A stretch of 64,000 bases of DNA, from positions 868,001-932,000 of the forward strand of contig NC_037320.1 in NCBI RefSeq assembly GCF_000143535.2, in the 5' to 3' direction. This stretch comes from Botrytis cinerea B05.10. Its lineage: Eukaryota; Ascomycota; Leotiomycetes; Helotiales; Sclerotiniaceae. Below, piece by piece: positions 1-64,000 of the stretch; position 1 is the first letter of the stretch; each line of letters opens with the position of its first letter. Below the pieces are notes generated by a model. That model saw only the letters and a program-made list of their open reading frames with translations. It did not search any database and was not told the origin of the DNA. Made by a program: the position numbers and the translations under genes.

Positions 1-3000
1 TGGGCAGGGGTATCCAGAAAAAGATCTAAATAACCCGAAACGCGGAGAAATGTAGTTAGACGAGACTGAAAAAATGCAAAGTGGATATGATACCGTTTCT
101 TGGTCAAGAAGATGAGGCCATGTGGTTCGTTCTTCAGCAGCCGCCGGATAAATATAATCTCAATTGGGTTAAGTCTATGATGCACTACTGCAATGCAATG
201 CAATGTTAAAATGACTCATTTTTAGACTATTTAACCTTGCCCATGAACGCCAATATCTTTGGATGGTGGATCCGGGGAGATCGTATTTTACATGGGAATT
301 TGATAATTCTTACTGGGAAATTAAGAAATAAACCAATCAACATAGATTATCACAAATCGAATCAAAATAGAGGCGCTGGTTGTGAAGTAAGCAAAAAGAC
401 GCGTTCGGATAATTACATTTTAGAATATGTACACCATGAACACCAAAAACCACGGAATCGCGTGCAGCTTCGCGAAATTTCTCCAAGCGCTCGTGTTACC
501 GATATCAACAAGACAACATTGCACAACATTAAGTATAGGGCAGGGTATAGGTACTCGTACAGAATAACGGCAACGGCATTGAACGATGATTTCATAGGTA
601 TCGATACTTGAAGACGTACCTAAGAATAATTTGTCGCCTTATTGGTCAACCAGCGCGTGCTTAATGAAACTTTTTTTGGCTTTTGCGACATACGACTGGC
701 CAAATTGTCGACCCATCAAAGTTCGGTGAATCGGAATAGATTTTTTCAATAAGCAATAGTTCAACTCAACTGTGGAGTACTAATTGAAACTATGCCCAAT
801 TTCGATCATACTATCCAAGTACCGCGGCCGGCAGACGCTTTTACTAACAAGTTTACACAGCCGACCCCCAAGCGCCCAGGTAACATTATGCTTTATTCAA
901 GTGAGACTTCTCAAAGCGAAGAAATGTCACGTTAATCCAAGATCGGGTTTGAAGAAATGGAGACTGGCGGTTACGTGTCAGGGTCGTGTTGACGACATAA
1001 CCTCTTCTTGAAGATCATTGGTAGAGAAGCACACGCCAATAAGCGAATGATCTACCTAATATCCCAGTTTTCTTCTCGACGCGCCGCATACCTACCTGGG
1101 TATGAATAGCATAGTTGTGCATGGGTTGTAGACGAATCAATTGGATCTTGATAGATTGGCTTGAATTATTGGATATCGTTCGATTTTTATATCTTGGAAC
1201 TTTGATGGGAGCGATGCGATGTATGATTCCGAGAATTAATCAAGATGTTTATCTTGTTTCATGATCTACGTTTCACAGTTTCAAGAAGGAAAACTCTGAC
1301 TCATTATTATCTGTACAGTCCAGAGAAGCAGGATACATGGATGAGAGATCAGATGGAAGAATCCATAGTCCATATCTGATAAGCACTGGTATGATATCGT
1401 CATATCATTTATCAGATGAAACTTTCCCAAAGTGTAGAGGAATCTAGAGGTTCACTAGAATATGACAATGACAAGCCATAAAGCCGGGGGCAAATGACAG
1501 TTGTCAAATTGACATTCATGCCTTTAAGCTTCGGCCTCGAAAAGAGGTCTTCCTGAGATTAGCCTTCTTCATACTCCAAATTGAGACGTCTCGCATTTCT
1601 CAAGGCAAGAGGTCGAGACAGTACGTACTGCCCGAAATGCCATTATGGGATTTAATATTTCCCATAACTAATTTTGTACGATCAGGTAGTATTTTCTTCT
1701 CGGATAGCTCGCCTGAGCTGTCTAAAAATGGACTTCTGGAGTTCGGAAAGTCCCAAAGCGCTTAGACTTTACTGAGGTCCAAGATAGATAGAGCGGGTTC
1801 ACGATAACGGTCGTAGGATTGGTTATCGTCCTTTCTCGTACCCTTGAAGGGCTGAACGAGGGAACGAGAACGATAGATGTTTCGTGGAGTTTTCTTTTGC
1901 TTGACTTTGGAATGATTGATTGGTTAGCTGTTTCGTTTGACTTCGGGACTTTCATCCGACGATTAGAATTTCATTGGAAAGAGTGGATCACGTGCGTAAT
2001 CTACAATCGCTTGGAGAGACTCCACTTGATTTTCCTCCGGGCGGCTACGAAAATTAAAATATATTGGAAAACTCACGAGCGGAGAATAATGTGGACACTG
2101 TCTATGCGGATGGTTGAAGAACTTTAAATTTTCTATCTTGGGATTATTGATCAAGGATTAAATATTGAACTATCTTTGGCTTCAGAGCCCCAGAGTTACA
2201 TTTCAACAAACGTGTCGTCCACGTGATGAGATTCCGACACAAGTTCGTTTGGTTTTGCGCGTACATGTATCGTGTTCAATGCTTCATTCTCTGCATCTCA
2301 ATCCACAATTCGCCCGTGTGCTTGAAATCCTTCCGATTCTTTATCCCGATCGTCACTATTACGTTCTTGGCAGACCGACGGCGAATCTCAGCTGCTCGAC
2401 GACCGCTGCGGATTCGAAAGGCCTCAAACTGGCTTATGCGTTCGGGTGATCTGTCGTGAGATGTCCGCGAAAATGAGCAGTGTTCGAAACTTGGTCCCTA
2501 CCGCCCTTCAGAATTGCGGCGGTTATGTTTATTGCGCTCAGACTTTGATGGAGTCCGGTAGATGAGGAGGGGAAGACATCGAAGGATTTGATTCGGACTT
2601 TTGTCCTTATTCTATGCTTTCACTTTTTCATGTATTATGTGTTGATGTTCAGCACTGAGATGAATTTTCTGACTCTCATAACAAGTTTCAGCTGAAATCA
2701 CGATTTACTGAAACCCGTCATTGCAAATTGCTTCAGCCGCATGTCACTAATTTCTCAAAGAGAAAAACATCTTTTTGTTGCATATATTCGCCATTTATTA
2801 CTCCTTTCAATGTTGAATGCAGTTTTGTTGCATATCTCGTCCGCTACTTATTACTCTTCTCAGTGTTGGATGCAGATTCATTCGCGTTTTCGCTTTTTAT
2901 TTCCAAGAGTTGACTAGTATTGTTGGCCGTGCTGGAGCTTCTTTGTCTGTTTCCGGTATCGTGAATAATCCACAACCTTCTTTCTTAACAAAACATCTCG

Positions 3001-4531
3001 TGTTTTTTGTCTAGAACTTAATTTTCTATACAAGTTCTCTTGGCAAGTGTAATTTTCAATTTCACAGACCTACAATCAAATCATCCACAATCTTCGGATC
3101 AATAGATTCGTGGAATGAACGAATAACATTACATTACTCCAAGGCCATGTGAAAAAGTCCAAGGTTGCAGATTTCACATTGCGGTATGCACTGAGTGTGG
3201 AATGTATGCTGGTGGGTTGAAGTATGCCCGTTGATTCTTAGGAAAATACTATCTTTCAGTAGGTCTTAGTCTATCCGACTTATACTATCAGGGGCATGAC
3301 CAATCGATATGTAAATTGACATTGATAGGTAAAGCCATTCTCTACAACAATTTGCCAACGCTGGTTTTCTAGGGATATGTCGTCAAATATTCGGTGATTG
3401 CCTCATTTCACCGCCTTGCACTTCCTCAACTTATGACTACCATTTGGTCTTATATCACATTACTTATGTTCCTCAATTGAGAGGCTTATTTTCAAACATA
3501 TAGCAATGAGTCAGGAAACAATATTTGGGGAAGCCAATTTAAAGCGCGCCGAATGCAAATCACAGTGTGATCATTGTGAAGTTTCTTCTCGATTGAGTTG
3601 ATAGGAGTCAACATATGCATTATACCCGAGGTCGGAAAAATTAGTTTTACTTAATGTCAAACTGATGCCGCAAAATCAGTAATATTAGTTTGCACAATTC
3701 AGAATGTTGCGCAAGTCAAGGATTGCTAGCGCACCCTACTACTCCAGAGGATTGCTCAATCACGGTACTTAAGTATGGGTATCGAGGGTTAGGTCTCTTG
3801 GTTGCCAAAGCGCAAAAGGATGCACGGTTGACGTCAAAGTCAGAGCTCTAGGGCTCGTTTACTGTGACAAATATTGAAGGCGTTTTGTTCTGGACAACTA
3901 GTCGCGAATTCAAGAATTCCCAGCAGGAGACGCGTGTATCTTAGGATTCAAACAAATTTGGACACTTATTGATGGAGTAAACCTATGGGACTAGTCTGAG
4001 TCTTTTCAAATCGTGTCTTACATCCTTCCAAAGATAAGAAGCTCTTTCGAGAAAACAACTCAACGGTTTGTCTGTGTCTAACAAATAATTCCAGGAAGAA
4101 GAATGACAATAGATGGTCCAGTCCAAAGCAAACTATCGGCAAATGATCCTATACCCATTTTTATTCTCGTTGTTGCTCATATGAGAGAGACTAGAAAGAT
4201 TCAAAGTATGTTATACTCAGTAAATAAATCACAAACTTCTCTGCTGTGAGTTCAAAAGCACGAAACTAACCATGATGACTCCATTTTCAATCATCTCAAC
4301 CTTTTCATATCTCAATTTATGTTTCTACCTACAGGCCTGTAGACTCACATTGATTAAGCCTCTCCGCGAATGAACACAACTACATGAACCATATCGATTG
4401 GGAAACAGCAAGAAGACAGATCCAATGAAGAATATATAACTTGAGGTTATTACCTTCTTTTTTGGCGGATATCCTCAACAGAGACAAAATCAAAGAACCA
4501 TACCATTCGTTCCTAAGAAATTGATTCCAGA
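1..4531. other. gene-free AT-rich intergenic region
   Basis: I see no convincing gene in this stretch. Open frames are short (up to about 125 codons), lack recognisable motifs and do not join through plausible splice sites. A TATATA element at about 4433–4438 lies roughly 95 bases before the next start codon and may belong to that gene's promoter. The DNA may be the remains of old, mutated sequence. Confidence 0.6.
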
Positions 4532-5059
4532 ATGTCTACTTCCCAGAAGGCCAATCCCTTGAAAAGGGAATTAAAATACGACAAATATACAGATACTTTG
4601 AACATTGACTTTGAACTCCACGGGAGCTGGAGAACTGATGCCAAAGATGCTATCTTCCAAGGTATTCAGAAATACCTAAATACTAAGAGAATCGTTTTCG
4701 AGATCCACTTTGAGGATCACAGTACCTTCACTACAAACGAGCAGACTACCATCAGAAATCGCATCGAAGGGATCTCTCGAAACATCAATCTTCTGGAGGT
4801 GGGTGCGCGCCAACGAAAGGGATTAAAGGATCAAATTGAACAGGTCGAAGCAATATTCCATATGCCTAACTTCAGCACTCGGCAGCTCAAATGTAGTTCT
4901 GGCTTTGGAGGTTTGATACCAGAATTGGTTCTCAAGTACACGTACAAGACTGATAATTATGGGACTTGTTACGGATGTGAGGCGGATAGTGAATGGGTGG
5001 ACATCGAACGGTATATCAACGACTTCGCAGCTGAGAAGAAACTGCCCAATGATGGATGA
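4532..5059 (+). CDS. hypothetical small protein, family member A (175 aa)
   Basis: Unrecognised 175-residue, single-exon protein. It has no signal peptide or membrane segment and looks soluble, with mixed alpha/beta character. It is clearly related to the protein at 6062–6583 and the broken copy at 7294–7749. Shared landmarks in order are an N-terminal strand pair, a block like KRIVFEI / KKMILII near residue 52, a following NRIEGI / ERIESI helix, and a central 'F-H-M…F-S-T-R-Q-L-K-C' block (about residues 108–121) matching 'H-S-R-D-Y-K-V-E-Q-L-N-C' in copy B. The C-terminus has two cysteines in a C-Y-G-C motif that copy B lacks. A TATATA box lies about 95 bases upstream. No function can be assigned. 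The conserved layout between copies supports real coding sequence. Confidence 0.7.
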   Translation: MSTSQKANPLKRELKYDKYTDTLNIDFELHGSWRTDAKDAIFQGIQKYLNTKRIVFEIHFEDHSTFTTNEQTTIRNRIEGISRNINLLEVGARQRKGLKDQIEQVEAIFHMPNFSTRQLKCSSGFGGLIPELVLKYTYKTDNYGTCYGCEADSEWVDIERYINDFAAEKKLPNDG

Positions 5060-6061
5060 AAGGAGTTGGTTGTTACGACGATTATCAACCTGATGGTTGC
5101 ATAGAACTTCGGTCACATGGTTTTGGAGTGGTATTGAGATAGAAGTGAATAGGGTTAATTTGGGGGGGGGGAGGGTGAATGTCAGTCAACGATGTGTTTT
5201 ACGCTCTGAATTTGTATCTTCAAGAATAATGATAGAATTACTGGATAATCTATACCACTTCAAGATTCTTTCGCATATCGTAAATCATAGATTATAGAAG
5301 TGAACTGCTAGTATTCTGTCACAAAAGAAGAGACTGTAGATCTCTCTGGAAATTTTTGAAGCTTCAATAGCATGAATACATCGTCTCCTTGCACCCTCGT
5401 CTTTCATTTCGATTAATTATTTATATTCATCCCCCAGTCTTACCCAAGAATATTCTCTACACATACAATTGAACACAAATGGAAGGACGTTAATTCCTTA
5501 GTGAATCTGATTGATTTTATTGGTTTGCGTAAAAAATGTTAAATTGAGAAACAAATCCTCGGTATATTATCTTCAATTTCGAAATAAGCCACAAACTCTC
5601 ATCTCGGGCCTGTGAAAAATATTATGGTGACTCAAATTCACTTTTGATATTTATATTGCATCTGGAGCATTTTAATTCACTTGCGGTTATAGAATTATGA
5701 TGGGCAATCTAATTTCCCCAAATTCTATGTTAATACTAGTAATCTATTCAACATGCCGAAAAGCAATGATCTTGTCGGAAAATCGGCCGTGTGATCATAA
5801 GAGGGTGTTTTATCAACTAGCGAAGAGCTAGCGCTTTTTTGTAAAGCACTAGCTTCCCGTAGTTTCAATGACCAGGAAAGATTCCAACCACAATAGATCG
5901 ACAAAAGTACCTCACACTTATTGAGCAAGTGGATATCAACAGTTCTAGATCATTCACGAATATACAACGAGAGCTTAATTCGTGGCAACTCGTCATCCGC
6001 ATATCCTCACCAAATATAAAATCAAAAGGTCCCATTTTTTGACTGATCTATCCCGCCGACA
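5060..6061. other. spacer between tandem paralogues; small hairpin
   Basis: No gene is seen. There is a run of ten G at about 5162–5171. An imperfect inverted repeat around 5822–5858 (GCTAGCGCTTT against AAAGCACTAGC) could form a short hairpin. A TATAAA sequence near 6015 lies just upstream of the next gene. Confidence 0.5.
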
Positions 6062-6583
6062 ATGTCTAATCAACAGGCAAACACACAGTCTGCGGCCATA
6101 GACTTCTGTCCCGAAGCAAAATATGTTGAAGAGACCAAAACCGTCACCGTCATCTTCAACACGGATCGCGACTGGATACATGGCCCTCAAGATCCCATCA
6201 TCAAGCAGATATCCCAACATTCCATGAAAATCAAGAAAATGATCCTCATCATTGAGTTTCCCGCCACCACCACCGACCCATTGAGATTGTCGCACATTAA
6301 AGAGCGCATCGAGTCGATCGTTGCAGCTATAAATCTGGCTGACCTTCAAACCCCAACAAATGCTGTCGAAGTAACGCAAGCTTTGGTTCACTCGCGTGAT
6401 TACAAGGTTGAGCAGCTCAACTGCCTGGTTCCTTTGGAGGATTTGTGTATGGATTATACTTTGAAGATTAGCGTGAATGGGGGGGAGTATTTGGATAAGT
6501 TCAATACTAAACTGGGTGTGAGATTGGCTAAGCAGTTCAAGAAGTATATTGGGAAGTTTGCAGATGTTTCTCGTGCTGGATAG
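6062..6583 (+). CDS. hypothetical small protein, family member B (173 aa)
   Basis: Unrecognised single-exon protein of 173 residues, paralogous to the gene about 1 kb upstream on the same strand. It is lysine- and isoleucine-rich, soluble, and has no transmembrane segment. Residues about 58–90 (K-K-M-I-L-I-I-E-F … H-I-K-E-R-I-E-S-I) align with the equivalent block of copy A. The C-terminus is basic (Q-F-K-K-Y-I-G-K-F). The sequences are well diverged, so the duplication is old or the genes evolve fast. The start is the first ATG after a TATAAA at about 6015. A 251-codon open frame on the opposite strand (5993–6748) mirrors this gene and is not accepted. No function is inferred. Confidence 0.7.
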   Translation: MSNQQANTQSAAIDFCPEAKYVEETKTVTVIFNTDRDWIHGPQDPIIKQISQHSMKIKKMILIIEFPATTTDPLRLSHIKERIESIVAAINLADLQTPTNAVEVTQALVHSRDYKVEQLNCLVPLEDLCMDYTLKISVNGGEYLDKFNTKLGVRLAKQFKKYIGKFADVSRAG

Positions 6584-7293
6584 GAGAAACTGTGGATGAT
6601 AGGGATCGAAGGATTTTAGTGCCTCACAACCGATCTCATCTCGAGGGTGAGAATGGTCAACGTAGATCAAATTTAGTTGGAGATATAAATATTGATTTAT
6701 AGGTGTAATTTTTATGCCTTTGCAACTGTGGGAAAAAATGTTAGACAATTCAGAAATGATTCTATAATCTCTTGGCTATTAGATCTCAAAGTGAAATTAC
6801 CTATGTTGGTTCAACTTCCTCTCGCCCAACCTTGATGTTGTTGCATTAGCTGATTTTGAAACTATCATAATGATACATAAAATTCGACAGAAGATTGCGA
6901 TACGCAATCAAAATTGATACTTATGTTATAAATTTTTCGGGAAGGACACCATTTTGTGAATCTAAAACTGTTTCCACCCTTGTTCATAGATGTCTTGAAT
7001 GGATTGAAAGCACTCCTGTGATGGTTTGGATTTCTCATTGGCAAACAGATTGCCTCTATAAATTTGACACTTGATGTTTTTCTTTACGATATGGAAGGCC
7101 ATCATTGTTTTTTTATTTACTTTACAAATACCTACAACTCCAACAGTCATGATCCATACAGAAAACTATAGCAAGCAATCCATTCACGAATATATCATGA
7201 CAAATCAGTCCCCCCTCTTTCAACTTTTAATCTGCATCTTTCGCATACACATAACGCAAGTTCTCTCCATATGATCCCTCGTGTTGTTATATA
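6584..7293. other. spacer between copies B and C
   Basis: AT-rich spacer with no supported gene. A TATATAA immediately precedes the start codon of the broken third paralogue at 7294, so remnants of its promoter may still be present. Confidence 0.45.
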
Positions 7294-7749
7294 ATGGCTA
7301 AAACTCAGCCGGCAGAGTTTTCAATAGCATCTAGTCCAACCTCCGCTCCGGAAGCGCGTTTTGATTGCAAAGGCAGCATCATAAGAATCAATTTCAGACC
7401 ATCTGGCCCCTGGAAAAACAGGGAAGATGATGACAGCGTTACCAAAATTCAGCAACTTGCTTCCATCTCTAAAAAAAGTCATTTTAGAGATTGACTCCTC
7501 CCAGCCTGGCACTTCCATTTAGGAGACAAGAAGGCTATTCAGAATCGTATCACAAAGATGCGTGATGCGATCAATTCGGGTCTTGATGGTGGATCAAATA
7601 AATATAATCAAATCATGGACGTTCAATTTACGGCTCACATGTCTAAATGGAGTACCAGGACGATGAAATGTTTTTTACTTTTTGAAACTTGGGTCCAAGA
7701 TGAGATCTCAATTTCATTGAAGGTGGTGGAGCTTCTCGGTTTTGTATAG
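7294..7749 (+). pseudogene. decayed third copy of the small-protein family
   Basis: Reading from the ATG at 7294 gives an N-terminus that stops at 7494. Homology to copies A and B continues across that point only if the frame is changed. From about 7471, just before a run of seven A, the +1 frame carries the family block K-K-V-I-L-E-I-D. The original frame resumes at about 7517 with the N-R-I-T-K-M helix and the block F-T-A-H-M-S-K-W-S-T-R-T-M-K-C (about 7630–7670). It then ends early at 7747–7749, lacking the C-terminal 40 or so residues. Two opposite frameshifts therefore bound a segment of about 45 bases. That segment also begins with GT and ends with AG, so an intronised segment is a weaker alternative. 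I read this as a pseudogene. Confidence 0.65.
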
Positions 7750-8555
7750 CAGTAAATTAAAAAAAAAAATGAATAGATTTAGAAAAAGGAATTCAGGACG
7801 TTGGTCTGATAAAGAATCAGGGGATCAATTCATAACCATCTATGAACAGTACAGAATGATATTTATGATTGCGATGCTTCGGGTTTTCAATTCGCTAATA
7901 ATCTCGGTCACATACAATTCTTCGGGGGCGGAAAGAGGATGAAGATGGGTTGGGCTTAACCCAAGGATAGAATGTCGTTGATGTGTGTGCTTTCTGTGTC
8001 TTGATACTTTGTAGCTACGATGCTTGTTTGAGATAATTTAAGGATCGTCTAACATCCTCATGCATTGGATTTTGAAACAAAAGTATGCTGCTGCTTTATC
8101 TCCTAACCTTATAATGTAACATTTGAATGTGAGCCCATGATATTGCAGGAGTAGCTGATTTGCATTGAGGTGTGAAGGTAGACTGCTACTAATTTCGCGA
8201 TTAGTTGTTGCATAGTAATTTTTAAATTTGATAGGTAATAGACTGAACGAATTTGAATGCACATGTGAGGAGAGTGCAGAAGAGAGAGCCGCATTTGGAG
8301 GCTGAAGAAACGAAACTGACATCCCTTGGCACTAAGCTCGAGTGAATAGAAATAAAGTTTGGGAGAGATACGTGAGTGTTATCGTCGAAAATTAGATTCG
8401 CGCAGTGACGAGCTGATGTGGCAAGTCGAACAAGTAGAAGGACATTGAAGTAATTGTACGAGAAATTTGTAGATTTCATATGTTTTTGCAGCAGAAGAAT
8501 GTCGTGTAGTCGAGCTTCAAGTCGTCGACGTTGCTTGAAGTGGATATTGTAGATA
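7750..8555. other. gene-free AT-rich region with A-tract
   Basis: Begins with an A-tract at about 7759–7769, just after the broken paralogue. Minus-strand open frames of 60–95 codons at 8038–8479 show no recognisable motif and are not accepted. Confidence 0.45.
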
Positions 8556-8770
8556 TTTTAAACAAACTTCAATATTCACGTTTTAAACACCTTCATTGTG
8601 TGATTTAAACAATCTTCAATTGTGTTTTACACATCTTCAAAATATATTTAAAACACTATCTGAGCTATGTTTTAAACGTATTTGAATTTGTGTTTTAAGC
8701 GATTTTTAAAAGCGTATAAAACCGCTTCGATAAGCGTTTTAAACAGTTCTTATAGTCGATTTAAGCGTCT
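8556..8770. repeat. degenerate 22–23 bp tandem array, core TTTTAAAC
   Basis: About ten units start near 8556, 8581, 8604, 8625, 8647, 8670, 8693, 8715, 8737 and 8760, a regular 21–25 base spacing. The shared core is TTTTAAAC followed by a variable part often resembling 'ttcaat-tgtg' or 'ttcgataagcg'. Later units drift towards TTTTAAGCG. The array is non-coding and lies far from any recognised gene. The phase regularity shows it is a minisatellite rather than chance AT-rich sequence. Confidence 0.75.
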
Positions 8771-11158
8771 TTGCGGTCAAAAGAGATATATACGAGGGGA
8801 CGTAGTGTATATTAAGAATTGCGCTTTCTCGCCTTATTGTTGCATAGCATACGAAGTATTATTGAACAAATTTTATTAATGTTATTTTTTTGACTATTGC
8901 ATTTGCGTAGTCCTACCATAATATACCCACAACCTTGATAGATGCCATACATCGTGAGGTATTCATCTAGTCCTAGCCTTAAGATCTCTCAAAGCTTGCG
9001 AAGAGAAAGACAATCGCGAACTACATCCTTCAAGATTGAATATTATTTCATCATTTCCGGAAGCTTGGATCTAGCACCACACACTCTCACATCACTATTT
9101 GGGTCTTGCGCCTTATAATTCCTTCGACATTATTACTTTCCCAGAAACCATTAAGTATACACGTGATATTATCCGTGAACTGCACACTCTTTTCTCCCTT
9201 CCAGTTGTGGATAGGATGCATCTGTACACAGCACGTACCCCTTACTTTCCGCTCTCTTCTCTAATTGTTGTTCTAACAATTGTTTTTCAATTCTCCTTTT
9301 TGCAACTAAATCCTCAAGATAGCGACAGGGCAAAGCTGCATCCATGCAATCTTAGGCAAAGACAAAAATTGGAGTTCACCGTCTACCTTCTCTCCCTACT
9401 TCATTGTTGTTTGATCAAGTTTTCGTGTGATTGCAGCTTTACGGCTCTCTATTATGCGTTCCGTTGTAGAAAACACCACTCTTCTTGATCCGCTCCCCAC
9501 ACATATTGTCGCAATATAGATGTGTCTTTAGTTCTGGGCTGTGTTCACACCAAGACGTTTTAATCGTCTGATTGATTCTGATGTATTCCAATTCCTTGTT
9601 CATATCCTCGATTATATTGCCCGATGTATATGCATTCATTTAGCTCAATAGACGTAAAGATGGATATAATTCCTATCTGCGTTCGTTTTCTTTCAAAGAC
9701 AACAACTATTTTTGAGAATGTTCAATTTCATCAACTGCGAGTTCAATGAAGTGCTTTCTTGACAAATATTCTTGCGATAAACTTCTCTTGTGTGATGGCC
9801 TGGCTTCTCGCTCGTTCTCGTTCATTACAACTTCTTCGAATTTAATAAAAGTCAAATATTCTTTCGATTGTTCGGGTGTCTCTAAATCCGGATTTGTTGC
9901 TTTTCCTGTTTCACTGATACTGTTGCATCGATAAACAAAGCTAATGCTCTCCGCTCTTTCATAAGTGCTCTTCTTCCCCTCTTTAATTTCATGGATTGAT
10001 ATAGCCTCAAATTCAATTCTAAAACATGACTGCCCTTGTTTGTCTTACATGAAACCTCGAGTTCTTGTGTATATCTCAAAAAATACTTGAGGTAGATTGT
10101 TGAGATTGAGGTTGAACTTGCTGTTCTGGTTCTGCTAACGAAGAACGAGGAAAATGAATATGCAAGAGAACGGTTCCTCTTCATATAGTCAAAATACAGA
10201 TTTATTTATACCCATTATTACTTGAGCTAGACTCATCAGTGCTGTAAAAATTGTAAGACTTGGCGGGGTACGTAACCGAGGGTCTACTAGTACACGGAGT
10301 TGCAACTTTCCTACCTCTTAATTCAACATTACGATCTCTTTATCTCGTTGAACGCTTGAGCGGGATTCATCAATTGATGTATGCTAATGGAATCCCAAAC
10401 TGTAGTACTCAACCATCTGATCCGCACATTTTCCGCCTCCAAATCATACTGCATGAAAGTAATTTGAGCATGGCTAGTCTCAATGCTTTGATGGCGCGGC
10501 AGCCGGTCTTTTTCAAAAGCAGAAAGTACCATGAGACGAAACTCTCCGATATATCCCAAGAATACTGTCGGTAATCTGAGCCTCCATCAGATAAGCTCTC
10601 AACATAGCTTTTGCCTCTGCGAACTGGCATATTTTTCGTCCTTCAAGAGCTCTCCTGGTGCAGTAGATGCAAAATTCCAAAAAGAACCGAGATTTATCTC
10701 ATTGCCATAGCCACAAAATGTCTAGAGAACCATGCCTAGATATAATGACAAGCCTCAAATTGCTAGCAGTCTCTTTGTAATCTCAATCTCGTGAGCTAGA
10801 AATCCGACATTAATGTTGTCATGCCGATGTTATTTATCCCGCTGAAGTATATGTCTACTGAAAATCTTCCGTTAGACAACTTATACCACTCTGATCGATC
10901 TTTGAGCCTTTTCAAGACTTCAAGGACTACTGTGAACAGATCCACCAGCAGACCAAAGATTGAGCACCCCAGTTCATTTGCCAAACAGTGTAAAAGAAGT
11001 GGCGACATGCGAGTAGAATGATGCGTGTATATCTCGTTTCCCCGACCTTCAGTTTCGCAGAATTTCTTGTCGACAACTGGACTTTGGCAGTATCACAAAC
11101 TGAATTAGACTAACAGGTTTTCCCGTCGCATTTCCTACCTATCGAGCATGATGCGCTA
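8771..11158. other. gene-poor region with weak minus-strand coding-like fragments
   Basis: No gene can be supported here. On the minus strand, fragments at about 10329–10630 and 10796–11008 read as coding-like peptide in neighbouring frames but are interrupted by stops and frame changes. They could be relics of a decayed gene or chance. The plus-strand frame at 9099–9488 has no recognisable feature. Confidence 0.4.
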
Positions 11159-11757
11159 TCAAGCTATCGATATATCCGTCTCGCTACCAAAACTTTGCAA
11201 ATGCTTGACGGTCATCAAGTCACCAAGACAAAGAGCCGTAGCCAAGATCCCGATGAAGGTGACGAGGAAGAATGGCGATAAGAAAGTACTGATGTCGCGA
11301 TGGTAAATGTTCCAACGCACACCAAACCTCACTTCCCTTCCACAAACAATAACAGATAGTAACCAGTAATCCACCAAGTCAGTCCAAGATACACCACAGC
11401 AAGACTTCAAGAATTGCAGATCCAATGCATACATCCAAGCCCAAGAAGGCAAAGAGACGAACAAAAAGAGAAGGAGAGTAACAACCCAAACCCTGATACA
11501 GAATTAAACACTCTTGAGTTTTATGTGACAAAGTTAGTTTATACCCATAAGTAGATTTGTTGCAGATTCAACAACAAATATTCATCAATTTTGATGATCT
11601 AGGTAGGTAGGTCGATGGGTAAAACAAAAACGATCTCTCACCTCAGACAATGAACAAAGATGATCTGACGCAAGAAACCCAGTAGCAAACTACCGAAGCA
11701 AAGCTATGATATATAGAAATGAGACAGAGGAGAGAGCACTTACATAACAATTCCAGA
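11159..11757 (-). CDS. multi-exon membrane protein, 3' exons (5' end unresolved)
   Basis: Three exons join in frame on the minus strand: 11757–11744 (14 nt micro-exon), 11689–11642 (48 nt) and 11492–11159. They have consensus GTAAGT and GTGAGA donors and CAG/TAG acceptors, and the summed length is divisible by three. They encode the last 131 residues of a hydrophobic protein. There is one long or two adjacent membrane segments near the start (I-V-I-L-L-L-G-F … V-V-T-L-L-L-F-L-F-V). A further segment lies about 35 residues before the end (L-S-P-F-F-L-V-T-F-I-G-I-L-A-T-A-L-C-L), followed by a hydrophilic tail. An upstream exon ending at 11815 (GAG before GTTATT) would be in phase. Hydrophobic open frames reach about 12100, but I could not fix the start. 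Family not recognised. Confidence 0.45.
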
Positions 11758-12100
11758 CTGAAAATAAACCAAGAAGTTCAAAAGTTATAAGAGTAAAAGA
11801 TTTCCATCAATAACCTCAAGAAACAAAGAATAAACATCTCCATCTCCATCTCCATCTCTCCCACAGAAGAACACCCAGTAAATCCACCCATCCATAAAAT
11901 CCAGAAATTTCTACCACCCTCTCCCTCTTCCCTCCCAGCCATGAATGAACCTCGTAACCCTCAACATCCTCCCAAGTCCCAACAAAAACACCAAAAACCA
12001 CAATCCAAATCCAAACCACAACCAATTTATTATCCATCCAAGGCCATAAAACAACACAAACAGATTTCCAAACAAGTACCAACTTCTAACCAGGCATCTC

Positions 12101-12332
12101 CCATCCCAATACCTTAACTCAAACCTCCTTGAAAGCGAAACAACAAAGACATCCAAAAAATTCAGGCAGACAATTCGAGCTAAGCGATAAAAAAAGGGTC
12201 CGGAATCTTCTCCTCTATTATCTACTTCTTGAACTTTTTCTTCTTCGCTTTTTCTTCTTCACTTCTTCTGTTTTCTTTTTTCTTTTCTTCTACAACTTTT
12301 TCCACTACATCATCCACAACCCTTTCAACAAT
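12101..12332 (+). promoter_or_regulatory. pyrimidine-rich leader before the MGSS start codon
   Basis: The plus strand from about 12225 to 12300 is a long TTC/CTT-rich tract, followed by an A/C-rich run up to the ATG at 12333. CT-rich tracts of this kind are common just upstream of transcription starts and in 5' leaders of filamentous ascomycete genes. It supports transcription beginning here in the plus direction. The tract opens a spurious hydrophobic frame that should not be taken as coding. Confidence 0.45.
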
Positions 12333-13186
12333 ATGGGCTCTTCCGGTATGTAAATATCCTACTCCATTTATTTTTCTCTTTCTATTCTACTAGTTCAAAA
12401 GGTTCTTTATCATCATGCGATTGTTCAGATCCAAAACAACAATTGCTTTGATAGATGCCCCAACTTTAACCTATCTGATAGCCGCACTTGCCTTCCATCC
12501 TCGAGCCATTGTTCCTACACATAGATAGGTTGTTGGTTGGGCGAACTTCATCAAGTGAAGAGGTTCTTGATCATCGATTCATCTATCCTCGGGATTTGAA
12601 CAATTGATCGACGACCAAGATCTTTTGAGGCTTACCTGCCTGCTCTTCCATGCTTATTCCCAGCAAAAAAGTATCATATGCTGGAATCGAGCATCCTGAG
12701 ACTGATGTTTCAGTGTCTGCATTCAAGCCCGATATTGAAATGCCCAGATTTCCGGGATGGTACCTTTCACCTCAAAGCCATATACTAATTCTCCATTCTA
12801 TAAACAGACGAGGAGAGCGCCACCAGCAAATCAAGCAGCAACGAAAGCTACGCCTCCGGTAAGAAGTCTCACCTGAATCATAACCTCACTACCGCTACAT
12901 GTTCTAACTCCAGACAATCAGCCAAATCTTGCTTTAATGGATCCATGCGCTCTGTCGACTCGATCAACAACGATGGCAAGTGCATCTCTATTCATCATCA
13001 TCGTCACCGTCATCATAATGGTCATCTTGCTGACACTGTTCTTTCTACAGACCAGCCCTTTTATCCAGCTTGCTCATCATGTACGTGTCCTACCTCTCGT
13101 TGAGCTTTTGATTGTTTGTACTGACAAGAACAATAGTTGCTCCGCCAACTCCTACAGTAATCGAAACTGGTGGTAAGAAATTTTAA
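12333..13186 (+). CDS. small multi-exon protein (90 aa), or 5' exons of the next gene
   Basis: Four exons join in frame: 12333–12345, 12808–12858, 12922–13080 and 13137–13186. Introns are bounded by GTATGT, GTAAGA and GTACGT donors and CAG/TAG acceptors. The product is acidic and serine-rich at the start (D-E-E-S-A-T-S-K-S-S-S-N-E-S-Y), then has a basic, histidine-rich stretch (S-M-R-S-V-D-S-I … H-H-H-R-H-R-H-H). It ends with A-P-P-T-P-T-V-I-E-T-G-G-K-K-F. Alternatively the GTAAGA at 13173 is a donor. Splicing to the CAG ending at 13417 then enters the large open frame at 13423 in phase and gives one 824-residue protein. I slightly favour the fused model, because only about 240 bases separate the two. 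The first intron (462 nt) is long and could hide another exon. Confidence 0.45.
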
Positions 13187-13422
13187 ACTTCACTATCGTC
13201 GCAACTTCACTTTTGACACGGCTCAACGCACACCACTTGGCAGAATAAACATTCACTTTCTCCCATGACAACAAAACACGCTAGTGCGTGCATGTTTACC
13301 TATAATCATCCTCTGCTTCGCAGCCTCTTCTTTTAAACAACCTCTTTCCCTGATCTGATTGAAATTTTCTCTACCCACATTTTTTGATTGTTTAAAAGCG
13401 ATCTTGCTTTCCATCAGCTAAT

Positions 13423-15633
13423 ATGAATAATTACGAAGAAGAGGAAACTCCTCCATTTCTGAACCAAATGCTCCGACAAACCGCCAGTGACGGTTTTGGT
13501 CCTTCGGCCGAAGTTCCAATTTCTCAAGACAATACAGACAATGGCGCAGACCTTAATCCCTACCGCGCACCCTCAGAGGCCTCTCAGCAATCTCAGCAAT
13601 CGAGGCAGACTAAGCACGCCATGTCCACCACCGTTCCGCTCACCTACGAAGAAGCATGCCGAGAATTGAAGGCATATTGTGAAGAAAATATTCGAGATGG
13701 ATGTGGGCTTTCAGAGCGCGAGATTAACGTGATCGCATATGATGAAATCAGCGGCGAAACAAGTCACCACACGATCTTGTTAACTCTCAATCTAGATCTG
13801 AAGGATTTAATCTATGGATTGCAGAAGCTTATCGACCACCGCGAGCTTGACCCTAATTCTATCCACAGAGGCAAGGGCAAGTATTTGATTAGGCGTATCG
13901 ACGTTCGTTGTGGTAAGCGTGATATGGACGGGTTTCTACCAGCTATTGAAGGCGTTGTGACCGATGCAACCTCTCACACTTCGCTCAATATGCCAAATCC
14001 ATCTGCACAATGGGTAACCTGGAATTGCACCAGTGGTGGTCCAATGAACGACTATTGGGACCTGTATCGCACCGCTATACAGCTTGGCGTTGCAGGAAAC
14101 ATTCCTGTTTTGAGACTTCATACTGTCAAGTGCGGAGACACCTACGATATTAAAGACATCGGCCATATCTTTGATGCTGACGGCTCCAGACACCAAAGAG
14201 TCAGACGTTTCTCAGGTGGTAAGCCACCAGGCGGCGGTATCTTCGAAAAGGCAACATCTACAAATGGGGTATCGAGTGGATTGAACCCTATCGCATCTGC
14301 GTTCAAGTTTGGTGCAACTTTTGATGAAATTGTCGACGCTTCGAATACTCTATTACCTACAACAGATTACAAGGGCAAGGGCAAGGCAGTCGAGATACAA
14401 AGTTCTAACAACAGCGGCCTATTGCATGAAAGCGAATACATAGATGCGAGTAGGAAGGTCACCGTTGATACCACTGCAACAGAGTGGAAGAAAGCTCCTA
14501 TTCCTGACTGGGATAGCTTGACTCCCGCTATCAATCACAATCCCGGTGGATACCAAGCGAAGCCAACTTCTTGGACATACTGGCAACGAATTGGCGGTGA
14601 TCCGGAAACACACAAACAGTTCCCTCTAGGCCATATCCCCTACCCCGTGTCATCAGATATTGACCACTGCGATTTTCTTCCAGGAGAGCCAATTGACATG
14701 AAATCTTCAATTTCTTCTGCGATGAAAGCAATTGCGAAAAATGAGAAGCCAGTTATGCCAAAACTGAGTGCTCAAGAACAGGCAATTCTCGATGATATCG
14801 CAAACCAGACAAGAAAGGAGTTTAATAAAGCCAGAGGTTTTGATCAGGAAGATGATGATCTTTTTATTCCAACTGCCAATCCAAACTGGAATCCCAATGG
14901 CTCCAAGGATCAGCTTACGAGGGACAGAGAAGTTGCATCGGGTATGACCAGCATGGCCAGCATTCCCACAAGATATCAAACCCAAGCAGCCATTTCTGAG
15001 ACTAGGCAAGGACCACCATCTTATGTCGCCGCATACTACAATCGCCCAACACAGCAAAATACAATGGCTGGTAATATGGCTGGTACTTCTCCAAGTACAA
15101 TGTCTGGTACAGATTCTTCTGCTATATTTGCATCACCACATGCCACCCAGAGCAAATCTACATTCCCATCCGGTGGTCGGGCAAGACCTTTCACACCCAG
15201 TCAGATGACGTCGTTTCAAGCATTGAACGCTGGAAGTAGACCTAGCACACCTACCCTTCGGTATGGTGGTAGTACTAGCTCGTTTGCAATGCCAAGCACA
15301 AGTATTGGTTTTAATGCCCCTCCTAACACCATCTCTCGCAGCCGACCATCCTCGCCTGCAAATTTGAGTCAGATCACAGACCAGCTGTTCAACTTGAATA
15401 TGACCAACCCCCAGGGACAATTGCGCAGTCACAACAATCAATTGATTGTTCCCAATTCTCGATCATATGCCGCAGAACTCGGAGCCAATCAAAATACCTC
15501 GTCTGCTCAGGGTCTTGGTAATCTTTCACAGAATTCTGAATGGAACTTCACCCAGGAAGGGACCAAGTATCCCTTTGGATACAATTTTGAGTTTGGTGGC
15601 AATGGAGGCAATGGAAGCACCGGAGGAATCTGA
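13423..15633 (+). CDS. large low-complexity cytosolic protein (736 aa main exon)
   Basis: Uninterrupted 736-codon frame starting M-N-N-Y-E-E-E-E-T-P-P-F. Residues about 65–280 look like a folded region with regular hydrophobic spacing, including C-G-L-S-E-R-E-I-N-V-I and a W-V-T-W-N-C-T-S-G-G segment. A second ordered block near residues 350–430 is rich in W, Y and P (W-D-S-L, W-T-Y-W-Q-R-I-G-G-D). From about residue 500 to the end it is disordered and S/T/P/N/G-rich, finishing with glycine repeats (F-G-G-N-G-G-N-G-S-T-G-G-I). No signal peptide or membrane segment is seen. I do not recognise the family. The start may be internal if the upstream exons (12333–13172) belong to the same gene. Confidence 0.75.
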   Translation: MNNYEEEETPPFLNQMLRQTASDGFGPSAEVPISQDNTDNGADLNPYRAPSEASQQSQQSRQTKHAMSTTVPLTYEEACRELKAYCEENIRDGCGLSEREINVIAYDEISGETSHHTILLTLNLDLKDLIYGLQKLIDHRELDPNSIHRGKGKYLIRRIDVRCGKRDMDGFLPAIEGVVTDATSHTSLNMPNPSAQWVTWNCTSGGPMNDYWDLYRTAIQLGVAGNIPVLRLHTVKCGDTYDIKDIGHIFDADGSRHQRVRRFSGGKPPGGGIFEKATSTNGVSSGLNPIASAFKFGATFDEIVDASNTLLPTTDYKGKGKAVEIQSSNNSGLLHESEYIDASRKVTVDTTATEWKKAPIPDWDSLTPAINHNPGGYQAKPTSWTYWQRIGGDPETHKQFPLGHIPYPVSSDIDHCDFLPGEPIDMKSSISSAMKAIAKNEKPVMPKLSAQEQAILDDIANQTRKEFNKARGFDQEDDDLFIPTANPNWNPNGSKDQLTRDREVASGMTSMASIPTRYQTQAAISETRQGPPSYVAAYYNRPTQQNTMAGNMAGTSPSTMSGTDSSAIFASPHATQSKSTFPSGGRARPFTPSQMTSFQALNAGSRPSTPTLRYGGSTSSFAMPSTSIGFNAPPNTISRSRPSSPANLSQITDQLFNLNMTNPQGQLRSHNNQLIVPNSRSYAAELGANQNTSSAQGLGNLSQNSEWNFTQEGTKYPFGYNFEFGGNGGNGSTGGI

Positions 15634-18600
15634 TTAATGGAACAGCGTGGTAAATTTGTAGACTGGATATGTACCGGTCAACTTAGATGAATGGTTGGGA
15701 TGTTCATATTGATTTCTGGTAATAGTATGGCTCGAAGAGACTTCATTCGGATTTTTCTAGCAGAAAGCGATTTCGGGATCTATCATCGGGCAAGATACTA
15801 TAGTTTAGTCTTCGGAAACACCAATCGACCAATGGCTGAGATGTAACCGTTGATCCACCATTCAATTCAGCGTTTTTTTTTTTTTTAATTAAATGCTTGC
15901 AAATATTCATGTGATCAAGTGCAATTTATGAACAAAGATGCAGATACTGCTGGGATAAAACGCCATATTCCCCGCAGATACCTAACTGCTTTGTATTGAC
16001 GCGAAGGCAATTATTGGGGAAAGTCTGCTCGAGAACAATCTGTTAATTGCCGAGGACTGGGCCAATCGTATAAACTGCCGGATGAGGTGTGGGATATCTA
16101 TTTTGTACCGCAAATCATTGATATTTGGTGCAGATCTTAGATCGTTTCGATGACATGCAGCGACGAAATATATTACATATGTCAGGATACCGTGCAATCA
16201 GCTGAGGTTATATGGCAATATCTGTAGGATATCAATTTGCCTGGCCACAGATTATGATCTGAATACAAGAAATCAAATTGGCAACAAGCGGGTCGTATCC
16301 ACGAAGCCGGCCTTGGTGGCTATCCCAATGGCCTGGATTTTAATCTGCTGGCTGGGTCAATAAGCTGGCCCTTGTAAGAAATACACCATTCACCGAAGAC
16401 GAAAATGTACGAAATTGTAAGTATTGTCACTTCGCATATTGCAAGACCGAATCGAGTCCATCTCGTGTACTGCCGAGGATGCGTACCACTAATATAGCAA
16501 CATAATTTAACCCATATTGGACTTTGAGTTGTGCCAGAATTGATCGAGGCGGCGGGAGGGCTTGCTGGAGTACGTCAAGATAAGAGACCTGCAAAGGCAG
16601 AGGATATGGCATTATTCATGAGAGGAGCAGCATGTGCAACCACAACACTAACGAGTCGTTCGATTGTGTGCCTCCGCAGGTTGTATGCAAGGTTGTATAT
16701 TTTAGTACCGATCATTGGGAGATATTACTCGTCCCTAATGAATTCTAGTGTGATCCAAATGTTCGACGGCAGCAGCTGCCTGCGTGAAGTGGTGTGAAGA
16801 CTCTAGGCATTTATGACGACGTTGGACCTTTCGCCCCTCTTTCCTTATTCTTGGGTTCTTTTGTGCATAATGACCATCGCATGGTCGTCATCGGAGAGTC
16901 GAAAGTGTTCGTACACTGCAAATGTATACTCAACGGGTTGAGTGGTGATTCGCATGCTCCAATCGATTGATCATAGCTATCTATCGAATGTGCGTCTGCG
17001 AAAGGGATCAATTGATTGGATTGGTATGGGATATTAGTCCGGTCCCTTGTTGGACGAAAGCCACGAATGCAAGTTGGAGTGGTGGATGAATTGAAGCTTG
17101 ACGCTCGCCGCTCGTGTGGAGAGAAATGAAGTGATTGATGATGTGATGAATAAAAGACGGTGGTTGAACGCAACGGTAAACGTGTCGGCTATTGGTTAAT
17201 TGTGGGCACGCCGCTGAAATGCAAGGATAGATAAGGTTACATACATGCTGTATGTATGGAAGTACCGTCCACTAACTCCAAACCCTTGGAAATTTGGAAA
17301 TCATCTCAAGACAATTGTAGATGAGAGTGGAAAATGGAAGCGGAAGTGGAGATGGGAACGAGAAAGGAGTCAATATACGATTGTGCACTCGGTTATATCA
17401 GCACGCTCAAAGCGTTGAGTACCGTCGATGGTCGAATACAGACCTTTCTCCTGGAATCCAAACCTCAATGATAACTACCCATCCCCCTACATGCTCTCGA
17501 AGGACTGCTTCGCCAATCCGAGTAGATGAGCATCTTACCCAGTATGCATCCCCCATACCTATATCCACCCATCACATAACCTTCATGCATGCCCCATCCG
17601 AGCCATCGCCGTCCATATTCGTGACTTGAGACTGGCTTTGAGCAAATCATTGTATTGGCACCTCCGATCCATCCTATCAACAGGCACAATGGCCAACGGT
17701 ATGAGAATTGACGCACAATCCACGGCGGGGGCTTGTATAAGTTGTATTGTATAGTGTCCGATATGCACGTTCGATTTGCTCAGATGCTTTACTCATGTTC
17801 AGCGCTAGGCACAACAAGGAAAGAGAAGTGTCCATTCATCATGTACGAAGCACATCTTGTCGGCGAGCAGGCGGCGAATGGAGGGAGCATAATTTCCAGC
17901 ACAATCATATTCCGTTACCGCTGTTGCCGCTTCCATAAGACCCCGTGAAATGCCACATCCGGAGTACATAGGCGTGGCGTGGAGAACATCCTTCCAAGGG
18001 AACGGTCTAGGATCCGACCAGTTCAATATCCCAGACCCGAAGTAGATTGGTTTCGCCCTTATCGTTGAGTGGAAATCTTTCTTCGAACGTGCGTTTCCTC
18101 GTGAATCAATACTTAACACGCACCGCAACCTCGCATCTGGTCTGCATTCTTTCTCCAATTGCATTCTACACCGTGGGTGGCGACCAAGACGCAGCTGCCA
18201 AATACACACATAGTACGTACTGCGAATCAATTGCACCCCCATACAGCTCGCCGCATCGCGTGGGATGGCTTGGTGGCCGAGTATCAACAGATAACCCCCT
18301 ACGGATCATACACGAGCCCCAACGAAGCCATGCAATTTGCACTCCCGAGCGATCGCCTCTTGATCTAATCCGGCTGACAGGAACCATTGGAGTGTTAGCT
18401 GTAACTACCCACGACGGAGCAGGGCACCAATTGACGCTTACTAATACCGGTGAGTAAGAAATGTTTATATTTGTCCATTCGCCTCCTTTCCCAACACTTG
18501 ACTCGAAACTTCCTCTGCGATTGGCATTTCAAATCCCAAGCCTCCATGGATGAGTGGATTACAAGCAGCAAGTGAGTAAGAAGTCTTTTACTCACACTCC

Positions 18601-19196
18601 GTACCAAACGTTATGGTGCCGAGTCACCATCTGGAGTCGTAAGACAATTATTTATACACACACGGCGATGACAGGGGATTTGGTCAACGGATGTCGAGGT
18701 TAACTATATTGAAAAAAAATGGTGGTCAACTACCTACCTACATACATCATACATCATACAATAACATAAGACACCACAAGACACTCCCATCTCCCACAGC
18801 GTTCAATGAAATTACTTAATGTTTGATAATCGACGCATCTTTGCTTCTTCCAATATTTACGTTTACAATGATTCAAGCATGGTTGTGGGATCGAGGAAAG
18901 GTTAATTCCTTCCTGGGTTGGTTCTTGAAAATGTTCATAAAGAAAGCCTCGCGCGCGCTCCATTTCATCGTATATATCTAGGAGAACCACATCGTTCCTC
19001 CCACAAACAGATTCCATTCAACGCTTTTAAATATGCCCCGTTCCTCCTGAATCTTTCATTGCATAAAGTCGCAACTGGTACATTTTCTGCTCACACAGCA
19101 TGCGAAACCACACATGCAGCAACTGATTTGTCATTGTCTCGATAGATTTCGGTTCGCACTTCACGTTACTTGGTGCATCTGGATCCATCAAGCATC
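15634..19196. other. 3.5 kb without a supported gene
   Basis: No gene or RNA is recognised. A T-run lies at about 15872–15886, a small palindrome (ACATACA TGC TGTATGT) at about 17240–17257, and a CTAC/CATAC-rich stretch near 18731–18761. Overlapping frames on both strands at 17805–18457 show no motif or splice continuity. Part of the right end is presumably the promoter of the ABC transporter gene. Confidence 0.5.
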
Positions 19197-22100
19197 ATGG
19201 AGACATCGTCCACTCCTGTGGCTTCACCAAATGTAAGTCCGATAGTCGATGACATTCCGCGACATTGAAGAAAGCTGGTTACTTCCAAATGTTCAACCGT
19301 TCTTGGAGTAATGAGGCTCTTCAGAACCAGCGGCAGATATACCTCGAACAACACAATGATACTCTGCTAATCGTTCAATAGCTCTGGTTTGCTCTGAAGA
19401 TCCTACGATATACGTACCCGACTCTCGTCTTTTTCTATTTCTTCATCGCCCTTGGTATCACTGTGTGTTACATGCAAGCAGAGAAATCTCAAGTCCAGGA
19501 TCAGTATGTTCGTCGTGGGCTGATATTGTGCTTCATTGGAGGTCTTACCGGAACATATGTACGTCATTTACACCCCAGTGCGTAATTTTGTTCCTCTAAT
19601 ATATCTTTGATGATAGGCTGTCGAAATAATTGTCGCCATTATCAAGTCGTCGGTGGAAAACTGGAATCCAGGACAAGACCGAGTTGTAAGTGGAATTTTT
19701 CTCGCTCCAGGGAGGATTAAGCCACGACGCGATGGTCCAAATGATTTGCGCTGTTCAGATTGACATATTGAGGAAGAAGTTATTGATTGTCAGGAATGAA
19801 CTTTTGTGAAAATCTCAGTCTGAATGATAATTTAATTGTTAATTCGCACTGGAGATAAAAAGGTGCTCTAGAGTATATAGGCATTTGGGAGACATTTGGC
19901 TTCAGCGTGCGACTCACTTCAGGCATCGTGTGGTTGGACTTTCTTCTGATTTTCTATGTTATCGTCTCGATTATGTCTTTTTTACTTTGACTAACCTTCT
20001 AGGTTTACCTCATCTCATCAACTCTGGTCTTTCTGGTTGAGATAATTGCCCTCGGAGACACGAAATTTCCTACATGGTATCCATACTATGGAACTTGGGT
20101 CATAGGTCTTTGCGTGGAAATCTGCTTAATCACTTTACCAAATGTGTTTTCTCCGCCGCCCAACTCGGCTTTCGATTACATACTCATTACTATACAAGCT
20201 ATGAGAATCTTCAATCTCATCGCCTTACCTGTTATCTACTTATATATTCGCAACACAGACATAGTACCCGAAACTATCGATGCAGAACGACAATCACTAT
20301 TAAAGAAGCCCTCGGATCCATCCAGCTCCGAAAGCTCCACCCTAAACGGGAATGGATATGGCACAACGGGTGAGTCTACTACCCAAGATCATGAAGATGT
20401 AGGAGACGAGTCGGATACGGCCAGTATAGCTTCGGAAGACTCTTATCTGAAAGATCAGCGCAAATCAAAAGAGGCTATTGCGAAAAGACTTAAGGAAGAC
20501 GGAAACTGGTGGACTTACCTCAAGGGATTTTCTGTGAGTGCTCGAAATTCAAATCATGATTCCGAACATTTAGACTAATCACCAATTTCAAGATGTTTAT
20601 TCCTTTTGTTTGGCCAGTGAATCACAAAATGCTCCAGCTCAGGGCTGTTCTTGTTGCAATCACTTTATTGGCAAGCAATGCTTTAAATCTTCTTGTTCCA
20701 ATACAGTTTGGTATAATGGTGCAAAGCCTAATCAACTATACTGGGGGTGGTAAGTAACGCTTCAGTGGCTATCAAAGGAGCTTCCAATAGTCCAGACTAG
20801 CAGGCTAGATTTTATCTTCCATCATTTGAAGGACCTCAATACATTCAAAAATTTGAATATTGCAATTGTCTTAAAATCAACAACCTGCCATTATCGACCT
20901 GCAGTCTGGACTATTGGGAACTGAGTTCGTAGGACCTTCTCTAACCTACCTATATAGATCATAGCCATAACATTTGGACGCCTGTCCTTCTATACTCGCT
21001 TCTTAGGTACATAAACGGCGGTTCGTGTCTCACAGTAATAAGAACATGGCTCTGGAATCCCTTGGAACAGTACGCATACAAAACACTCAGTTTAGCCGCC
21101 CATAGCCATATCATGAACTTGTCTTCCGATTTTCATGACAGCAAATCATCCTCGGACCTGTTTCAGGTAGTACATGGAGGTCGATCGGTCGCAGATTTGA
21201 TGGAGATGATCTGTTTTCAGGTAGTCCCGATGATTATCGATTTGGTCATCGCGTTCATCTACTTTGGTGCCTTTGGACCTTATATGTTTCTTGTCTTGGT
21301 TGTCACATTTGTATCTTATATGTATGCTACGGTAAAACTGATCTCCATGAGAACAAATCAACGCCGGGATTACATAACATTTGCCAGAAAGGAATGGACA
21401 ACAGGGCAAGAGTCACTGGATGGCTGGACGACTGCCAACGTCAGTATTTATGTCGCAATCTTTTACACAAATGCTAATGAAATACTAGCTTTTCAACATG
21501 GTACCCTACGAGAATGAACGCTACTCCGGAGGTAAAATTACCCCCTGACACAGCCTTCAGGATTGATTAATTGACTAACTTGTTGTAGTCATCAAAGAAC
21601 ATATTGACTCTAAATGGGCCTATGAATGGTTCTGGTACATTGCTTCCATGGCAAAAAGCTTGATTATGTGCTTTGGGCTGACAGGCGTACTCTGTCTTGG
21701 TGCCTATTCGGTAGTGTATGAAGGTCAGACTGTTGGAAAGTTCACTACCTTGCTTATGTTTTGGGGTCAAATACAAGGTATGACTTTGTTGAGGTCCTCA
21801 TTATGTGCATGGATACTAAACCTAGCCCAGAACCACTATCATTCCTTGCTTCGGCATATAGAACTATCTCTAGTTCCTTGATAGATGCCGAACGCCTTCT
21901 TGAACTACTGAAAACAGAGCCCTCAATCAAAGAAGCTCCTGATGCCAAAGACCTAGAGATTACCAAATGCGAAATTGAGTTCAACGATGTCTGTTTTTCC
22001 TATGATGAGCGAAAGCCTATCTTGAAGAATGTTAGTTTCTTTGCTCCAGGTGGAAAGACGATTGCATTTGTCGGTGAGACTGGCGGAGGTAAATCAACAA

Positions 22101-23009
22101 TGTTAAAATTGATGGATCGTTTCTATGACGTCAAATCAGGAAGTATCAAGATTGATGGTCAAGACATTCGAGACATCAAAATGCACAGGTAAGACGAAGA
22201 TTCAGATACTCAGTACTCTCATTGACATGGAATTATAGTCTGCGCAGCCATGTTGGTGTTGTTCCACAGGACCCTACTCTTTTCAATGATACCGTCATGA
22301 ATAATATTCGATATGCTCGTTTGGATGCAACCGACGAGGAAGTATACGAAGCCTGTAAAGCTGCCGCCGTTCATGACAAGATTATGAAATTTGCAGATGG
22401 TTACAATTCTAAAGTTGGTGATCGTGGCGTAAAACTTTCGGGCGGAGAGAAACAACGTGTTGCGATTGCTCGTGCTATACTAAAGCAGCCAAAAATCATT
22501 CTGCTCGATGAAGCTACCAGCGCTGTTGACACAGAGACGGAACAAAAAATTCAGGAAGGATTCAATGCATTGTGCAAAGGTCGAACAACGTTTATTGTTG
22601 CGTGAGTTTTGTTCGATACATAAAGCATATTTTCTTCGTACTAACTGTTATTAGTCATCGATTGTCAACTGTGATGAATGCTGATCATATTGTTGTTGTC
22701 ATGGATGGCCAGATAGTCGAACAAGGATCTCACGATAAGTTGTTTCACTCCAAGGGGCGATACGCAGACCTATGGGCGAAACAAATCTTCGTCAAACCTT
22801 CTGACAGGAAATCAAGGTCCAAATCCAGATCAAAGAGCCCTGCAAAAAAGGATGCAGCTCTCCTTAACGATCTCGCTACCGAGGACAAGACGGTCAATCT
22901 TGCGACAGCAGCAAAAGATCATGACCACTCACAGGACGATGGAATGGGGGATGATAACGACAAAAGCTCCAGCGTCAAATCAAAAGATGTAAGTGATGGA
23001 TCAAGCTAA
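19197..23009 (+). CDS. HMT1: HMT1-type vacuolar ABC half-transporter (919 aa, 11 exons)
   Basis: ABCB-family half-transporter of the heavy-metal-tolerance (HMT1/ATM-like) type. By family it moves phytochelatin or glutathione conjugates and related peptides across the vacuolar membrane using ATP. Exons: 19197–19232, 19382–19558, 19617–19685, 20003–20533, 20593–20749, 20958–21439, 21489–21531, 21589–21777, 21831–22188, 22239–22601, 22655–23009. The sum is 2,760 nt and every junction is in phase. There is an N-terminal extra membrane domain, an acidic linker ([12 protein letters not shown]), a six-helix domain, then one nucleotide-binding domain. That domain has Walker [10 protein letters not shown], signature L-S-G-G-E-K-Q-R, Walker B I-I-L-L-D-E-A-T and the H-loop A-H-R. 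The C-terminal tail is charged and K/S/D-rich. Length fits fungal HMT1 proteins. The exact substrate cannot be told from sequence. Confidence 0.9.
20776..20926. mobile_element. MITE-like inverted-repeat insertion inside an ABC-gene intron
   Basis: The 208 nt intron 20750–20957 contains a perfect 15-base inverted pair, CCAATAGTCCAGACT at 20784–20798 and its complement at 20903–20917. Imperfect pairing extends it to about 28 bases on each side. Other short introns of the gene are 49–63 nt, so roughly 150 bases look inserted. There is no coding capacity. A stable hairpin of unknown origin is the alternative. Confidence 0.55.
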
Positions 23010-23390
23010 ACCTCAAAAGTTTTGAATATATAAACTCGCATACGGGAGGTTATGGGAAAATAGCAAGTTTGCTTTGGTGGCGTTTGAATCTGCACTAAAA
23101 CATTTATTTAATATATATCCAATTATACTACATATCACTGTGATGAGCCTTGAAACCAACCGCAGTGTGGTGGTATGGAAATCAAATCCTTGTGAAATCT
23201 ATACATATCTAACAATAACATTTATGTAATGCATAACGAATAGGCAATATCTAGGAGTGGCTTTATCTAACATACTCAGGAATCAAAACGCAAAGCAGGC
23301 GAACTTAATCATGCGAGCCTACTCTCAAAGGCAGATTCTTCGAAACTCAAGATTACTAATCTCAGTAAACCCAAGTTCCCCGCAGGTGGC
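23010..23390. other. short intergenic region downstream of ABC gene
   Basis: AT-rich 3' region of the transporter followed by the promoter of the next plus-strand gene. A frame at 23257–23625 overlaps the next gene in another phase and is regarded as a shadow. I see no clear core promoter element. Confidence 0.4.
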
Positions 23391-25616
23391 ATGGAGGTTC
23401 AAACTAAAAAACAGCCTCTTGGGGGAATTCCTCGTCCAACTCCTGCTCATCGGCCTGCTACTACCCCTCAGCCAGCAACTGCCACTGCTCGTCCTACTAC
23501 TACCAGTTCTCACCCAAGAACCTCTCGTCCTTCCAGTCCTCAACGCAAATTTTTTACGACCCAATCAATTGAACAGACATGTAAGGCACATTCAGCTGAG
23601 AGTCCACCTCGTCCACCAATCTTGAGCCAACCAAGATCTCTCTTTTGTACTGGTAATTTGCCCGTTCCGATTCACGCCAAAAATGTTCTTGATCACCCGA
23701 ATCCGTGGGGAGAGGAACAACCTTGTAGAACTCCTTCTTCTACTCATTCGGCGCTTTCCTCCAAATCAGTTCGAATTAGTGCTGATTTAAAGAATGAGAA
23801 GATAGATACCGTATTTAAGGCAGACAACAGTAAGTTGGATAATGGTAAAATCGATGGAAATGTGCAAGATAAGGTAGAGAAATTGGACAAAGGATTGCCT
23901 AAAGGACTGCCCAAAGGATTACCCAGAGGTGCAATGTCTATTCAACTACCACAGCATATGACCAACGGACCAGTTGAAGAAAGGCAACGTAAAATCTCCG
24001 CTGTGGAAAACCATACAAATTTCACTGCAGTCTCTGAGCTCACTCCATTGCTCGCTTCAAAAGACTCGCCCATCCGGATCGGTCCTAATTTCTCCACTCC
24101 CAAAGACATTCTCAAAGCACAGAAGAAACAACTAGCAAAAGAAAGAAGGAAATCAGGTTCTTCTTCACGAACTGTCAGTGAGCCAGTGAATACCGTATCA
24201 CCAGCTCCCCTTATCGAAGCCTCTCTCGTCCAGTCAGCAACACTGGTTGAAGTACAAACTAAAGAGGCAATTAAGGAACACAGAAAGAGAAATAAGGAAG
24301 AACGCAAAGCAGAGTCTTCAAGAAAGAAAGAAGATAGTATCAGAAAAAAGGCGGAAAAGAAATTGAAAAAACATGGTTTTGGCAGTGTTATTGCTGCTGG
24401 CAGTGAAGGTGGTATGTTCTTCTTTTTATATTTCTACCTCTGTTCTTCTGCAATCTTCGTGCCTTGAGCTCCAGCTAATTGAATGGTGTGTGGAGTAGAG
24501 ATTGGTGGTTATAGTACTGCTGCTACAAAAGACTTTGCTACAAGTGAGATGAATACTGATAATAAGGATATTACCTTGGAGGAAACAACTGGATTTTTTG
24601 GTTTTACGGACGGAACTGTAGAATCTGAGATAGATATCCCAAATTCTGTTCAGAGTGAGACGACAGATGATATAATGATTCCCACCGCAGCACAATTAGC
24701 AGCAGATGCTCATTATCCCCAGAAAGACCGAAGAATACAATCGAAAAGCGAACCAAGAGGCAATAGTGCTAGTCGTGAATCAGATGGTGTGGGTACTGGC
24801 TCGCAGGATACAATTGTGATTATGAGGGAAGGAGATGTAGAAAGTAAAAGTGGTACCAATTCTTTAACTAGATATCCGTCGGTAAGCGGAGATGGAGTCG
24901 CAATTGAAACCCCCAGGGCAGGAGAGAGAAAAGGTATCTTGAAGAATTTCGCGCAAGAAAAAAGAAGAGCTAGTGCGCCGGCGAGAGAGGGGTTTGGTTA
25001 TGAGGAGAGGGGAGGGAGAGAGCGCTTGAAGAGGAGGGAAAGAATACCGACACCGATGGCGATGGTGGGGGGGTTGATAGGAACGGGATTAGGGGGTTTA
25101 GGGTTTGGTGTACCAGTTATGCCGGAGAGGGAGAGGGAGAGGGGACCGCCGGTTTCGTTGGGGAGGAATATGCATTTGAATGTGGGTATGCAAGGACAGG
25201 GACAAGGACAGGCAGAGAATTTCGTGAGTGGAGGCAGAAGAATGTATATAGGAGGGGGATTGATGAGGGGAAAGAAGAGACAGTGGAGGATTAGGAGTCG
25301 AGCTATGGAGTCTTCTTGGAAGGGAGAAGGAAGTGTACATGAGGGGATGGACGGAAGTGGAACTGTAATGGAAACTGGTATGGGAAGTGCGGGTGCAAAT
25401 TTGAGGATAGGAATGGATGGAATGGGGAGTATTGAGGGCGGTGGAAGGGTTAGGGAGGGAAGTGTGAAATTGAGTGAGAAAGAAAGGGGTGGAGTGCAGA
25501 GGGTAAGTGAGAACGGAGATGGAGATGGAAATGGAGATGCAAGTGGAGACGGACGGGGAAAGGAGAAGGAAAAGGGAAAGGGAAAGGGAGGTGTAAGGTT
25601 TGCTGATGATGTTTAG
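23391..25616 (+). CDS. long intrinsically disordered protein (712 aa, 2 exons)
   Basis: Two exons, 23391–24411 and 24499–25616, join in frame across an 87 nt intron (GTATGT … TAG). The product is disordered almost throughout. It has a P/T/A-rich N-terminus, a triple K-G-L-P repeat (about residues 167–181), and a strongly basic helical K/E/R stretch near residues 285–330 (coiled-coil-like). It also has a serine/glutamate-rich centre, then a glycine/arginine/methionine-rich C-terminus with G-Q-G-Q-G-Q and G-D-G-D-G-N-G-D runs. It ends G-V-R-F-A-D-D-V. No enzyme domain, signal or membrane segment is seen. The K-R-R-A-S-A-P and V-R-F-A-D type motifs could be phosphorylation or docking sites, which is inference. 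Function unknown. The start ATG is the first in the frame. Confidence 0.65.
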
Positions 25617-26487
25617 GACTAGGTTTTTATGTGGGATGAGGATAACGAGGTCATTGTTGATGGTGTTGAGTTTTGCAATCGCTTGTTTTACTTATATCGA
25701 TTACCTTAATGGTACTGGTATTCGAGCATGTTTTAAAGTAGCTTTACTTTATATGTTGTTAGTTATACCTATAGCAATGTATATAATAGATGAACTAGTA
25801 TCACATATCGACTTGACGAGGAGAAAAGCACGACGAATAGTGTATGATAAATACATACGCATCTCTAGTTTTTGATCTGCCATGCATTCATTCCAATATA
25901 CATTCGATTCGATCGTTAATTGTACAATATATGAACAAATTTCTTCCCTTCCTCCTCTCAGTGCGCGGAAGATTTTTTCTTCTAGAATATTCTCCTACCA
26001 ATCTCCCTTCATCCCTCTTCCTTCGTTTCTTTCTCTCCCTTCCCTTCACTTTCCAATGAAAATCGTAAGAGTGGCGTAAAAGGCTTCGTTGAAGCTTAGT
26101 TCAGACGAGGCGAACAAAATAGGTAAGTTTTTTTTTTGAAATCATTAATACACAAGTTTTGACAAGAAAAAAAAAACTTGTCTATTGGTGAAATGTGAGT
26201 CCCTCGCTTCCTGGAACTCCTTTTTGATCTGCGGGTGGGTTGGGGGTTTGTGTTGTGATGTAATGTAATGTAATGTAGCGGGAGATGATGTACAAGAGGA
26301 GTTGTGGATTTATATGATCGATGGGTTGAATTAAGGACCCGGGTAGAGATATGAAGTGATGACTTGCTTTTATGGAGGAAGACTGGGAGCGCTATGCTAC
26401 AATATGTTGATGAAATAGACGAGGGAGGATATAAGCTTCTATGAGCCTGACGCCGAGACAATAAGTGGAGAGATAAAGAGGAGATTC
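25617..26487. other. convergent intergenic region
   Basis: Region between two convergent genes. A 91-codon hydrophobic frame (25600–25875) begins inside the preceding stop region and is not accepted as a gene. Short inverted repeats near 26150–26180 (ACAAGTTTT with AAAACTTGT around an A-tract) could form a hairpin downstream of the two genes. A short TGTAA repeat lies at about 26259–26277. Confidence 0.45.
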
Positions 26488-28159
26488 TCATATGTAATCC
26501 CTTCCACTCTTCTGCAACTCAATGAGTCTCCAACCTCTCGTCTCTGGATTATTAACATCTTCCGCCACTCTTGTAACTCCAATGGCATAGGTGACCAGTT
26601 GTACCTTATCTTCCATACCAGCAGCTAATTGGTTCGTCTTTGCGTTTCTATATACGTGAACTTCTTGGGTTCTGCATGTAATGATGAAAACTGGGATATC
26701 ATTATCTAACATTCTCGCTGAGAGGACTTCAACATGTCGGATATCGAGAATGCGGCCATCAGATTTGAGACCAGCAGTTGTGTATTGTTTTGAGAGAGCA
26801 TCATAGACGGAAAATTGGGCTGCGGAAAGCCAGAGCTTGAGGGTTTCGGTATCGCCTTTTACGTAGGCATCGAGGACTTCTGGGAGAATGTACTCGCGCA
26901 TTTCGCGGAGGAAAGGTTCCATTTGGAATGAGGGGTCCATTTCGCGGAATTTCTTAATTACTTGGGCGGTTTCATTTTCGGCGAAGAACCCAGCAACTCG
27001 ATCAGATATGCTGCGGGCAGTTGAGATCAAGGGATTCTCGGATTCGTTGTAGACGGTTTTCATGGAGAATAAAGATTGCATGACACGATTCGAGTCCCGG
27101 AAATCTCTCCAAGCCTCTTTGTATGCTGAGTCTTTGTGCAGGGTAACATTTGTTCCGGCGCTGGTATTGTTAGTCGTGAACGGTAATGTGGTGGAATATG
27201 ACTTACTTTGGATCTTCTATTGGGACCTCCTTGGTTTTGCCGGTGGTACCCTCTTGCAATTCTCGCAATTCTCTTGCTTTACGTCTCTCCTCCTTCTCAA
27301 CCCATCCTCCATACCTCGAACTACTTCCATCATCAATCACATTCTTAACATTCTTGTATGCCTCCGTTTGTCGGATTGGTTGTGTCGCCTTGTCAAGCAC
27401 ATTTGCTGTGGCATTGACAGTAGTTCTTACTCCCTTCACTACTGGAGTTTCCCAAGTCCAAGCAGCTCCCTTACCAACTGCGCCTGCAGTAGTCTTTAAA
27501 ACTTTGCCTGTCGTCGAAGATACTGCTCCAGTAGTAGTTTCGAAAGCTTGTCTAGCACGCTTGACGTTTTCGTTCTCTGTAAATTGATGGGCACCTTCTG
27601 CTAATTGCTTTGTGGATTCATTCCATTCTTTTGATGCCTTGAATTCGGTTTGCAGGGTTTCGGTGAAGACTTGCCATGGAGTTTTGTCTCCGTGGGGTGG
27701 TGGGGGTGGAGGTGCCTCTTTGGATTCTTCTTTTTTGCCTTCACTGCCCTCTCCTTCTTCCTTAGTCTTACCCTCTCCAGAAGTAGATTCTGAGTCTTTA
27801 GCAGAATCCTTTTTGCTAGGCTCTTCTTCTGTAGCTTCTTCCTTTGCAGCTGCGTCCGCTGGATCTACTGGTTTTGCCTTCTTTTCTTTGCCCAATCTCC
27901 AGCTTTCATGAAAATGCCGCGAGGATGCTGGGCATGCTACAGATCTAATTTCTTCTGGAAGGAATCGTGATCGCAAAGGCGCAGGATATGAAAGAGTCGC
28001 AGGCCTCGAATGTCCCGCTGTAGAAAATTGTAAATTCCGATTTTGTTGAACTGTCTGGCGACGAAGGGTGGAGCCATTGGATGAAGGTCTCGCGATTGAA
28101 GACAGAGAAATCTGTTTACTTGTGGGCGTCCTTGTCGCCGCTGTTCGTAGCCCGTTCAT
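26488..28159 (-). CDS. TIM44: mitochondrial import motor subunit Tim44 (541 aa)
   Basis: Peripheral matrix-side subunit of the TIM23 translocase that recruits mtHsp70 to the incoming preprotein. Two exons, 28159–27207 and 27160–26488, are separated by a 46 nt intron (GTAAGT … CAG). The N-terminus is an R/S/T-rich mitochondrial presequence. It is followed by an acidic/lysine-rich low-complexity linker with a proline run (about residues 90–155), then a helical region (W-Q-V-F-T-E-T-L-Q-T-E-F). The C-terminal Tim44 domain starts near residue 320, with hallmark segments F-F-A-E-N-E-T-A-Q-V-I, L-P-E-V-L-D-A-Y-V-K-G-D and F-I-I-T-C-R-T-Q-E-V. It ends G-W-R-L-I-E-L-Q-K-S-G-R. Length is typical of filamentous fungi, with a longer linker than yeast. 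It is divergently transcribed from the mitoribosomal protein gene. Confidence 0.93.
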
Positions 28160-28421
28160 ATTGACTGAGAACGAGGGTTTAAATTATTAAAAAGCTACTT
28201 CAAAAGATATGATGAGAGTTGAAATAAATTTGGTTTCGCAAGGTTATCATTGAAAGGCGGCGATTTTTGAACATTTTCTCCGATCGACAAAATTTCAAGG
28301 CTGCAAGGGTTAGTGGAGGAAGCGGAATAACCCAGTCCGAATTCAACTTTCGACTAGATTTTGATATCAAAGCCACCAATACTGCAATATTGAATCCCCG
28401 GATCTCGACATCCTTTCAATC
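28160..28421. promoter_or_regulatory. 262 bp divergent promoter between TIM44 and uS11m
   Basis: The start codons of TIM44 (minus) and the mitochondrial uS11 gene (plus) are only 262 bases apart, so the two nuclear genes for mitochondrial proteins must share an upstream region. I could not identify a defined transcription-factor site by eye. Confidence 0.6.
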
Positions 28422-29204
28422 ATGAGTCGAACTCTTTCACGGCGAGTTCTGGCTCAATCGCCCTTCGCCTCCGTTTCCGAATCTGCGAGTATCACTCGAA
28501 CATTACCCCTCCAATGTTTGCGACCATTTTCAAGCACGCCAAATCAGAAAGCCGAGGGCGACAAGAATCCTCTTCCCGAATATGTACCTCACAATCACTC
28601 AACCTTGAAGACCGGTGGAAGCGCTGGTCTTATAGCTAGAGCTAAGACTGCCAGATCCTCTTCGCTGAATCCAAAGGCTACCAGATCGGCAGCAGCAGGA
28701 GGAAATTTAGGCATAACGAGTGTCTTCAAAGACATGATGATGCTAAACAAACAAGAAAGAAAACGACCAGGCTTACTGGATACGACAGTACCTTCGGATG
28801 GAAACTTGATTGGGGAACGAATTGTTGAGGAAGAACCACATCACTTTCACGTTTATGCTACAAGACATAATACCCATATCACACTCACAAGACCAAATCG
28901 GGAACCGATCATCTCATTATCTTGTGGAAATATTGGATTTAGACATTCGGGAAGGAAACACTATGATTCCGCTTTCCAATTGGCTTCATTGGTGATGACG
29001 CAGATACATGAAAGAGCTATTGGTCGTGATATTCACAAGTTGGAGTTGGTTCTGAGAGGATTTGGCGCGGGAAGAGAGGCTGTTACCAAGGCTCTTTTGG
29101 GTACGGAAGGTAGATGGTTGAGAGGAAAGGTCGTCAAAGTCACGGATGCTACAAGATTGAAGTTTGGTGGCACGAGAAGTAAGAAACCCAGAAGATTGGG
29201 TTAA
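28422..29204 (+). CDS. MRPS18: mitochondrial small-subunit ribosomal protein uS11m (260 aa)
   Basis: Mitoribosomal protein of the universal S11 family, called Mrps18 in yeast, located on the platform of the mitochondrial small subunit next to 12S/15S rRNA. Single exon. The N-terminus is a basic presequence (M-S-R-T-L-S-R-R-V-L-A … R-P-F-S-S-T-P). The S11 domain covers residues about 138–260, with the strands H-V-Y-A-T-R-H-N-T-H-I-T-L-T, G-N-I-G-F-R and the helix A-F-Q-L-A-S-L-V. It also has G-F-G-A-G-R-E-A-V and the basic tail T-R-S-K-K-P-R-R-L-G. In S11 proteins the final basic tail contacts rRNA. The gene ends 188 bases from the convergent DeSI-like gene. Confidence 0.9.
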   Translation: MSRTLSRRVLAQSPFASVSESASITRTLPLQCLRPFSSTPNQKAEGDKNPLPEYVPHNHSTLKTGGSAGLIARAKTARSSSLNPKATRSAAAGGNLGITSVFKDMMMLNKQERKRPGLLDTTVPSDGNLIGERIVEEEPHHFHVYATRHNTHITLTRPNREPIISLSCGNIGFRHSGRKHYDSAFQLASLVMTQIHERAIGRDIHKLELVLRGFGAGREAVTKALLGTEGRWLRGKVVKVTDATRLKFGGTRSKKPRRLG

Positions 29205-29392
29205 ATGGAATTATGGTGGAAAAAAGACCGCTGTGCATAATTGCAATATGATATGTAAATCTGTACAATAGAAGAATCATAGCATCATAAAATGGTATCA
29301 TAAAATGAACGCTTAGCGCCGGCCCTTCCTATCCTTCCTTGTCCTTTGCCGAAAACGCCTGTACCCATATATCCTTCCACTCCAAGTGCAAT

Positions 29393-30196
29393 TTATCTCC
29401 TGGCCGTAGGTGCCCTCTCTGAAAGGGGGACCACTCTGCCTGACGTGTCTCTGACATCTTTTCCCTTCCCTTTTATGGCCTGAAAGTCCTCGTCACAACT
29501 CCATTCTGTCTCATCGCCCAAATCTGGTCGCCCATCATCCATACTGTGTCTTGCGCTGCCCAGCAGAGCCTGCTCATCATGGTATTCATCAACAAGATCC
29601 CCATCTGCAGTTTCGTAGTCTGGTGGTGTAATCCATTGTTTGGGAACCATGCAAGGTAATGCGACTCCAATACTGGCAGCTCTATTCAACCATGATGGCC
29701 CAGACTGACCAGTAAGTCTCTCGCACATGTATGCTGTAAAGTGATTGCAATTTCTTGTGAGGAGATTATACGATGTTCCTTGGAAGATTAATGAAGCCTC
29801 CTTGATAACAGCATCGATTTCAGCTTGAGGGGAAAAGGTGAATCCTTGGACAATCTCGCATCTGAAGGTTCCTCCAGGTGGTTCTAGTCTTGGAGTTTGC
29901 CAATACACGCCTGTGTTTCCCTTTTTATCGTGTCCCCCAAATGCGTATTCTCTGCCATTTATAACGATCCCACTGTGAAGTAAGGACGTGCCAAAACTCC
30001 AAAGGATTGAAGAAAGTTTGCCTGCCTAATCGCGAAATCCGTGTCAGCAACTATCAAACCGAGAACTCATCGCACGACAACTTACAGGAAGAAGATCGTA
30101 AACATTGATGACGATTTCAGTCTTGTGAAGAGAAAGCGTCGATCTGTGGCTTGAAGAGGAAATTCTAGAGCTCTTCTTGCTAGAAGCAGAAGACAT
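29393..30196 (-). CDS. DeSI/PPPDE-family peptidase (247 aa)
   Basis: PPPDE (DUF862) thiol peptidase similar to DeSI-2, a family of deSUMOylating or deubiquitinating isopeptidases and S-depalmitoylases. Two exons, 30196–30086 and 30025–29393, have an intron of 60 nt and in-frame joining. Residues 1–20 are serine-rich and disordered. The PPPDE fold begins at I-V-I-N-V-Y-D-L-L-P. The catalytic histidine is in S-L-L-H-S-G-I-V (about residue 53), and G-R-E-Y-A-F-G-G-H follows. The catalytic cysteine is in L-T-R-N-C-N-H-F (about residue 125), followed by P-S-W-L-N-R-A-A, as in DeSI proteins. The last 80 residues are acidic and disordered. Both catalytic residues are present, so it is probably active. 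Cytosolic or nuclear location is inferred from the absence of targeting signals. Confidence 0.87.
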
Positions 30197-30948
30197 AGTT
30201 GTTCAGGTTGAAGAAGACGAATGGAATCAAGAAACTTGATGGTTGGAGAAGTCAAGACTCAAGAGATGGTATATGCAGAAGATAAATTGAATTGGCTTTG
30301 TGCGACAAGGAATGTAAGTACTTATTCCGTATCCCCTATTTGCTTCCTTGTCTCGAAAATGAATCAGATTTGGATTCAGATTCAGATCAAAATTATGGCA
30401 TTCATTATCGAGATTAAGTCAAGTTAAAGGTTTACCTGACTGTCGGGGTGACACTTGTATCTACTAGGTATATCATCATAGGTCTAGCCATCCGTTCGCG
30501 TAACGATTGGAGAGGCTCCACTATCTGAGTCAAGAGCCAATCAAAAGATCATCTCCGCTGGCTTGCTCCACTTTTGAACGGCGAAATCTGATCCCGATCA
30601 ATCCACCCAGTCACATGATCACATTCATCCTCACCCCTCATTTATTGGGCAATCTTCCAGAGCGCGCACACACAAGAAACTTCAAACGAAATAATTTTCG
30701 AGTAATTCGATTCGTCCCTTCTCCTCCATACAAATTTCCCTTTTCGCGGTCCGCACAAGGCTGGCTGCATTCATCCCACCATCACGACGTCTCTCTTACC
30801 TCTTCAACGTATCTCTCTTTCTTATCAACCCACTTTGTTCACCACAGCAGCAAGTCCTGCTTCCACAAACAAGTACAACAAGAGCCTACTTTACTGTACG
30901 GTTCTATTCATAAATCAAAAGAGATCTTACGCAAAAAAGAAGAGCAGA
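30197..30948. other. divergent promoter region between DeSI-like gene and OLA1
   Basis: 752 bases separate the start codons of these divergent genes. The right part (about 30700–30860) is CT-rich on the plus strand, as expected of a leader for a strongly expressed fungal gene such as OLA1. Frames at 30221–30427 and 30507–31004 overlap this leader and have no recognisable content. Confidence 0.45.
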
Positions 30949-32497
30949 ATGCCTCCAAAGAAAGTCGTCGAAGAGAAGAAGGCGTTACTAGGTCGACCTG
31001 GTAACAACTTGAAGAGTGGAATTGTATTTCTCTCTTCGTTTGAGTTGTCTGAGACATGAACTGATTTTAAAAATAGGTCGGTCTTGCCAATGTCGGCAAG
31101 TCAACACTCTTTCAAGCTATTACCAAGTGCTCCCTTGGTAACCCCGCAGTAAGTTTCAGAGCCCCGAGTTGATCATATGTATCAACGCTCACAAAATCAA
31201 GAACTTCCCATTCGCAACCATCGATCCTGAAGAATCTCGAGTTATTGTTCCTGATGACAGATACGACTGGCTTTGCGAAAAGTACAACCCTAAGTCCAGA
31301 GTGCCAGCACATCTTACAATTTACGATATCGCCGGATTGACTCGAGGTGCATCAAAGGGTGAAGGTCTTGGAAATGCTTTCTTGTCGCATATCCGTGCCG
31401 TCGATGCTATCTTTCAAGTTGTTCGTTGTTTCGATGATGCCGAGATTATTCACATTGAGGGAGATGTTGATCCTGTCCGCGATTTGACTATTATCAGTGA
31501 TGAACTCCGTATCAAGGATATCGAGTTTGTTGAGAAGGCACTCGAGGCTCAGAAGAAATTGACCAGAAGGGGTGGTCAATCACTTGAGATGAAGAAGCTC
31601 AGAGAAGAGGAGGCCACTATCGAAAAGGTTTTGGCTATGCTCAATGATGGAAAGGATGTCCGAAAGGGTAACTGGTCACCGAAAGAGGTATGTGCTCAAA
31701 TTTCTTCTATATTTCCATAAATCCTTAAATGATGACAAAGGGCCATGAGGCCTGAATAATCCCAGCTCGTCGAGTACCTCGCATTAAATGCAGAGTGTGT
31801 TCTGAGATAAGAAACCCGTTCTGATCCTTCGATACTCCACCACTATAATGAATGATACATAAAAGTATATACTCACTTCAATTCTTACAGATCGAGTGCA
31901 TCAACCCTCTCTTTCTTTTGACTGCCAAACCAGTCGTTTACCTCATTAACTTGAGCGAGAAGGACTATATCAGAAAGAAGAACAAGCATTTGGCAAAAGT
32001 TATGGAATGGATCAAGGAGCACGCAGCTGGTGATCCAATCATGCCAATCTCCATCTGCCTCGAAGAGAGATTGACTCAATTTGCGACTGAAGAAGAAGCT
32101 AAGGAGGAACTCAAGACTTTGGGTGTTGAATCCGCTTTACCTAAGATTATTACCGCCATGAGAAAAGTTTTAGACCTCGGAAGTTTCTTTACTACAGGTA
32201 CTGATGAAGTCCGTCAGTGGACTATCAGAAATGGTACCAAAGCTCCACAAGCTGCAGGTGTCATTCACGGTGACTTCGAAAAGACTTTCATTCAAGCTAT
32301 CGTATATAACTTTAACGTCCTTAAGGAATTTAATGGAGATGAAGCTGAGATTAAGGCCAAGGGAAAGGTCATGACTAAAGGCAAAGATTATGTTGTCGAA
32401 GATGGAGGTAAGGATACTGGATCCAATTCTGATTTTGAATCATTGCTGACCTTGTGCAGATATCTTATTGATCAAGGCCGGTGCTGCAAAGGGCTAG
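30949..32497 (+). CDS. OLA1: Obg-like ATPase 1 (YchF family, 395 aa)
   Basis: Universally conserved TRAFAC P-loop ATPase that associates with ribosomes and acts in translation and stress responses. Five exons (30949–31023, 31077–31148, 31202–31687, 31891–32407, 32460–32497) sum to 1,188 nt. G1 is G-L-A-N-V-G-K-S-T, the switch region contains N-F-P-F-A-T-I-D-P, and G3 is D-I-A-G-L. The G4 position reads N-L-S-E instead of N-K-x-D, the known change that gives the family ATP preference. A coiled-coil follows (about residues 135–200), then a C-terminal TGS domain (S-F-F-T-T-G-T-D-E-V-R-Q-W-T-I). The ending is D-I-L-L-I-K-A-G-A-A-K-G. Length matches the family exactly. The last short exon has only 11 codons and is easily missed. 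Confidence 0.94.
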
Positions 32498-34410
32498 ATA
32501 TACCATATCAAAATATCAATCCAATGAAGTTATGCCATTTTTTCATTCTAGCCTCCCTTGTTGCAAGCATGTGAAACCATATTGCCTTTCCTCGGCTTCA
32601 AAATAGGATAGCTGTGATACTTTACTTGCCACCAGACAATAGCCTGATAATATCACTCAAAACCATGGATCCAAATTGCTATTCGGCCGCGCCATTATTG
32701 ACAGACTACCTCGCAGAACTTTACGGCACTAGCTTACTACTATTCGTTTCAAAGGTTCATCATGTCGCAAGTAGCGGTATGTTTGCAAAATACAATGAGT
32801 GACTCCGCTCGCAGCATAACTTGACCCTTAGAAAATTGTGACAGCTCATCCTTCCTAGACTGGTTGTCGCTATTTCCCTTCAAAAAAAATTTTCCTATTT
32901 TTTTTTATTTTTTTTTTATTTTTTTTATTTTTTTGATAGAGCGAACTTACTCTTGCAGCAAATTATAATGAAGATTGATGCATTAGCTGGCCAACATGTT
33001 ATAGCCTTGAGGTTCGAAGGCTTTCATGAACCATTCTCTTCTTACTAGAGCTATACTTTAAACAGACTTCCGAGCTTCCGAGCCTCCAAGATAATTGCCA
33101 GCCGCAAAAGGTCGGTTAGAGGTTTAGTGTGCACCCGACATAGAAGTCTGCAGTCCTGGTCCTTAACAAGACAACAAAGCTTCAGAATGACAGCTCATCT
33201 CGTTTCTGTGGCCTGGTCTGCGAGTATGTGTGGCAACGGACGGGTGTAATGGGAACCCGAGAGAATTCGCTGGCTGAGAGCGTCAATCACTGTAGGTTAT
33301 CTCTAAATACACATACCGTACAATACCAGCTGACTCACTCTGAGCCATACCCAATTGAATAAAAGCAGGGGACGCTTGGCGGTGTGTGATTGTCAGATTT
33401 TGCAAAGTTGAAACGGAAAGAGATTTTTGATTCACTTTTTGATGGAAGCGAGAAAAGCTAGATCTAAGTTGGGTTTAGCTAAAAGTGAGCTAGCTTATAT
33501 TGCACGGTACATTTAGGACACGGTATGTTTAGTGTTATGCGTGATCGTATTAGCCCGTGTGTATGTGATGAGCAGCATCTGATGTAGCTTGATATTCAGC
33601 TTGCGCAACGTAACGTGCCACGGCTATCTTGCTTCAGGTTCCTGTCTATCATTTTAGATATTAGGGTTAGGGTTATCTGCAATTACTGCATTCTTTTGCT
33701 GTAGGCTAATGAAAGATCCGAAGTCCCTGGAACAAGTCAATAGTGATCTAAAGCCACAGATGCACAACAAATCCATTCTTGCGACTACTTCAATATGTGA
33801 ACTCTCATGCGCAATGTATTCCATTAGAGATCGGAGAATACCCGGAAATTGACGTAATTAATCAAATATTGAGTGGGGGCTCACACGATTTTAAGGGAGC
33901 TGAATATTGCATCACTTCCATCTATCTCAATCACCTCACCCTCTCAGTTCATATCTATTTCTTTGATCATTGTTAAGCGCCCTAAGATATATCTGTAGTC
34001 AAATTCTCGTGCTTTCACCTGATGTTCCGCGAAACTCAATCTAGACTTTGGAGCTACAAAAGTGGATCCCGCTCCCCGTCTCGTCGATCACTGCAGGCTT
34101 TTCATGTTCAGCTCTTCTTGACAACACGTTAATTTGCTGATCGGTTCCGTCATTAACCTTCGCCTTAAACATTCTATGCGAACCCTAAAGTCAATCTCTA
34201 GAGTGTGTCATCAAGAAGATATAGGTTTAAACCTAAGCACAGCCCATGATTCGATAGATAAAATAGCAGGGGGCCTTTTTACGTGGAAGTAGTACCAAAA
34301 GATCTTACTTGGGCAACACAAGCACTCTTTATTAAGTTTCATGCCGTCATGTATGTACCGCTTTTATCACCTTATCATTTGCGATTGGGTCGCTGCTTGG
34401 CATCTTGACC
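32498..34410. other. intergenic region, no supported gene
   Basis: Contains the T-rich tract described separately and a short telomere-like TTAGGGTTAGGGTTA at 33661–33675 (two and a half units only). No gene is seen. The frames at 32614–32802 and 33779–33976 are short and motif-free. Confidence 0.5.
32897..32934. repeat. interrupted poly-T tract
   Basis: Plus strand shows four runs of 7–10 T, each separated by a single A, preceded by an A8 run at about 32882. It is simple-sequence DNA between OLA1 and the MFS gene, of no evident function. Confidence 0.7.
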
Positions 34411-34583
34411 TTTAGATATTACTTTATCATCGCATTCTACGTAAGCTCCTGCCTCTAGACCTTGCATTTTTACCACATTCTGCATAAGCTCCTGCCTCTA
34501 GACCTTGCATTTTCACCACATTCTGCCTAAGCTCCTGTCTCTAGATCTTGCATTATCACCTCATCCTACATAAGCTCTTCTAT
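34411..34583. repeat. 43 bp tandem repeat, about four copies
   Basis: The segment AAGCTCCTGCCTCTAGACC starts at 34443, 34486 and (as a variant) 34529. A degraded copy starts at 34572 and a further degraded half copy precedes 34443. Spacing is exactly 43 bases each time, and each unit ends with a 'ttgcattntcaccacattctgc'-like sequence. It lies about 125 bases upstream of the MFS transporter start codon, so it is probably in its promoter or leader. Confidence 0.8.
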
Positions 34584-34706
34584 CTTCTCACAGACCCCTT
34601 CTTGAACACTCACCGATTTGCCTGCGTTTTAGCGACTCCAAAAGTCCATATATCAAGGTCTTCTCCTGCTTTTAGACATTGACTTCAAAGCAAACTCTAT
34701 TTCAAG

Positions 34707-36457
34707 ATGGAAGCGAAACAGATTTCTCCTACCATGATACCCCAAGCTAGGTCAAGCAATATGTCGCTCGAGGAAAGCCCACGCATCATCCTGCAACCAA
34801 GGCCTAGCAACGACCCAAATGACCCTCTCGTGAGTTGAAAGCTTAACCCATCTGCTCATTTCAAGTAGCTAATACCGCCACCTCTATAGAACTGGCCACG
34901 ATGGAGAAAGAACCTGAATTTTATATTGATTTCCTATTATACCTTGATGGTTTTTGCACTGTAGGTAGCCTGTTTTCACAAAGATATGATGCAGAAGCAC
35001 TAAAGCAAACAGAATCGATATCGCAACTGTGACCTGGGCGCCAGTGAACGCGGAGCTTGGATTTAGCTACGCTTTACTCAATGACGCTTTCGCTGCTGGA
35101 AACGGAGCGCTGTGTATTGGCGGATTTATACTCGTTCCGCTGGCATTGAAGTTTGGACGACGACCAGTTTATATCTTTAGCACTGCGGTTCAATGTGGAA
35201 TGAGTATATGGTACGCCAAGATGCGGACTATACCGGAGCTCATGTTGATCAATCTGTTAAGTTGCACGGTCGGTGCATTAGCAGAAGTGATGGTCCAGAT
35301 GACAGTGGCTGACATGTTTTACTTTCATGAACGAGGACTCATGAATTCTATTTACTACTGGTTCATGATCACTGGAGCTACTCTATCACCGTTACCTGGT
35401 GGATTCATCACTTCAAACCAAGGCTGGCGCTGGGTGTGGTGGTGGCTGGCTATCTTGCTTGGAGCTGGTCTTATTGTATTCCTTTTCTGCTACGAAGAGA
35501 CAATGTTTACCCGCCCGACCATCGAAATAGAACAAATCGCCAGCCAGCCACAAAACAAAGAGGCAGCCACAAACAATGACCCAGAGGCACCAAAGAACGC
35601 TCCTCAAATTAGCGAGGTGATAATTGATTATTCAATTCCCCAAAAGTCTTATTGGGAAAAATTGGCGTTGTGGTCGAACACATCAATGCCTTTAAGTCAA
35701 CTTTTCAAGCACACTTACCAGCCTTTCTTGGTCATTTTCACTATACCAGCTGTCTTTTTTATGTCACTTCAATATGGAGTTTTGATTTCCTGCATTGTTC
35801 TTCCAGTCACCTCCTTGTCGTCATACATGACACTTCCCCCATATGAATTCAATCCCACCCAAATTGGGTTGATGGGCCTTCCACCTTTCATTGGTGCTAG
35901 CTTAGGAACCTTGATTGGTGGCTTCTTGAGTGACTACGTTTCTTTATACCTCGCGAAAAGAAATGGCGGTGTCTTTGAGCCCGAGATGCGTCTTTGGGTT
36001 TCTGTCGCTTTCGCACCTTTTATCCCAGCAGGCATCTTCATTTTCGGAATCGGTTTAAACAACGGCGCCAATTGGCTTGTGCCGGCCTTTGGTCTGGGAA
36101 TTGCTTGCTTCGGAGTTCTTCCAACAAGCAGCGCTGCACTTACATACCTGACGGATGCATACACAGATGTGAGTTTCCTTTTTCCAGTCTCGCACAAGCA
36201 ATTACTGACAGTATGATTTACAGATCATTGCTGACTCAATTTTGGGCGTGACTTTTGTTCGCAATGCCATCTTGACGATGTTTATTTTTGTTCTTCAGCC
36301 CTGGACTGATAGTGTTGGATTGACATGGGTCTATGTGACATTTGGGCTCATAACTACTGTGATTCTCGGTGGTAATATTGGGTTCATCTACTTCGGGAAG
36401 AAATTCAGGGCCAAGACCGCTGCCAGGTACCAAAGTTTTAGTGATCAAAAATCATAA
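34707..36457 (+). CDS. MFS transporter, DHA1/HOL1-like (527 aa, 4 exons)
   Basis: Major facilitator superfamily proton-coupled transporter of the plasma membrane. Exons 34707–34829, 34890–34960, 35013–36168 and 36224–36457 join in frame. The hydrophilic N-terminus ends in D-P-N-D-P-L-N-W-P-R-W-R-K, the motif preceding helix 1 in fungal drug:H+ antiporter-like transporters. The loop 2–3 motif reads L-K-F-G-R-R-P-V-Y. About 12 hydrophobic segments flank a charged central loop (about residues 220–255, Q-N-K-E-A-A-T-N-N-D-P-E-A-P). Helix 5 carries G-A-T-L-S-P-L-P-G-G-F-I. The closest group I recall is HOL1-like polyamine/histidinol or toxin exporters. It lies 2.5 kb before the metabolite cluster and could export its product, but that is inference. 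A 43 bp repeat sits in its upstream region. Confidence 0.87.
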
Positions 36458-36630
36458 CAGACAGAGGTATTGTGTGGTTAGAAGATTCACGGATTTTATG
36501 ATAAATTCGTGACTGAACTCTAATCATTTGATGGTTTCAATACTTTTTCACGATACCCTTCTGCACTTCATTAAAGAAAGAAAAAATACAGCGCATTTGG
36601 TCGCTTACATGTATGACTTTTTGTTTTTTT

Positions 36631-36707
36631 GATTCGTGATTCGTGATTCGTGATTCGTGATTCGTGATTCGTGATTCGTGATTCGTGATTCGTGATTCAT
36701 GATTCGA
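36631..36707. repeat. 7 bp satellite (GATTCGT)n, about 11 copies
   Basis: Perfect tandem copies of GATTCGT run from 36631, with one variant (GATTCAT) near the right end. It lies 170 bases downstream of the MFS stop codon. Purely simple sequence, probably length-variable between strains. Confidence 0.9.
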
Positions 36708-36829
36708 AATGGTGTCTGTTTAATTTGACAGTGAATGTCAAAAAGAGTGTAAATCATTGACGTCCTGCGTTTTCCCTCCTGCTGGTGGGGGACTTGTTAG
36801 AGTTTCGAAAGTTTAAAGTTATAGAGTTT

Positions 36830-37177
36830 TAAGTCGCCCACCCTAATTCCTGGCCACCCCTGTTTTGGGCCACCTTCATACACCAAAAATCGCTTTTTTG
36901 ACCTGTTAATATCTCTATCAAAACAGAACATAATCCTATAAAATTAATTAAAAAAATGAATCTTTATATTGATATTAATGATACATCAAAAAATCAGGGG
37001 CTTAAAACCTTAATATAAATTTAAAATGATTTTATTTATATATATATATATATATATATAAGTTTTCAATATATCCTATGTACAAATAAGGAAGTTATAA
37101 ATGTCATTCTTTTGAGGTTTTGGGTGTGAAAGGGTGGCCCAAAACAGGGGTGGCCAGAAATTAGGGTGGCCGACTTA
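36830..37177. mobile_element. 348 bp MITE-like element with about 60 bp TIRs and TA ends
   Basis: The left end (from 36830, TAAGTCGCCCACCCTAATTC) and the reverse complement of the right end (up to 37177, TAAGTCGGCCACCCTAATTT) match with few differences over about 60 bases. Both include the segment GGCCACCCCTGTTTTGGGCC. Both ends carry TA, fitting a TA target-site duplication as in Tc1/mariner-class elements. The centre is AT-rich, with a (TA)n run near 37037–37060, and encodes nothing. I therefore read it as a non-autonomous DNA transposon (MITE). Confidence 0.75.
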
Positions 37178-38994
37178 GAGTGTCGGCCCTCGGGAGATGC
37201 AAGCTAATGGTAGACGGTGAAAGGGAGTGTGGGAAGAAGAGCAGCTGAATGAGGGGGTAAAGCCAGCCGAATTAGACTGCAGGAGGCGGAAAAAGCTAGC
37301 CGAACCACGCTAAAAGTGACGAATCGTTCAGCACGCACTGACTCACGTATACGAGTATGCTTCAATAAAAAACTTTTTATATTGTACTAACTTATAAAGT
37401 TGACTGCATACTTTAATTTATAATAAATAGCCTTCGATAGACATCAATTATTTGTTCAATCGGAAAGCTATTCGTAAAGCTTGAAATTGACAGAGTTCCT
37501 GAAAAGGTTAATGCGCTACCTGGAGTAAAGAGACCCAATGAATTAAATCTACGCTGTTAGTTTCGTTCATTTTCGAAACTTTTCTCTATTTCTCGCGTGG
37601 TGTGAATCGTGATACATACGTGATGTGGGCCTTTTCTAAAGAGCGAATGTGGAGGGTCACCAGGGGTCTTAGAGTTGCTGACCAAGCAAAAGTTCATCAA
37701 AATAGTAACCTTACTAGTTAAGATATTTTCGAAGAAAAATGAGCGTATATACCTTATCTCTCCTCGCTGATAACAGGACTCAGGCTAGTAGAATGCATGT
37801 ATCATTGACCATTTAGATCGGATTGTACCAAATCAGAATCGGAATATAAAGTGAAAGTAATATCTGCACAGCGCAAGCCCACGTGTTACATCTTTCAATA
37901 CGACATACAAGTTTTTTATAGAAATCTATAGCATTTTAGAACTTCCTAATAAACCAACCAGTCCATCAATGAATTGTTTGGAGAATATATTTGATTTTGA
38001 ATACAAGTTGAGTAACACTAATCTGTTTTTGAAAGTATTAGAAAGATTGAAATCTATAAATTTACTTCGAGTCAGACATCAATTTTGAGAAATTTTAGAA
38101 CATCTAATAACTCAACAGGAGAATTTGGAACTCAGATCTATAATACATTATCATTTAGGATTTTTGATTTATATTAAAAATCAAGTGTGTCTAAAGTTAT
38201 TAAGTATTCAGAAAAGTAAATATGAATCATACTTAGTTTTCAAACATTAACGATTTTGATTAAGTTAATAAAGATTATACTACTCAAAAACTTGATGGGG
38301 AAGTAAACTTATGTGTGACATGTTTCTGTCACCCGTGAGCTCCCCCAAAGACCTCATAAATACTTGTCGAAGACATCTCCTCATACTTCGTGGGAGGCAT
38401 AATTCTTATGATATTGGATTATTGAGGGGCTCATACACTCAAGGTTTTGTAATATATAGATTCTGTCACCCATATATAGCTGATTGATATTTTTTGGTTG
38501 AATACATTATGATTCACCTAGCACTAGGGGTGAATTTACTATACCAATCAGGTGAATTTGCAGATATAAGGTGCGCTATTGACCCCTGGTAAAATAAAAA
38601 TGCTTCAGGTGAATACTGAAGATTTAAATTACCGATCATCGAATTGTTCTGCATAGGTACCCAATGTCGCAGAGTCGTCACACTGCTGCACAAACGATAA
38701 CATTCAGTGACCGAATTGGAGTTATGCAGGTGCGACGCACCAGAACGGAGGAGAACAACTACGTGGTACATGCACATCACTAAGACAGGTATTTGGCCTG
38801 ATTCAGGTTGCCATCACACTCATAGTGAGGGCAGTCATAGATACATGTCAGTATACTTAGCAAGGTCACTGACGTATCCCTGATCATGATTGTTGAGACC
38901 GGACATAAATAGAGATCTCTTACTCGTCGAAAGAAATCATCATTCATACCATCCATCCTCGTTCAATTCCACCTTCCTAGCCTCTCTATTCAGA

Positions 38995-39891
38995 ATGACT
39001 GTCAGTGTCCCAACCCCTTTCCGACGCATTAGTGCCAAGGCACCCGTCGAGGAAATTCTTCAGATGTTTCGCGAAGATGGCGGGATTGTGGTAGAGGATT
39101 TCTTCACCCAAGAGCAAATGGCCAACATCAACAAAGAGGTAGACCCTTTACTAGCCAAAATCAAATGTGGCACACACAGAGATGTCGGGGAGGAGGAATG
39201 GATTACCCAATTCCACGGTTCCAATACTCGTCGACTCAGCAACCTACCTACCATTAGCAAAACCTTCCGTGAGGAAGTTCTCAACTACGACCTGTTGCAC
39301 CAAATTTGCGAGGCTATCTTCCGCAAGGAATCTGGCGACTACTGGATGTGCACAGCACAGGTAATCGAAATTGGCCCTCAAAGCAAAGCTCAAGAGTTAC
39401 ATCGTGACACAGCCGAGTTTCCTGGATTGACCAAATTGGGTCCTCGGATGGACGAGATACAAATCAGTTTCTTCACCGCGTTGACTGATTTTACAGCGGA
39501 AAATGGCGCTACTCGTGGTATCCCTAAGAGCCACTTGATGGAGGACTATGAGGATTGGGGCCGAGAGGAGGATGCCGTTCCCGCCGTCATGAAGACTGGG
39601 GATGTGTTCTTCTTCACAGGCAGGCTTTGCCACGGTGGTGGTGAAAATCGTACCGAGGACTTTTGGCGACGCGGAATTTCCTTATGCTTCCAAGCTAGCT
39701 ATCTTACGCCAGAGGAATGCTATCCGCTTATGATTCCTCGTGATGTTATAGAGAGCATGACGCCACTGGCGCAGAAAATGTGTGCCTGGCGCTCCCAGTA
39801 TCCTACACTGGGAGGTGGATTGTGGCAACACAATTACACCGAGGTTGCCGACCAGATTGGATTGAAGTCGAATCAACCATTGAAGCTATGA
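38995..39891 (+). CDS. phytanoyl-CoA-type Fe(II)/2-oxoglutarate dioxygenase (298 aa)
   Basis: Non-haem iron, 2OG-dependent oxygenase of the PhyH family, as found in fungal clusters (the FtmOx1/verruculogen synthase, AsqJ and EasH type). These hydroxylate, desaturate, epoxidise or make endoperoxides. Single exon. I chose the ATG at 38995, because the frame stays open upstream but family similarity begins at M-T-V-S-V-P-T-P. The iron-binding facial triad is visible: H-x-D in Q-E-L-H-R-D-T-A-E-F (about residues 136–138) and the distal His in G-R-L-C-H-G-G-G-E-N (about residue 212). An N-R-T that should supply the 2OG-binding arginine follows. The N-terminus has D-G-G-I-V-V-E-D-F, typical of PhyH proteins. 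It is the left-most gene of the cluster, on the same strand as the monooxygenase 405 bases downstream. Substrate unknown. Confidence 0.87.
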   Translation: MTVSVPTPFRRISAKAPVEEILQMFREDGGIVVEDFFTQEQMANINKEVDPLLAKIKCGTHRDVGEEEWITQFHGSNTRRLSNLPTISKTFREEVLNYDLLHQICEAIFRKESGDYWMCTAQVIEIGPQSKAQELHRDTAEFPGLTKLGPRMDEIQISFFTALTDFTAENGATRGIPKSHLMEDYEDWGREEDAVPAVMKTGDVFFFTGRLCHGGGENRTEDFWRRGISLCFQASYLTPEECYPLMIPRDVIESMTPLAQKMCAWRSQYPTLGGGLWQHNYTEVADQIGLKSNQPLKL

Positions 39892-40296
39892 GGCGGAAGG
39901 GTATAAGCGCAACAATAGTTGTAATATTTGATAGGTTATTGGATGCATATTGCATACGTACGGCTGCATGCATATGCATTGTACTGCTTCAAATTCGATC
40001 TTGACTACATTGCTGGCCTTTTTCGCTATGAAATGTATTTAACGCAATTAGTAAAATGATACAACTTGTATTAGTTTGAGACCGAATCAACTCCATAGTC
40101 TGCATTTGACAATGCAGTTCTTACATCTAAGCCCGCAATCCGTACATAAACGCTAACATCTGTCAATGCGAGTAACCGGTCAGAGATAAATATGTAGCAA
40201 GATTCCTCGAAGGCAAGTCAAAAGGCAGAAAAATAAATCCATCTCATTTCACCCCAACTCCACTAGCATTGCACACTGTTATCCTCTATACGAAAC
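39892..40296. other. short intergenic region in cluster
   Basis: Holds the 3' region of the dioxygenase and the promoter of the monooxygenase. A TGCATATGCA palindrome lies at about 39969–39978, and similar GCATATG words occur near 48970 and 51846. No other site is recognised. Confidence 0.4.
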
Positions 40297-41901
40297 ATGG
40301 CCGTAATCACAAACAAACCACCAGACTATGACATTATCATTGTAGGGGCTGGTTTTGCTGGGGTAACTCTTCTCTATCATCTCCGGAAACAGGGTCACCG
40401 ATGTCTTGTGTTAGAAGCAGCATCAGATATAGGAGGGACGTGGTTTTGGAACCGATACCCTGGTGCACGAGTCGACACAGAAGCTCCGTTCTATGCTTTA
40501 TCAATTCCTGAAATCTGGAACAACTGGAAGTGGAGTGAGAAGTTCCCATCGCAGCCCGAACTGCGACGATATTTTGCATACCTTGACAAGGTATTGGGGT
40601 TGAAAGAAGACATCCAATTCAACACTCGGGTCACGCACGGCCAGTTTCGGGGGGATAGATGGCATACGACGACTGAAAACGGCAGTCAATTTACCAGTCA
40701 ATTTTTGATTGCTTGTCCAGGACCCGGAACAGTACCACACATCCCCTCTTTCCCTGGACTTGAGTTGTTTCAAGGGACAGTGGCTCACTCCTACCAGTGG
40801 CCAGAGGAGGGGTTTGAACTGAAGGGAAAACGAGCCGCGGTCATCGGCACAGGGGCCTCCGGGTTGCAGATAGTGCAAGACTGGGCTAAACGAGCAGATC
40901 ATCTTACAGTGTTCCAACGCACCCCCAACACAGCCCTACCTATGCACGGGGAAGGCTGGCTCCAAGATCCAAAAATGACTCACGAAGAATTCTGCCACTA
41001 TCGCCGTACGCATCTTAGCGGCGTGAACTATCAATTCGCGCCAACCAACACATTTGACACAGTGGATCCGGCTGAGCGACAAGCGTTCCGTGAACATCTA
41101 TGGAAGACTGGAGGATTTCCTTACGTCTACGGTAACTATAAGGACGTAATGATCAATCGTGCCGCAAACCGGGAGATGTACGACTTTTGGGCTCAAAAGG
41201 TTCGTTCACGTATTGAGGATCCACGTAAACGTGATCTCCTGGCTCCTCTTGAGCCTTTCCATCCTATGGGTGCGAAAAGACCTACCTGTGAACTTGACTA
41301 CTACGACCAATTCAATCGGTCTAATGTTGACCTAGTGGACCTACGATCCACGTCTATCGGCTCCTTCCAGTCGGATGGCCTCACCACCACAGATGGTCAA
41401 TTCTACCCTCTTGATATCGTTGCCCTGGCCACGGGCTTTGATATGATTACTGGCGGACTCACTCATATGGGGCTTCATAGTGTCGAAGGTAAGTCCTTGA
41501 AGGACGAGTGGAAGTCAGGCGTAAAGACGTATCTTGGAATGACCATCAACGGATATCCCAATCTGTTTTTCCTGGCAGGGCCTCAGGGCCCATTATCCTT
41601 TTCGAGTGGACCTATCGGAATCGAGGTGCAGTGTGGGCTTATCTGTGATGCAATCAAACAGCTACTGGCACAAGGAAACACTGTTGTTGAGCCCACTGTC
41701 GCTGCCCAGGAAACTTGGAGTCAACAAGTAAAGTCTCAATTCGATGGAACGTTGTTCCTCGATTCTCCAGACTCGTGGTTTTTGGGTGGAAATATTCCGG
41801 GAAAGAAACGCGAGTTACTTACCTATGCTGCTGGATTACCTCAGTATCAGAAAGACTGTGAGAAGGCATTCAATTGTTGGGATGGATTCGTATGCAAGTA
41901 G
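40297..41901 (+). CDS. Baeyer–Villiger-type FAD monooxygenase (534 aa)
   Basis: Class B flavoprotein monooxygenase. By family it uses NADPH and O2 to insert oxygen next to a carbonyl (ketone to ester or lactone, or aldehyde to formate/acid). Single exon. FAD-binding G-A-G-F-A-G lies at residues 17–22, followed by G-G-T-W-F-W-N-R-Y-P-G-A-R-V-D (about 46–60). The BVMO fingerprint F-x-G-x-x-x-H-x-x-x-W is complete as F-Q-G-T-V-A-H-S-Y-Q-W at 158–168. The NADPH motif G-T-G-A-S-G follows about 20 residues later, and A-T-G-F-D is near residue 385. Length is normal for fungal cluster BVMOs. The NRPS reductase domain in this cluster would release an aldehyde, so an aldehyde or ketone intermediate is a conceivable substrate (inference). 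Confidence 0.9.
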   Translation: MAVITNKPPDYDIIIVGAGFAGVTLLYHLRKQGHRCLVLEAASDIGGTWFWNRYPGARVDTEAPFYALSIPEIWNNWKWSEKFPSQPELRRYFAYLDKVLGLKEDIQFNTRVTHGQFRGDRWHTTTENGSQFTSQFLIACPGPGTVPHIPSFPGLELFQGTVAHSYQWPEEGFELKGKRAAVIGTGASGLQIVQDWAKRADHLTVFQRTPNTALPMHGEGWLQDPKMTHEEFCHYRRTHLSGVNYQFAPTNTFDTVDPAERQAFREHLWKTGGFPYVYGNYKDVMINRAANREMYDFWAQKVRSRIEDPRKRDLLAPLEPFHPMGAKRPTCELDYYDQFNRSNVDLVDLRSTSIGSFQSDGLTTTDGQFYPLDIVALATGFDMITGGLTHMGLHSVEGKSLKDEWKSGVKTYLGMTINGYPNLFFLAGPQGPLSFSSGPIGIEVQCGLICDAIKQLLAQGNTVVEPTVAAQETWSQQVKSQFDGTLFLDSPDSWFLGGNIPGKKRELLTYAAGLPQYQKDCEKAFNCWDGFVCK

Positions 41902-42938
41902 TCATCGTCACCCGGGCCATACTTAATTGGTTCCGTTGCCTATGCCATCACTAATGTCAATATGTCTTCTTCAAGTACAGGTCAAATAAGATAAAATAAG
42001 AACATAAATCCATCCCTTCGTCTTCACTAGAGTGATCCTTATAACCGTCTTTAATCACCCCCTTCTCCTATATCTTTGAGACCATATCTTGTGCCGAATT
42101 TGGTGATACTACACTTTTGACTTAATCTTTGTAAATCTCGGTCTGAATGGCGATGCTAAATTTATCTTTTTATCTTTTTGATAACTTCTATCTTGTCATA
42201 TTCAGACTGAAGGGTATTAGATTGATTCGAAGCTGGCTAGAACCATTCATTGAAAATCCGTCTCGGGGAGGTTGGCGTCCAAACATCTCTTTCGGGATAT
42301 GACAGCACTTACGTAGAGGAAAGTGATATAGTTACTGAACCAGGCAGTATGATGGCAAATATCATTCCATATTGATTGTAACCAGCAAGCAGAAAGAATC
42401 AAGGAAGAAGTAGCCACCACGCGGTGAATTTTAGATCTGGTACTAAACGTAGTACAGACCTCTTTGCTCGAGATTTTCTTTTTAAGATTGGCCAATCAGA
42501 GTTCTTGAAGAGACGTAAACGCTCAACAAGACGATATTCGATATCAAATCAAAAAATGGCCACCAAGACTTGGATATTAATGCGAACATCAGAAAGCCCT
42601 TGATATCTTACAACTTCGAACTTGTAGCGAGATTGGTTCGAAAACAGACTGCCAATCAGTATCTCAGCGTCTGGTTCTGTGGAAGTGATTTGGTCTACCG
42701 TTTTCTCGTTCACTTGGAGGCTAATAAAAAAAGCTGACTAGGCGGTATCTAAATGAATGAGACTGGTATATTGAATTGTGGTCAAAGTCTAACAAAGTCA
42801 AGACAAAATCAATCTGCAATAAACAAACTTCATATGAAGAGTCACCGATCAAACGAAATTTGACTAAGAAAATGCCAAGATTCCTTTGAATAAAAGTGGG
42901 ACACAAACCCTGCCTCCCCCCGAATATCCACAAAGGTC
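41902..42938. other. convergent intergenic region in cluster
   Basis: Between the 3' ends of the monooxygenase and NRPS genes. A short inverted pair (GTCTGAAT near 42142 and ATTCAGAC near 42200) brackets a T-rich segment. The frames on the minus strand (42247–42495 and 42721–42942) have no recognisable motif. No gene is supported. Confidence 0.5.
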
Positions 42939-45900
42939 TCAACCTCTCCTCCTAAAGCCCCCAGGGAAGTCTTTACCAGACCAAGTCCTCCCAAGATATC
43001 CGAGATCCTGCAAGTATTTCACATTTAGTGCAACGGCGTGAGCCATGACCCGCTCCATCTCTTCCCAATCATTTGCCTCCGTCCATGCGGGAGTCGGACT
43101 ACTAAGAAGTCCCGGTCCCATCGTCTCAATGACATTTATAACAGGCCAACATGGATGCTCGTCACCAAATTCAGATAGAGATTCATTTAGCTTACCAAGC
43201 CAGACAGAATACGACTGGCTGGCTTGCAAAGGTGTATCAAGAGCAGCATTGACCGCCTCCCAAAAAATCCTTACCCGGATCCCATTCAGCATCTTTCTCT
43301 GCTTCCTGGTCACCGTGGGGTTAATCAAGGCATCTACAGTCATCTGAGCAACGTCCTCCGCCCTAGAAATATAAATCCACTCCTCGGGCTCGGGGTAGTA
43401 CTCGCCCACAAGCACACATGCGCTGATGAGTCTCCAGATCAGGTCATCGAGGTTAGCTGCATGACCGTGACTTGGGCCACCGATAATTAAAGCCGGATTC
43501 AGGATGCCCAGTCGACTCCCTGAGATTTCTTCTGGTTTTTGAAGTGCTGCCGTCGCTGCCACGACCTGCTCGGCGATCAGTTTTGATTGTCCGTAACCAT
43601 TTGTCTCGTGCAGCTTTTGCTGGAGTGTGGATGTGGAAAATACGCTATCTTCTTCGGATGGATCCCATTGCGCGCCTCCAGATATATACTCCAAGCGGGC
43701 TATGTGCGGATTCTGTGTCACTATTGAGACTAATTGTGTAGTAGAATCTACGTTGGCTGCTCGGAGCTCAGAGTAGCTGTACTGCCAGTGTACGAGAGCA
43801 CCATTGTGAATGATTCCAGTAATTTGAGAGTCATTAGTGGGTGTGTTACATCCTCTCAGCTGTTCCCATTGGGAGCTATTGAGGCCAAGTTTTGGTTTGG
43901 AGAGATCTCCTACCCATACTTTAATTTTGGAAGAATGTAGCGTCTCGTCCCACCAACCGGCTTTGATGGCCGCAGCGCGCACACGCTCGAGTCCAGTGGC
44001 TGCATCGTCTGCGCGAACAAGAAGGTAGGCTCTTTGAAGAGAAGAAGTATACAGAAGTCTTTGGAGAATTGCAGTTCCGACATATCCGGTCGCACCTGTC
44101 AAAAAGACATTTTGTATAGCGGAGGAAGGCGTGGGGCCAGACGCAAAATGGCATGATACTCCTCTCTGAAGGTCACGGAGCATTGGTTCAATATCTTCAA
44201 TCTCCATCATTTCTTCTTTGTTTGTATCTTTCCGGAACTGCAATTCTTTCACCGTGATGGCCAACTCAGTAAGCAGCATGGTGCGAGGAATTCGACTTAG
44301 TGGTAAGAGAATGCCAAAGGTTCGGTTGATCGCGCGGACAAACGAGACCATGCGAATTGAGTCTAGTCCTGCTGATACCGGAGCGAAATCAGGAGGATTT
44401 TGGGGGTCTTCAATAGACCCATCCGGCAGGAGAGGTTCCAGTAGCTCGCTAAGTTGTCGGGCTACAGTGTCAGAAGCTGGAATTGTAGCTGTTGCGATAC
44501 TTTTTCGCCATGGCGAGAGGTCTTGTTGTTCTATCCAATGTTGAAGTCCCTTGCGATCTGTCTTACCAGTCAGTGATAAAGGGAGACAGTCTGTCAAAAG
44601 ACATACGGCCGGTACCATGAATGGAGGTAGCATTACAGAAAGTTGCCTCAGGATGACGGCAGATACATCAGGGAGATTTAGTATCTTCATCTCTTGCAAG
44701 CTGTTAATGCGGCTGATTTTGCCATCTTGTATACCTTCTGACTGTGATATTAAATCTTTCTTCCACTGAGCAACTAGGACTAGCTCTGCACGACTATTGC
44801 TCTTAATTATCATCACAACAGCCTCCTCCAACCCTTCGATTTTTGTGGCAGTAGCTTCAATTTCTCCAAGCTCAATGCGCTGTCCATTCAATTTGACCTG
44901 ATGATCCTTGCGACCAACAAAAATCACAGAGCCGTCTGGCGCAAACCGAGCCAGATCTCCAGTCAAATAAATTCTTGACGCCCATGGCGGCATATCTTCT
45001 GAAAAAGTTTCATAAGGAGATATCTCAACAAATGCTCTTTTCTGGGAATCTGCATTATTCAGATACCCTCTAGTGACGATAGGGCCTTGAATCGCGAGTT
45101 CTCCTACAAGCCCCAGTGCCACCAACTGACTGCAATTATCAGGATGCACAATCATCATACGACAACCGACAGGAGAACCAAAATTCAAGGGATTCACTGA
45201 AGAATGTAGCGGTGGAGTTAGTGCCGCAGTGACACAACATTCGCTGGGACCATAACTATTGTGGAATTGAAAGTGAGGTATTTTGGTCCATCGCTTCAGC
45301 TGCGCCGCAGTTACAGCCTCTCCCCCCAGTCGCAACTCCTTCAAATTCGGCACCTCGAGTGGGTCCAAGATGTTAGCCACTGATGGAGTAATATCAATCA
45401 CATCCACCTGGAACCGAGAGATAACGCCTGCTAGTGCAGTGAGAACCTCTTCTTCCCGTGGAATACATACTACTCCTCCGACGAACAATGGTCCCAACAT
45501 GTCCGCAATTGATGGATCGAAACTGTATGTCGCAACTTGCAGCATACGACGATTACGCTGGAACATACCCTGCATGGCCTGTGCATGGAATGCAGTAGCA
45601 ACTTGGCGGTGTTCTGCTACCACAGCCTTTGGAACTCCCGTGGTGCCAGATGTGAAAACGGCATAGGCTGCATTATCCACCGCAACACCAGAGGAGAATG
45701 AGGCATCTCTATGGTTCGTGGACTGCTCCTGTAGCAGCTCTTTCTGCATCAGAGAATCTAGGCACAATATTTGATTGGCCAGACCAGACACTTTGGCTTG
45801 AAGAGCTTCAGAGCAGATAATTAGAGGAGCTTCTACCACAGAAATCATAGTCTGCATGCGAGCCACCGGTAGTCCACTATCCAACAGAACAAATGCACCT

Positions 45901-47771
45901 CCCGCCTGGAGAACTCCGAGTATGCTGATCAGAGTCCAGCAAGACTTCTCGTGAGCTATGGGCACCAGAATCTCTGGACCCACACCGGCAGCACGGAGAC
46001 GTTGAGCCAACTGCTTCGACACTAAAAGCAATTGACTGTATGAAAATTCACCATCCCATCCACAAACAGCAGGACTATCTTCCCACTTACCCATGACTGA
46101 ACGCTGCTCAATCAAAGTGTGAATGCATTCCTCGATCAAGTCAATAGGGGTAGAATGCCACTGCTGCATGATCTTAGTATCGGTTGCGGTCCACATGTTT
46201 AATTGTGACACAAGCGATGTTTGATTTGATGGCTGGAGGATCCAATTCAGCACATGAATGAATTTTTCGAGGAGTCTTTCTGCTTCCCATTGCCCCATGA
46301 TGGCTTTGCTGTAGGTTATTACATGGCGAATAGAATTTGATCCGAGGAAACATTCGAGTGATAGAGGATATTCCATGTAATCATCTCGACGTTCAGCCAA
46401 TATCTCATGGATAGGGCTGTCATCAACTTCGTCAGGCTGTATCACCAAGAGACTTTGAAAGCGGGAGGCTTGGGCTGGCCCGGAATCTCCCAAGGAGGAA
46501 ATGTGCGCCAAGCCAAGATGTTCGTGAGGTAGGCAATCCCCATATTGCGACTGTGTAGCTGATAAAGACTCTTTTGCAGTGGTGGCTTCGTTCAGTTGCA
46601 AACGTAAGGGGATAGTAGCAATCATTGGGCCAATTATACGGGCGACATCTTCACCCTCAATTGCGACGCTTCTTCCCATGCTTACCACCCCGAAAACAAC
46701 GTCGGAAACTTCATTGTAGCGCGCGAGAACAATACCCCATGCTGTCTGTATAGCCGTTGCGGCGGTGAACCCGAGATGATGCTGACTCTGGCTCCATTCA
46801 AAGTTCATCGAAACATGGGCCTGATCTCGCGGTTCGTCTGTTGTCAGCGCCCGAGGAAATGCCTGTCCCTCATATCCGTGCAAATGCTGGCACCAAAAGC
46901 CCATAGACTGACTCAAATCCATCTGCGCCAGATGTCCAGCAAAAGATGAGAAGGGAGGGTGAATAACTTCTGGATTGGTTGGATCTTGGTAGGCATCTAC
47001 CAACGCGTTAAAGATCAACCGCTGCGACCAAGCATCGTAAACAGCATGGTGGACACGCCATTGGAGTCGCCCTGGTTCTATCCAACAATAGAACAGAGGT
47101 TGTCCAAACGGGGGGTTGCTACTACCGTCTTTGACCTCTTTATTCATTGTGCCATTTTCTGAGTGAAGCACCACTTGATAGCAGGTTCCATCAGACATCT
47201 GTATAATCCGGCTGCGAAGTGCTTCGTTTGCCTCGACCACCCTTTTCCACGCAGCCTCTACTTGGGTAACTGGCCAGTCGCTCGGCAATTTAAAGCTTTG
47301 TTGGGCCCAATATAGGTCATGTTGCTGGGCTGTAAGGACTACGAGGCCCATCTGCATCGGCGTACAGGGAAATAGGCGCACTATCTCTGACTCAGAAATG
47401 TGACATTGTTGCACCGCTGAGGAGAGAACCTCGTGCTGCGAGGATTCAGGGATTTGAATGAATCGGGTAGGTACTGCGTCATCGGAGCGTTCGATTTGTT
47501 TCACTTCTAGAAGTGATTGCTCTAAAACAGCTCTAACCATCTCCGAGAATTGGGGATGACGAAGCATGAGATTCACGTTCAGGGCTATTCCAGCTTGCTG
47601 TACCAGCCGCGCTACTTTTAAAGCATCTATAGAGTCCCCACCTAGTGCAAAGAAGTTGGAGTCCGGTTCAACATCTTCATCGTCTAAACTGAGGATCTGG
47701 CACCAGGAACCTTTGATGAGGTCATGAGGAGACTGGATTTCAAGCACCGAAGTTTCGCCGATACTTCCCAT
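42939..47771 (-). CDS. NRPS-like enzyme, T–C–A–T–R (1610 aa)
   Basis: Single-exon non-ribosomal peptide synthetase with one adenylation domain. Order: a carrier domain (L-G-G-D-S, phosphopantetheine Ser47), a condensation domain (F-P-C-T-P-M-Q-M-G-L, then H-H-A-V-Y-D-A-W-S with H241/H242 and D246), and an adenylation domain (F-T-S-G-T-T-G-V-P-K from 706; Y-G-P-S-E; Y-L-T-G-D; G-R-K-D-H-Q-V-K). A second carrier follows (A-G-L-D-S, Ser1138), then a terminal thioester reductase (G-A-T-G-Y-V-G from about 1226, Y1393-x-x-x-K1397). The Tyr/Lys pair is kept, so NADPH-dependent release as aldehyde or alcohol is expected, not Dieckmann cyclisation. Asp follows the A4 phenylalanine (S-F-D-P-S), which fits an alpha-amino acid substrate. 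The first carrier has no adenylation domain before it, so its acyl load must arrive in trans. The gene is downstream of and parallel to the methyltransferase gene. Confidence 0.92.
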   Translation of the reverse strand: MGSIGETSVLEIQSPHDLIKGSWCQILSLDDEDVEPDSNFFALGGDSIDALKVARLVQQAGIALNVNLMLRHPQFSEMVRAVLEQSLLEVKQIERSDDAVPTRFIQIPESSQHEVLSSAVQQCHISESEIVRLFPCTPMQMGLVVLTAQQHDLYWAQQSFKLPSDWPVTQVEAAWKRVVEANEALRSRIIQMSDGTCYQVVLHSENGTMNKEVKDGSSNPPFGQPLFYCWIEPGRLQWRVHHAVYDAWSQRLIFNALVDAYQDPTNPEVIHPPFSSFAGHLAQMDLSQSMGFWCQHLHGYEGQAFPRALTTDEPRDQAHVSMNFEWSQSQHHLGFTAATAIQTAWGIVLARYNEVSDVVFGVVSMGRSVAIEGEDVARIIGPMIATIPLRLQLNEATTAKESLSATQSQYGDCLPHEHLGLAHISSLGDSGPAQASRFQSLLVIQPDEVDDSPIHEILAERRDDYMEYPLSLECFLGSNSIRHVITYSKAIMGQWEAERLLEKFIHVLNWILQPSNQTSLVSQLNMWTATDTKIMQQWHSTPIDLIEECIHTLIEQRSVMGKWEDSPAVCGWDGEFSYSQLLLVSKQLAQRLRAAGVGPEILVPIAHEKSCWTLISILGVLQAGGAFVLLDSGLPVARMQTMISVVEAPLIICSEALQAKVSGLANQILCLDSLMQKELLQEQSTNHRDASFSSGVAVDNAAYAVFTSGTTGVPKAVVAEHRQVATAFHAQAMQGMFQRNRRMLQVATYSFDPSIADMLGPLFVGGVVCIPREEEVLTALAGVISRFQVDVIDITPSVANILDPLEVPNLKELRLGGEAVTAAQLKRWTKIPHFQFHNSYGPSECCVTAALTPPLHSSVNPLNFGSPVGCRMMIVHPDNCSQLVALGLVGELAIQGPIVTRGYLNNADSQKRAFVEISPYETFSEDMPPWASRIYLTGDLARFAPDGSVIFVGRKDHQVKLNGQRIELGEIEATATKIEGLEEAVVMIIKSNSRAELVLVAQWKKDLISQSEGIQDGKISRINSLQEMKILNLPDVSAVILRQLSVMLPPFMVPAVCLLTDCLPLSLTGKTDRKGLQHWIEQQDLSPWRKSIATATIPASDTVARQLSELLEPLLPDGSIEDPQNPPDFAPVSAGLDSIRMVSFVRAINRTFGILLPLSRIPRTMLLTELAITVKELQFRKDTNKEEMMEIEDIEPMLRDLQRGVSCHFASGPTPSSAIQNVFLTGATGYVGTAILQRLLYTSSLQRAYLLVRADDAATGLERVRAAAIKAGWWDETLHSSKIKVWVGDLSKPKLGLNSSQWEQLRGCNTPTNDSQITGIIHNGALVHWQYSYSELRAANVDSTTQLVSIVTQNPHIARLEYISGGAQWDPSEEDSVFSTSTLQQKLHETNGYGQSKLIAEQVVAATAALQKPEEISGSRLGILNPALIIGGPSHGHAANLDDLIWRLISACVLVGEYYPEPEEWIYISRAEDVAQMTVDALINPTVTRKQRKMLNGIRVRIFWEAVNAALDTPLQASQSYSVWLGKLNESLSEFGDEHPCWPVINVIETMGPGLLSSPTPAWTEANDWEEMERVMAHAVALNVKYLQDLGYLGRTWSGKDFPGGFRRRG

Positions 47772-47847
47772 AGTGAATAACAGTATGCGGACTCAAAGGG
47801 AGTTGAAAAGGACATGTAATTTGTGCAAAAAGGTGAAGAGGGAGTGT

Positions 47848-47856
47848 TTATATATA
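47848..47856 (-). promoter_or_regulatory. TATA-like element of the NRPS gene
   Basis: On the minus strand the sequence TATATATAA lies about 80 bases before the NRPS start codon at 47771, a suitable distance for a TATA element with a short leader. Confidence 0.4.
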
Positions 47857-47979
47857 CTTTAAACCGCTCTGATCGGCAATTCATTTTACGTGTCGGGAAT
47901 TAATAAGCCATTTGTGCACTCCAGTGCTTATTGGCACGAAAACTTCATATTGAATTTATTGACATACAGCTGCAGAACC

Positions 47980-48825
47980 TCAAAAGCCCACTACGAATAA
48001 TGTATCTACCTCCTGGGGAATTATTTCCAGTACTCGTAAGCCAGCTCCAGCAACCAATTCTCTCAATTCTTTTTCGGTCCATACACGAAACAAAGCTGTG
48101 TCCAGATTCTTCTCGATTAATGTTTCATCCTTCCAGACCTCAATGTCTCTGACCACACGCCAAATATTTCCCTGAACGCCATTTTCTACCACCTTCTCCC
48201 GATAAACTACACCTGGAAACTCGACACTGGAATGTTCACTAGGAGGCAACGGATCTGTTATATCCTTATCCAGACCCAACTCTGGGTCTGCAATGAGTTT
48301 GCTCACAACCGAGATATGAGCTATTCCTGTTCTCGGAGTCAGGATATGAGCCACCTCTTCTAAAAACTTCTCAGGTTGACCTGGTTGATAGAAGTGCGAA
48401 ATGCTTCCGAAACCAACCGTGAGAAGGTCAACCTTTTTGCTTTGGAAGGTAGGAAGGGAGGACATATCCAGCGCTGAGCCCAGAAGCCAAATTATGCTTT
48501 GACAGCCAGCTTGAACAGGTAGTTTTGAATTAATTTTTTCCGCTCGCGCAATCATATGGGGTTCATTGTCGAGTCCAATGAACTCCACATTGGCGAGTGA
48601 AATACCAGGCTGATCTTTCGCATAGCTTGTGATTGCCTGAATCAGACGGCCAGTGCCAGTGCAAGCATCAAGCACAAGAATGTGTGAGGATGGTGCCTTA
48701 GAGACCATCTGGACGAGCGCTTTTGAGTTGTAGCTAGTGTCATTGCGTGTGCCTGTCCAAATGTCGTAGTATTCGGCCAGATAGGTCGAATCATAGCAAG
48801 TACTTTCCCGTACGGTGGAGCCCAT
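47980..48825 (-). CDS. class I SAM-dependent methyltransferase (281 aa)
   Basis: Rossmann-fold methyltransferase, probably acting on O, N or C of the cluster product. I place the start at the ATG at 48825 (M-G-S-T-V-R-E), because homology-like content begins there. The frame stays open 32 codons further upstream, but that segment is hydrophobic and unlike the family. Motif I is I-L-V-L-D-A-C-T-G-T-G-R (about 49–60), the acidic ribose-binding end of strand 2 is F-I-G-L-D-N-E-P, and the post-I region has L-L-T-V-G-F-G-S-I-S-H. The C-terminal half (W-R-V-V-R-D-I-E-V-W) suits small-molecule methyltransferases of fungal clusters. It has the same orientation as the NRPS gene 208 bases downstream. 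Acceptor unknown. Confidence 0.85.
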   Translation of the reverse strand: MGSTVRESTCYDSTYLAEYYDIWTGTRNDTSYNSKALVQMVSKAPSSHILVLDACTGTGRLIQAITSYAKDQPGISLANVEFIGLDNEPHMIARAEKINSKLPVQAGCQSIIWLLGSALDMSSLPTFQSKKVDLLTVGFGSISHFYQPGQPEKFLEEVAHILTPRTGIAHISVVSKLIADPELGLDKDITDPLPPSEHSSVEFPGVVYREKVVENGVQGNIWRVVRDIEVWKDETLIEKNLDTALFRVWTEKELRELVAGAGLRVLEIIPQEVDTLFVVGF

Positions 48826-50355
48826 CTTTGTGGAATTGAACAGAGGTGCAAAGATTGTTTGAGAAGCGTGGTTGAGAAAACAGAAAAGGATAGGACAGCT
48901 AATGGTACTTCCAATTCTCAATTCATCGCTTTATCAGTGATCAGTGATGAATATGCAGTGGTTACCGGCTGCATATGTAGGTTCCACCACATTCGAGTCA
49001 TGAATCACATATGGTGGTAGTAGTGACTATGTATCAGTTTTAGGGTATTTTGTGAAACAATTCCTGATCATTGAACATCGTGATATTTATTTAATGTCGT
49101 TATTTTTTACGGCAAATTACTCTCATACCCTAAAACTCAGAAATAATTTACTTTTATGCTTTTTAGATTCTATAATAAACAATAATAGGGTAGATTCTAT
49201 AATAAAGTAATTTGTGATTTTTATATCTTCTTCAAATGTAGAATTTAGTTTCAAAAGGTTATAATCTATTTATTTGATTATAAAATCTATCATAGATTAT
49301 ATTATAAAATCTAAAAGGCATGAGAGTAAATTTTTTTCAAAGATTAGGGTATGAGAGTAATTGAATGACATTCGAGGGGCATGATAGTAATTTTCCGTAT
49401 TTTTTAATACCGTGTGTTCATACTGAGTTAATGAGGCCTGTAAGTCTCGTAGATTATAATTTTATAGTACAGCTTCTAGTCACTAGTTTAATATGTTATA
49501 TTATGTAGTTTTATAATTTATTAAATTTACGAGCATTCAAAGATTATGTAATTATAGAAGAAGAGAGAAGTTAAATTTAATATTTAATAATATTGTGAAT
49601 TAATTAAATAAAATTTTATTTACTAACAAATTATAGATTAATTAATTGTAAATTGAATTTAAAATATCAATTTGAGAAGAAACAAAATTGTGCAAGATGT
49701 GGGGACATCGGTTGTAATTCAAGTCGATAGTTTATCGTCTTTACACTGATGGTAGACAGGGGATTTGGGTGTGGGGAAATAGAGGGGAGCTGAGGGGTGC
49801 AGAAATCTAGATTAGACAAGGGCAGGCGAATCACCTGACAGGATCTGACTCAAGCATATCATTCTTCAACTTAACATTACATCGCACAGAATGCGACATG
49901 TCAATGTAACATAATTATGCGAAGACAATATCAAATTGTTTCAGGGACTTACACAACCCAATTTTCGTGATGGACGGAATCTGCACCTTAGGACGGTATC
50001 GCGCAGTAAGTTTGAGAAGCAGAAGAGTAACTAGGCGGCCAGATCATCCTACATTCTTCATTTATGCGTTAAGTAAGTTGAAAGATAGATCGTGCATGAT
50101 ATTGCCACCGACAGCTCTATGCAGGAATGGAACACGCATTGCGTGAGACATGCAATGCAGAGATACTTGAGCTGTGTTTACAAAGAACACGTCATCTGGA
50201 GACTTATAGATGAGTTTTGTGGCACCTGCCGTTCGTGATAGTCCATAACAACGTGGCTTCATACTCGTACAGGAAGCCCAAGGTGTTGGATTTCTACTCT
50301 CTCGACAGGTTTCAGTTTCCTTCTCAATCAGTCTACTCAAGTAAGAAAAGTGACG
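48826..50355. other. divergent intergenic region with TIR element and AT-rich block
   Basis: Separates the methyltransferase (minus) from the short-chain dehydrogenase (plus). It contains a 292 bp TIR element and a strongly AT-rich block at about 49430–49690, but no gene. The right end (about 49900–50355) should contain the promoter of the dehydrogenase. Confidence 0.5.
49108..49399. mobile_element. 292 bp MITE-like element with TA ends and internal repeats
   Basis: The left end (from 49108, TACGGCAAATTACTCTCATA) pairs with the reverse complement of the right end (up to 49399, TACGGAAAATTACTATCATG). The right arm carries a second copy of the ATTACTCTCATACCCTA word 37 bases further in. That inner copy pairs with the left arm over about 54 bases, through to CTTTTTAGA. 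There is TA at each end and no coding capacity. It is a different family from the element at 36830. Confidence 0.7.
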
Positions 50356-51268
50356 ATGACTTCGTTTAACCTCCCCCCCAATATCTCACTCAAGGGAAAA
50401 GCCGCTATAGTTACTGGTGGTTCCCGTGGAATCGGAGCTGGCATTGCTCTTGAACTCGCTCAGCGCGGTGCCAACGTTGCCATTGTGTACCACTCCGATA
50501 AGAGTACCCCGGCAGCTCAGAAAGTCGCAAGCCAAATCCGTGAATTTGGCAGTGTGGCTTCTCTGGTGCAAGTTGACCTTGCGACACTGGACGCTGGACG
50601 TCGTGTTATTGACCAGGCTCTGCAAGGACTCAATGTCAAAAAAATTGATATTCTCGTCAACAATGCTGCGTCATATCCTCCATTCTTACCAGTTTTAGAA
50701 CTGGATGGGAAATTATTTGATCAGTAAGTATCTAGAATGATCCCTTTGAACATATCATTTCGTTTTTGGAACTAACAGTTCTATCAAGTGAATACATGGT
50801 CAACGTGCGCGCACCACATCTTCTTGTCCAGGCACTGCTCCCTCATATCGCTGAAAAGGATGGCCGAGTAATCAATATGTTTGTACTTCTGATCCTCTAT
50901 TTGATGACAAGCGACTTACAGAACGTTGCAGATCATCCGGGCTATCTCGCATAGGTATCAGTAATCTCTCCCTATACGCATCCACCAAAGCTGCCTTGGA
51001 ATGTCTGGGACGCCAGTGGGCGCATGAGCTCGCCTGTCCCTACAAGATGACGGTCAATAATTTGGCCTTGGGCGAGATTGACACTACTGTCGAGGGGGGA
51101 GAAATTCCTGATGAATTCCGAGATGCACAGGTCAATGGGCCGAGTGCGGCAAAACGTCACGGTAGCGTTGGAGAGGTGGCTAATGTTGTAGCCTTCCTAG
51201 CTAGCTCTGGCGCCAGTTGGATCAACGGAAATACAGTTTCAGTCAGTGGTGGTCATGTTTACATTTAA
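50356..51268 (+). CDS. short-chain dehydrogenase/reductase (264 aa, 3 exons)
   Basis: Classical SDR, NAD(P)H-dependent ketoreductase/alcohol dehydrogenase. Exons 50356–50723, 50789–50878 and 50932–51268 join in frame to 264 residues. The cofactor motif T-G-G-S-R-G-I-G is at residues 20–27 and N-N-A-A near 103. The catalytic serine lies in I-N-I-S-S-G-L-S, and Y-A-S-T-K supplies Tyr and Lys. V-S-V-S-G-G-H near the C-terminus is typical. The ATG at 50356 was chosen over in-frame non-ATG codons just upstream. It may reduce a ketone, or an aldehyde released by the NRPS reductase domain, which is inference from cluster context. Confidence 0.88.
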
Positions 51269-51934
51269 ACGAGATATGGTGGGAGGAATAGTCTAAGACA
51301 ACGGGATGACTGGGCTAAGCCCAATTGGGTGAGGCCATCTGTTTATTTTGTGGGTCTACTCGGCTCGGTGATGTTTTTGATGAGCTTCTTGTCAAAATCA
51401 AGCAAATCTCATATAGTTTAAAATTCAATGCCAATTCAATTTTACAACATGAGTTCATGAAAAACTTCAATATCGATAATTTCCTAGGTTAAACTTTGAT
51501 ATCATTTTTCAGTTATCATTTATTCAACATATCTACAAAGTTATATGATTAATTCTACTTTCCTTACGGAGTTTTGGTGACTTCGATTACATTGCCGGGC
51601 CCACACCAAAAAGCAAGACCGAGTACAGAAAACCAATTGTGATCAACGATAGGTACTTGAAGGGCTCATCTACCAACCGAATGCCCTGTCAGTTAACTAG
51701 AGCATGCCATTAATAGGTGGGTTATTCCATGTCTCCACTTCATAAGGATTTAAAAAAAGACGGCTGCAGGCGGGCGCCGCGGGGTTAAACTCTTTCTTGT
51801 TTAGTTCGCATAGGCAATTGGGATAGTGCATATTGATCATAGTTGCATATGCAATCTACATAGTGGATATTGGTCATCGAATTTACTACTCTCAAGACTA
51901 AAGAACACACAAAGAACACGTAGAGACAGTGATG
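51269..51934. other. convergent intergenic region in cluster
   Basis: Lies between the 3' ends of the dehydrogenase and the acyl-CoA ligase. It contains a TTGCATATGCAA palindrome at about 51842–51853. No gene or RNA is seen. Confidence 0.45.
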
Positions 51935-53593
51935 TCATTGGTTGGACTTCTGTTCCCAGGCTCGAAGTTCATGTCGCTGCACTTTCCCGGTGACAGTTCG
52001 AGGTAATTTAGCGCCACGTATGAATTCAATGACTCGGGGACATTTGTAGGGTGCACTGTTGTTCAGACAATGCTGGCGAAGTTCGACCTGCAGCTTTCGG
52101 GGGGCTTTAGTCTCATATTCCTGGTTTAAGACAACATAGGCCTTAATAATAGACCCACGTTCTTCATCTGGAATCCCAACCACCGCTGATTCTAGTACCC
52201 CCGGATGGCTCTGCAAAACCGCTTCAACTTCACTGGGTCCAATGCGATACCCCGAGCAATTAATAATGTCATCTTTCCGGGCCTTGAACCAGAAGTAGCC
52301 CTCCTCATCCTGGTAAGCTCGATCTCCTGTTAGATAATATTCCTTACCCGCTGCACTTCGTACGATGGGCCGAGTAACAACACCTTCTTCATTCATGTAG
52401 CCATTGAAGACGTCATATATAGAATCCTTGCAGTCAGAAACACATACTCCGATGGCACCTTCCTCTCCAATCACTACCGGCTCCGCGTCATCGCTTAAGA
52501 TCTCCAGAGGAATACCTGGGAGAGGTCGCCCCATGGAGCCTGGCCGCTGGCTCTCTATGGTTTCAGTGCAGAGGAAAACTGTCTCTGTCAAACCATAGCC
52601 ATTCAAAATTGTTGCCCCCCGCGTCATCTCTCCCCAGGCCTTGATCACAGTGCTTTCGATTGTCTCGCCAGCACTGATGCAAATTCTGATCATCTGTGGA
52701 GGATGTGAAGCAGCAAACTCCCGACTTTGAGGCGTGACTAATTGCCTATAGGCTGTGGGGGTCGCACAAAAGTTGGTGACAGGATATTCATGCATGATTC
52801 GAAGGGTATGAATGGGGTCGAACATCTGGCTGGGCGTTTCGTCAACCAGTAGTGCAGCCCCGTGATTCCATGCGGCAAATACAGCCCATGAGCCTTTTAC
52901 CCAGCCGACCTCTGAGAGACTCCAGAACAAGCTACCGGGAGAAAGCTGGCACCAGTGTTCTCCGGCGATTTTGCTACTCAGAGCTAGAGAAATTTGGTTG
53001 TGCTGAGCGGTTTTGGGTTCCCCAGTCGTGCCGGATGTGAAATAAAGGACGGCAGGGGAGTTTGCCACTGAATTGATCGTAGTGTCCACTAAATTTGCCT
53101 GACCTGTTGCCACCAAGACCGAGTAGTCGATTGCATCAGTGATCCTATCATCATATCCGATCTGAATCATGTGCTGTAGCGTAGCGAGACGGGGTTTGAT
53201 AGGCAAAACCTTTTCCACCTGGACAAGGTCGCCGATGAATGCTTTGGCATGAACTTTCTGAATGCGATGTTCCAGATCTAAGCCAGAGAGTCCACTAGCG
53301 ACAGGGCAGATAATAATTCCACTGCGGAGGCAGGCACATAGAATCTCATACCAGTCTCTGCACCGTGCTGCTGAAATCACTATGGTGTCACCTGGTCGAA
53401 TCCCTAGCTCATAAAAGGCCGATGCAACTTGTATAGAGCGCTCACTCAGCTCACGATAAGATACATCTTTGCGCCTTTTCTGTGTGACTAGAACCAATGC
53501 GGGAGAGTCTCCACGGCGTTGACTCCATTGATCAACAACTTCGCGCACGAAGTTGAATTGAGGGGGCTTGAGCTCTGAGTGGAGTTGGGTCAT
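51935..53593 (-). CDS. acyl-CoA synthetase, medium-chain-like (552 aa)
   Basis: ANL-superfamily adenylating enzyme most like medium-chain acyl-CoA synthetases (ACSM). It activates a carboxylic acid to acyl-AMP and then transfers it to CoA or another thiol. Single exon. The phosphate-binding loop T-S-G-T-T-G-E-P-K is near residue 190, and N-G-Y-G-L-T-E-T near 335. Y-L-T-G-D-R-A near 420 is followed by the hinge and R-K-D-D-I-I-N-C-S-G-Y-R-I-G-P-S-E-V-E. The C-terminal catalytic lysine is in R-T-V-T-G-K-V-Q-R. All core motifs are intact. Divergent from the hydrolase gene 737 bases away. In this cluster it is the best candidate to activate a released polyketide acid and load it on the orphan first carrier of the NRPS (inference). 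Confidence 0.9.
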   Translation of the reverse strand: MTQLHSELKPPQFNFVREVVDQWSQRRGDSPALVLVTQKRRKDVSYRELSERSIQVASAFYELGIRPGDTIVISAARCRDWYEILCACLRSGIIICPVASGLSGLDLEHRIQKVHAKAFIGDLVQVEKVLPIKPRLATLQHMIQIGYDDRITDAIDYSVLVATGQANLVDTTINSVANSPAVLYFTSGTTGEPKTAQHNQISLALSSKIAGEHWCQLSPGSLFWSLSEVGWVKGSWAVFAAWNHGAALLVDETPSQMFDPIHTLRIMHEYPVTNFCATPTAYRQLVTPQSREFAASHPPQMIRICISAGETIESTVIKAWGEMTRGATILNGYGLTETVFLCTETIESQRPGSMGRPLPGIPLEILSDDAEPVVIGEEGAIGVCVSDCKDSIYDVFNGYMNEEGVVTRPIVRSAAGKEYYLTGDRAYQDEEGYFWFKARKDDIINCSGYRIGPSEVEAVLQSHPGVLESAVVGIPDEERGSIIKAYVVLNQEYETKAPRKLQVELRQHCLNNSAPYKCPRVIEFIRGAKLPRTVTGKVQRHELRAWEQKSNQ

Positions 53594-54330
53594 TTTTCCC
53601 TCGCTTCAATAATAGAGAGACGAAAAGACAATTGTGAGTTAGATGATAATGAGTTCTACTCTGGGTTTTACTGCATCTCCGAGGCTATAAATAATGAAAC
53701 TGAGTGGCTAGCTGAAGGAGAGTTTCCGTCCCTCAAGCTAAGTTGCAGGATCTGCACTTGCTGATCTAGATCGCTCATTGCTGCTGTCTATTACGGCTGA
53801 AAACAGATCTTGGACTTGCGGTGTGTTACTCATGATATATTATCTGCAAGTGATGTCGTTACAAGTCAAGGCAAGCTTTTGCAGGTTGTAGACTCTGCCA
53901 CGCGTAATGGATGCTAGTCAGGACTATAGTTTGAGCGCGGGAAGTTGATTTACACATGTATACTGCATGCGAATGTTACAGCGCGAAAATATCCTATGGT
54001 GAATACTCATTGTAACACATGAAAGTGTTTTCGGGTTGTGAAATACTAGTGTTATGTAGTGTATGGAAAAAGTATCATCTGAATTAATTAATTAATCTAT
54101 TTTCCATAGAAAGTAAAATTAAATGTAGTATCGATTGTATGTTATTTATAATTATGAATTCCATACATCAGGTTTCGGAGCAGGTACTATCGTGGGTGTC
54201 AACCAGAACTCCTAAGTATTTATCAGAAACAAACTTTAATAAAAGACAGTGAGGTATATAGAAAGGCCTCTTGTAAACGAAATAATCCCAAAGCCATTCA
54301 GACACACCCAGATCGATTCTTTTCATCACT
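53594..54330. other. divergent promoter region, ligase / hydrolase
   Basis: Shared upstream region of two divergent cluster genes. A short AT-rich block lies at about 54060–54160. The frame at 53579–53764 has no recognisable content. No transcription-factor gene is present here. Confidence 0.45.
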
Positions 54331-55171
54331 ATGCGATTCCTATGTTTGCACGGCATTGGTACTGGGAAGGCCATTCTCGAAGCCCAATTGTTCATGATCA
54401 GACGTCAACTTCCTGGTCATGAATTCGTCTTCTTTCAGGGAGACGTAGAGACTCCGCCCGCGCCAGGTCAGGAACCCCAAACAGGTCATGTATGTACCAT
54501 AAAACTGACAGCCACAAATAGGAGTCGAAATGTTCTTTCCGGGGCCATATTATTCCTACTTTACTGTTCCCTCACCAGATGCCGTACTAGCAGCGATTGA
54601 CCGCTTGGAAGACTTTATCGACTTGCAAGGTCCCTTTGATGGAATTCTTGGATTCTCGCAAGGAGCAGCACTTGCAGCCTCATACCTTCTACACGACTCT
54701 ACACGCCAGCATCCTAGAGATGACTTTCGATGTGCCGTGTTTTTCTGCGCAATTCAATGCTGGGATCTAGACAGCCCAGGATTTACACTATCATATGACG
54801 GAAAGTGTCGATCACTTGGAGGACCATCAAGCCCCCCAAAAGTGGTGTGCTCCACAGACGATATTACGAGCGTATTTGGAGCTGCCTATCATCCACTACT
54901 GAAGGGCAATTGGGATTCAGAAACGGAGCTACTGTGGCCCTTTGGAAGGTCTCCTTTGCGTTGGAGTCCCTTGGGTCGTATCGATATTCCGTCCTTGCAC
55001 GTCATTGGCTCCAAAGATATATACAGGGGTGAATCCACTGTTCTGACAACGTTCTGCACAGCGGCCAATGCTCATGTTGTGGAGACAAGTGGCGGACATG
55101 AGATTTCCCGTGACCCCGCTATGGTGCGCAATGTGTCAAATTTTCTGCAGACTGCCCCCAGCCTGGTGTAA
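54331..55171 (+). CDS. FSH1-type serine hydrolase (261 aa, 2 exons)
   Basis: Alpha/beta hydrolase of the FSH1 family. Members in fungal polyketide clusters (the LovG/AMT4/DltC-region type) release or edit acyl chains from HR-PKS carrier domains. Exons 54331–54466 and 54522–55171 join in frame. The start is M-R-F-L-C-L-H-G, the usual family beginning. The nucleophile elbow is G-F-S-Q-G (Ser near residue 89), and the acid/base pair comes from H-V-I-G-S-K-D and the C-terminal S-G-G-H-E-I. The segment F-F-P-G-P-Y-Y-S-Y-F corresponds to the lid/substrate region of FSH1 proteins. Located between the ligase and the PKS. It probably hydrolyses the polyketide thioester, which is inference from family and position. 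Confidence 0.87.
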
Positions 55172-56684
55172 GAGATTTTGAGAGATTTGCCTTGGGGTCT
55201 TGGTTTTCGATGCAGTAGCCACGCAATCCGGTATCCCCGAGATGTGATGCATCTGTGTTCCTGTTTCTTCAGACTGGCATACGGGTACTCGCGTAGTAAT
55301 AGTGTATGCAACTCCGGACGAGATGCATAGACCACAAGATAGTGAACTGCACGAGAATTAATTTGGTCTTTATAGTGGAGGAATTGCATACTTTCAGCCA
55401 GCACGAATATCTGGTACGAGTCAGATCATACCTCTGTTGGTTAAGATCTTAATGAGTGGAAGTGTAAACAATAGTAATTATCATCAACATGTAACGTGCG
55501 TGTGTTGTTTGTGGTTACTCTATGCAGTAAAAACTTCCAATTATATCATTTCATGTGTTAATACCTGAAACGTCATTAGTATTCTTCCAAGTAAGACTTG
55601 TGGCCCCGGCTCATTGTTCACTACCCTATTTCGTGACAAACCCCCGCAAAAAAATATTGTTTTATTAAATATACAAACTGAAATATTCAAGAATTTAGTC
55701 GGTAATTAGAGTCTTTGCTTGAAAATGATAACTTGATTTCTGATAACAAAAATAATAGAAATTCGTTACTTTTTTTCTTTCTATTATTGTAATTAACACA
55801 CAAGTCTTCGAGGTTGAAATATTTTAAAAATTACAACTTGTAATACTTTGCTCATGTAAATTAATCGATTTTCCAAGGATTTAAGAATGCTACGATTCTA
55901 ATAAGAAAATAGTAAAACTTATTTAATTCATTTCTATCCTCATATAAATGATTATAACTCATTTACTTCTGATTTTACATATTCCTAATAAGTTGTAATA
56001 TTAAATACAAAATTTATCAACGTATAGGTTTTCCGATGTGCATTGTAGTGTGAGCTAACCCCCACAGAGCCCGAAACCTATTAAAGAGGGGAACATAGCC
56101 TAAAGCTGAGGGGAGGGGTTGCACGTGTTCGTCTTCTTTTAACCCCTTCTCCTGCAGTAGCGAAGGAGTCTAGCTAATTTAAGAAGGACATTTGATTGGT
56201 CAAATCAATCAAAATCGGATTCCTCCGCTGTATCGGCCGACACAGTCGGAGAAAAGCGAGCCAATCGCGATCATTCTCAATACTATCTGTTAAGAATGCT
56301 TGAGCTTCTGGCACTAGAAAACGCAATGGCAATGGGTTGTCAATTTGAATTTAGTATAGTGCGTATTTTTCTCAAAGCTATGTACAATGGAGTTGACTAT
56401 GTCAGTCGATTTGATTATCTAATACACTCTTGTATCTCGTACCTCAATACTAGCATAGAGTTTTGGACCAATAATTCTAGTTCGTCATGTTACATACTTG
56501 TCGAGGTATCAATACATGAGATTATGCCATTCGGGGTTTTCACCGTAAACCATTTTCGAGATGGGATTATCCCATACTGTGTTTTCTAATTCACCGGGCA
56601 GGTTCCAACCATATCATATAACTTCTTTACAGACATTCCTGCATTTGTTCTCATCAATTGATTTCAACATCTTTCCATCTCAGT
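55172..56684. other. intergenic region upstream of PKS, with AT-rich block
   Basis: Contains an AT-rich block at about 55650–56030, likely mutated repeat DNA, and a GC-normal stretch from about 56090 to the PKS start that should hold its promoter. The 97-codon frame at 56296–56589 has no recognisable content. Confidence 0.45.
56233..56240. promoter_or_regulatory. TCGGCCGA palindrome upstream of the PKS gene
   Basis: A perfect 8-base CGG/CCG palindrome 445 bases before the PKS start codon. A further GTCGGAG follows 13 bases downstream. Inverted CGG/CCG pairs are typical binding sites of Zn2Cys6 regulators of fungal clusters, but a single occurrence by eye is weak evidence. Confidence 0.25.
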
Positions 56685-59600
56685 ATGAATGAACCCATTG
56701 CCATTATCGGTCGTGGTTGTCGTCTAGCCGGAGGTTGTCAATCTCCCTCTGAACTTTGGAATTTTCTTCAAACTCCTTACGATGTTTCTCAGGAGTTCCC
56801 CCCGGATCGAAACTCTGCTTCACGCCATAGTACCTCCACACGGGGATATTTTCTCTCGCAGGATGTACGAGAGTTTGATGCGTCGTTCTTTAGTCTCAGT
56901 CCATTGGAAGCACAGGCAATGGATCCCCAGCACCGGCTGTTGCTTGAAACAGTGTACGAAGCTCTAGAGGAAGCGGGAATTCCTGCTGAGACACTGCGTG
57001 GCTCTGATACCGCGGTGTACACGGGAGTAATGTTTCACGACTATCTCTCACTCAGCAGCCAGGACCATATGGCAATTCCCAAATATCATATCACCGGCAC
57101 TGCTCCAAATAAAGCGTCGAATCGAATCTCCTACTTTTTCGACTGGCATGGGCCTTCAGTCACCGTTGATACTGCTTGCTCATCTAGTCTTGTAGCTCTA
57201 GACCATGCAGTGCAACAATTACGAAGTGGTTCGTCAACTCTTGCTGTGGCAGCAGGGGCCAACCTGCTCCTTGATGGTCGCCCATTTATCGGGTTTAACA
57301 ACATGGGAATGCTTTCCCCTACAGGGAGCTGCAAGATGTGGGATACTGAAGCTGATGGCTATGCCAGGGGCGAAGGAATCCTTGCTATGCTGTTAAAACC
57401 GCTCCGACTTGCTCTGGCAGATGGTGATAACATACAATGTGTTATTCGAGAGACTGGCGTCAACCATAACGGACGCACCAGTGGAATTACCTTGCCAAGC
57501 GCATCTGCTCAGACAAGTCTCATTCGGGATGTTTATCATCGAGCAGGTTTAGATCCCACAAACCCTTCTGATCGACCTCAATATATTGAGGCACACGGCA
57601 CAGGCACTCAAGCGGGGGATCCTTTGGAAGCCGAAGCACTAGCCGCGGCCTTTTCACTCACATCATCACAACCCGATGAGGCTCATATGTTAGTTGGCAG
57701 CATAAAAACTGTCATCGGTCATACTGAAGGAGCAGCCGGACTAGCTGGGGTATTGAAAGCATCTCTGGCCATACAGCACGGGATTATCCCGCCAAACCTT
57801 GGATTTCAGCAATTGAATAAAAAAGTAGCACCATATTGTACCAACATGGATGTGGTTACCAGCGTGCAGCCATGGCCCGCGATGGCATCCAATACTCCCC
57901 GTCGAGTAAGCATCAATAGCTTTGGTTTCGGGGGAGCCAATGCCCATGTCATCCTGGAGTCCGTGCCACTTCCAGCTAAAAATGGATGTCAAGAGGCATC
58001 TCTGTCACCAAGAAGCGACTCTGTGCTCCCATATGTGTTTTCTGCTGCCTCCGAACAATCCTTAATTTCAATGCTTAAACGATATGAAAATTATCTCCAA
58101 GAAAACCCATCCATTAATCCTAACGAGTTAACTACCACACTGGCATCCCATCGATCTCTTCTCCCTGTTCGTGTTCGATTTCCCGCTTCTTCCATCGAGT
58201 CTCTTCAGCAAGCAATCAACAGTTCATTTGAGTCTGGAGTGATTGGATATCAATCCCCGCTAAAAGAATCGAAAATTCTCGGCATCTTCACCGGTCAAGG
58301 TGCGCAGTGGGCCCAGATGGGAGTTGGGCTTTTAGCTGCTCATCCCAGCTTAATTTCCTTTCTTGATGATTTAGACAAGGCTTTACAGTCACTTCCGGAA
58401 GGCGATCGCCCGACATGGAGCCTTCGAGAGGAGTTGGAGCGGCCATCCGAGGAATCACGAATTGATACTCCTGAAATATGTCAGCCTATATGCACAGCAA
58501 TCCAGCTAATGCTCGGTCACCTTTTACAGAAATCTTGTGGTATCTCATTCTCTGCAGTCGTTGGCCATTCATCTGGGGAAATTGCCGCAGCATACTTTGC
58601 AGGATTTTTACGCTCAGCTGACGCCATTCGCATTGCGTTTTACCGAGGTCTGCATGTAGCTCGATTCATATCATCATGTAATCAGGAGGGCAGGATGCTG
58701 GCTGCAGGCCTGTCCCAGGATGCAGCGGAGGATTTGCTAGCAGCTACCGAATTCAAGGGCCGATTGTCTCTTGCGGCCGTTAATTCTCCATCTAGTGTAA
58801 CTCTCTCTGGTGATGCAGATGCCATAGAGGAAGCTCAAACTCAGCTAGTCAGCCGTAAAATCTTTAATCGGTTGCTCAATGTTCAAACCGCATATCACTC
58901 ACATCACATGTCAAAGTGCTCCTCGGCATATCTAGCTTCGCTCGAAGAATGTCAAATTGAAGTATTGCGCCCCTCTAGCGACGCCCCATGTTGGTACTCA
59001 AGTGTCCAATCAGGGGAATTAATCTCTTCTGAGGGCGCGGACAAACTGGGTGCGTCCTACTGGGTTGAAAACTTGGTAAATCCAGTCATGTTCCATCATG
59101 CCATTCACAATGCGGTATCCCTCCTACCCGATATCAATTTCTGTCTAGAAGTTGGCCCTCATCCCGCTTTGAAGGGTCCCACCATGCAAACGATAACAAC
59201 TGTGCGGAAGAATCCCCCTCCATACTCTGGCACTCTCAACCGATCCAAGACTGATCTAGTGGCATTTTCGGAGTGCGTCGGGGACTTGTGGGTATATTTG
59301 GGAAGTGCGAGAGTTCCACGCTTCGATGCTTTAGAACACGCAAAGCCATCACTCGTTGGCCTCCCAACTTATCCCTGGGACCATCGGCATAGCTTCTGGC
59401 TGCCACCACCTTCATTAAGCTCGATGAAAGGAAATTGGAATCAGCAGCCGTCTCAAAATCGAGTGAATAGCCTGCTAGGATACCAGGTTGGCGATTGTGA
59501 AATCGGCACAATGTGTCGTTGGTCCAATGATCTGAGAATCGACCAATTGGATTGGCTGAAAGGTCACACACTCGAAGGTCAAATCATTTTTCCCGCCACG

Positions 59601-62600
59601 GGCTACATTACATTGGCCTTGGAGGCTTGTAGACAGTTCGCTGCCGGGCGATCCATCCAGAGTATTACTCTGAAAGACGTCAAGTTTCTTAAAGCACTTC
59701 GTATTGATGAAGCATCAGGGGCCAACATCACTGTCACTATGGATGTGTTCCAAGACGAGGAGTCTGTCATTCAGGCAAAGTTAAATGTGAACATTCCTCC
59801 TACGGAAGACGATGGTAAATTCTTCGCTGCTGCCACTATGGACATTATGCTCGAGCTAGGCTCCCCGGTTGATGATCTCTTGCCTGGTAGAGCTGCTTTC
59901 TCCTCTTTCATGACGGAGCTTGACCACACAAAAGTATATGACCATCTAGCCAAGTTGGGCTATGAATACACAGGAGATTTTCAACGAGTTCACAGCCTCC
60001 GTCGATCTCTTGGACAGGCAGTCGCGGAGATTGGCTGGGATCACACGGCAGACGATGACTATGTGCTTCACCCAGCATTGCTAGACAATGCCATTCAGGT
60101 TCTATTCTCTGCCTTCACAGATCATGAGGATGAGAGCATGTGGAATCTTTACATGCCAGTATCTGTTGAGCAGCTGACCTTGAACTTTTCCCTCTCCTAC
60201 CCTGGGCGTGACGGGCAATTCGGCGTAGACAGCTATCTACGCAAGGCCGACAGCAGCGGTATTTGTGGGGATGTCACCCTTTTCAACTTCTCTGGGCAAG
60301 GAATCATCCAGATGGAAGGACTTAACACCATGCCAGTTTCGCCTGCTACCGAGAACAACGACCTAATACTATTTTCTGAGACAGTATGGGGAGTTGCCGA
60401 GCCTAATGGCGAGCTAGCCCTAGGTAATCGCCGGGCTTCGCCTGAGATGCTAAGAAAGACTCTCGAATGGGAGAGGGTTTCACTGTATTATCTTCGACAG
60501 ATTGGCCACATGTTTATCGATCAGAAAACAGGCGAGAGAATTCAAACAATTGAAATTGAACCTCATCATGGGGCCTTCCTAGACTACTGCTCATGGCTCG
60601 AAGATACTGTGCGCGTGGGGAAGCACCCTTATGCCTCACCATGTTGGCTATCTGATACAGATAAAGAAATTGAGCAAATTTGTCGTCAATATTCCGCTGA
60701 GGACATCGATTTCCGATTGATAAAAATGGCTTTCGAGGTTCTCCCTCCAGTCATCAGAAAAGATACCACTATGCTTCAAAGCTTCATGGCGGATGATGCT
60801 TTAAGCGACTGGTACCAGAATAGCATGGTCTGCGCCCCAGCTGAGGAACCTCTAGGAGAAATCATCTCCCAGATTTCGCATCGCCATCGAGGTTTAAATG
60901 TACTTGAGATTGGAGCGGGCACGGGTTGTGCTACAAGATCAGTACTTCCAGCATTAGGATCGTCTCTCGCTCGCTACACATTTACTGATGTATCAGTTGG
61001 TTTCTTCGAGAAGTCAGCACAGCAATTCTCCACATATGCCGATCGTATGGATTTCAAAACCTTCGATCTAGACCAAGATCCCATGGATCAAGGGTTCATT
61101 GAAGGTACCTATGATCTAGTTGTTGCATACGCAGTTCTACATGTAGCATCATCTCTTAGTGATGCTTTAAGGCGAGTCCGACGCCTACTGAAGCCTGGTG
61201 GCTTTCTTGTACTTGCCGAGGTCTTGGGAGATGGACCAATGGCTTTGGGCCTGATTTTTGGAGGATTTACTGGCTGGTGGGCAGGTCGAGAGGAAGGAAG
61301 ACGATATTCGCCAACCGTTTCACTGGAGGCATGGCAGGAGGTCCTAGCCAATACCGGCTTCTCCGGCGTTGACACACACACTCCGCTCAAAGATCCTATC
61401 ACATGGCCTATCAGTGTCATGGTCTCTCAAGCAGTTGACAATCAGGTTCAATTGCTCCGTGAGCCAGTCTCGTCAGCGGAGCTGGTACTGGAGGAATTGA
61501 TCATCGTCACCGATCTCAACTTTCCATCCCATGATACCGTGCAACTCCTGAAGAAATTATTAGCTCCTCATACCAGACAACTTACTCACTTCAATTCCCT
61601 TGCTGAGATAGATGGCACGCCTTTGCCAGCTAAAGCCACCGTGCTTAATATGGCTCATCTGGAGATTCAACCATCCGAGAAGGCTTGGCGAGGGTTGCAG
61701 AACCTTTTAGGCACGGCTTCACATATGCTTTGGGTCACGAATGATTATTCAGGTGGGAATGCCTCATCTGGGTTGTCCATTGGTTTGGCTCGGTCTTTGC
61801 TACATGAAATGCCTCATTTGCGTCTGCAGATGGTTGATCTGAGTCAGAAAGCAGAGCCTGACACAGTGGCATCATTAATCGCAAATAATCTTCTGCGCCT
61901 GGCAAAAGATCATGCTGATGATGGGTTCTGGACCACGGAGCCTGAAATGGCTATCGATGCAATGAATAGGGTCCTGGTTCCACGTCTACAACCCCTGAGA
62001 ACGGCCAACCACCGGTTGAACAGCTGGAGAAGGAAGATTATCACCCCAGTTCATGTGGATAAAGAAGAAACTGAATTGAAATGGCAAAATGATAACTTCA
62101 TGCTGGTTGCGAAGGGTGCTCTACAATCTTATCAAGGCAGTTCTCGTGTCATACGCACCACACGATCGGTACTAGCAGCTCCATCTCCCCATAATGTGCC
62201 AGTATATCTTAACCAAGGCGTGGACATCCTTTCGGGAGAAGTGATCATCGCTGCTTCCGACACCTTGTCATCTATTTTGACTGTTCCAACATCTCTTTCA
62301 ATTCCTGTTGATCTTGAGACCTCCACCCACCCTCAATACCTAGATCTTCTGACTACCGACCTTTTAATCAAGACCGTTGTCGATAAAATCACCACCGGGA
62401 ATCGTGTTTTGCTTTATGCCGGTGATTTTGCTGCTGCGGCTTACGAAAAGTTCTGGTCATATCACTTGCATGCAAAACAACTTCAGGTACACTATTTGAC
62501 TGGAACGAAGGAGTTAGCCACCACCGCATTATGGCAATACTGTAATCCACAAGCTCCAAAACGACTTATTACATCAATTCTGCCCAAAGACATTGACGTT

Positions 62601-64000
62601 TTCATCAATCTCTCAGAAAGAAATTCTGCAGCCAAAATACTAGACTCTCTGCCTCTCCGTTGTCAGCAATTCACATTTTCTTCGGCGATTGCGGCTACAT
62701 CTTCAATCCCTTCTCTTCAGCCAATACAAGACATGACTGCGCTGCTAACAAGCGCTCATGCTGCTGTTCAAAAGTATATCGAATTAGATTTTACCGTCCA
62801 GTTTCCGGAGTATAGCGTCGCGGAGCTACTCAACCACAAGCCGAAGGAGCTCTCCAGCATCCCAATCGTAAATTGGTCGTGTCCGACCCCGCTTCCCGCC
62901 AATTATCAATCGGTTGATACATCACAGCATATTCTGCGCCCCGATCGGACATACTGGCTTGTAGGATTGACAGGAGATCTGGGCCAGTCTCTCTGCGATT
63001 GGATGGTTGTGCGTGGTGCTCGAACAATTGTTCTTACCAGTCGACAAGTTCGCATGCCCACTGATTGGGTTCACAGACATCGGGACAACGGAGTCAATAT
63101 TGTTCCTCTAGCAGGGTATGTAAATTCGCCGCTTCTTTCTAAAATTTGATACAAGAGCTAACTGTACTAGTGATGTCACCAAGGCGGCCTCTTTGAAAGA
63201 GATACACACCATCATCACAAACGAACATCCCCCTCTTGATGGCATAGCCAGCGGTGCAATGGTGATGCGCGAAAATTTCTTCCAAAAGACGACTGCGGAA
63301 GAATTCAGTCAGGTCGTCGAGCCCAAGGTGCGGGGTCTACAGAACCTAGATGATCTAGTTGGCGACCAATCGTTGCTATTTTTTATTGCCTTCTCTTCAG
63401 TTCTGGCAACACTAGGTAATCTCGGGCAAAGTGCCTACACCGCAGCCAACGTAGCATCCGAGGCACTAATTGTGCGCCGTCGACAGCGCAAACTGGCGGG
63501 CTCAGTGATCCAGATCTCCCGCATGACAGATGTTGGATATGTGAAACGCCAACGATCAACATACTCAACACAGGAAATGGAACGATTGGACGCTTACTGT
63601 CTGCCCATGGGTGAGCGACAGCTACACGCCTTATTCGCTGAAGGAATTTTGGCCGGTCAGCTGCAGCAGTGCAACTCCACGCCTGTTATCACAGCAGGAA
63701 TTCCCAGAATCTCAATTGATAAAGCAGGGAATGCGGCTTGGATGAAGAATATTCGGTTCTCGAGCTATTGGGAGCAGGAACCATTGCACCAGGATGATCG
63801 AGTTGAAAAGAAAGCAGGCAATGTTCCGATTCGAATTCAATTATCAGAGTCTAAATCTACTGATGAAGCAGAAGTGATCGTCCGGGGTAAGTGGGCACCG
63901 TTTCTTCTGATTAGCAATTGTACTGATTCTTTCCTAGATGGTGTCACCACCAAAATCCGCACATGTCTCCATCTCCCATCTGATCAACCTGTCGCGGAGC
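56685..64000 (+). CDS. highly reducing polyketide synthase, KS–AT–DH–MT–KR–(ACP…), 3' end beyond window
   Basis: Iterative type I HR-PKS. Exons 56685–63115, 63171–63886 and 63938 onwards join in frame. The KS starts at N-E-P-I-A-I-I-G, with Cys165 in D-T-A-C-S-S-S, His304 in E-A-H-G-T-G-T and His346 in G-H-T-E-G-A-A-G. The AT has F-T-G-Q-G-A-Q-W and Ser629 in G-H-S-S-G-E. The DH has His961 in G-H-T-L-E-G … P and an Asp in H-P-A-L-L-D-N-A-I-Q. The C-methyltransferase has L-E-I-G-A-G-T-G-C (about 1405). The segment between MT and KR is too short for an active enoylreductase and shows no ER nucleotide motif. The KR has G-L-T-G-D-L-G (about 2094), with Ser/Tyr in F-S-S-V … S-A-Y-T-A-A-N. The last visible residues look like the beginning of the carrier domain. 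KS and KR resemble those of PKS–NRPS hybrids, so further domains may follow beyond the edge. Confidence 0.93.

What the first reader, a model, noticed from the sequence alone, without database searches (positions are those of the whole stretch)
42939..64000. Possible split polyketide–amino acid assembly line: PKS, hydrolase, acyl ligase and T–C–A–T–R NRPS
Seen: an HR-PKS, an FSH1 hydrolase, an acyl-CoA ligase and an NRPS whose first domain is a carrier with no adenylation domain before it, all within 21 kb. Known: fungal lipopeptide pathways such as emericellamide and fellutamide use an acyl ligase to load an acyl chain onto an NRPS carrier in trans. Inference: here the PKS chain is released by the hydrolase, activated by the ligase, loaded on Ser47 of the NRPS, condensed with one amino acid and released reductively. 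The BVMO, SDR, methyltransferase and 2OG oxygenase would then tailor it. I do not recall a described cluster with exactly this set.
Basis: partly seen in the sequence, partly recalled or inferred. Interest (0 to 1): 0.85.

Follow-up and report, generated by a model that had tools for sequence, protein, structure and literature searches.

The report
Split polyketide–amino acid gene cluster
A gray-mould fungus carries a compact gene set that probably makes a polyketide acid on one enzyme, reactivates it, and joins it to a single amino acid on a second enzyme; the product is still unknown.

Summary
The window is Botrytis cinerea DNA; by position and order the two large genes are the catalogued Bcnrps8 and Bcpks4, listed with unknown product in a 2023 review. 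The NRPS is T-C-A-T-R, 1610 aa, with no room for an upstream adenylation domain. Catalytic motifs checked are intact in NRPS (8 of 8 sequences) and PKS (5 of 5).

In the listings, NRPS, ligase and PKS have close relatives only in Botrytis and Aspergillus section Nigri, then identity drops sharply. New here: 80 of the next 115 PKS relatives are PKS-NRPS-hybrid-sized, yet the NRPS condensation domain sits among ordinary fungal NRPSs (joint clade with hybrids rejected, p 0.002; adenylation domain inconclusive). So it is probably not a simply split hybrid; the link looks rebuilt in trans.

Best model (inferred): FSH1 hydrolase frees the polyketide acid, the ACSM-type ligase activates it, Ser47 receives it, one amino acid is added, the R domain releases an aldehyde or alcohol. 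Works like emericellamide/W493 B trans-loading, in single-module, reductively released form. Trans-loading itself is untested.

The parts
38995..39891 (+). PhyH-type Fe(II)/2-oxoglutarate oxygenase (298 aa); possible tailoring gene
   Evidence: Pfam PhyH 113.5 bits; best solved relative EasH 5m0t, 243.1 bits; HRD and distal CHGGG present; length
40297..41901 (+). Baeyer-Villiger monooxygenase (534 aa); possible tailoring gene
   Evidence: Best solved relative 6y48 Baeyer-Villiger monooxygenase, 544.6 bits; FxGxxxHxxxWP motif present (motif recalled); length
42939..47771 (-). Bcnrps8: T-C-A-T-R NRPS, 1610 aa; N-terminal carrier Ser47 with no adenylation domain before it
   Evidence: Pfam; motifs kept in 8 of 8 sequences; Botrytis 88-98%, Aspergillus sect. 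Nigri 62%
47980..48825 (-). SAM methyltransferase (281 aa), directly upstream of the NRPS, same strand
   Evidence: Pfam Methyltransf_25; start and length; in two Nigri genomes the gene model runs MT into NRPS (P0007, P0008)
50356..51268 (+). Short-chain dehydrogenase/reductase, at least two exons (exact intron ends not settled)
   Evidence: Pfam adh_short / adh_short_C2 on both pieces; ATG
51935..53593 (-). Stand-alone acyl-CoA/acyl-AMP ligase, ACSM type (552 aa); proposed to activate the polyketide acid
   Evidence: Pfam; best solved relative human ACSM2A, 304.6 bits; Botrytis 91-98%, Nigri 73-75%, then 44% or less
54331..54484 (+). FSH1-family serine hydrolase, exon 1; proposed to release the PKS chain
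   Evidence: Gene model; weak, sub-cut-off Pfam FSH1 match to this part
54522..55171 (+). FSH1-family serine hydrolase, exon 2 (GFSQG nucleophile)
   Evidence: Pfam FSH1 70.4 bits; gene model 267 aa
56685..63115 (+). Bcpks4 exon 1: KS-AT-DH-MT-(no ER match)-start of KR
   Evidence: Pfam; motifs kept in 5 of 5 sequences
63171..64000 (+). Bcpks4 exon 2: rest of KR and ACP; continues past the window to 64164 (L009:2164), where it stops
   Evidence: L009 reading frame and spliced translation of 2474 aa with a single terminal stop

Best explanation
A two-enzyme polyketide-amino acid assembly line bridged by an acyl ligase. Bcpks4 builds a C-methylated, unsaturated chain (no ER). The FSH1 hydrolase frees it as a carboxylic acid. 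The ACSM-type ligase activates the acid as acyl-AMP or acyl-CoA and loads Ser47 of Bcnrps8. The C domain couples it to one amino acid chosen by the A domain, and the R domain releases an N-acyl amino aldehyde (or alcohol). Methyltransferase, SDR and perhaps BVMO and the 2OG oxygenase tailor it. Shown: gene content, domain order, intact active-site motifs, the same phyletic pattern of NRPS, ligase and PKS in the listings, and ancestry of the C domain apart from PKS-NRPS hybrids. Inferred: every chemical step. A free beta-keto acid would be expected to decarboxylate, so a hydrolysis-reactivation route points to a fully processed enoyl acid and not to a fusarin- or tetramate-like product (inference).
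For: Stand-alone PKS ending after its ACP. N-terminal carrier without A domain and no room for one. GGDSI of T1 and HHxxxD of C kept in 8 of 8 sequences, including A. ruber at 41%. In lists of the best 120, ligase, NRPS and PKS show the same pattern, Botrytis plus Aspergillus sect. Nigri (section membership recalled), then a sharp drop: ligase 73% to 44% or less, PKS 63% to 40% or less, NRPS 62% to 41% (A. ruber) to 35% or less. Linkage from equal contig lengths: NRPS and PKS in A. eucalypticola (P0007/P0243) and B. elliptica (P0002/P0242), NRPS and ligase in A. violaceofuscus (P0008/P0124) and B. cinerea (P0003/P0121). Ligase, hydrolase or thioesterase, and a first T domain are what emericellamide, pneumocandin and W493 B are described to use, each in part (passages).
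Against: No result shows the ligase acting on Ser47 or the hydrolase on the PKS. The A. ruber relative keeps T-C-A-T-R, but no ligase or PKS named A. ruber is among the 120 listed hits of either search, so T1 may not always need this ligase. The A. niger NRPS and PKS entries have different contig lengths (P0006 889194, P0244 864145), so linkage there is not shown. No match for the acyltransferase that emericellamide uses. The A-domain test does not exclude grouping with hybrids (p 0.34). No shared promoter motif and no transcription-factor domain in the stretches scanned.
Confidence: 0.6

Rival explanations
1. Direct transfer: the PKS carrier hands its chain to the NRPS C domain or T1 without a free acid, as may happen with the separately encoded PKS and NRPS of acurin A; the hydrolase is only an editing enzyme and the ligase acts elsewhere.
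For: Acurin A is a published case of individually translated PKS and NRPS (title seen in a reference list; details recalled). T1 is kept in A. ruber without a close ligase in the listing.
Against: The C domain is not of the hybrid lineage that accepts chains from PKS carriers. A T1 between PKS carrier and C would be superfluous. The ligase is co-conserved.
Confidence: 0.15
2. The ligase makes an unusual starter acyl-CoA for the PKS, or loads a different small acid on T1; the PKS product joins later or not at all.
For: The ligase's best solved relative is human ACSM2A, a type known for short, medium and aromatic acids (recalled).
Against: HR-PKSs usually start from acetyl-CoA (recalled); an FSH1 hydrolase beside a PKS without its own release domain fits a free-acid product.
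Confidence: 0.15
3. Two independent neighbouring pathways: PKS with FSH1, and NRPS with its tailoring genes.
For: Each half has the domains needed to work alone, apart from a donor for T1.
Against: Ligase and MT lie between them, and equal contig lengths put NRPS and PKS on one contig in A. eucalypticola and B. elliptica.
Confidence: 0.1

Closest known systems
Emericellamide pathway (easA-easD, Aspergillus nidulans)
   Same: Separate HR-PKS, acyl-CoA ligase and an NRPS whose first T domain is proposed to take the polyketide (PMC3901194, passages)
   Different: EasA has five modules and 18 domains; uses an acyltransferase EasC; its PKS has ER. Here one module, reductive end, FSH1 hydrolase, no acyltransferase match, no ER
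W493 B cluster (PKS40, NRPS32, ligase, thioesterase; Fusarium)
   Same: PKS + NRPS + predicted acyl-CoA ligase + thioesterase (PMC10967133, passage)
   Different: Hexapeptide; there the passage has T1 of NRPS32 accepting threonine from A1, so the front-end carrier differs. Here one amino acid and an R domain
Pneumocandin (GLNRPS4/GLPKS4, Glarea)
   Same: First module T-C-A-T-C; first T suggested to accept the polyketide; acyl-CoA ligase in cluster (PMC3672099, passages)
   Different: Multi-module cyclic hexapeptide and an acyltransferase; here one amino acid, reductive release
Acurin A (Aspergillus aculeatus)
   Same: Individually translated PKS and NRPS (title of the paper seen; content recalled)
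   Different: Recalled as a recent fission of a fusarin-type hybrid; here the C domain is not hybrid-type, and a T1 and ligase are present
Fungal PKS-NRPS hybrids
   Same: After its orthologues PKS4's best hits, at 40% or less, include many of them (80 of 115 by length over 3300 aa); same PKS set KS-AT-DH-MT-KR-ACP
   Different: Not one polypeptide; C domain falls outside their clade

Membership tests
Ligase-bridged (trans-loaded) fungal PKS/NRPS systems | PKS and NRPS are separate proteins | tested here: met
   PKS stops after ACP at 64164; NRPS on the other strand
Ligase-bridged (trans-loaded) fungal PKS/NRPS systems | NRPS begins with a carrier domain without an A domain | tested here: met
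   T1 at ORF residues 25-89; 208 bp between NRPS ATG and the next gene; Ser47 position kept in 8 of 8
Ligase-bridged (trans-loaded) fungal PKS/NRPS systems | Stand-alone acyl ligase in the cluster | tested here: met
   51935-53593, ACSM type, same phyletic pattern
Ligase-bridged (trans-loaded) fungal PKS/NRPS systems | Ligase charges the first carrier | not testable with these tools
   Needs an in vitro assay
Emericellamide pathway proper | Acyltransferase (EasC-like) shuttling the chain | tested here: not met
   No acyltransferase family in the ORFs scanned or in the six-frame stretches scanned between 32.5 and 56.7 kb; small gaps and the rest of the genome were not scanned
Emericellamide pathway proper | Multi-module NRPS | tested here: not met
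   One C and one A domain
Fungal PKS-NRPS hybrids | PKS and C-A-T-R in one polypeptide | tested here: not met
Fungal PKS-NRPS hybrids (or a recent fission of one) | C domain inside the hybrid clade | tested here: not met
   10 hybrid C domains form one clade (SH-aLRT 100) apart from the 7 NRPS8 rows; joint clade rejected on 35 rows, p 0.002
Fungal PKS-NRPS hybrids (or a recent fission of one) | A domain inside the hybrid clade | tested here: inconclusive
   Falls with fungal NRPSs in the 78-row tree, but joint clade not rejected on 39 rows, p 0.34
Reductively releasing NRPS | R domain with SDR-type Ser/Thr-Tyr-Lys | tested here: met
   SGG and YGQSK in 8 of 8 (role of the motif recalled); activity not testable here

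The most novel reading that the evidence does not exclude
The one-amino-acid PKS-NRPS format has arisen a second time in fungi, not by splitting a hybrid but by wiring a hybrid-type PKS to an unrelated single-module NRPS through a ligase and a front-end carrier, and this cluster is shared between Botrytis and Aspergillus section Nigri, perhaps by horizontal transfer; the product would be a new class of N-(polyenoyl) amino aldehydes.
Probability: 0.35. Interest if true: 0.65.

Novelty: new variant of a known kind. Interest (0 to 1): 0.45.

Why it matters
Hybrid PKS-NRPS lines are hard to re-engineer because PKS and NRPS must match at a fixed joint (recalled). A natural single-module system that appears to use a free acid, a ligase and a front-end carrier would be a small model for swapping polyketide and amino-acid parts. 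It would also give a chemical handle on an unexplained, transcribed gene cluster of a major crop pathogen whose NRPS and PKS have 62-63% relatives in Aspergillus niger.

Tried and rejected
Recent split of a PKS-NRPS hybrid: rejected for the C domain; for the A domain unsupported but not rejected.

PKS running on into a C-A-T-R module past the window edge: rejected.

Hidden A domain before T1: no room, 208 bp.

Cluster transcription factor: six-frame Pfam scans of 32500-38900, 41900-42940, 53600-56700 and, on + to 51300 and on - to 50300, from 48900 gave no regulator; short or unmodelled ones could be missed, and 39892-40296 and 51300-51935 were not scanned. Shared promoter motif: 8- to 10-mers in six intergenic stretches. 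Two 8-mers occur in 4 of the 6 (shuffles: mean 0.96, at most 5), none in 5 or 6. Zinc-cluster-like CGG/CCG pairs occur in the stretches before PKS and NRPS only.

Amino acid prediction: the specificity code reads DPADRGSVT in 6 of 6 NRPS8 rows of Botrytis and Nigri and DPAERGSVT in A. ruber; none of the other 71 rows has the same letters (column positions set from recalled GrsA motifs). A polar side chain is only a guess from recall.

Product or characterised twin: one search covered the gene names and found 6 papers; I read passages in all 6, and none names a product; supplements were not available. The other eight paper searches were by theme, and I read passages in a few of their hits only. 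Closed-access papers and MIBiG were not searchable. One search (MalG) found nothing, so MalG's aldehyde release is recalled.

HGT between Botrytis and Nigri: not tested, no fungal DNA or housekeeping yardstick available.
Full report
What it is. The window is G000:C11:868001-932000 of a 42.6 Mb, 18-contig genome. The NRPS is 98% identical to a Botrytis cinerea protein. A 2023 review lists Bcnrps8 as Bcin11g02650 and Bcpks4 as Bcin11g02700, under unknown peptides and unknown polyketides (PMC9920419, table passage). That fits two core genes five loci apart, as in the window (NRPS, MT, SDR, ligase, FSH1, PKS); B. elliptica shows the same spacing in its locus names, BELL_0094g00110 for the NRPS and 00160 for the PKS. 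The match of window genes to the Botrytis names is by position, order and family, not by a sequence record that bears the name. PMC11173184 lists Bcin11g02680 among undescribed paralogues in its AMP-binding-domain tables (passages); by its number this should be the ligase.

Observation. The four claimed genes are present with the claimed domains. The PKS is 2474 aa in two exons, with a 55-bp intron inside the KR, and it stops directly after its ACP, 164 bp past the window. The next gene is a TPR protein read by eye from the ORF list. No ER was called in this PKS, and the precomputed domains of P0241-P0245 show no alcohol-dehydrogenase-type ER accession (which accessions mark ER is recalled). 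No ER-type domain was found in the other stretches scanned. The NRPS is T-C-A-T-R; T2 was not called by Pfam, but its serine motif is kept.

Intactness. Nine NRPS motifs were read in 8 sequences: B. cinerea, P0002, P0004, P0005, P0006, P0007, P0008 and P0009. P0001 (98% copy) and P0003 (a shortened gene model) were left out. Ten PKS motifs were read in 5 sequences: B. cinerea, P0242-P0245 (P0241, a 98% copy, left out). Five ligase motifs were read in 6 close sequences (P0121 and P0123 left out) and 2 distant ones; the P-loop, GDR and terminal lysine motifs are kept. The residues taken as catalytic are kept throughout, with small changes around them. What these motifs mean is family knowledge, recalled.

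Conservation. The listings show the best 120 hits, clusters standing for proteins at 90% identity. Ligase: 7 proteins at 73-98% (3 Botrytis, 4 Aspergillus of sect. Nigri), then 44% or less. PKS: 5 at 63-98% (2 Botrytis, 3 Nigri), then 40% or less. NRPS: 5 Botrytis at 88-98%, 3 Nigri at 62%, A. ruber at 41%, then 35% or less, mostly over part of the length. Section membership is recalled. Linkage is inferred from equal longest-contig lengths (A. eucalypticola and B. elliptica for NRPS and PKS; A. violaceofuscus and B. cinerea for NRPS and ligase); the A. niger entries have unequal lengths and show nothing either way. In two Nigri models MT and NRPS are written as one protein (P0007, P0008), whereas A. 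niger P0006 keeps the MGSIGET stretch that starts the Botrytis protein; I read the fusion as an annotation artefact that still shows MT next to NRPS on the same strand.

Ancestry. In a tree of 75 C domains the 7 NRPS8 rows form one clade inside the fungal NRPS group, while the 10 hybrid C domains form another clade (both support 100). Forcing NRPS8 and hybrids together on a reduced set of 35 rows is rejected (p 0.002); for A domains (39 rows) it is not (p 0.34), although the A tree of 78 rows also places NRPS8 with fungal NRPSs. In a KS tree of 85 rows PKS4 and its orthologues are sister (98) to 70 rows, 35 hybrid-sized and 35 shorter. Those rows came from PKS4's own homology search, in which 80 of the 115 hits after the orthologues are longer than 3300 aa; I thinned these 80 to 35. 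Seven other KSs of this genome lie outside (100); that of the C14 PKS joins the base on a long branch. The KSs of this genome's hybrids were in frames too short to enter. The PKS thus goes with the hybrid-type PKSs while the NRPS C domain does not. Trees were quick searches (LG+G4, SH-aLRT only).

How it most likely works. See Best explanation. Published precedent: EasD ligase, EasC and the first T of EasA (PMC3901194, passages); the T-C-A-T-C first module of GLNRPS4 with a ligase (PMC3672099, passages); W493 B with ligase and thioesterase (PMC10967133, passage), though there T1 is described as taking threonine. Differences here: one amino acid, reductive end, FSH1 hydrolase, no acyltransferase match. 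The ligase's best solved relative is human ACSM2A. The FSH1 protein has only a marginal PDB match, 1ycd (E 0.008).

Expression and regulation, from passages only: Bcnrps8 is down in planta at 24 h in a tomato study that compares with liquid culture (PMC10031073) and down in the transition from stipes (PMC5821092). Bcpks4 is one of three exceptions among unexpressed secondary-metabolite genes in an ABA fermentation (PMC11742572). An introduction cites PacC as controlling Bcpks4, Bcpks5 and Bcpks11 in B. cinerea (PMC12387645). PMC10971195 lists a nine-gene NRPS+PKS cluster, no. 28, present in B. cinerea and B. fabae and marked for infected leaves in the former; that this is the same cluster is my inference from the order of its table. 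The two leaf statements do not agree, and I did not resolve this.

Verdict. A real, apparently intact, conserved cluster, already catalogued as genes but without product. The layout is a new variant of ligase-bridged PKS/NRPS systems. The most interesting point is that it does not look like a split hybrid. The mechanism is plausible and testable, not shown.

Noticed in passing
own genome C14:584719-601671 (loci L026, L053, L006, L056, L042): A second PKS next to a large NRPS in this genome (by position perhaps Bcpks11/Bcnrps9, part of a cluster that PMC10971195 says was probably obtained from Fusarium graminearum). Another separate PKS/NRPS pair worth comparing.
   Followed up: no
P0007, P0008 (Aspergillus eucalypticola, A. 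violaceofuscus): Database proteins with the methyltransferase fused to the N-terminus of the NRPS; probably gene-model artefacts, but they show adjacency.
   Followed up: partly
P0009 (Aspergillus ruber): A 41% T-C-A-T-R relative with nearly the same specificity code but no ligase or PKS named A. ruber in the listings: it may be fed by another donor.
   Followed up: no
window 56216-56250 (PKS promoter stretch 55172-56684): Several CGG/CCG pairs of zinc-cluster type lie close together upstream of the PKS, though no regulator gene was found in the cluster.
   Followed up: no
window 34990-36216 (+): MFS transporter, the nearest transporter-like gene to the cluster that was seen; membership unknown.
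   Followed up: partly
window 4517-5059 and 6047-6583 (+): Two small neighbouring ORFs that look, by eye, like diverged copies of one gene of unknown function.
   Followed up: no
window 24001-26000: Strong GC skew (0.33) over a G-rich, repetitive ORF (24483-25616).
   Followed up: no
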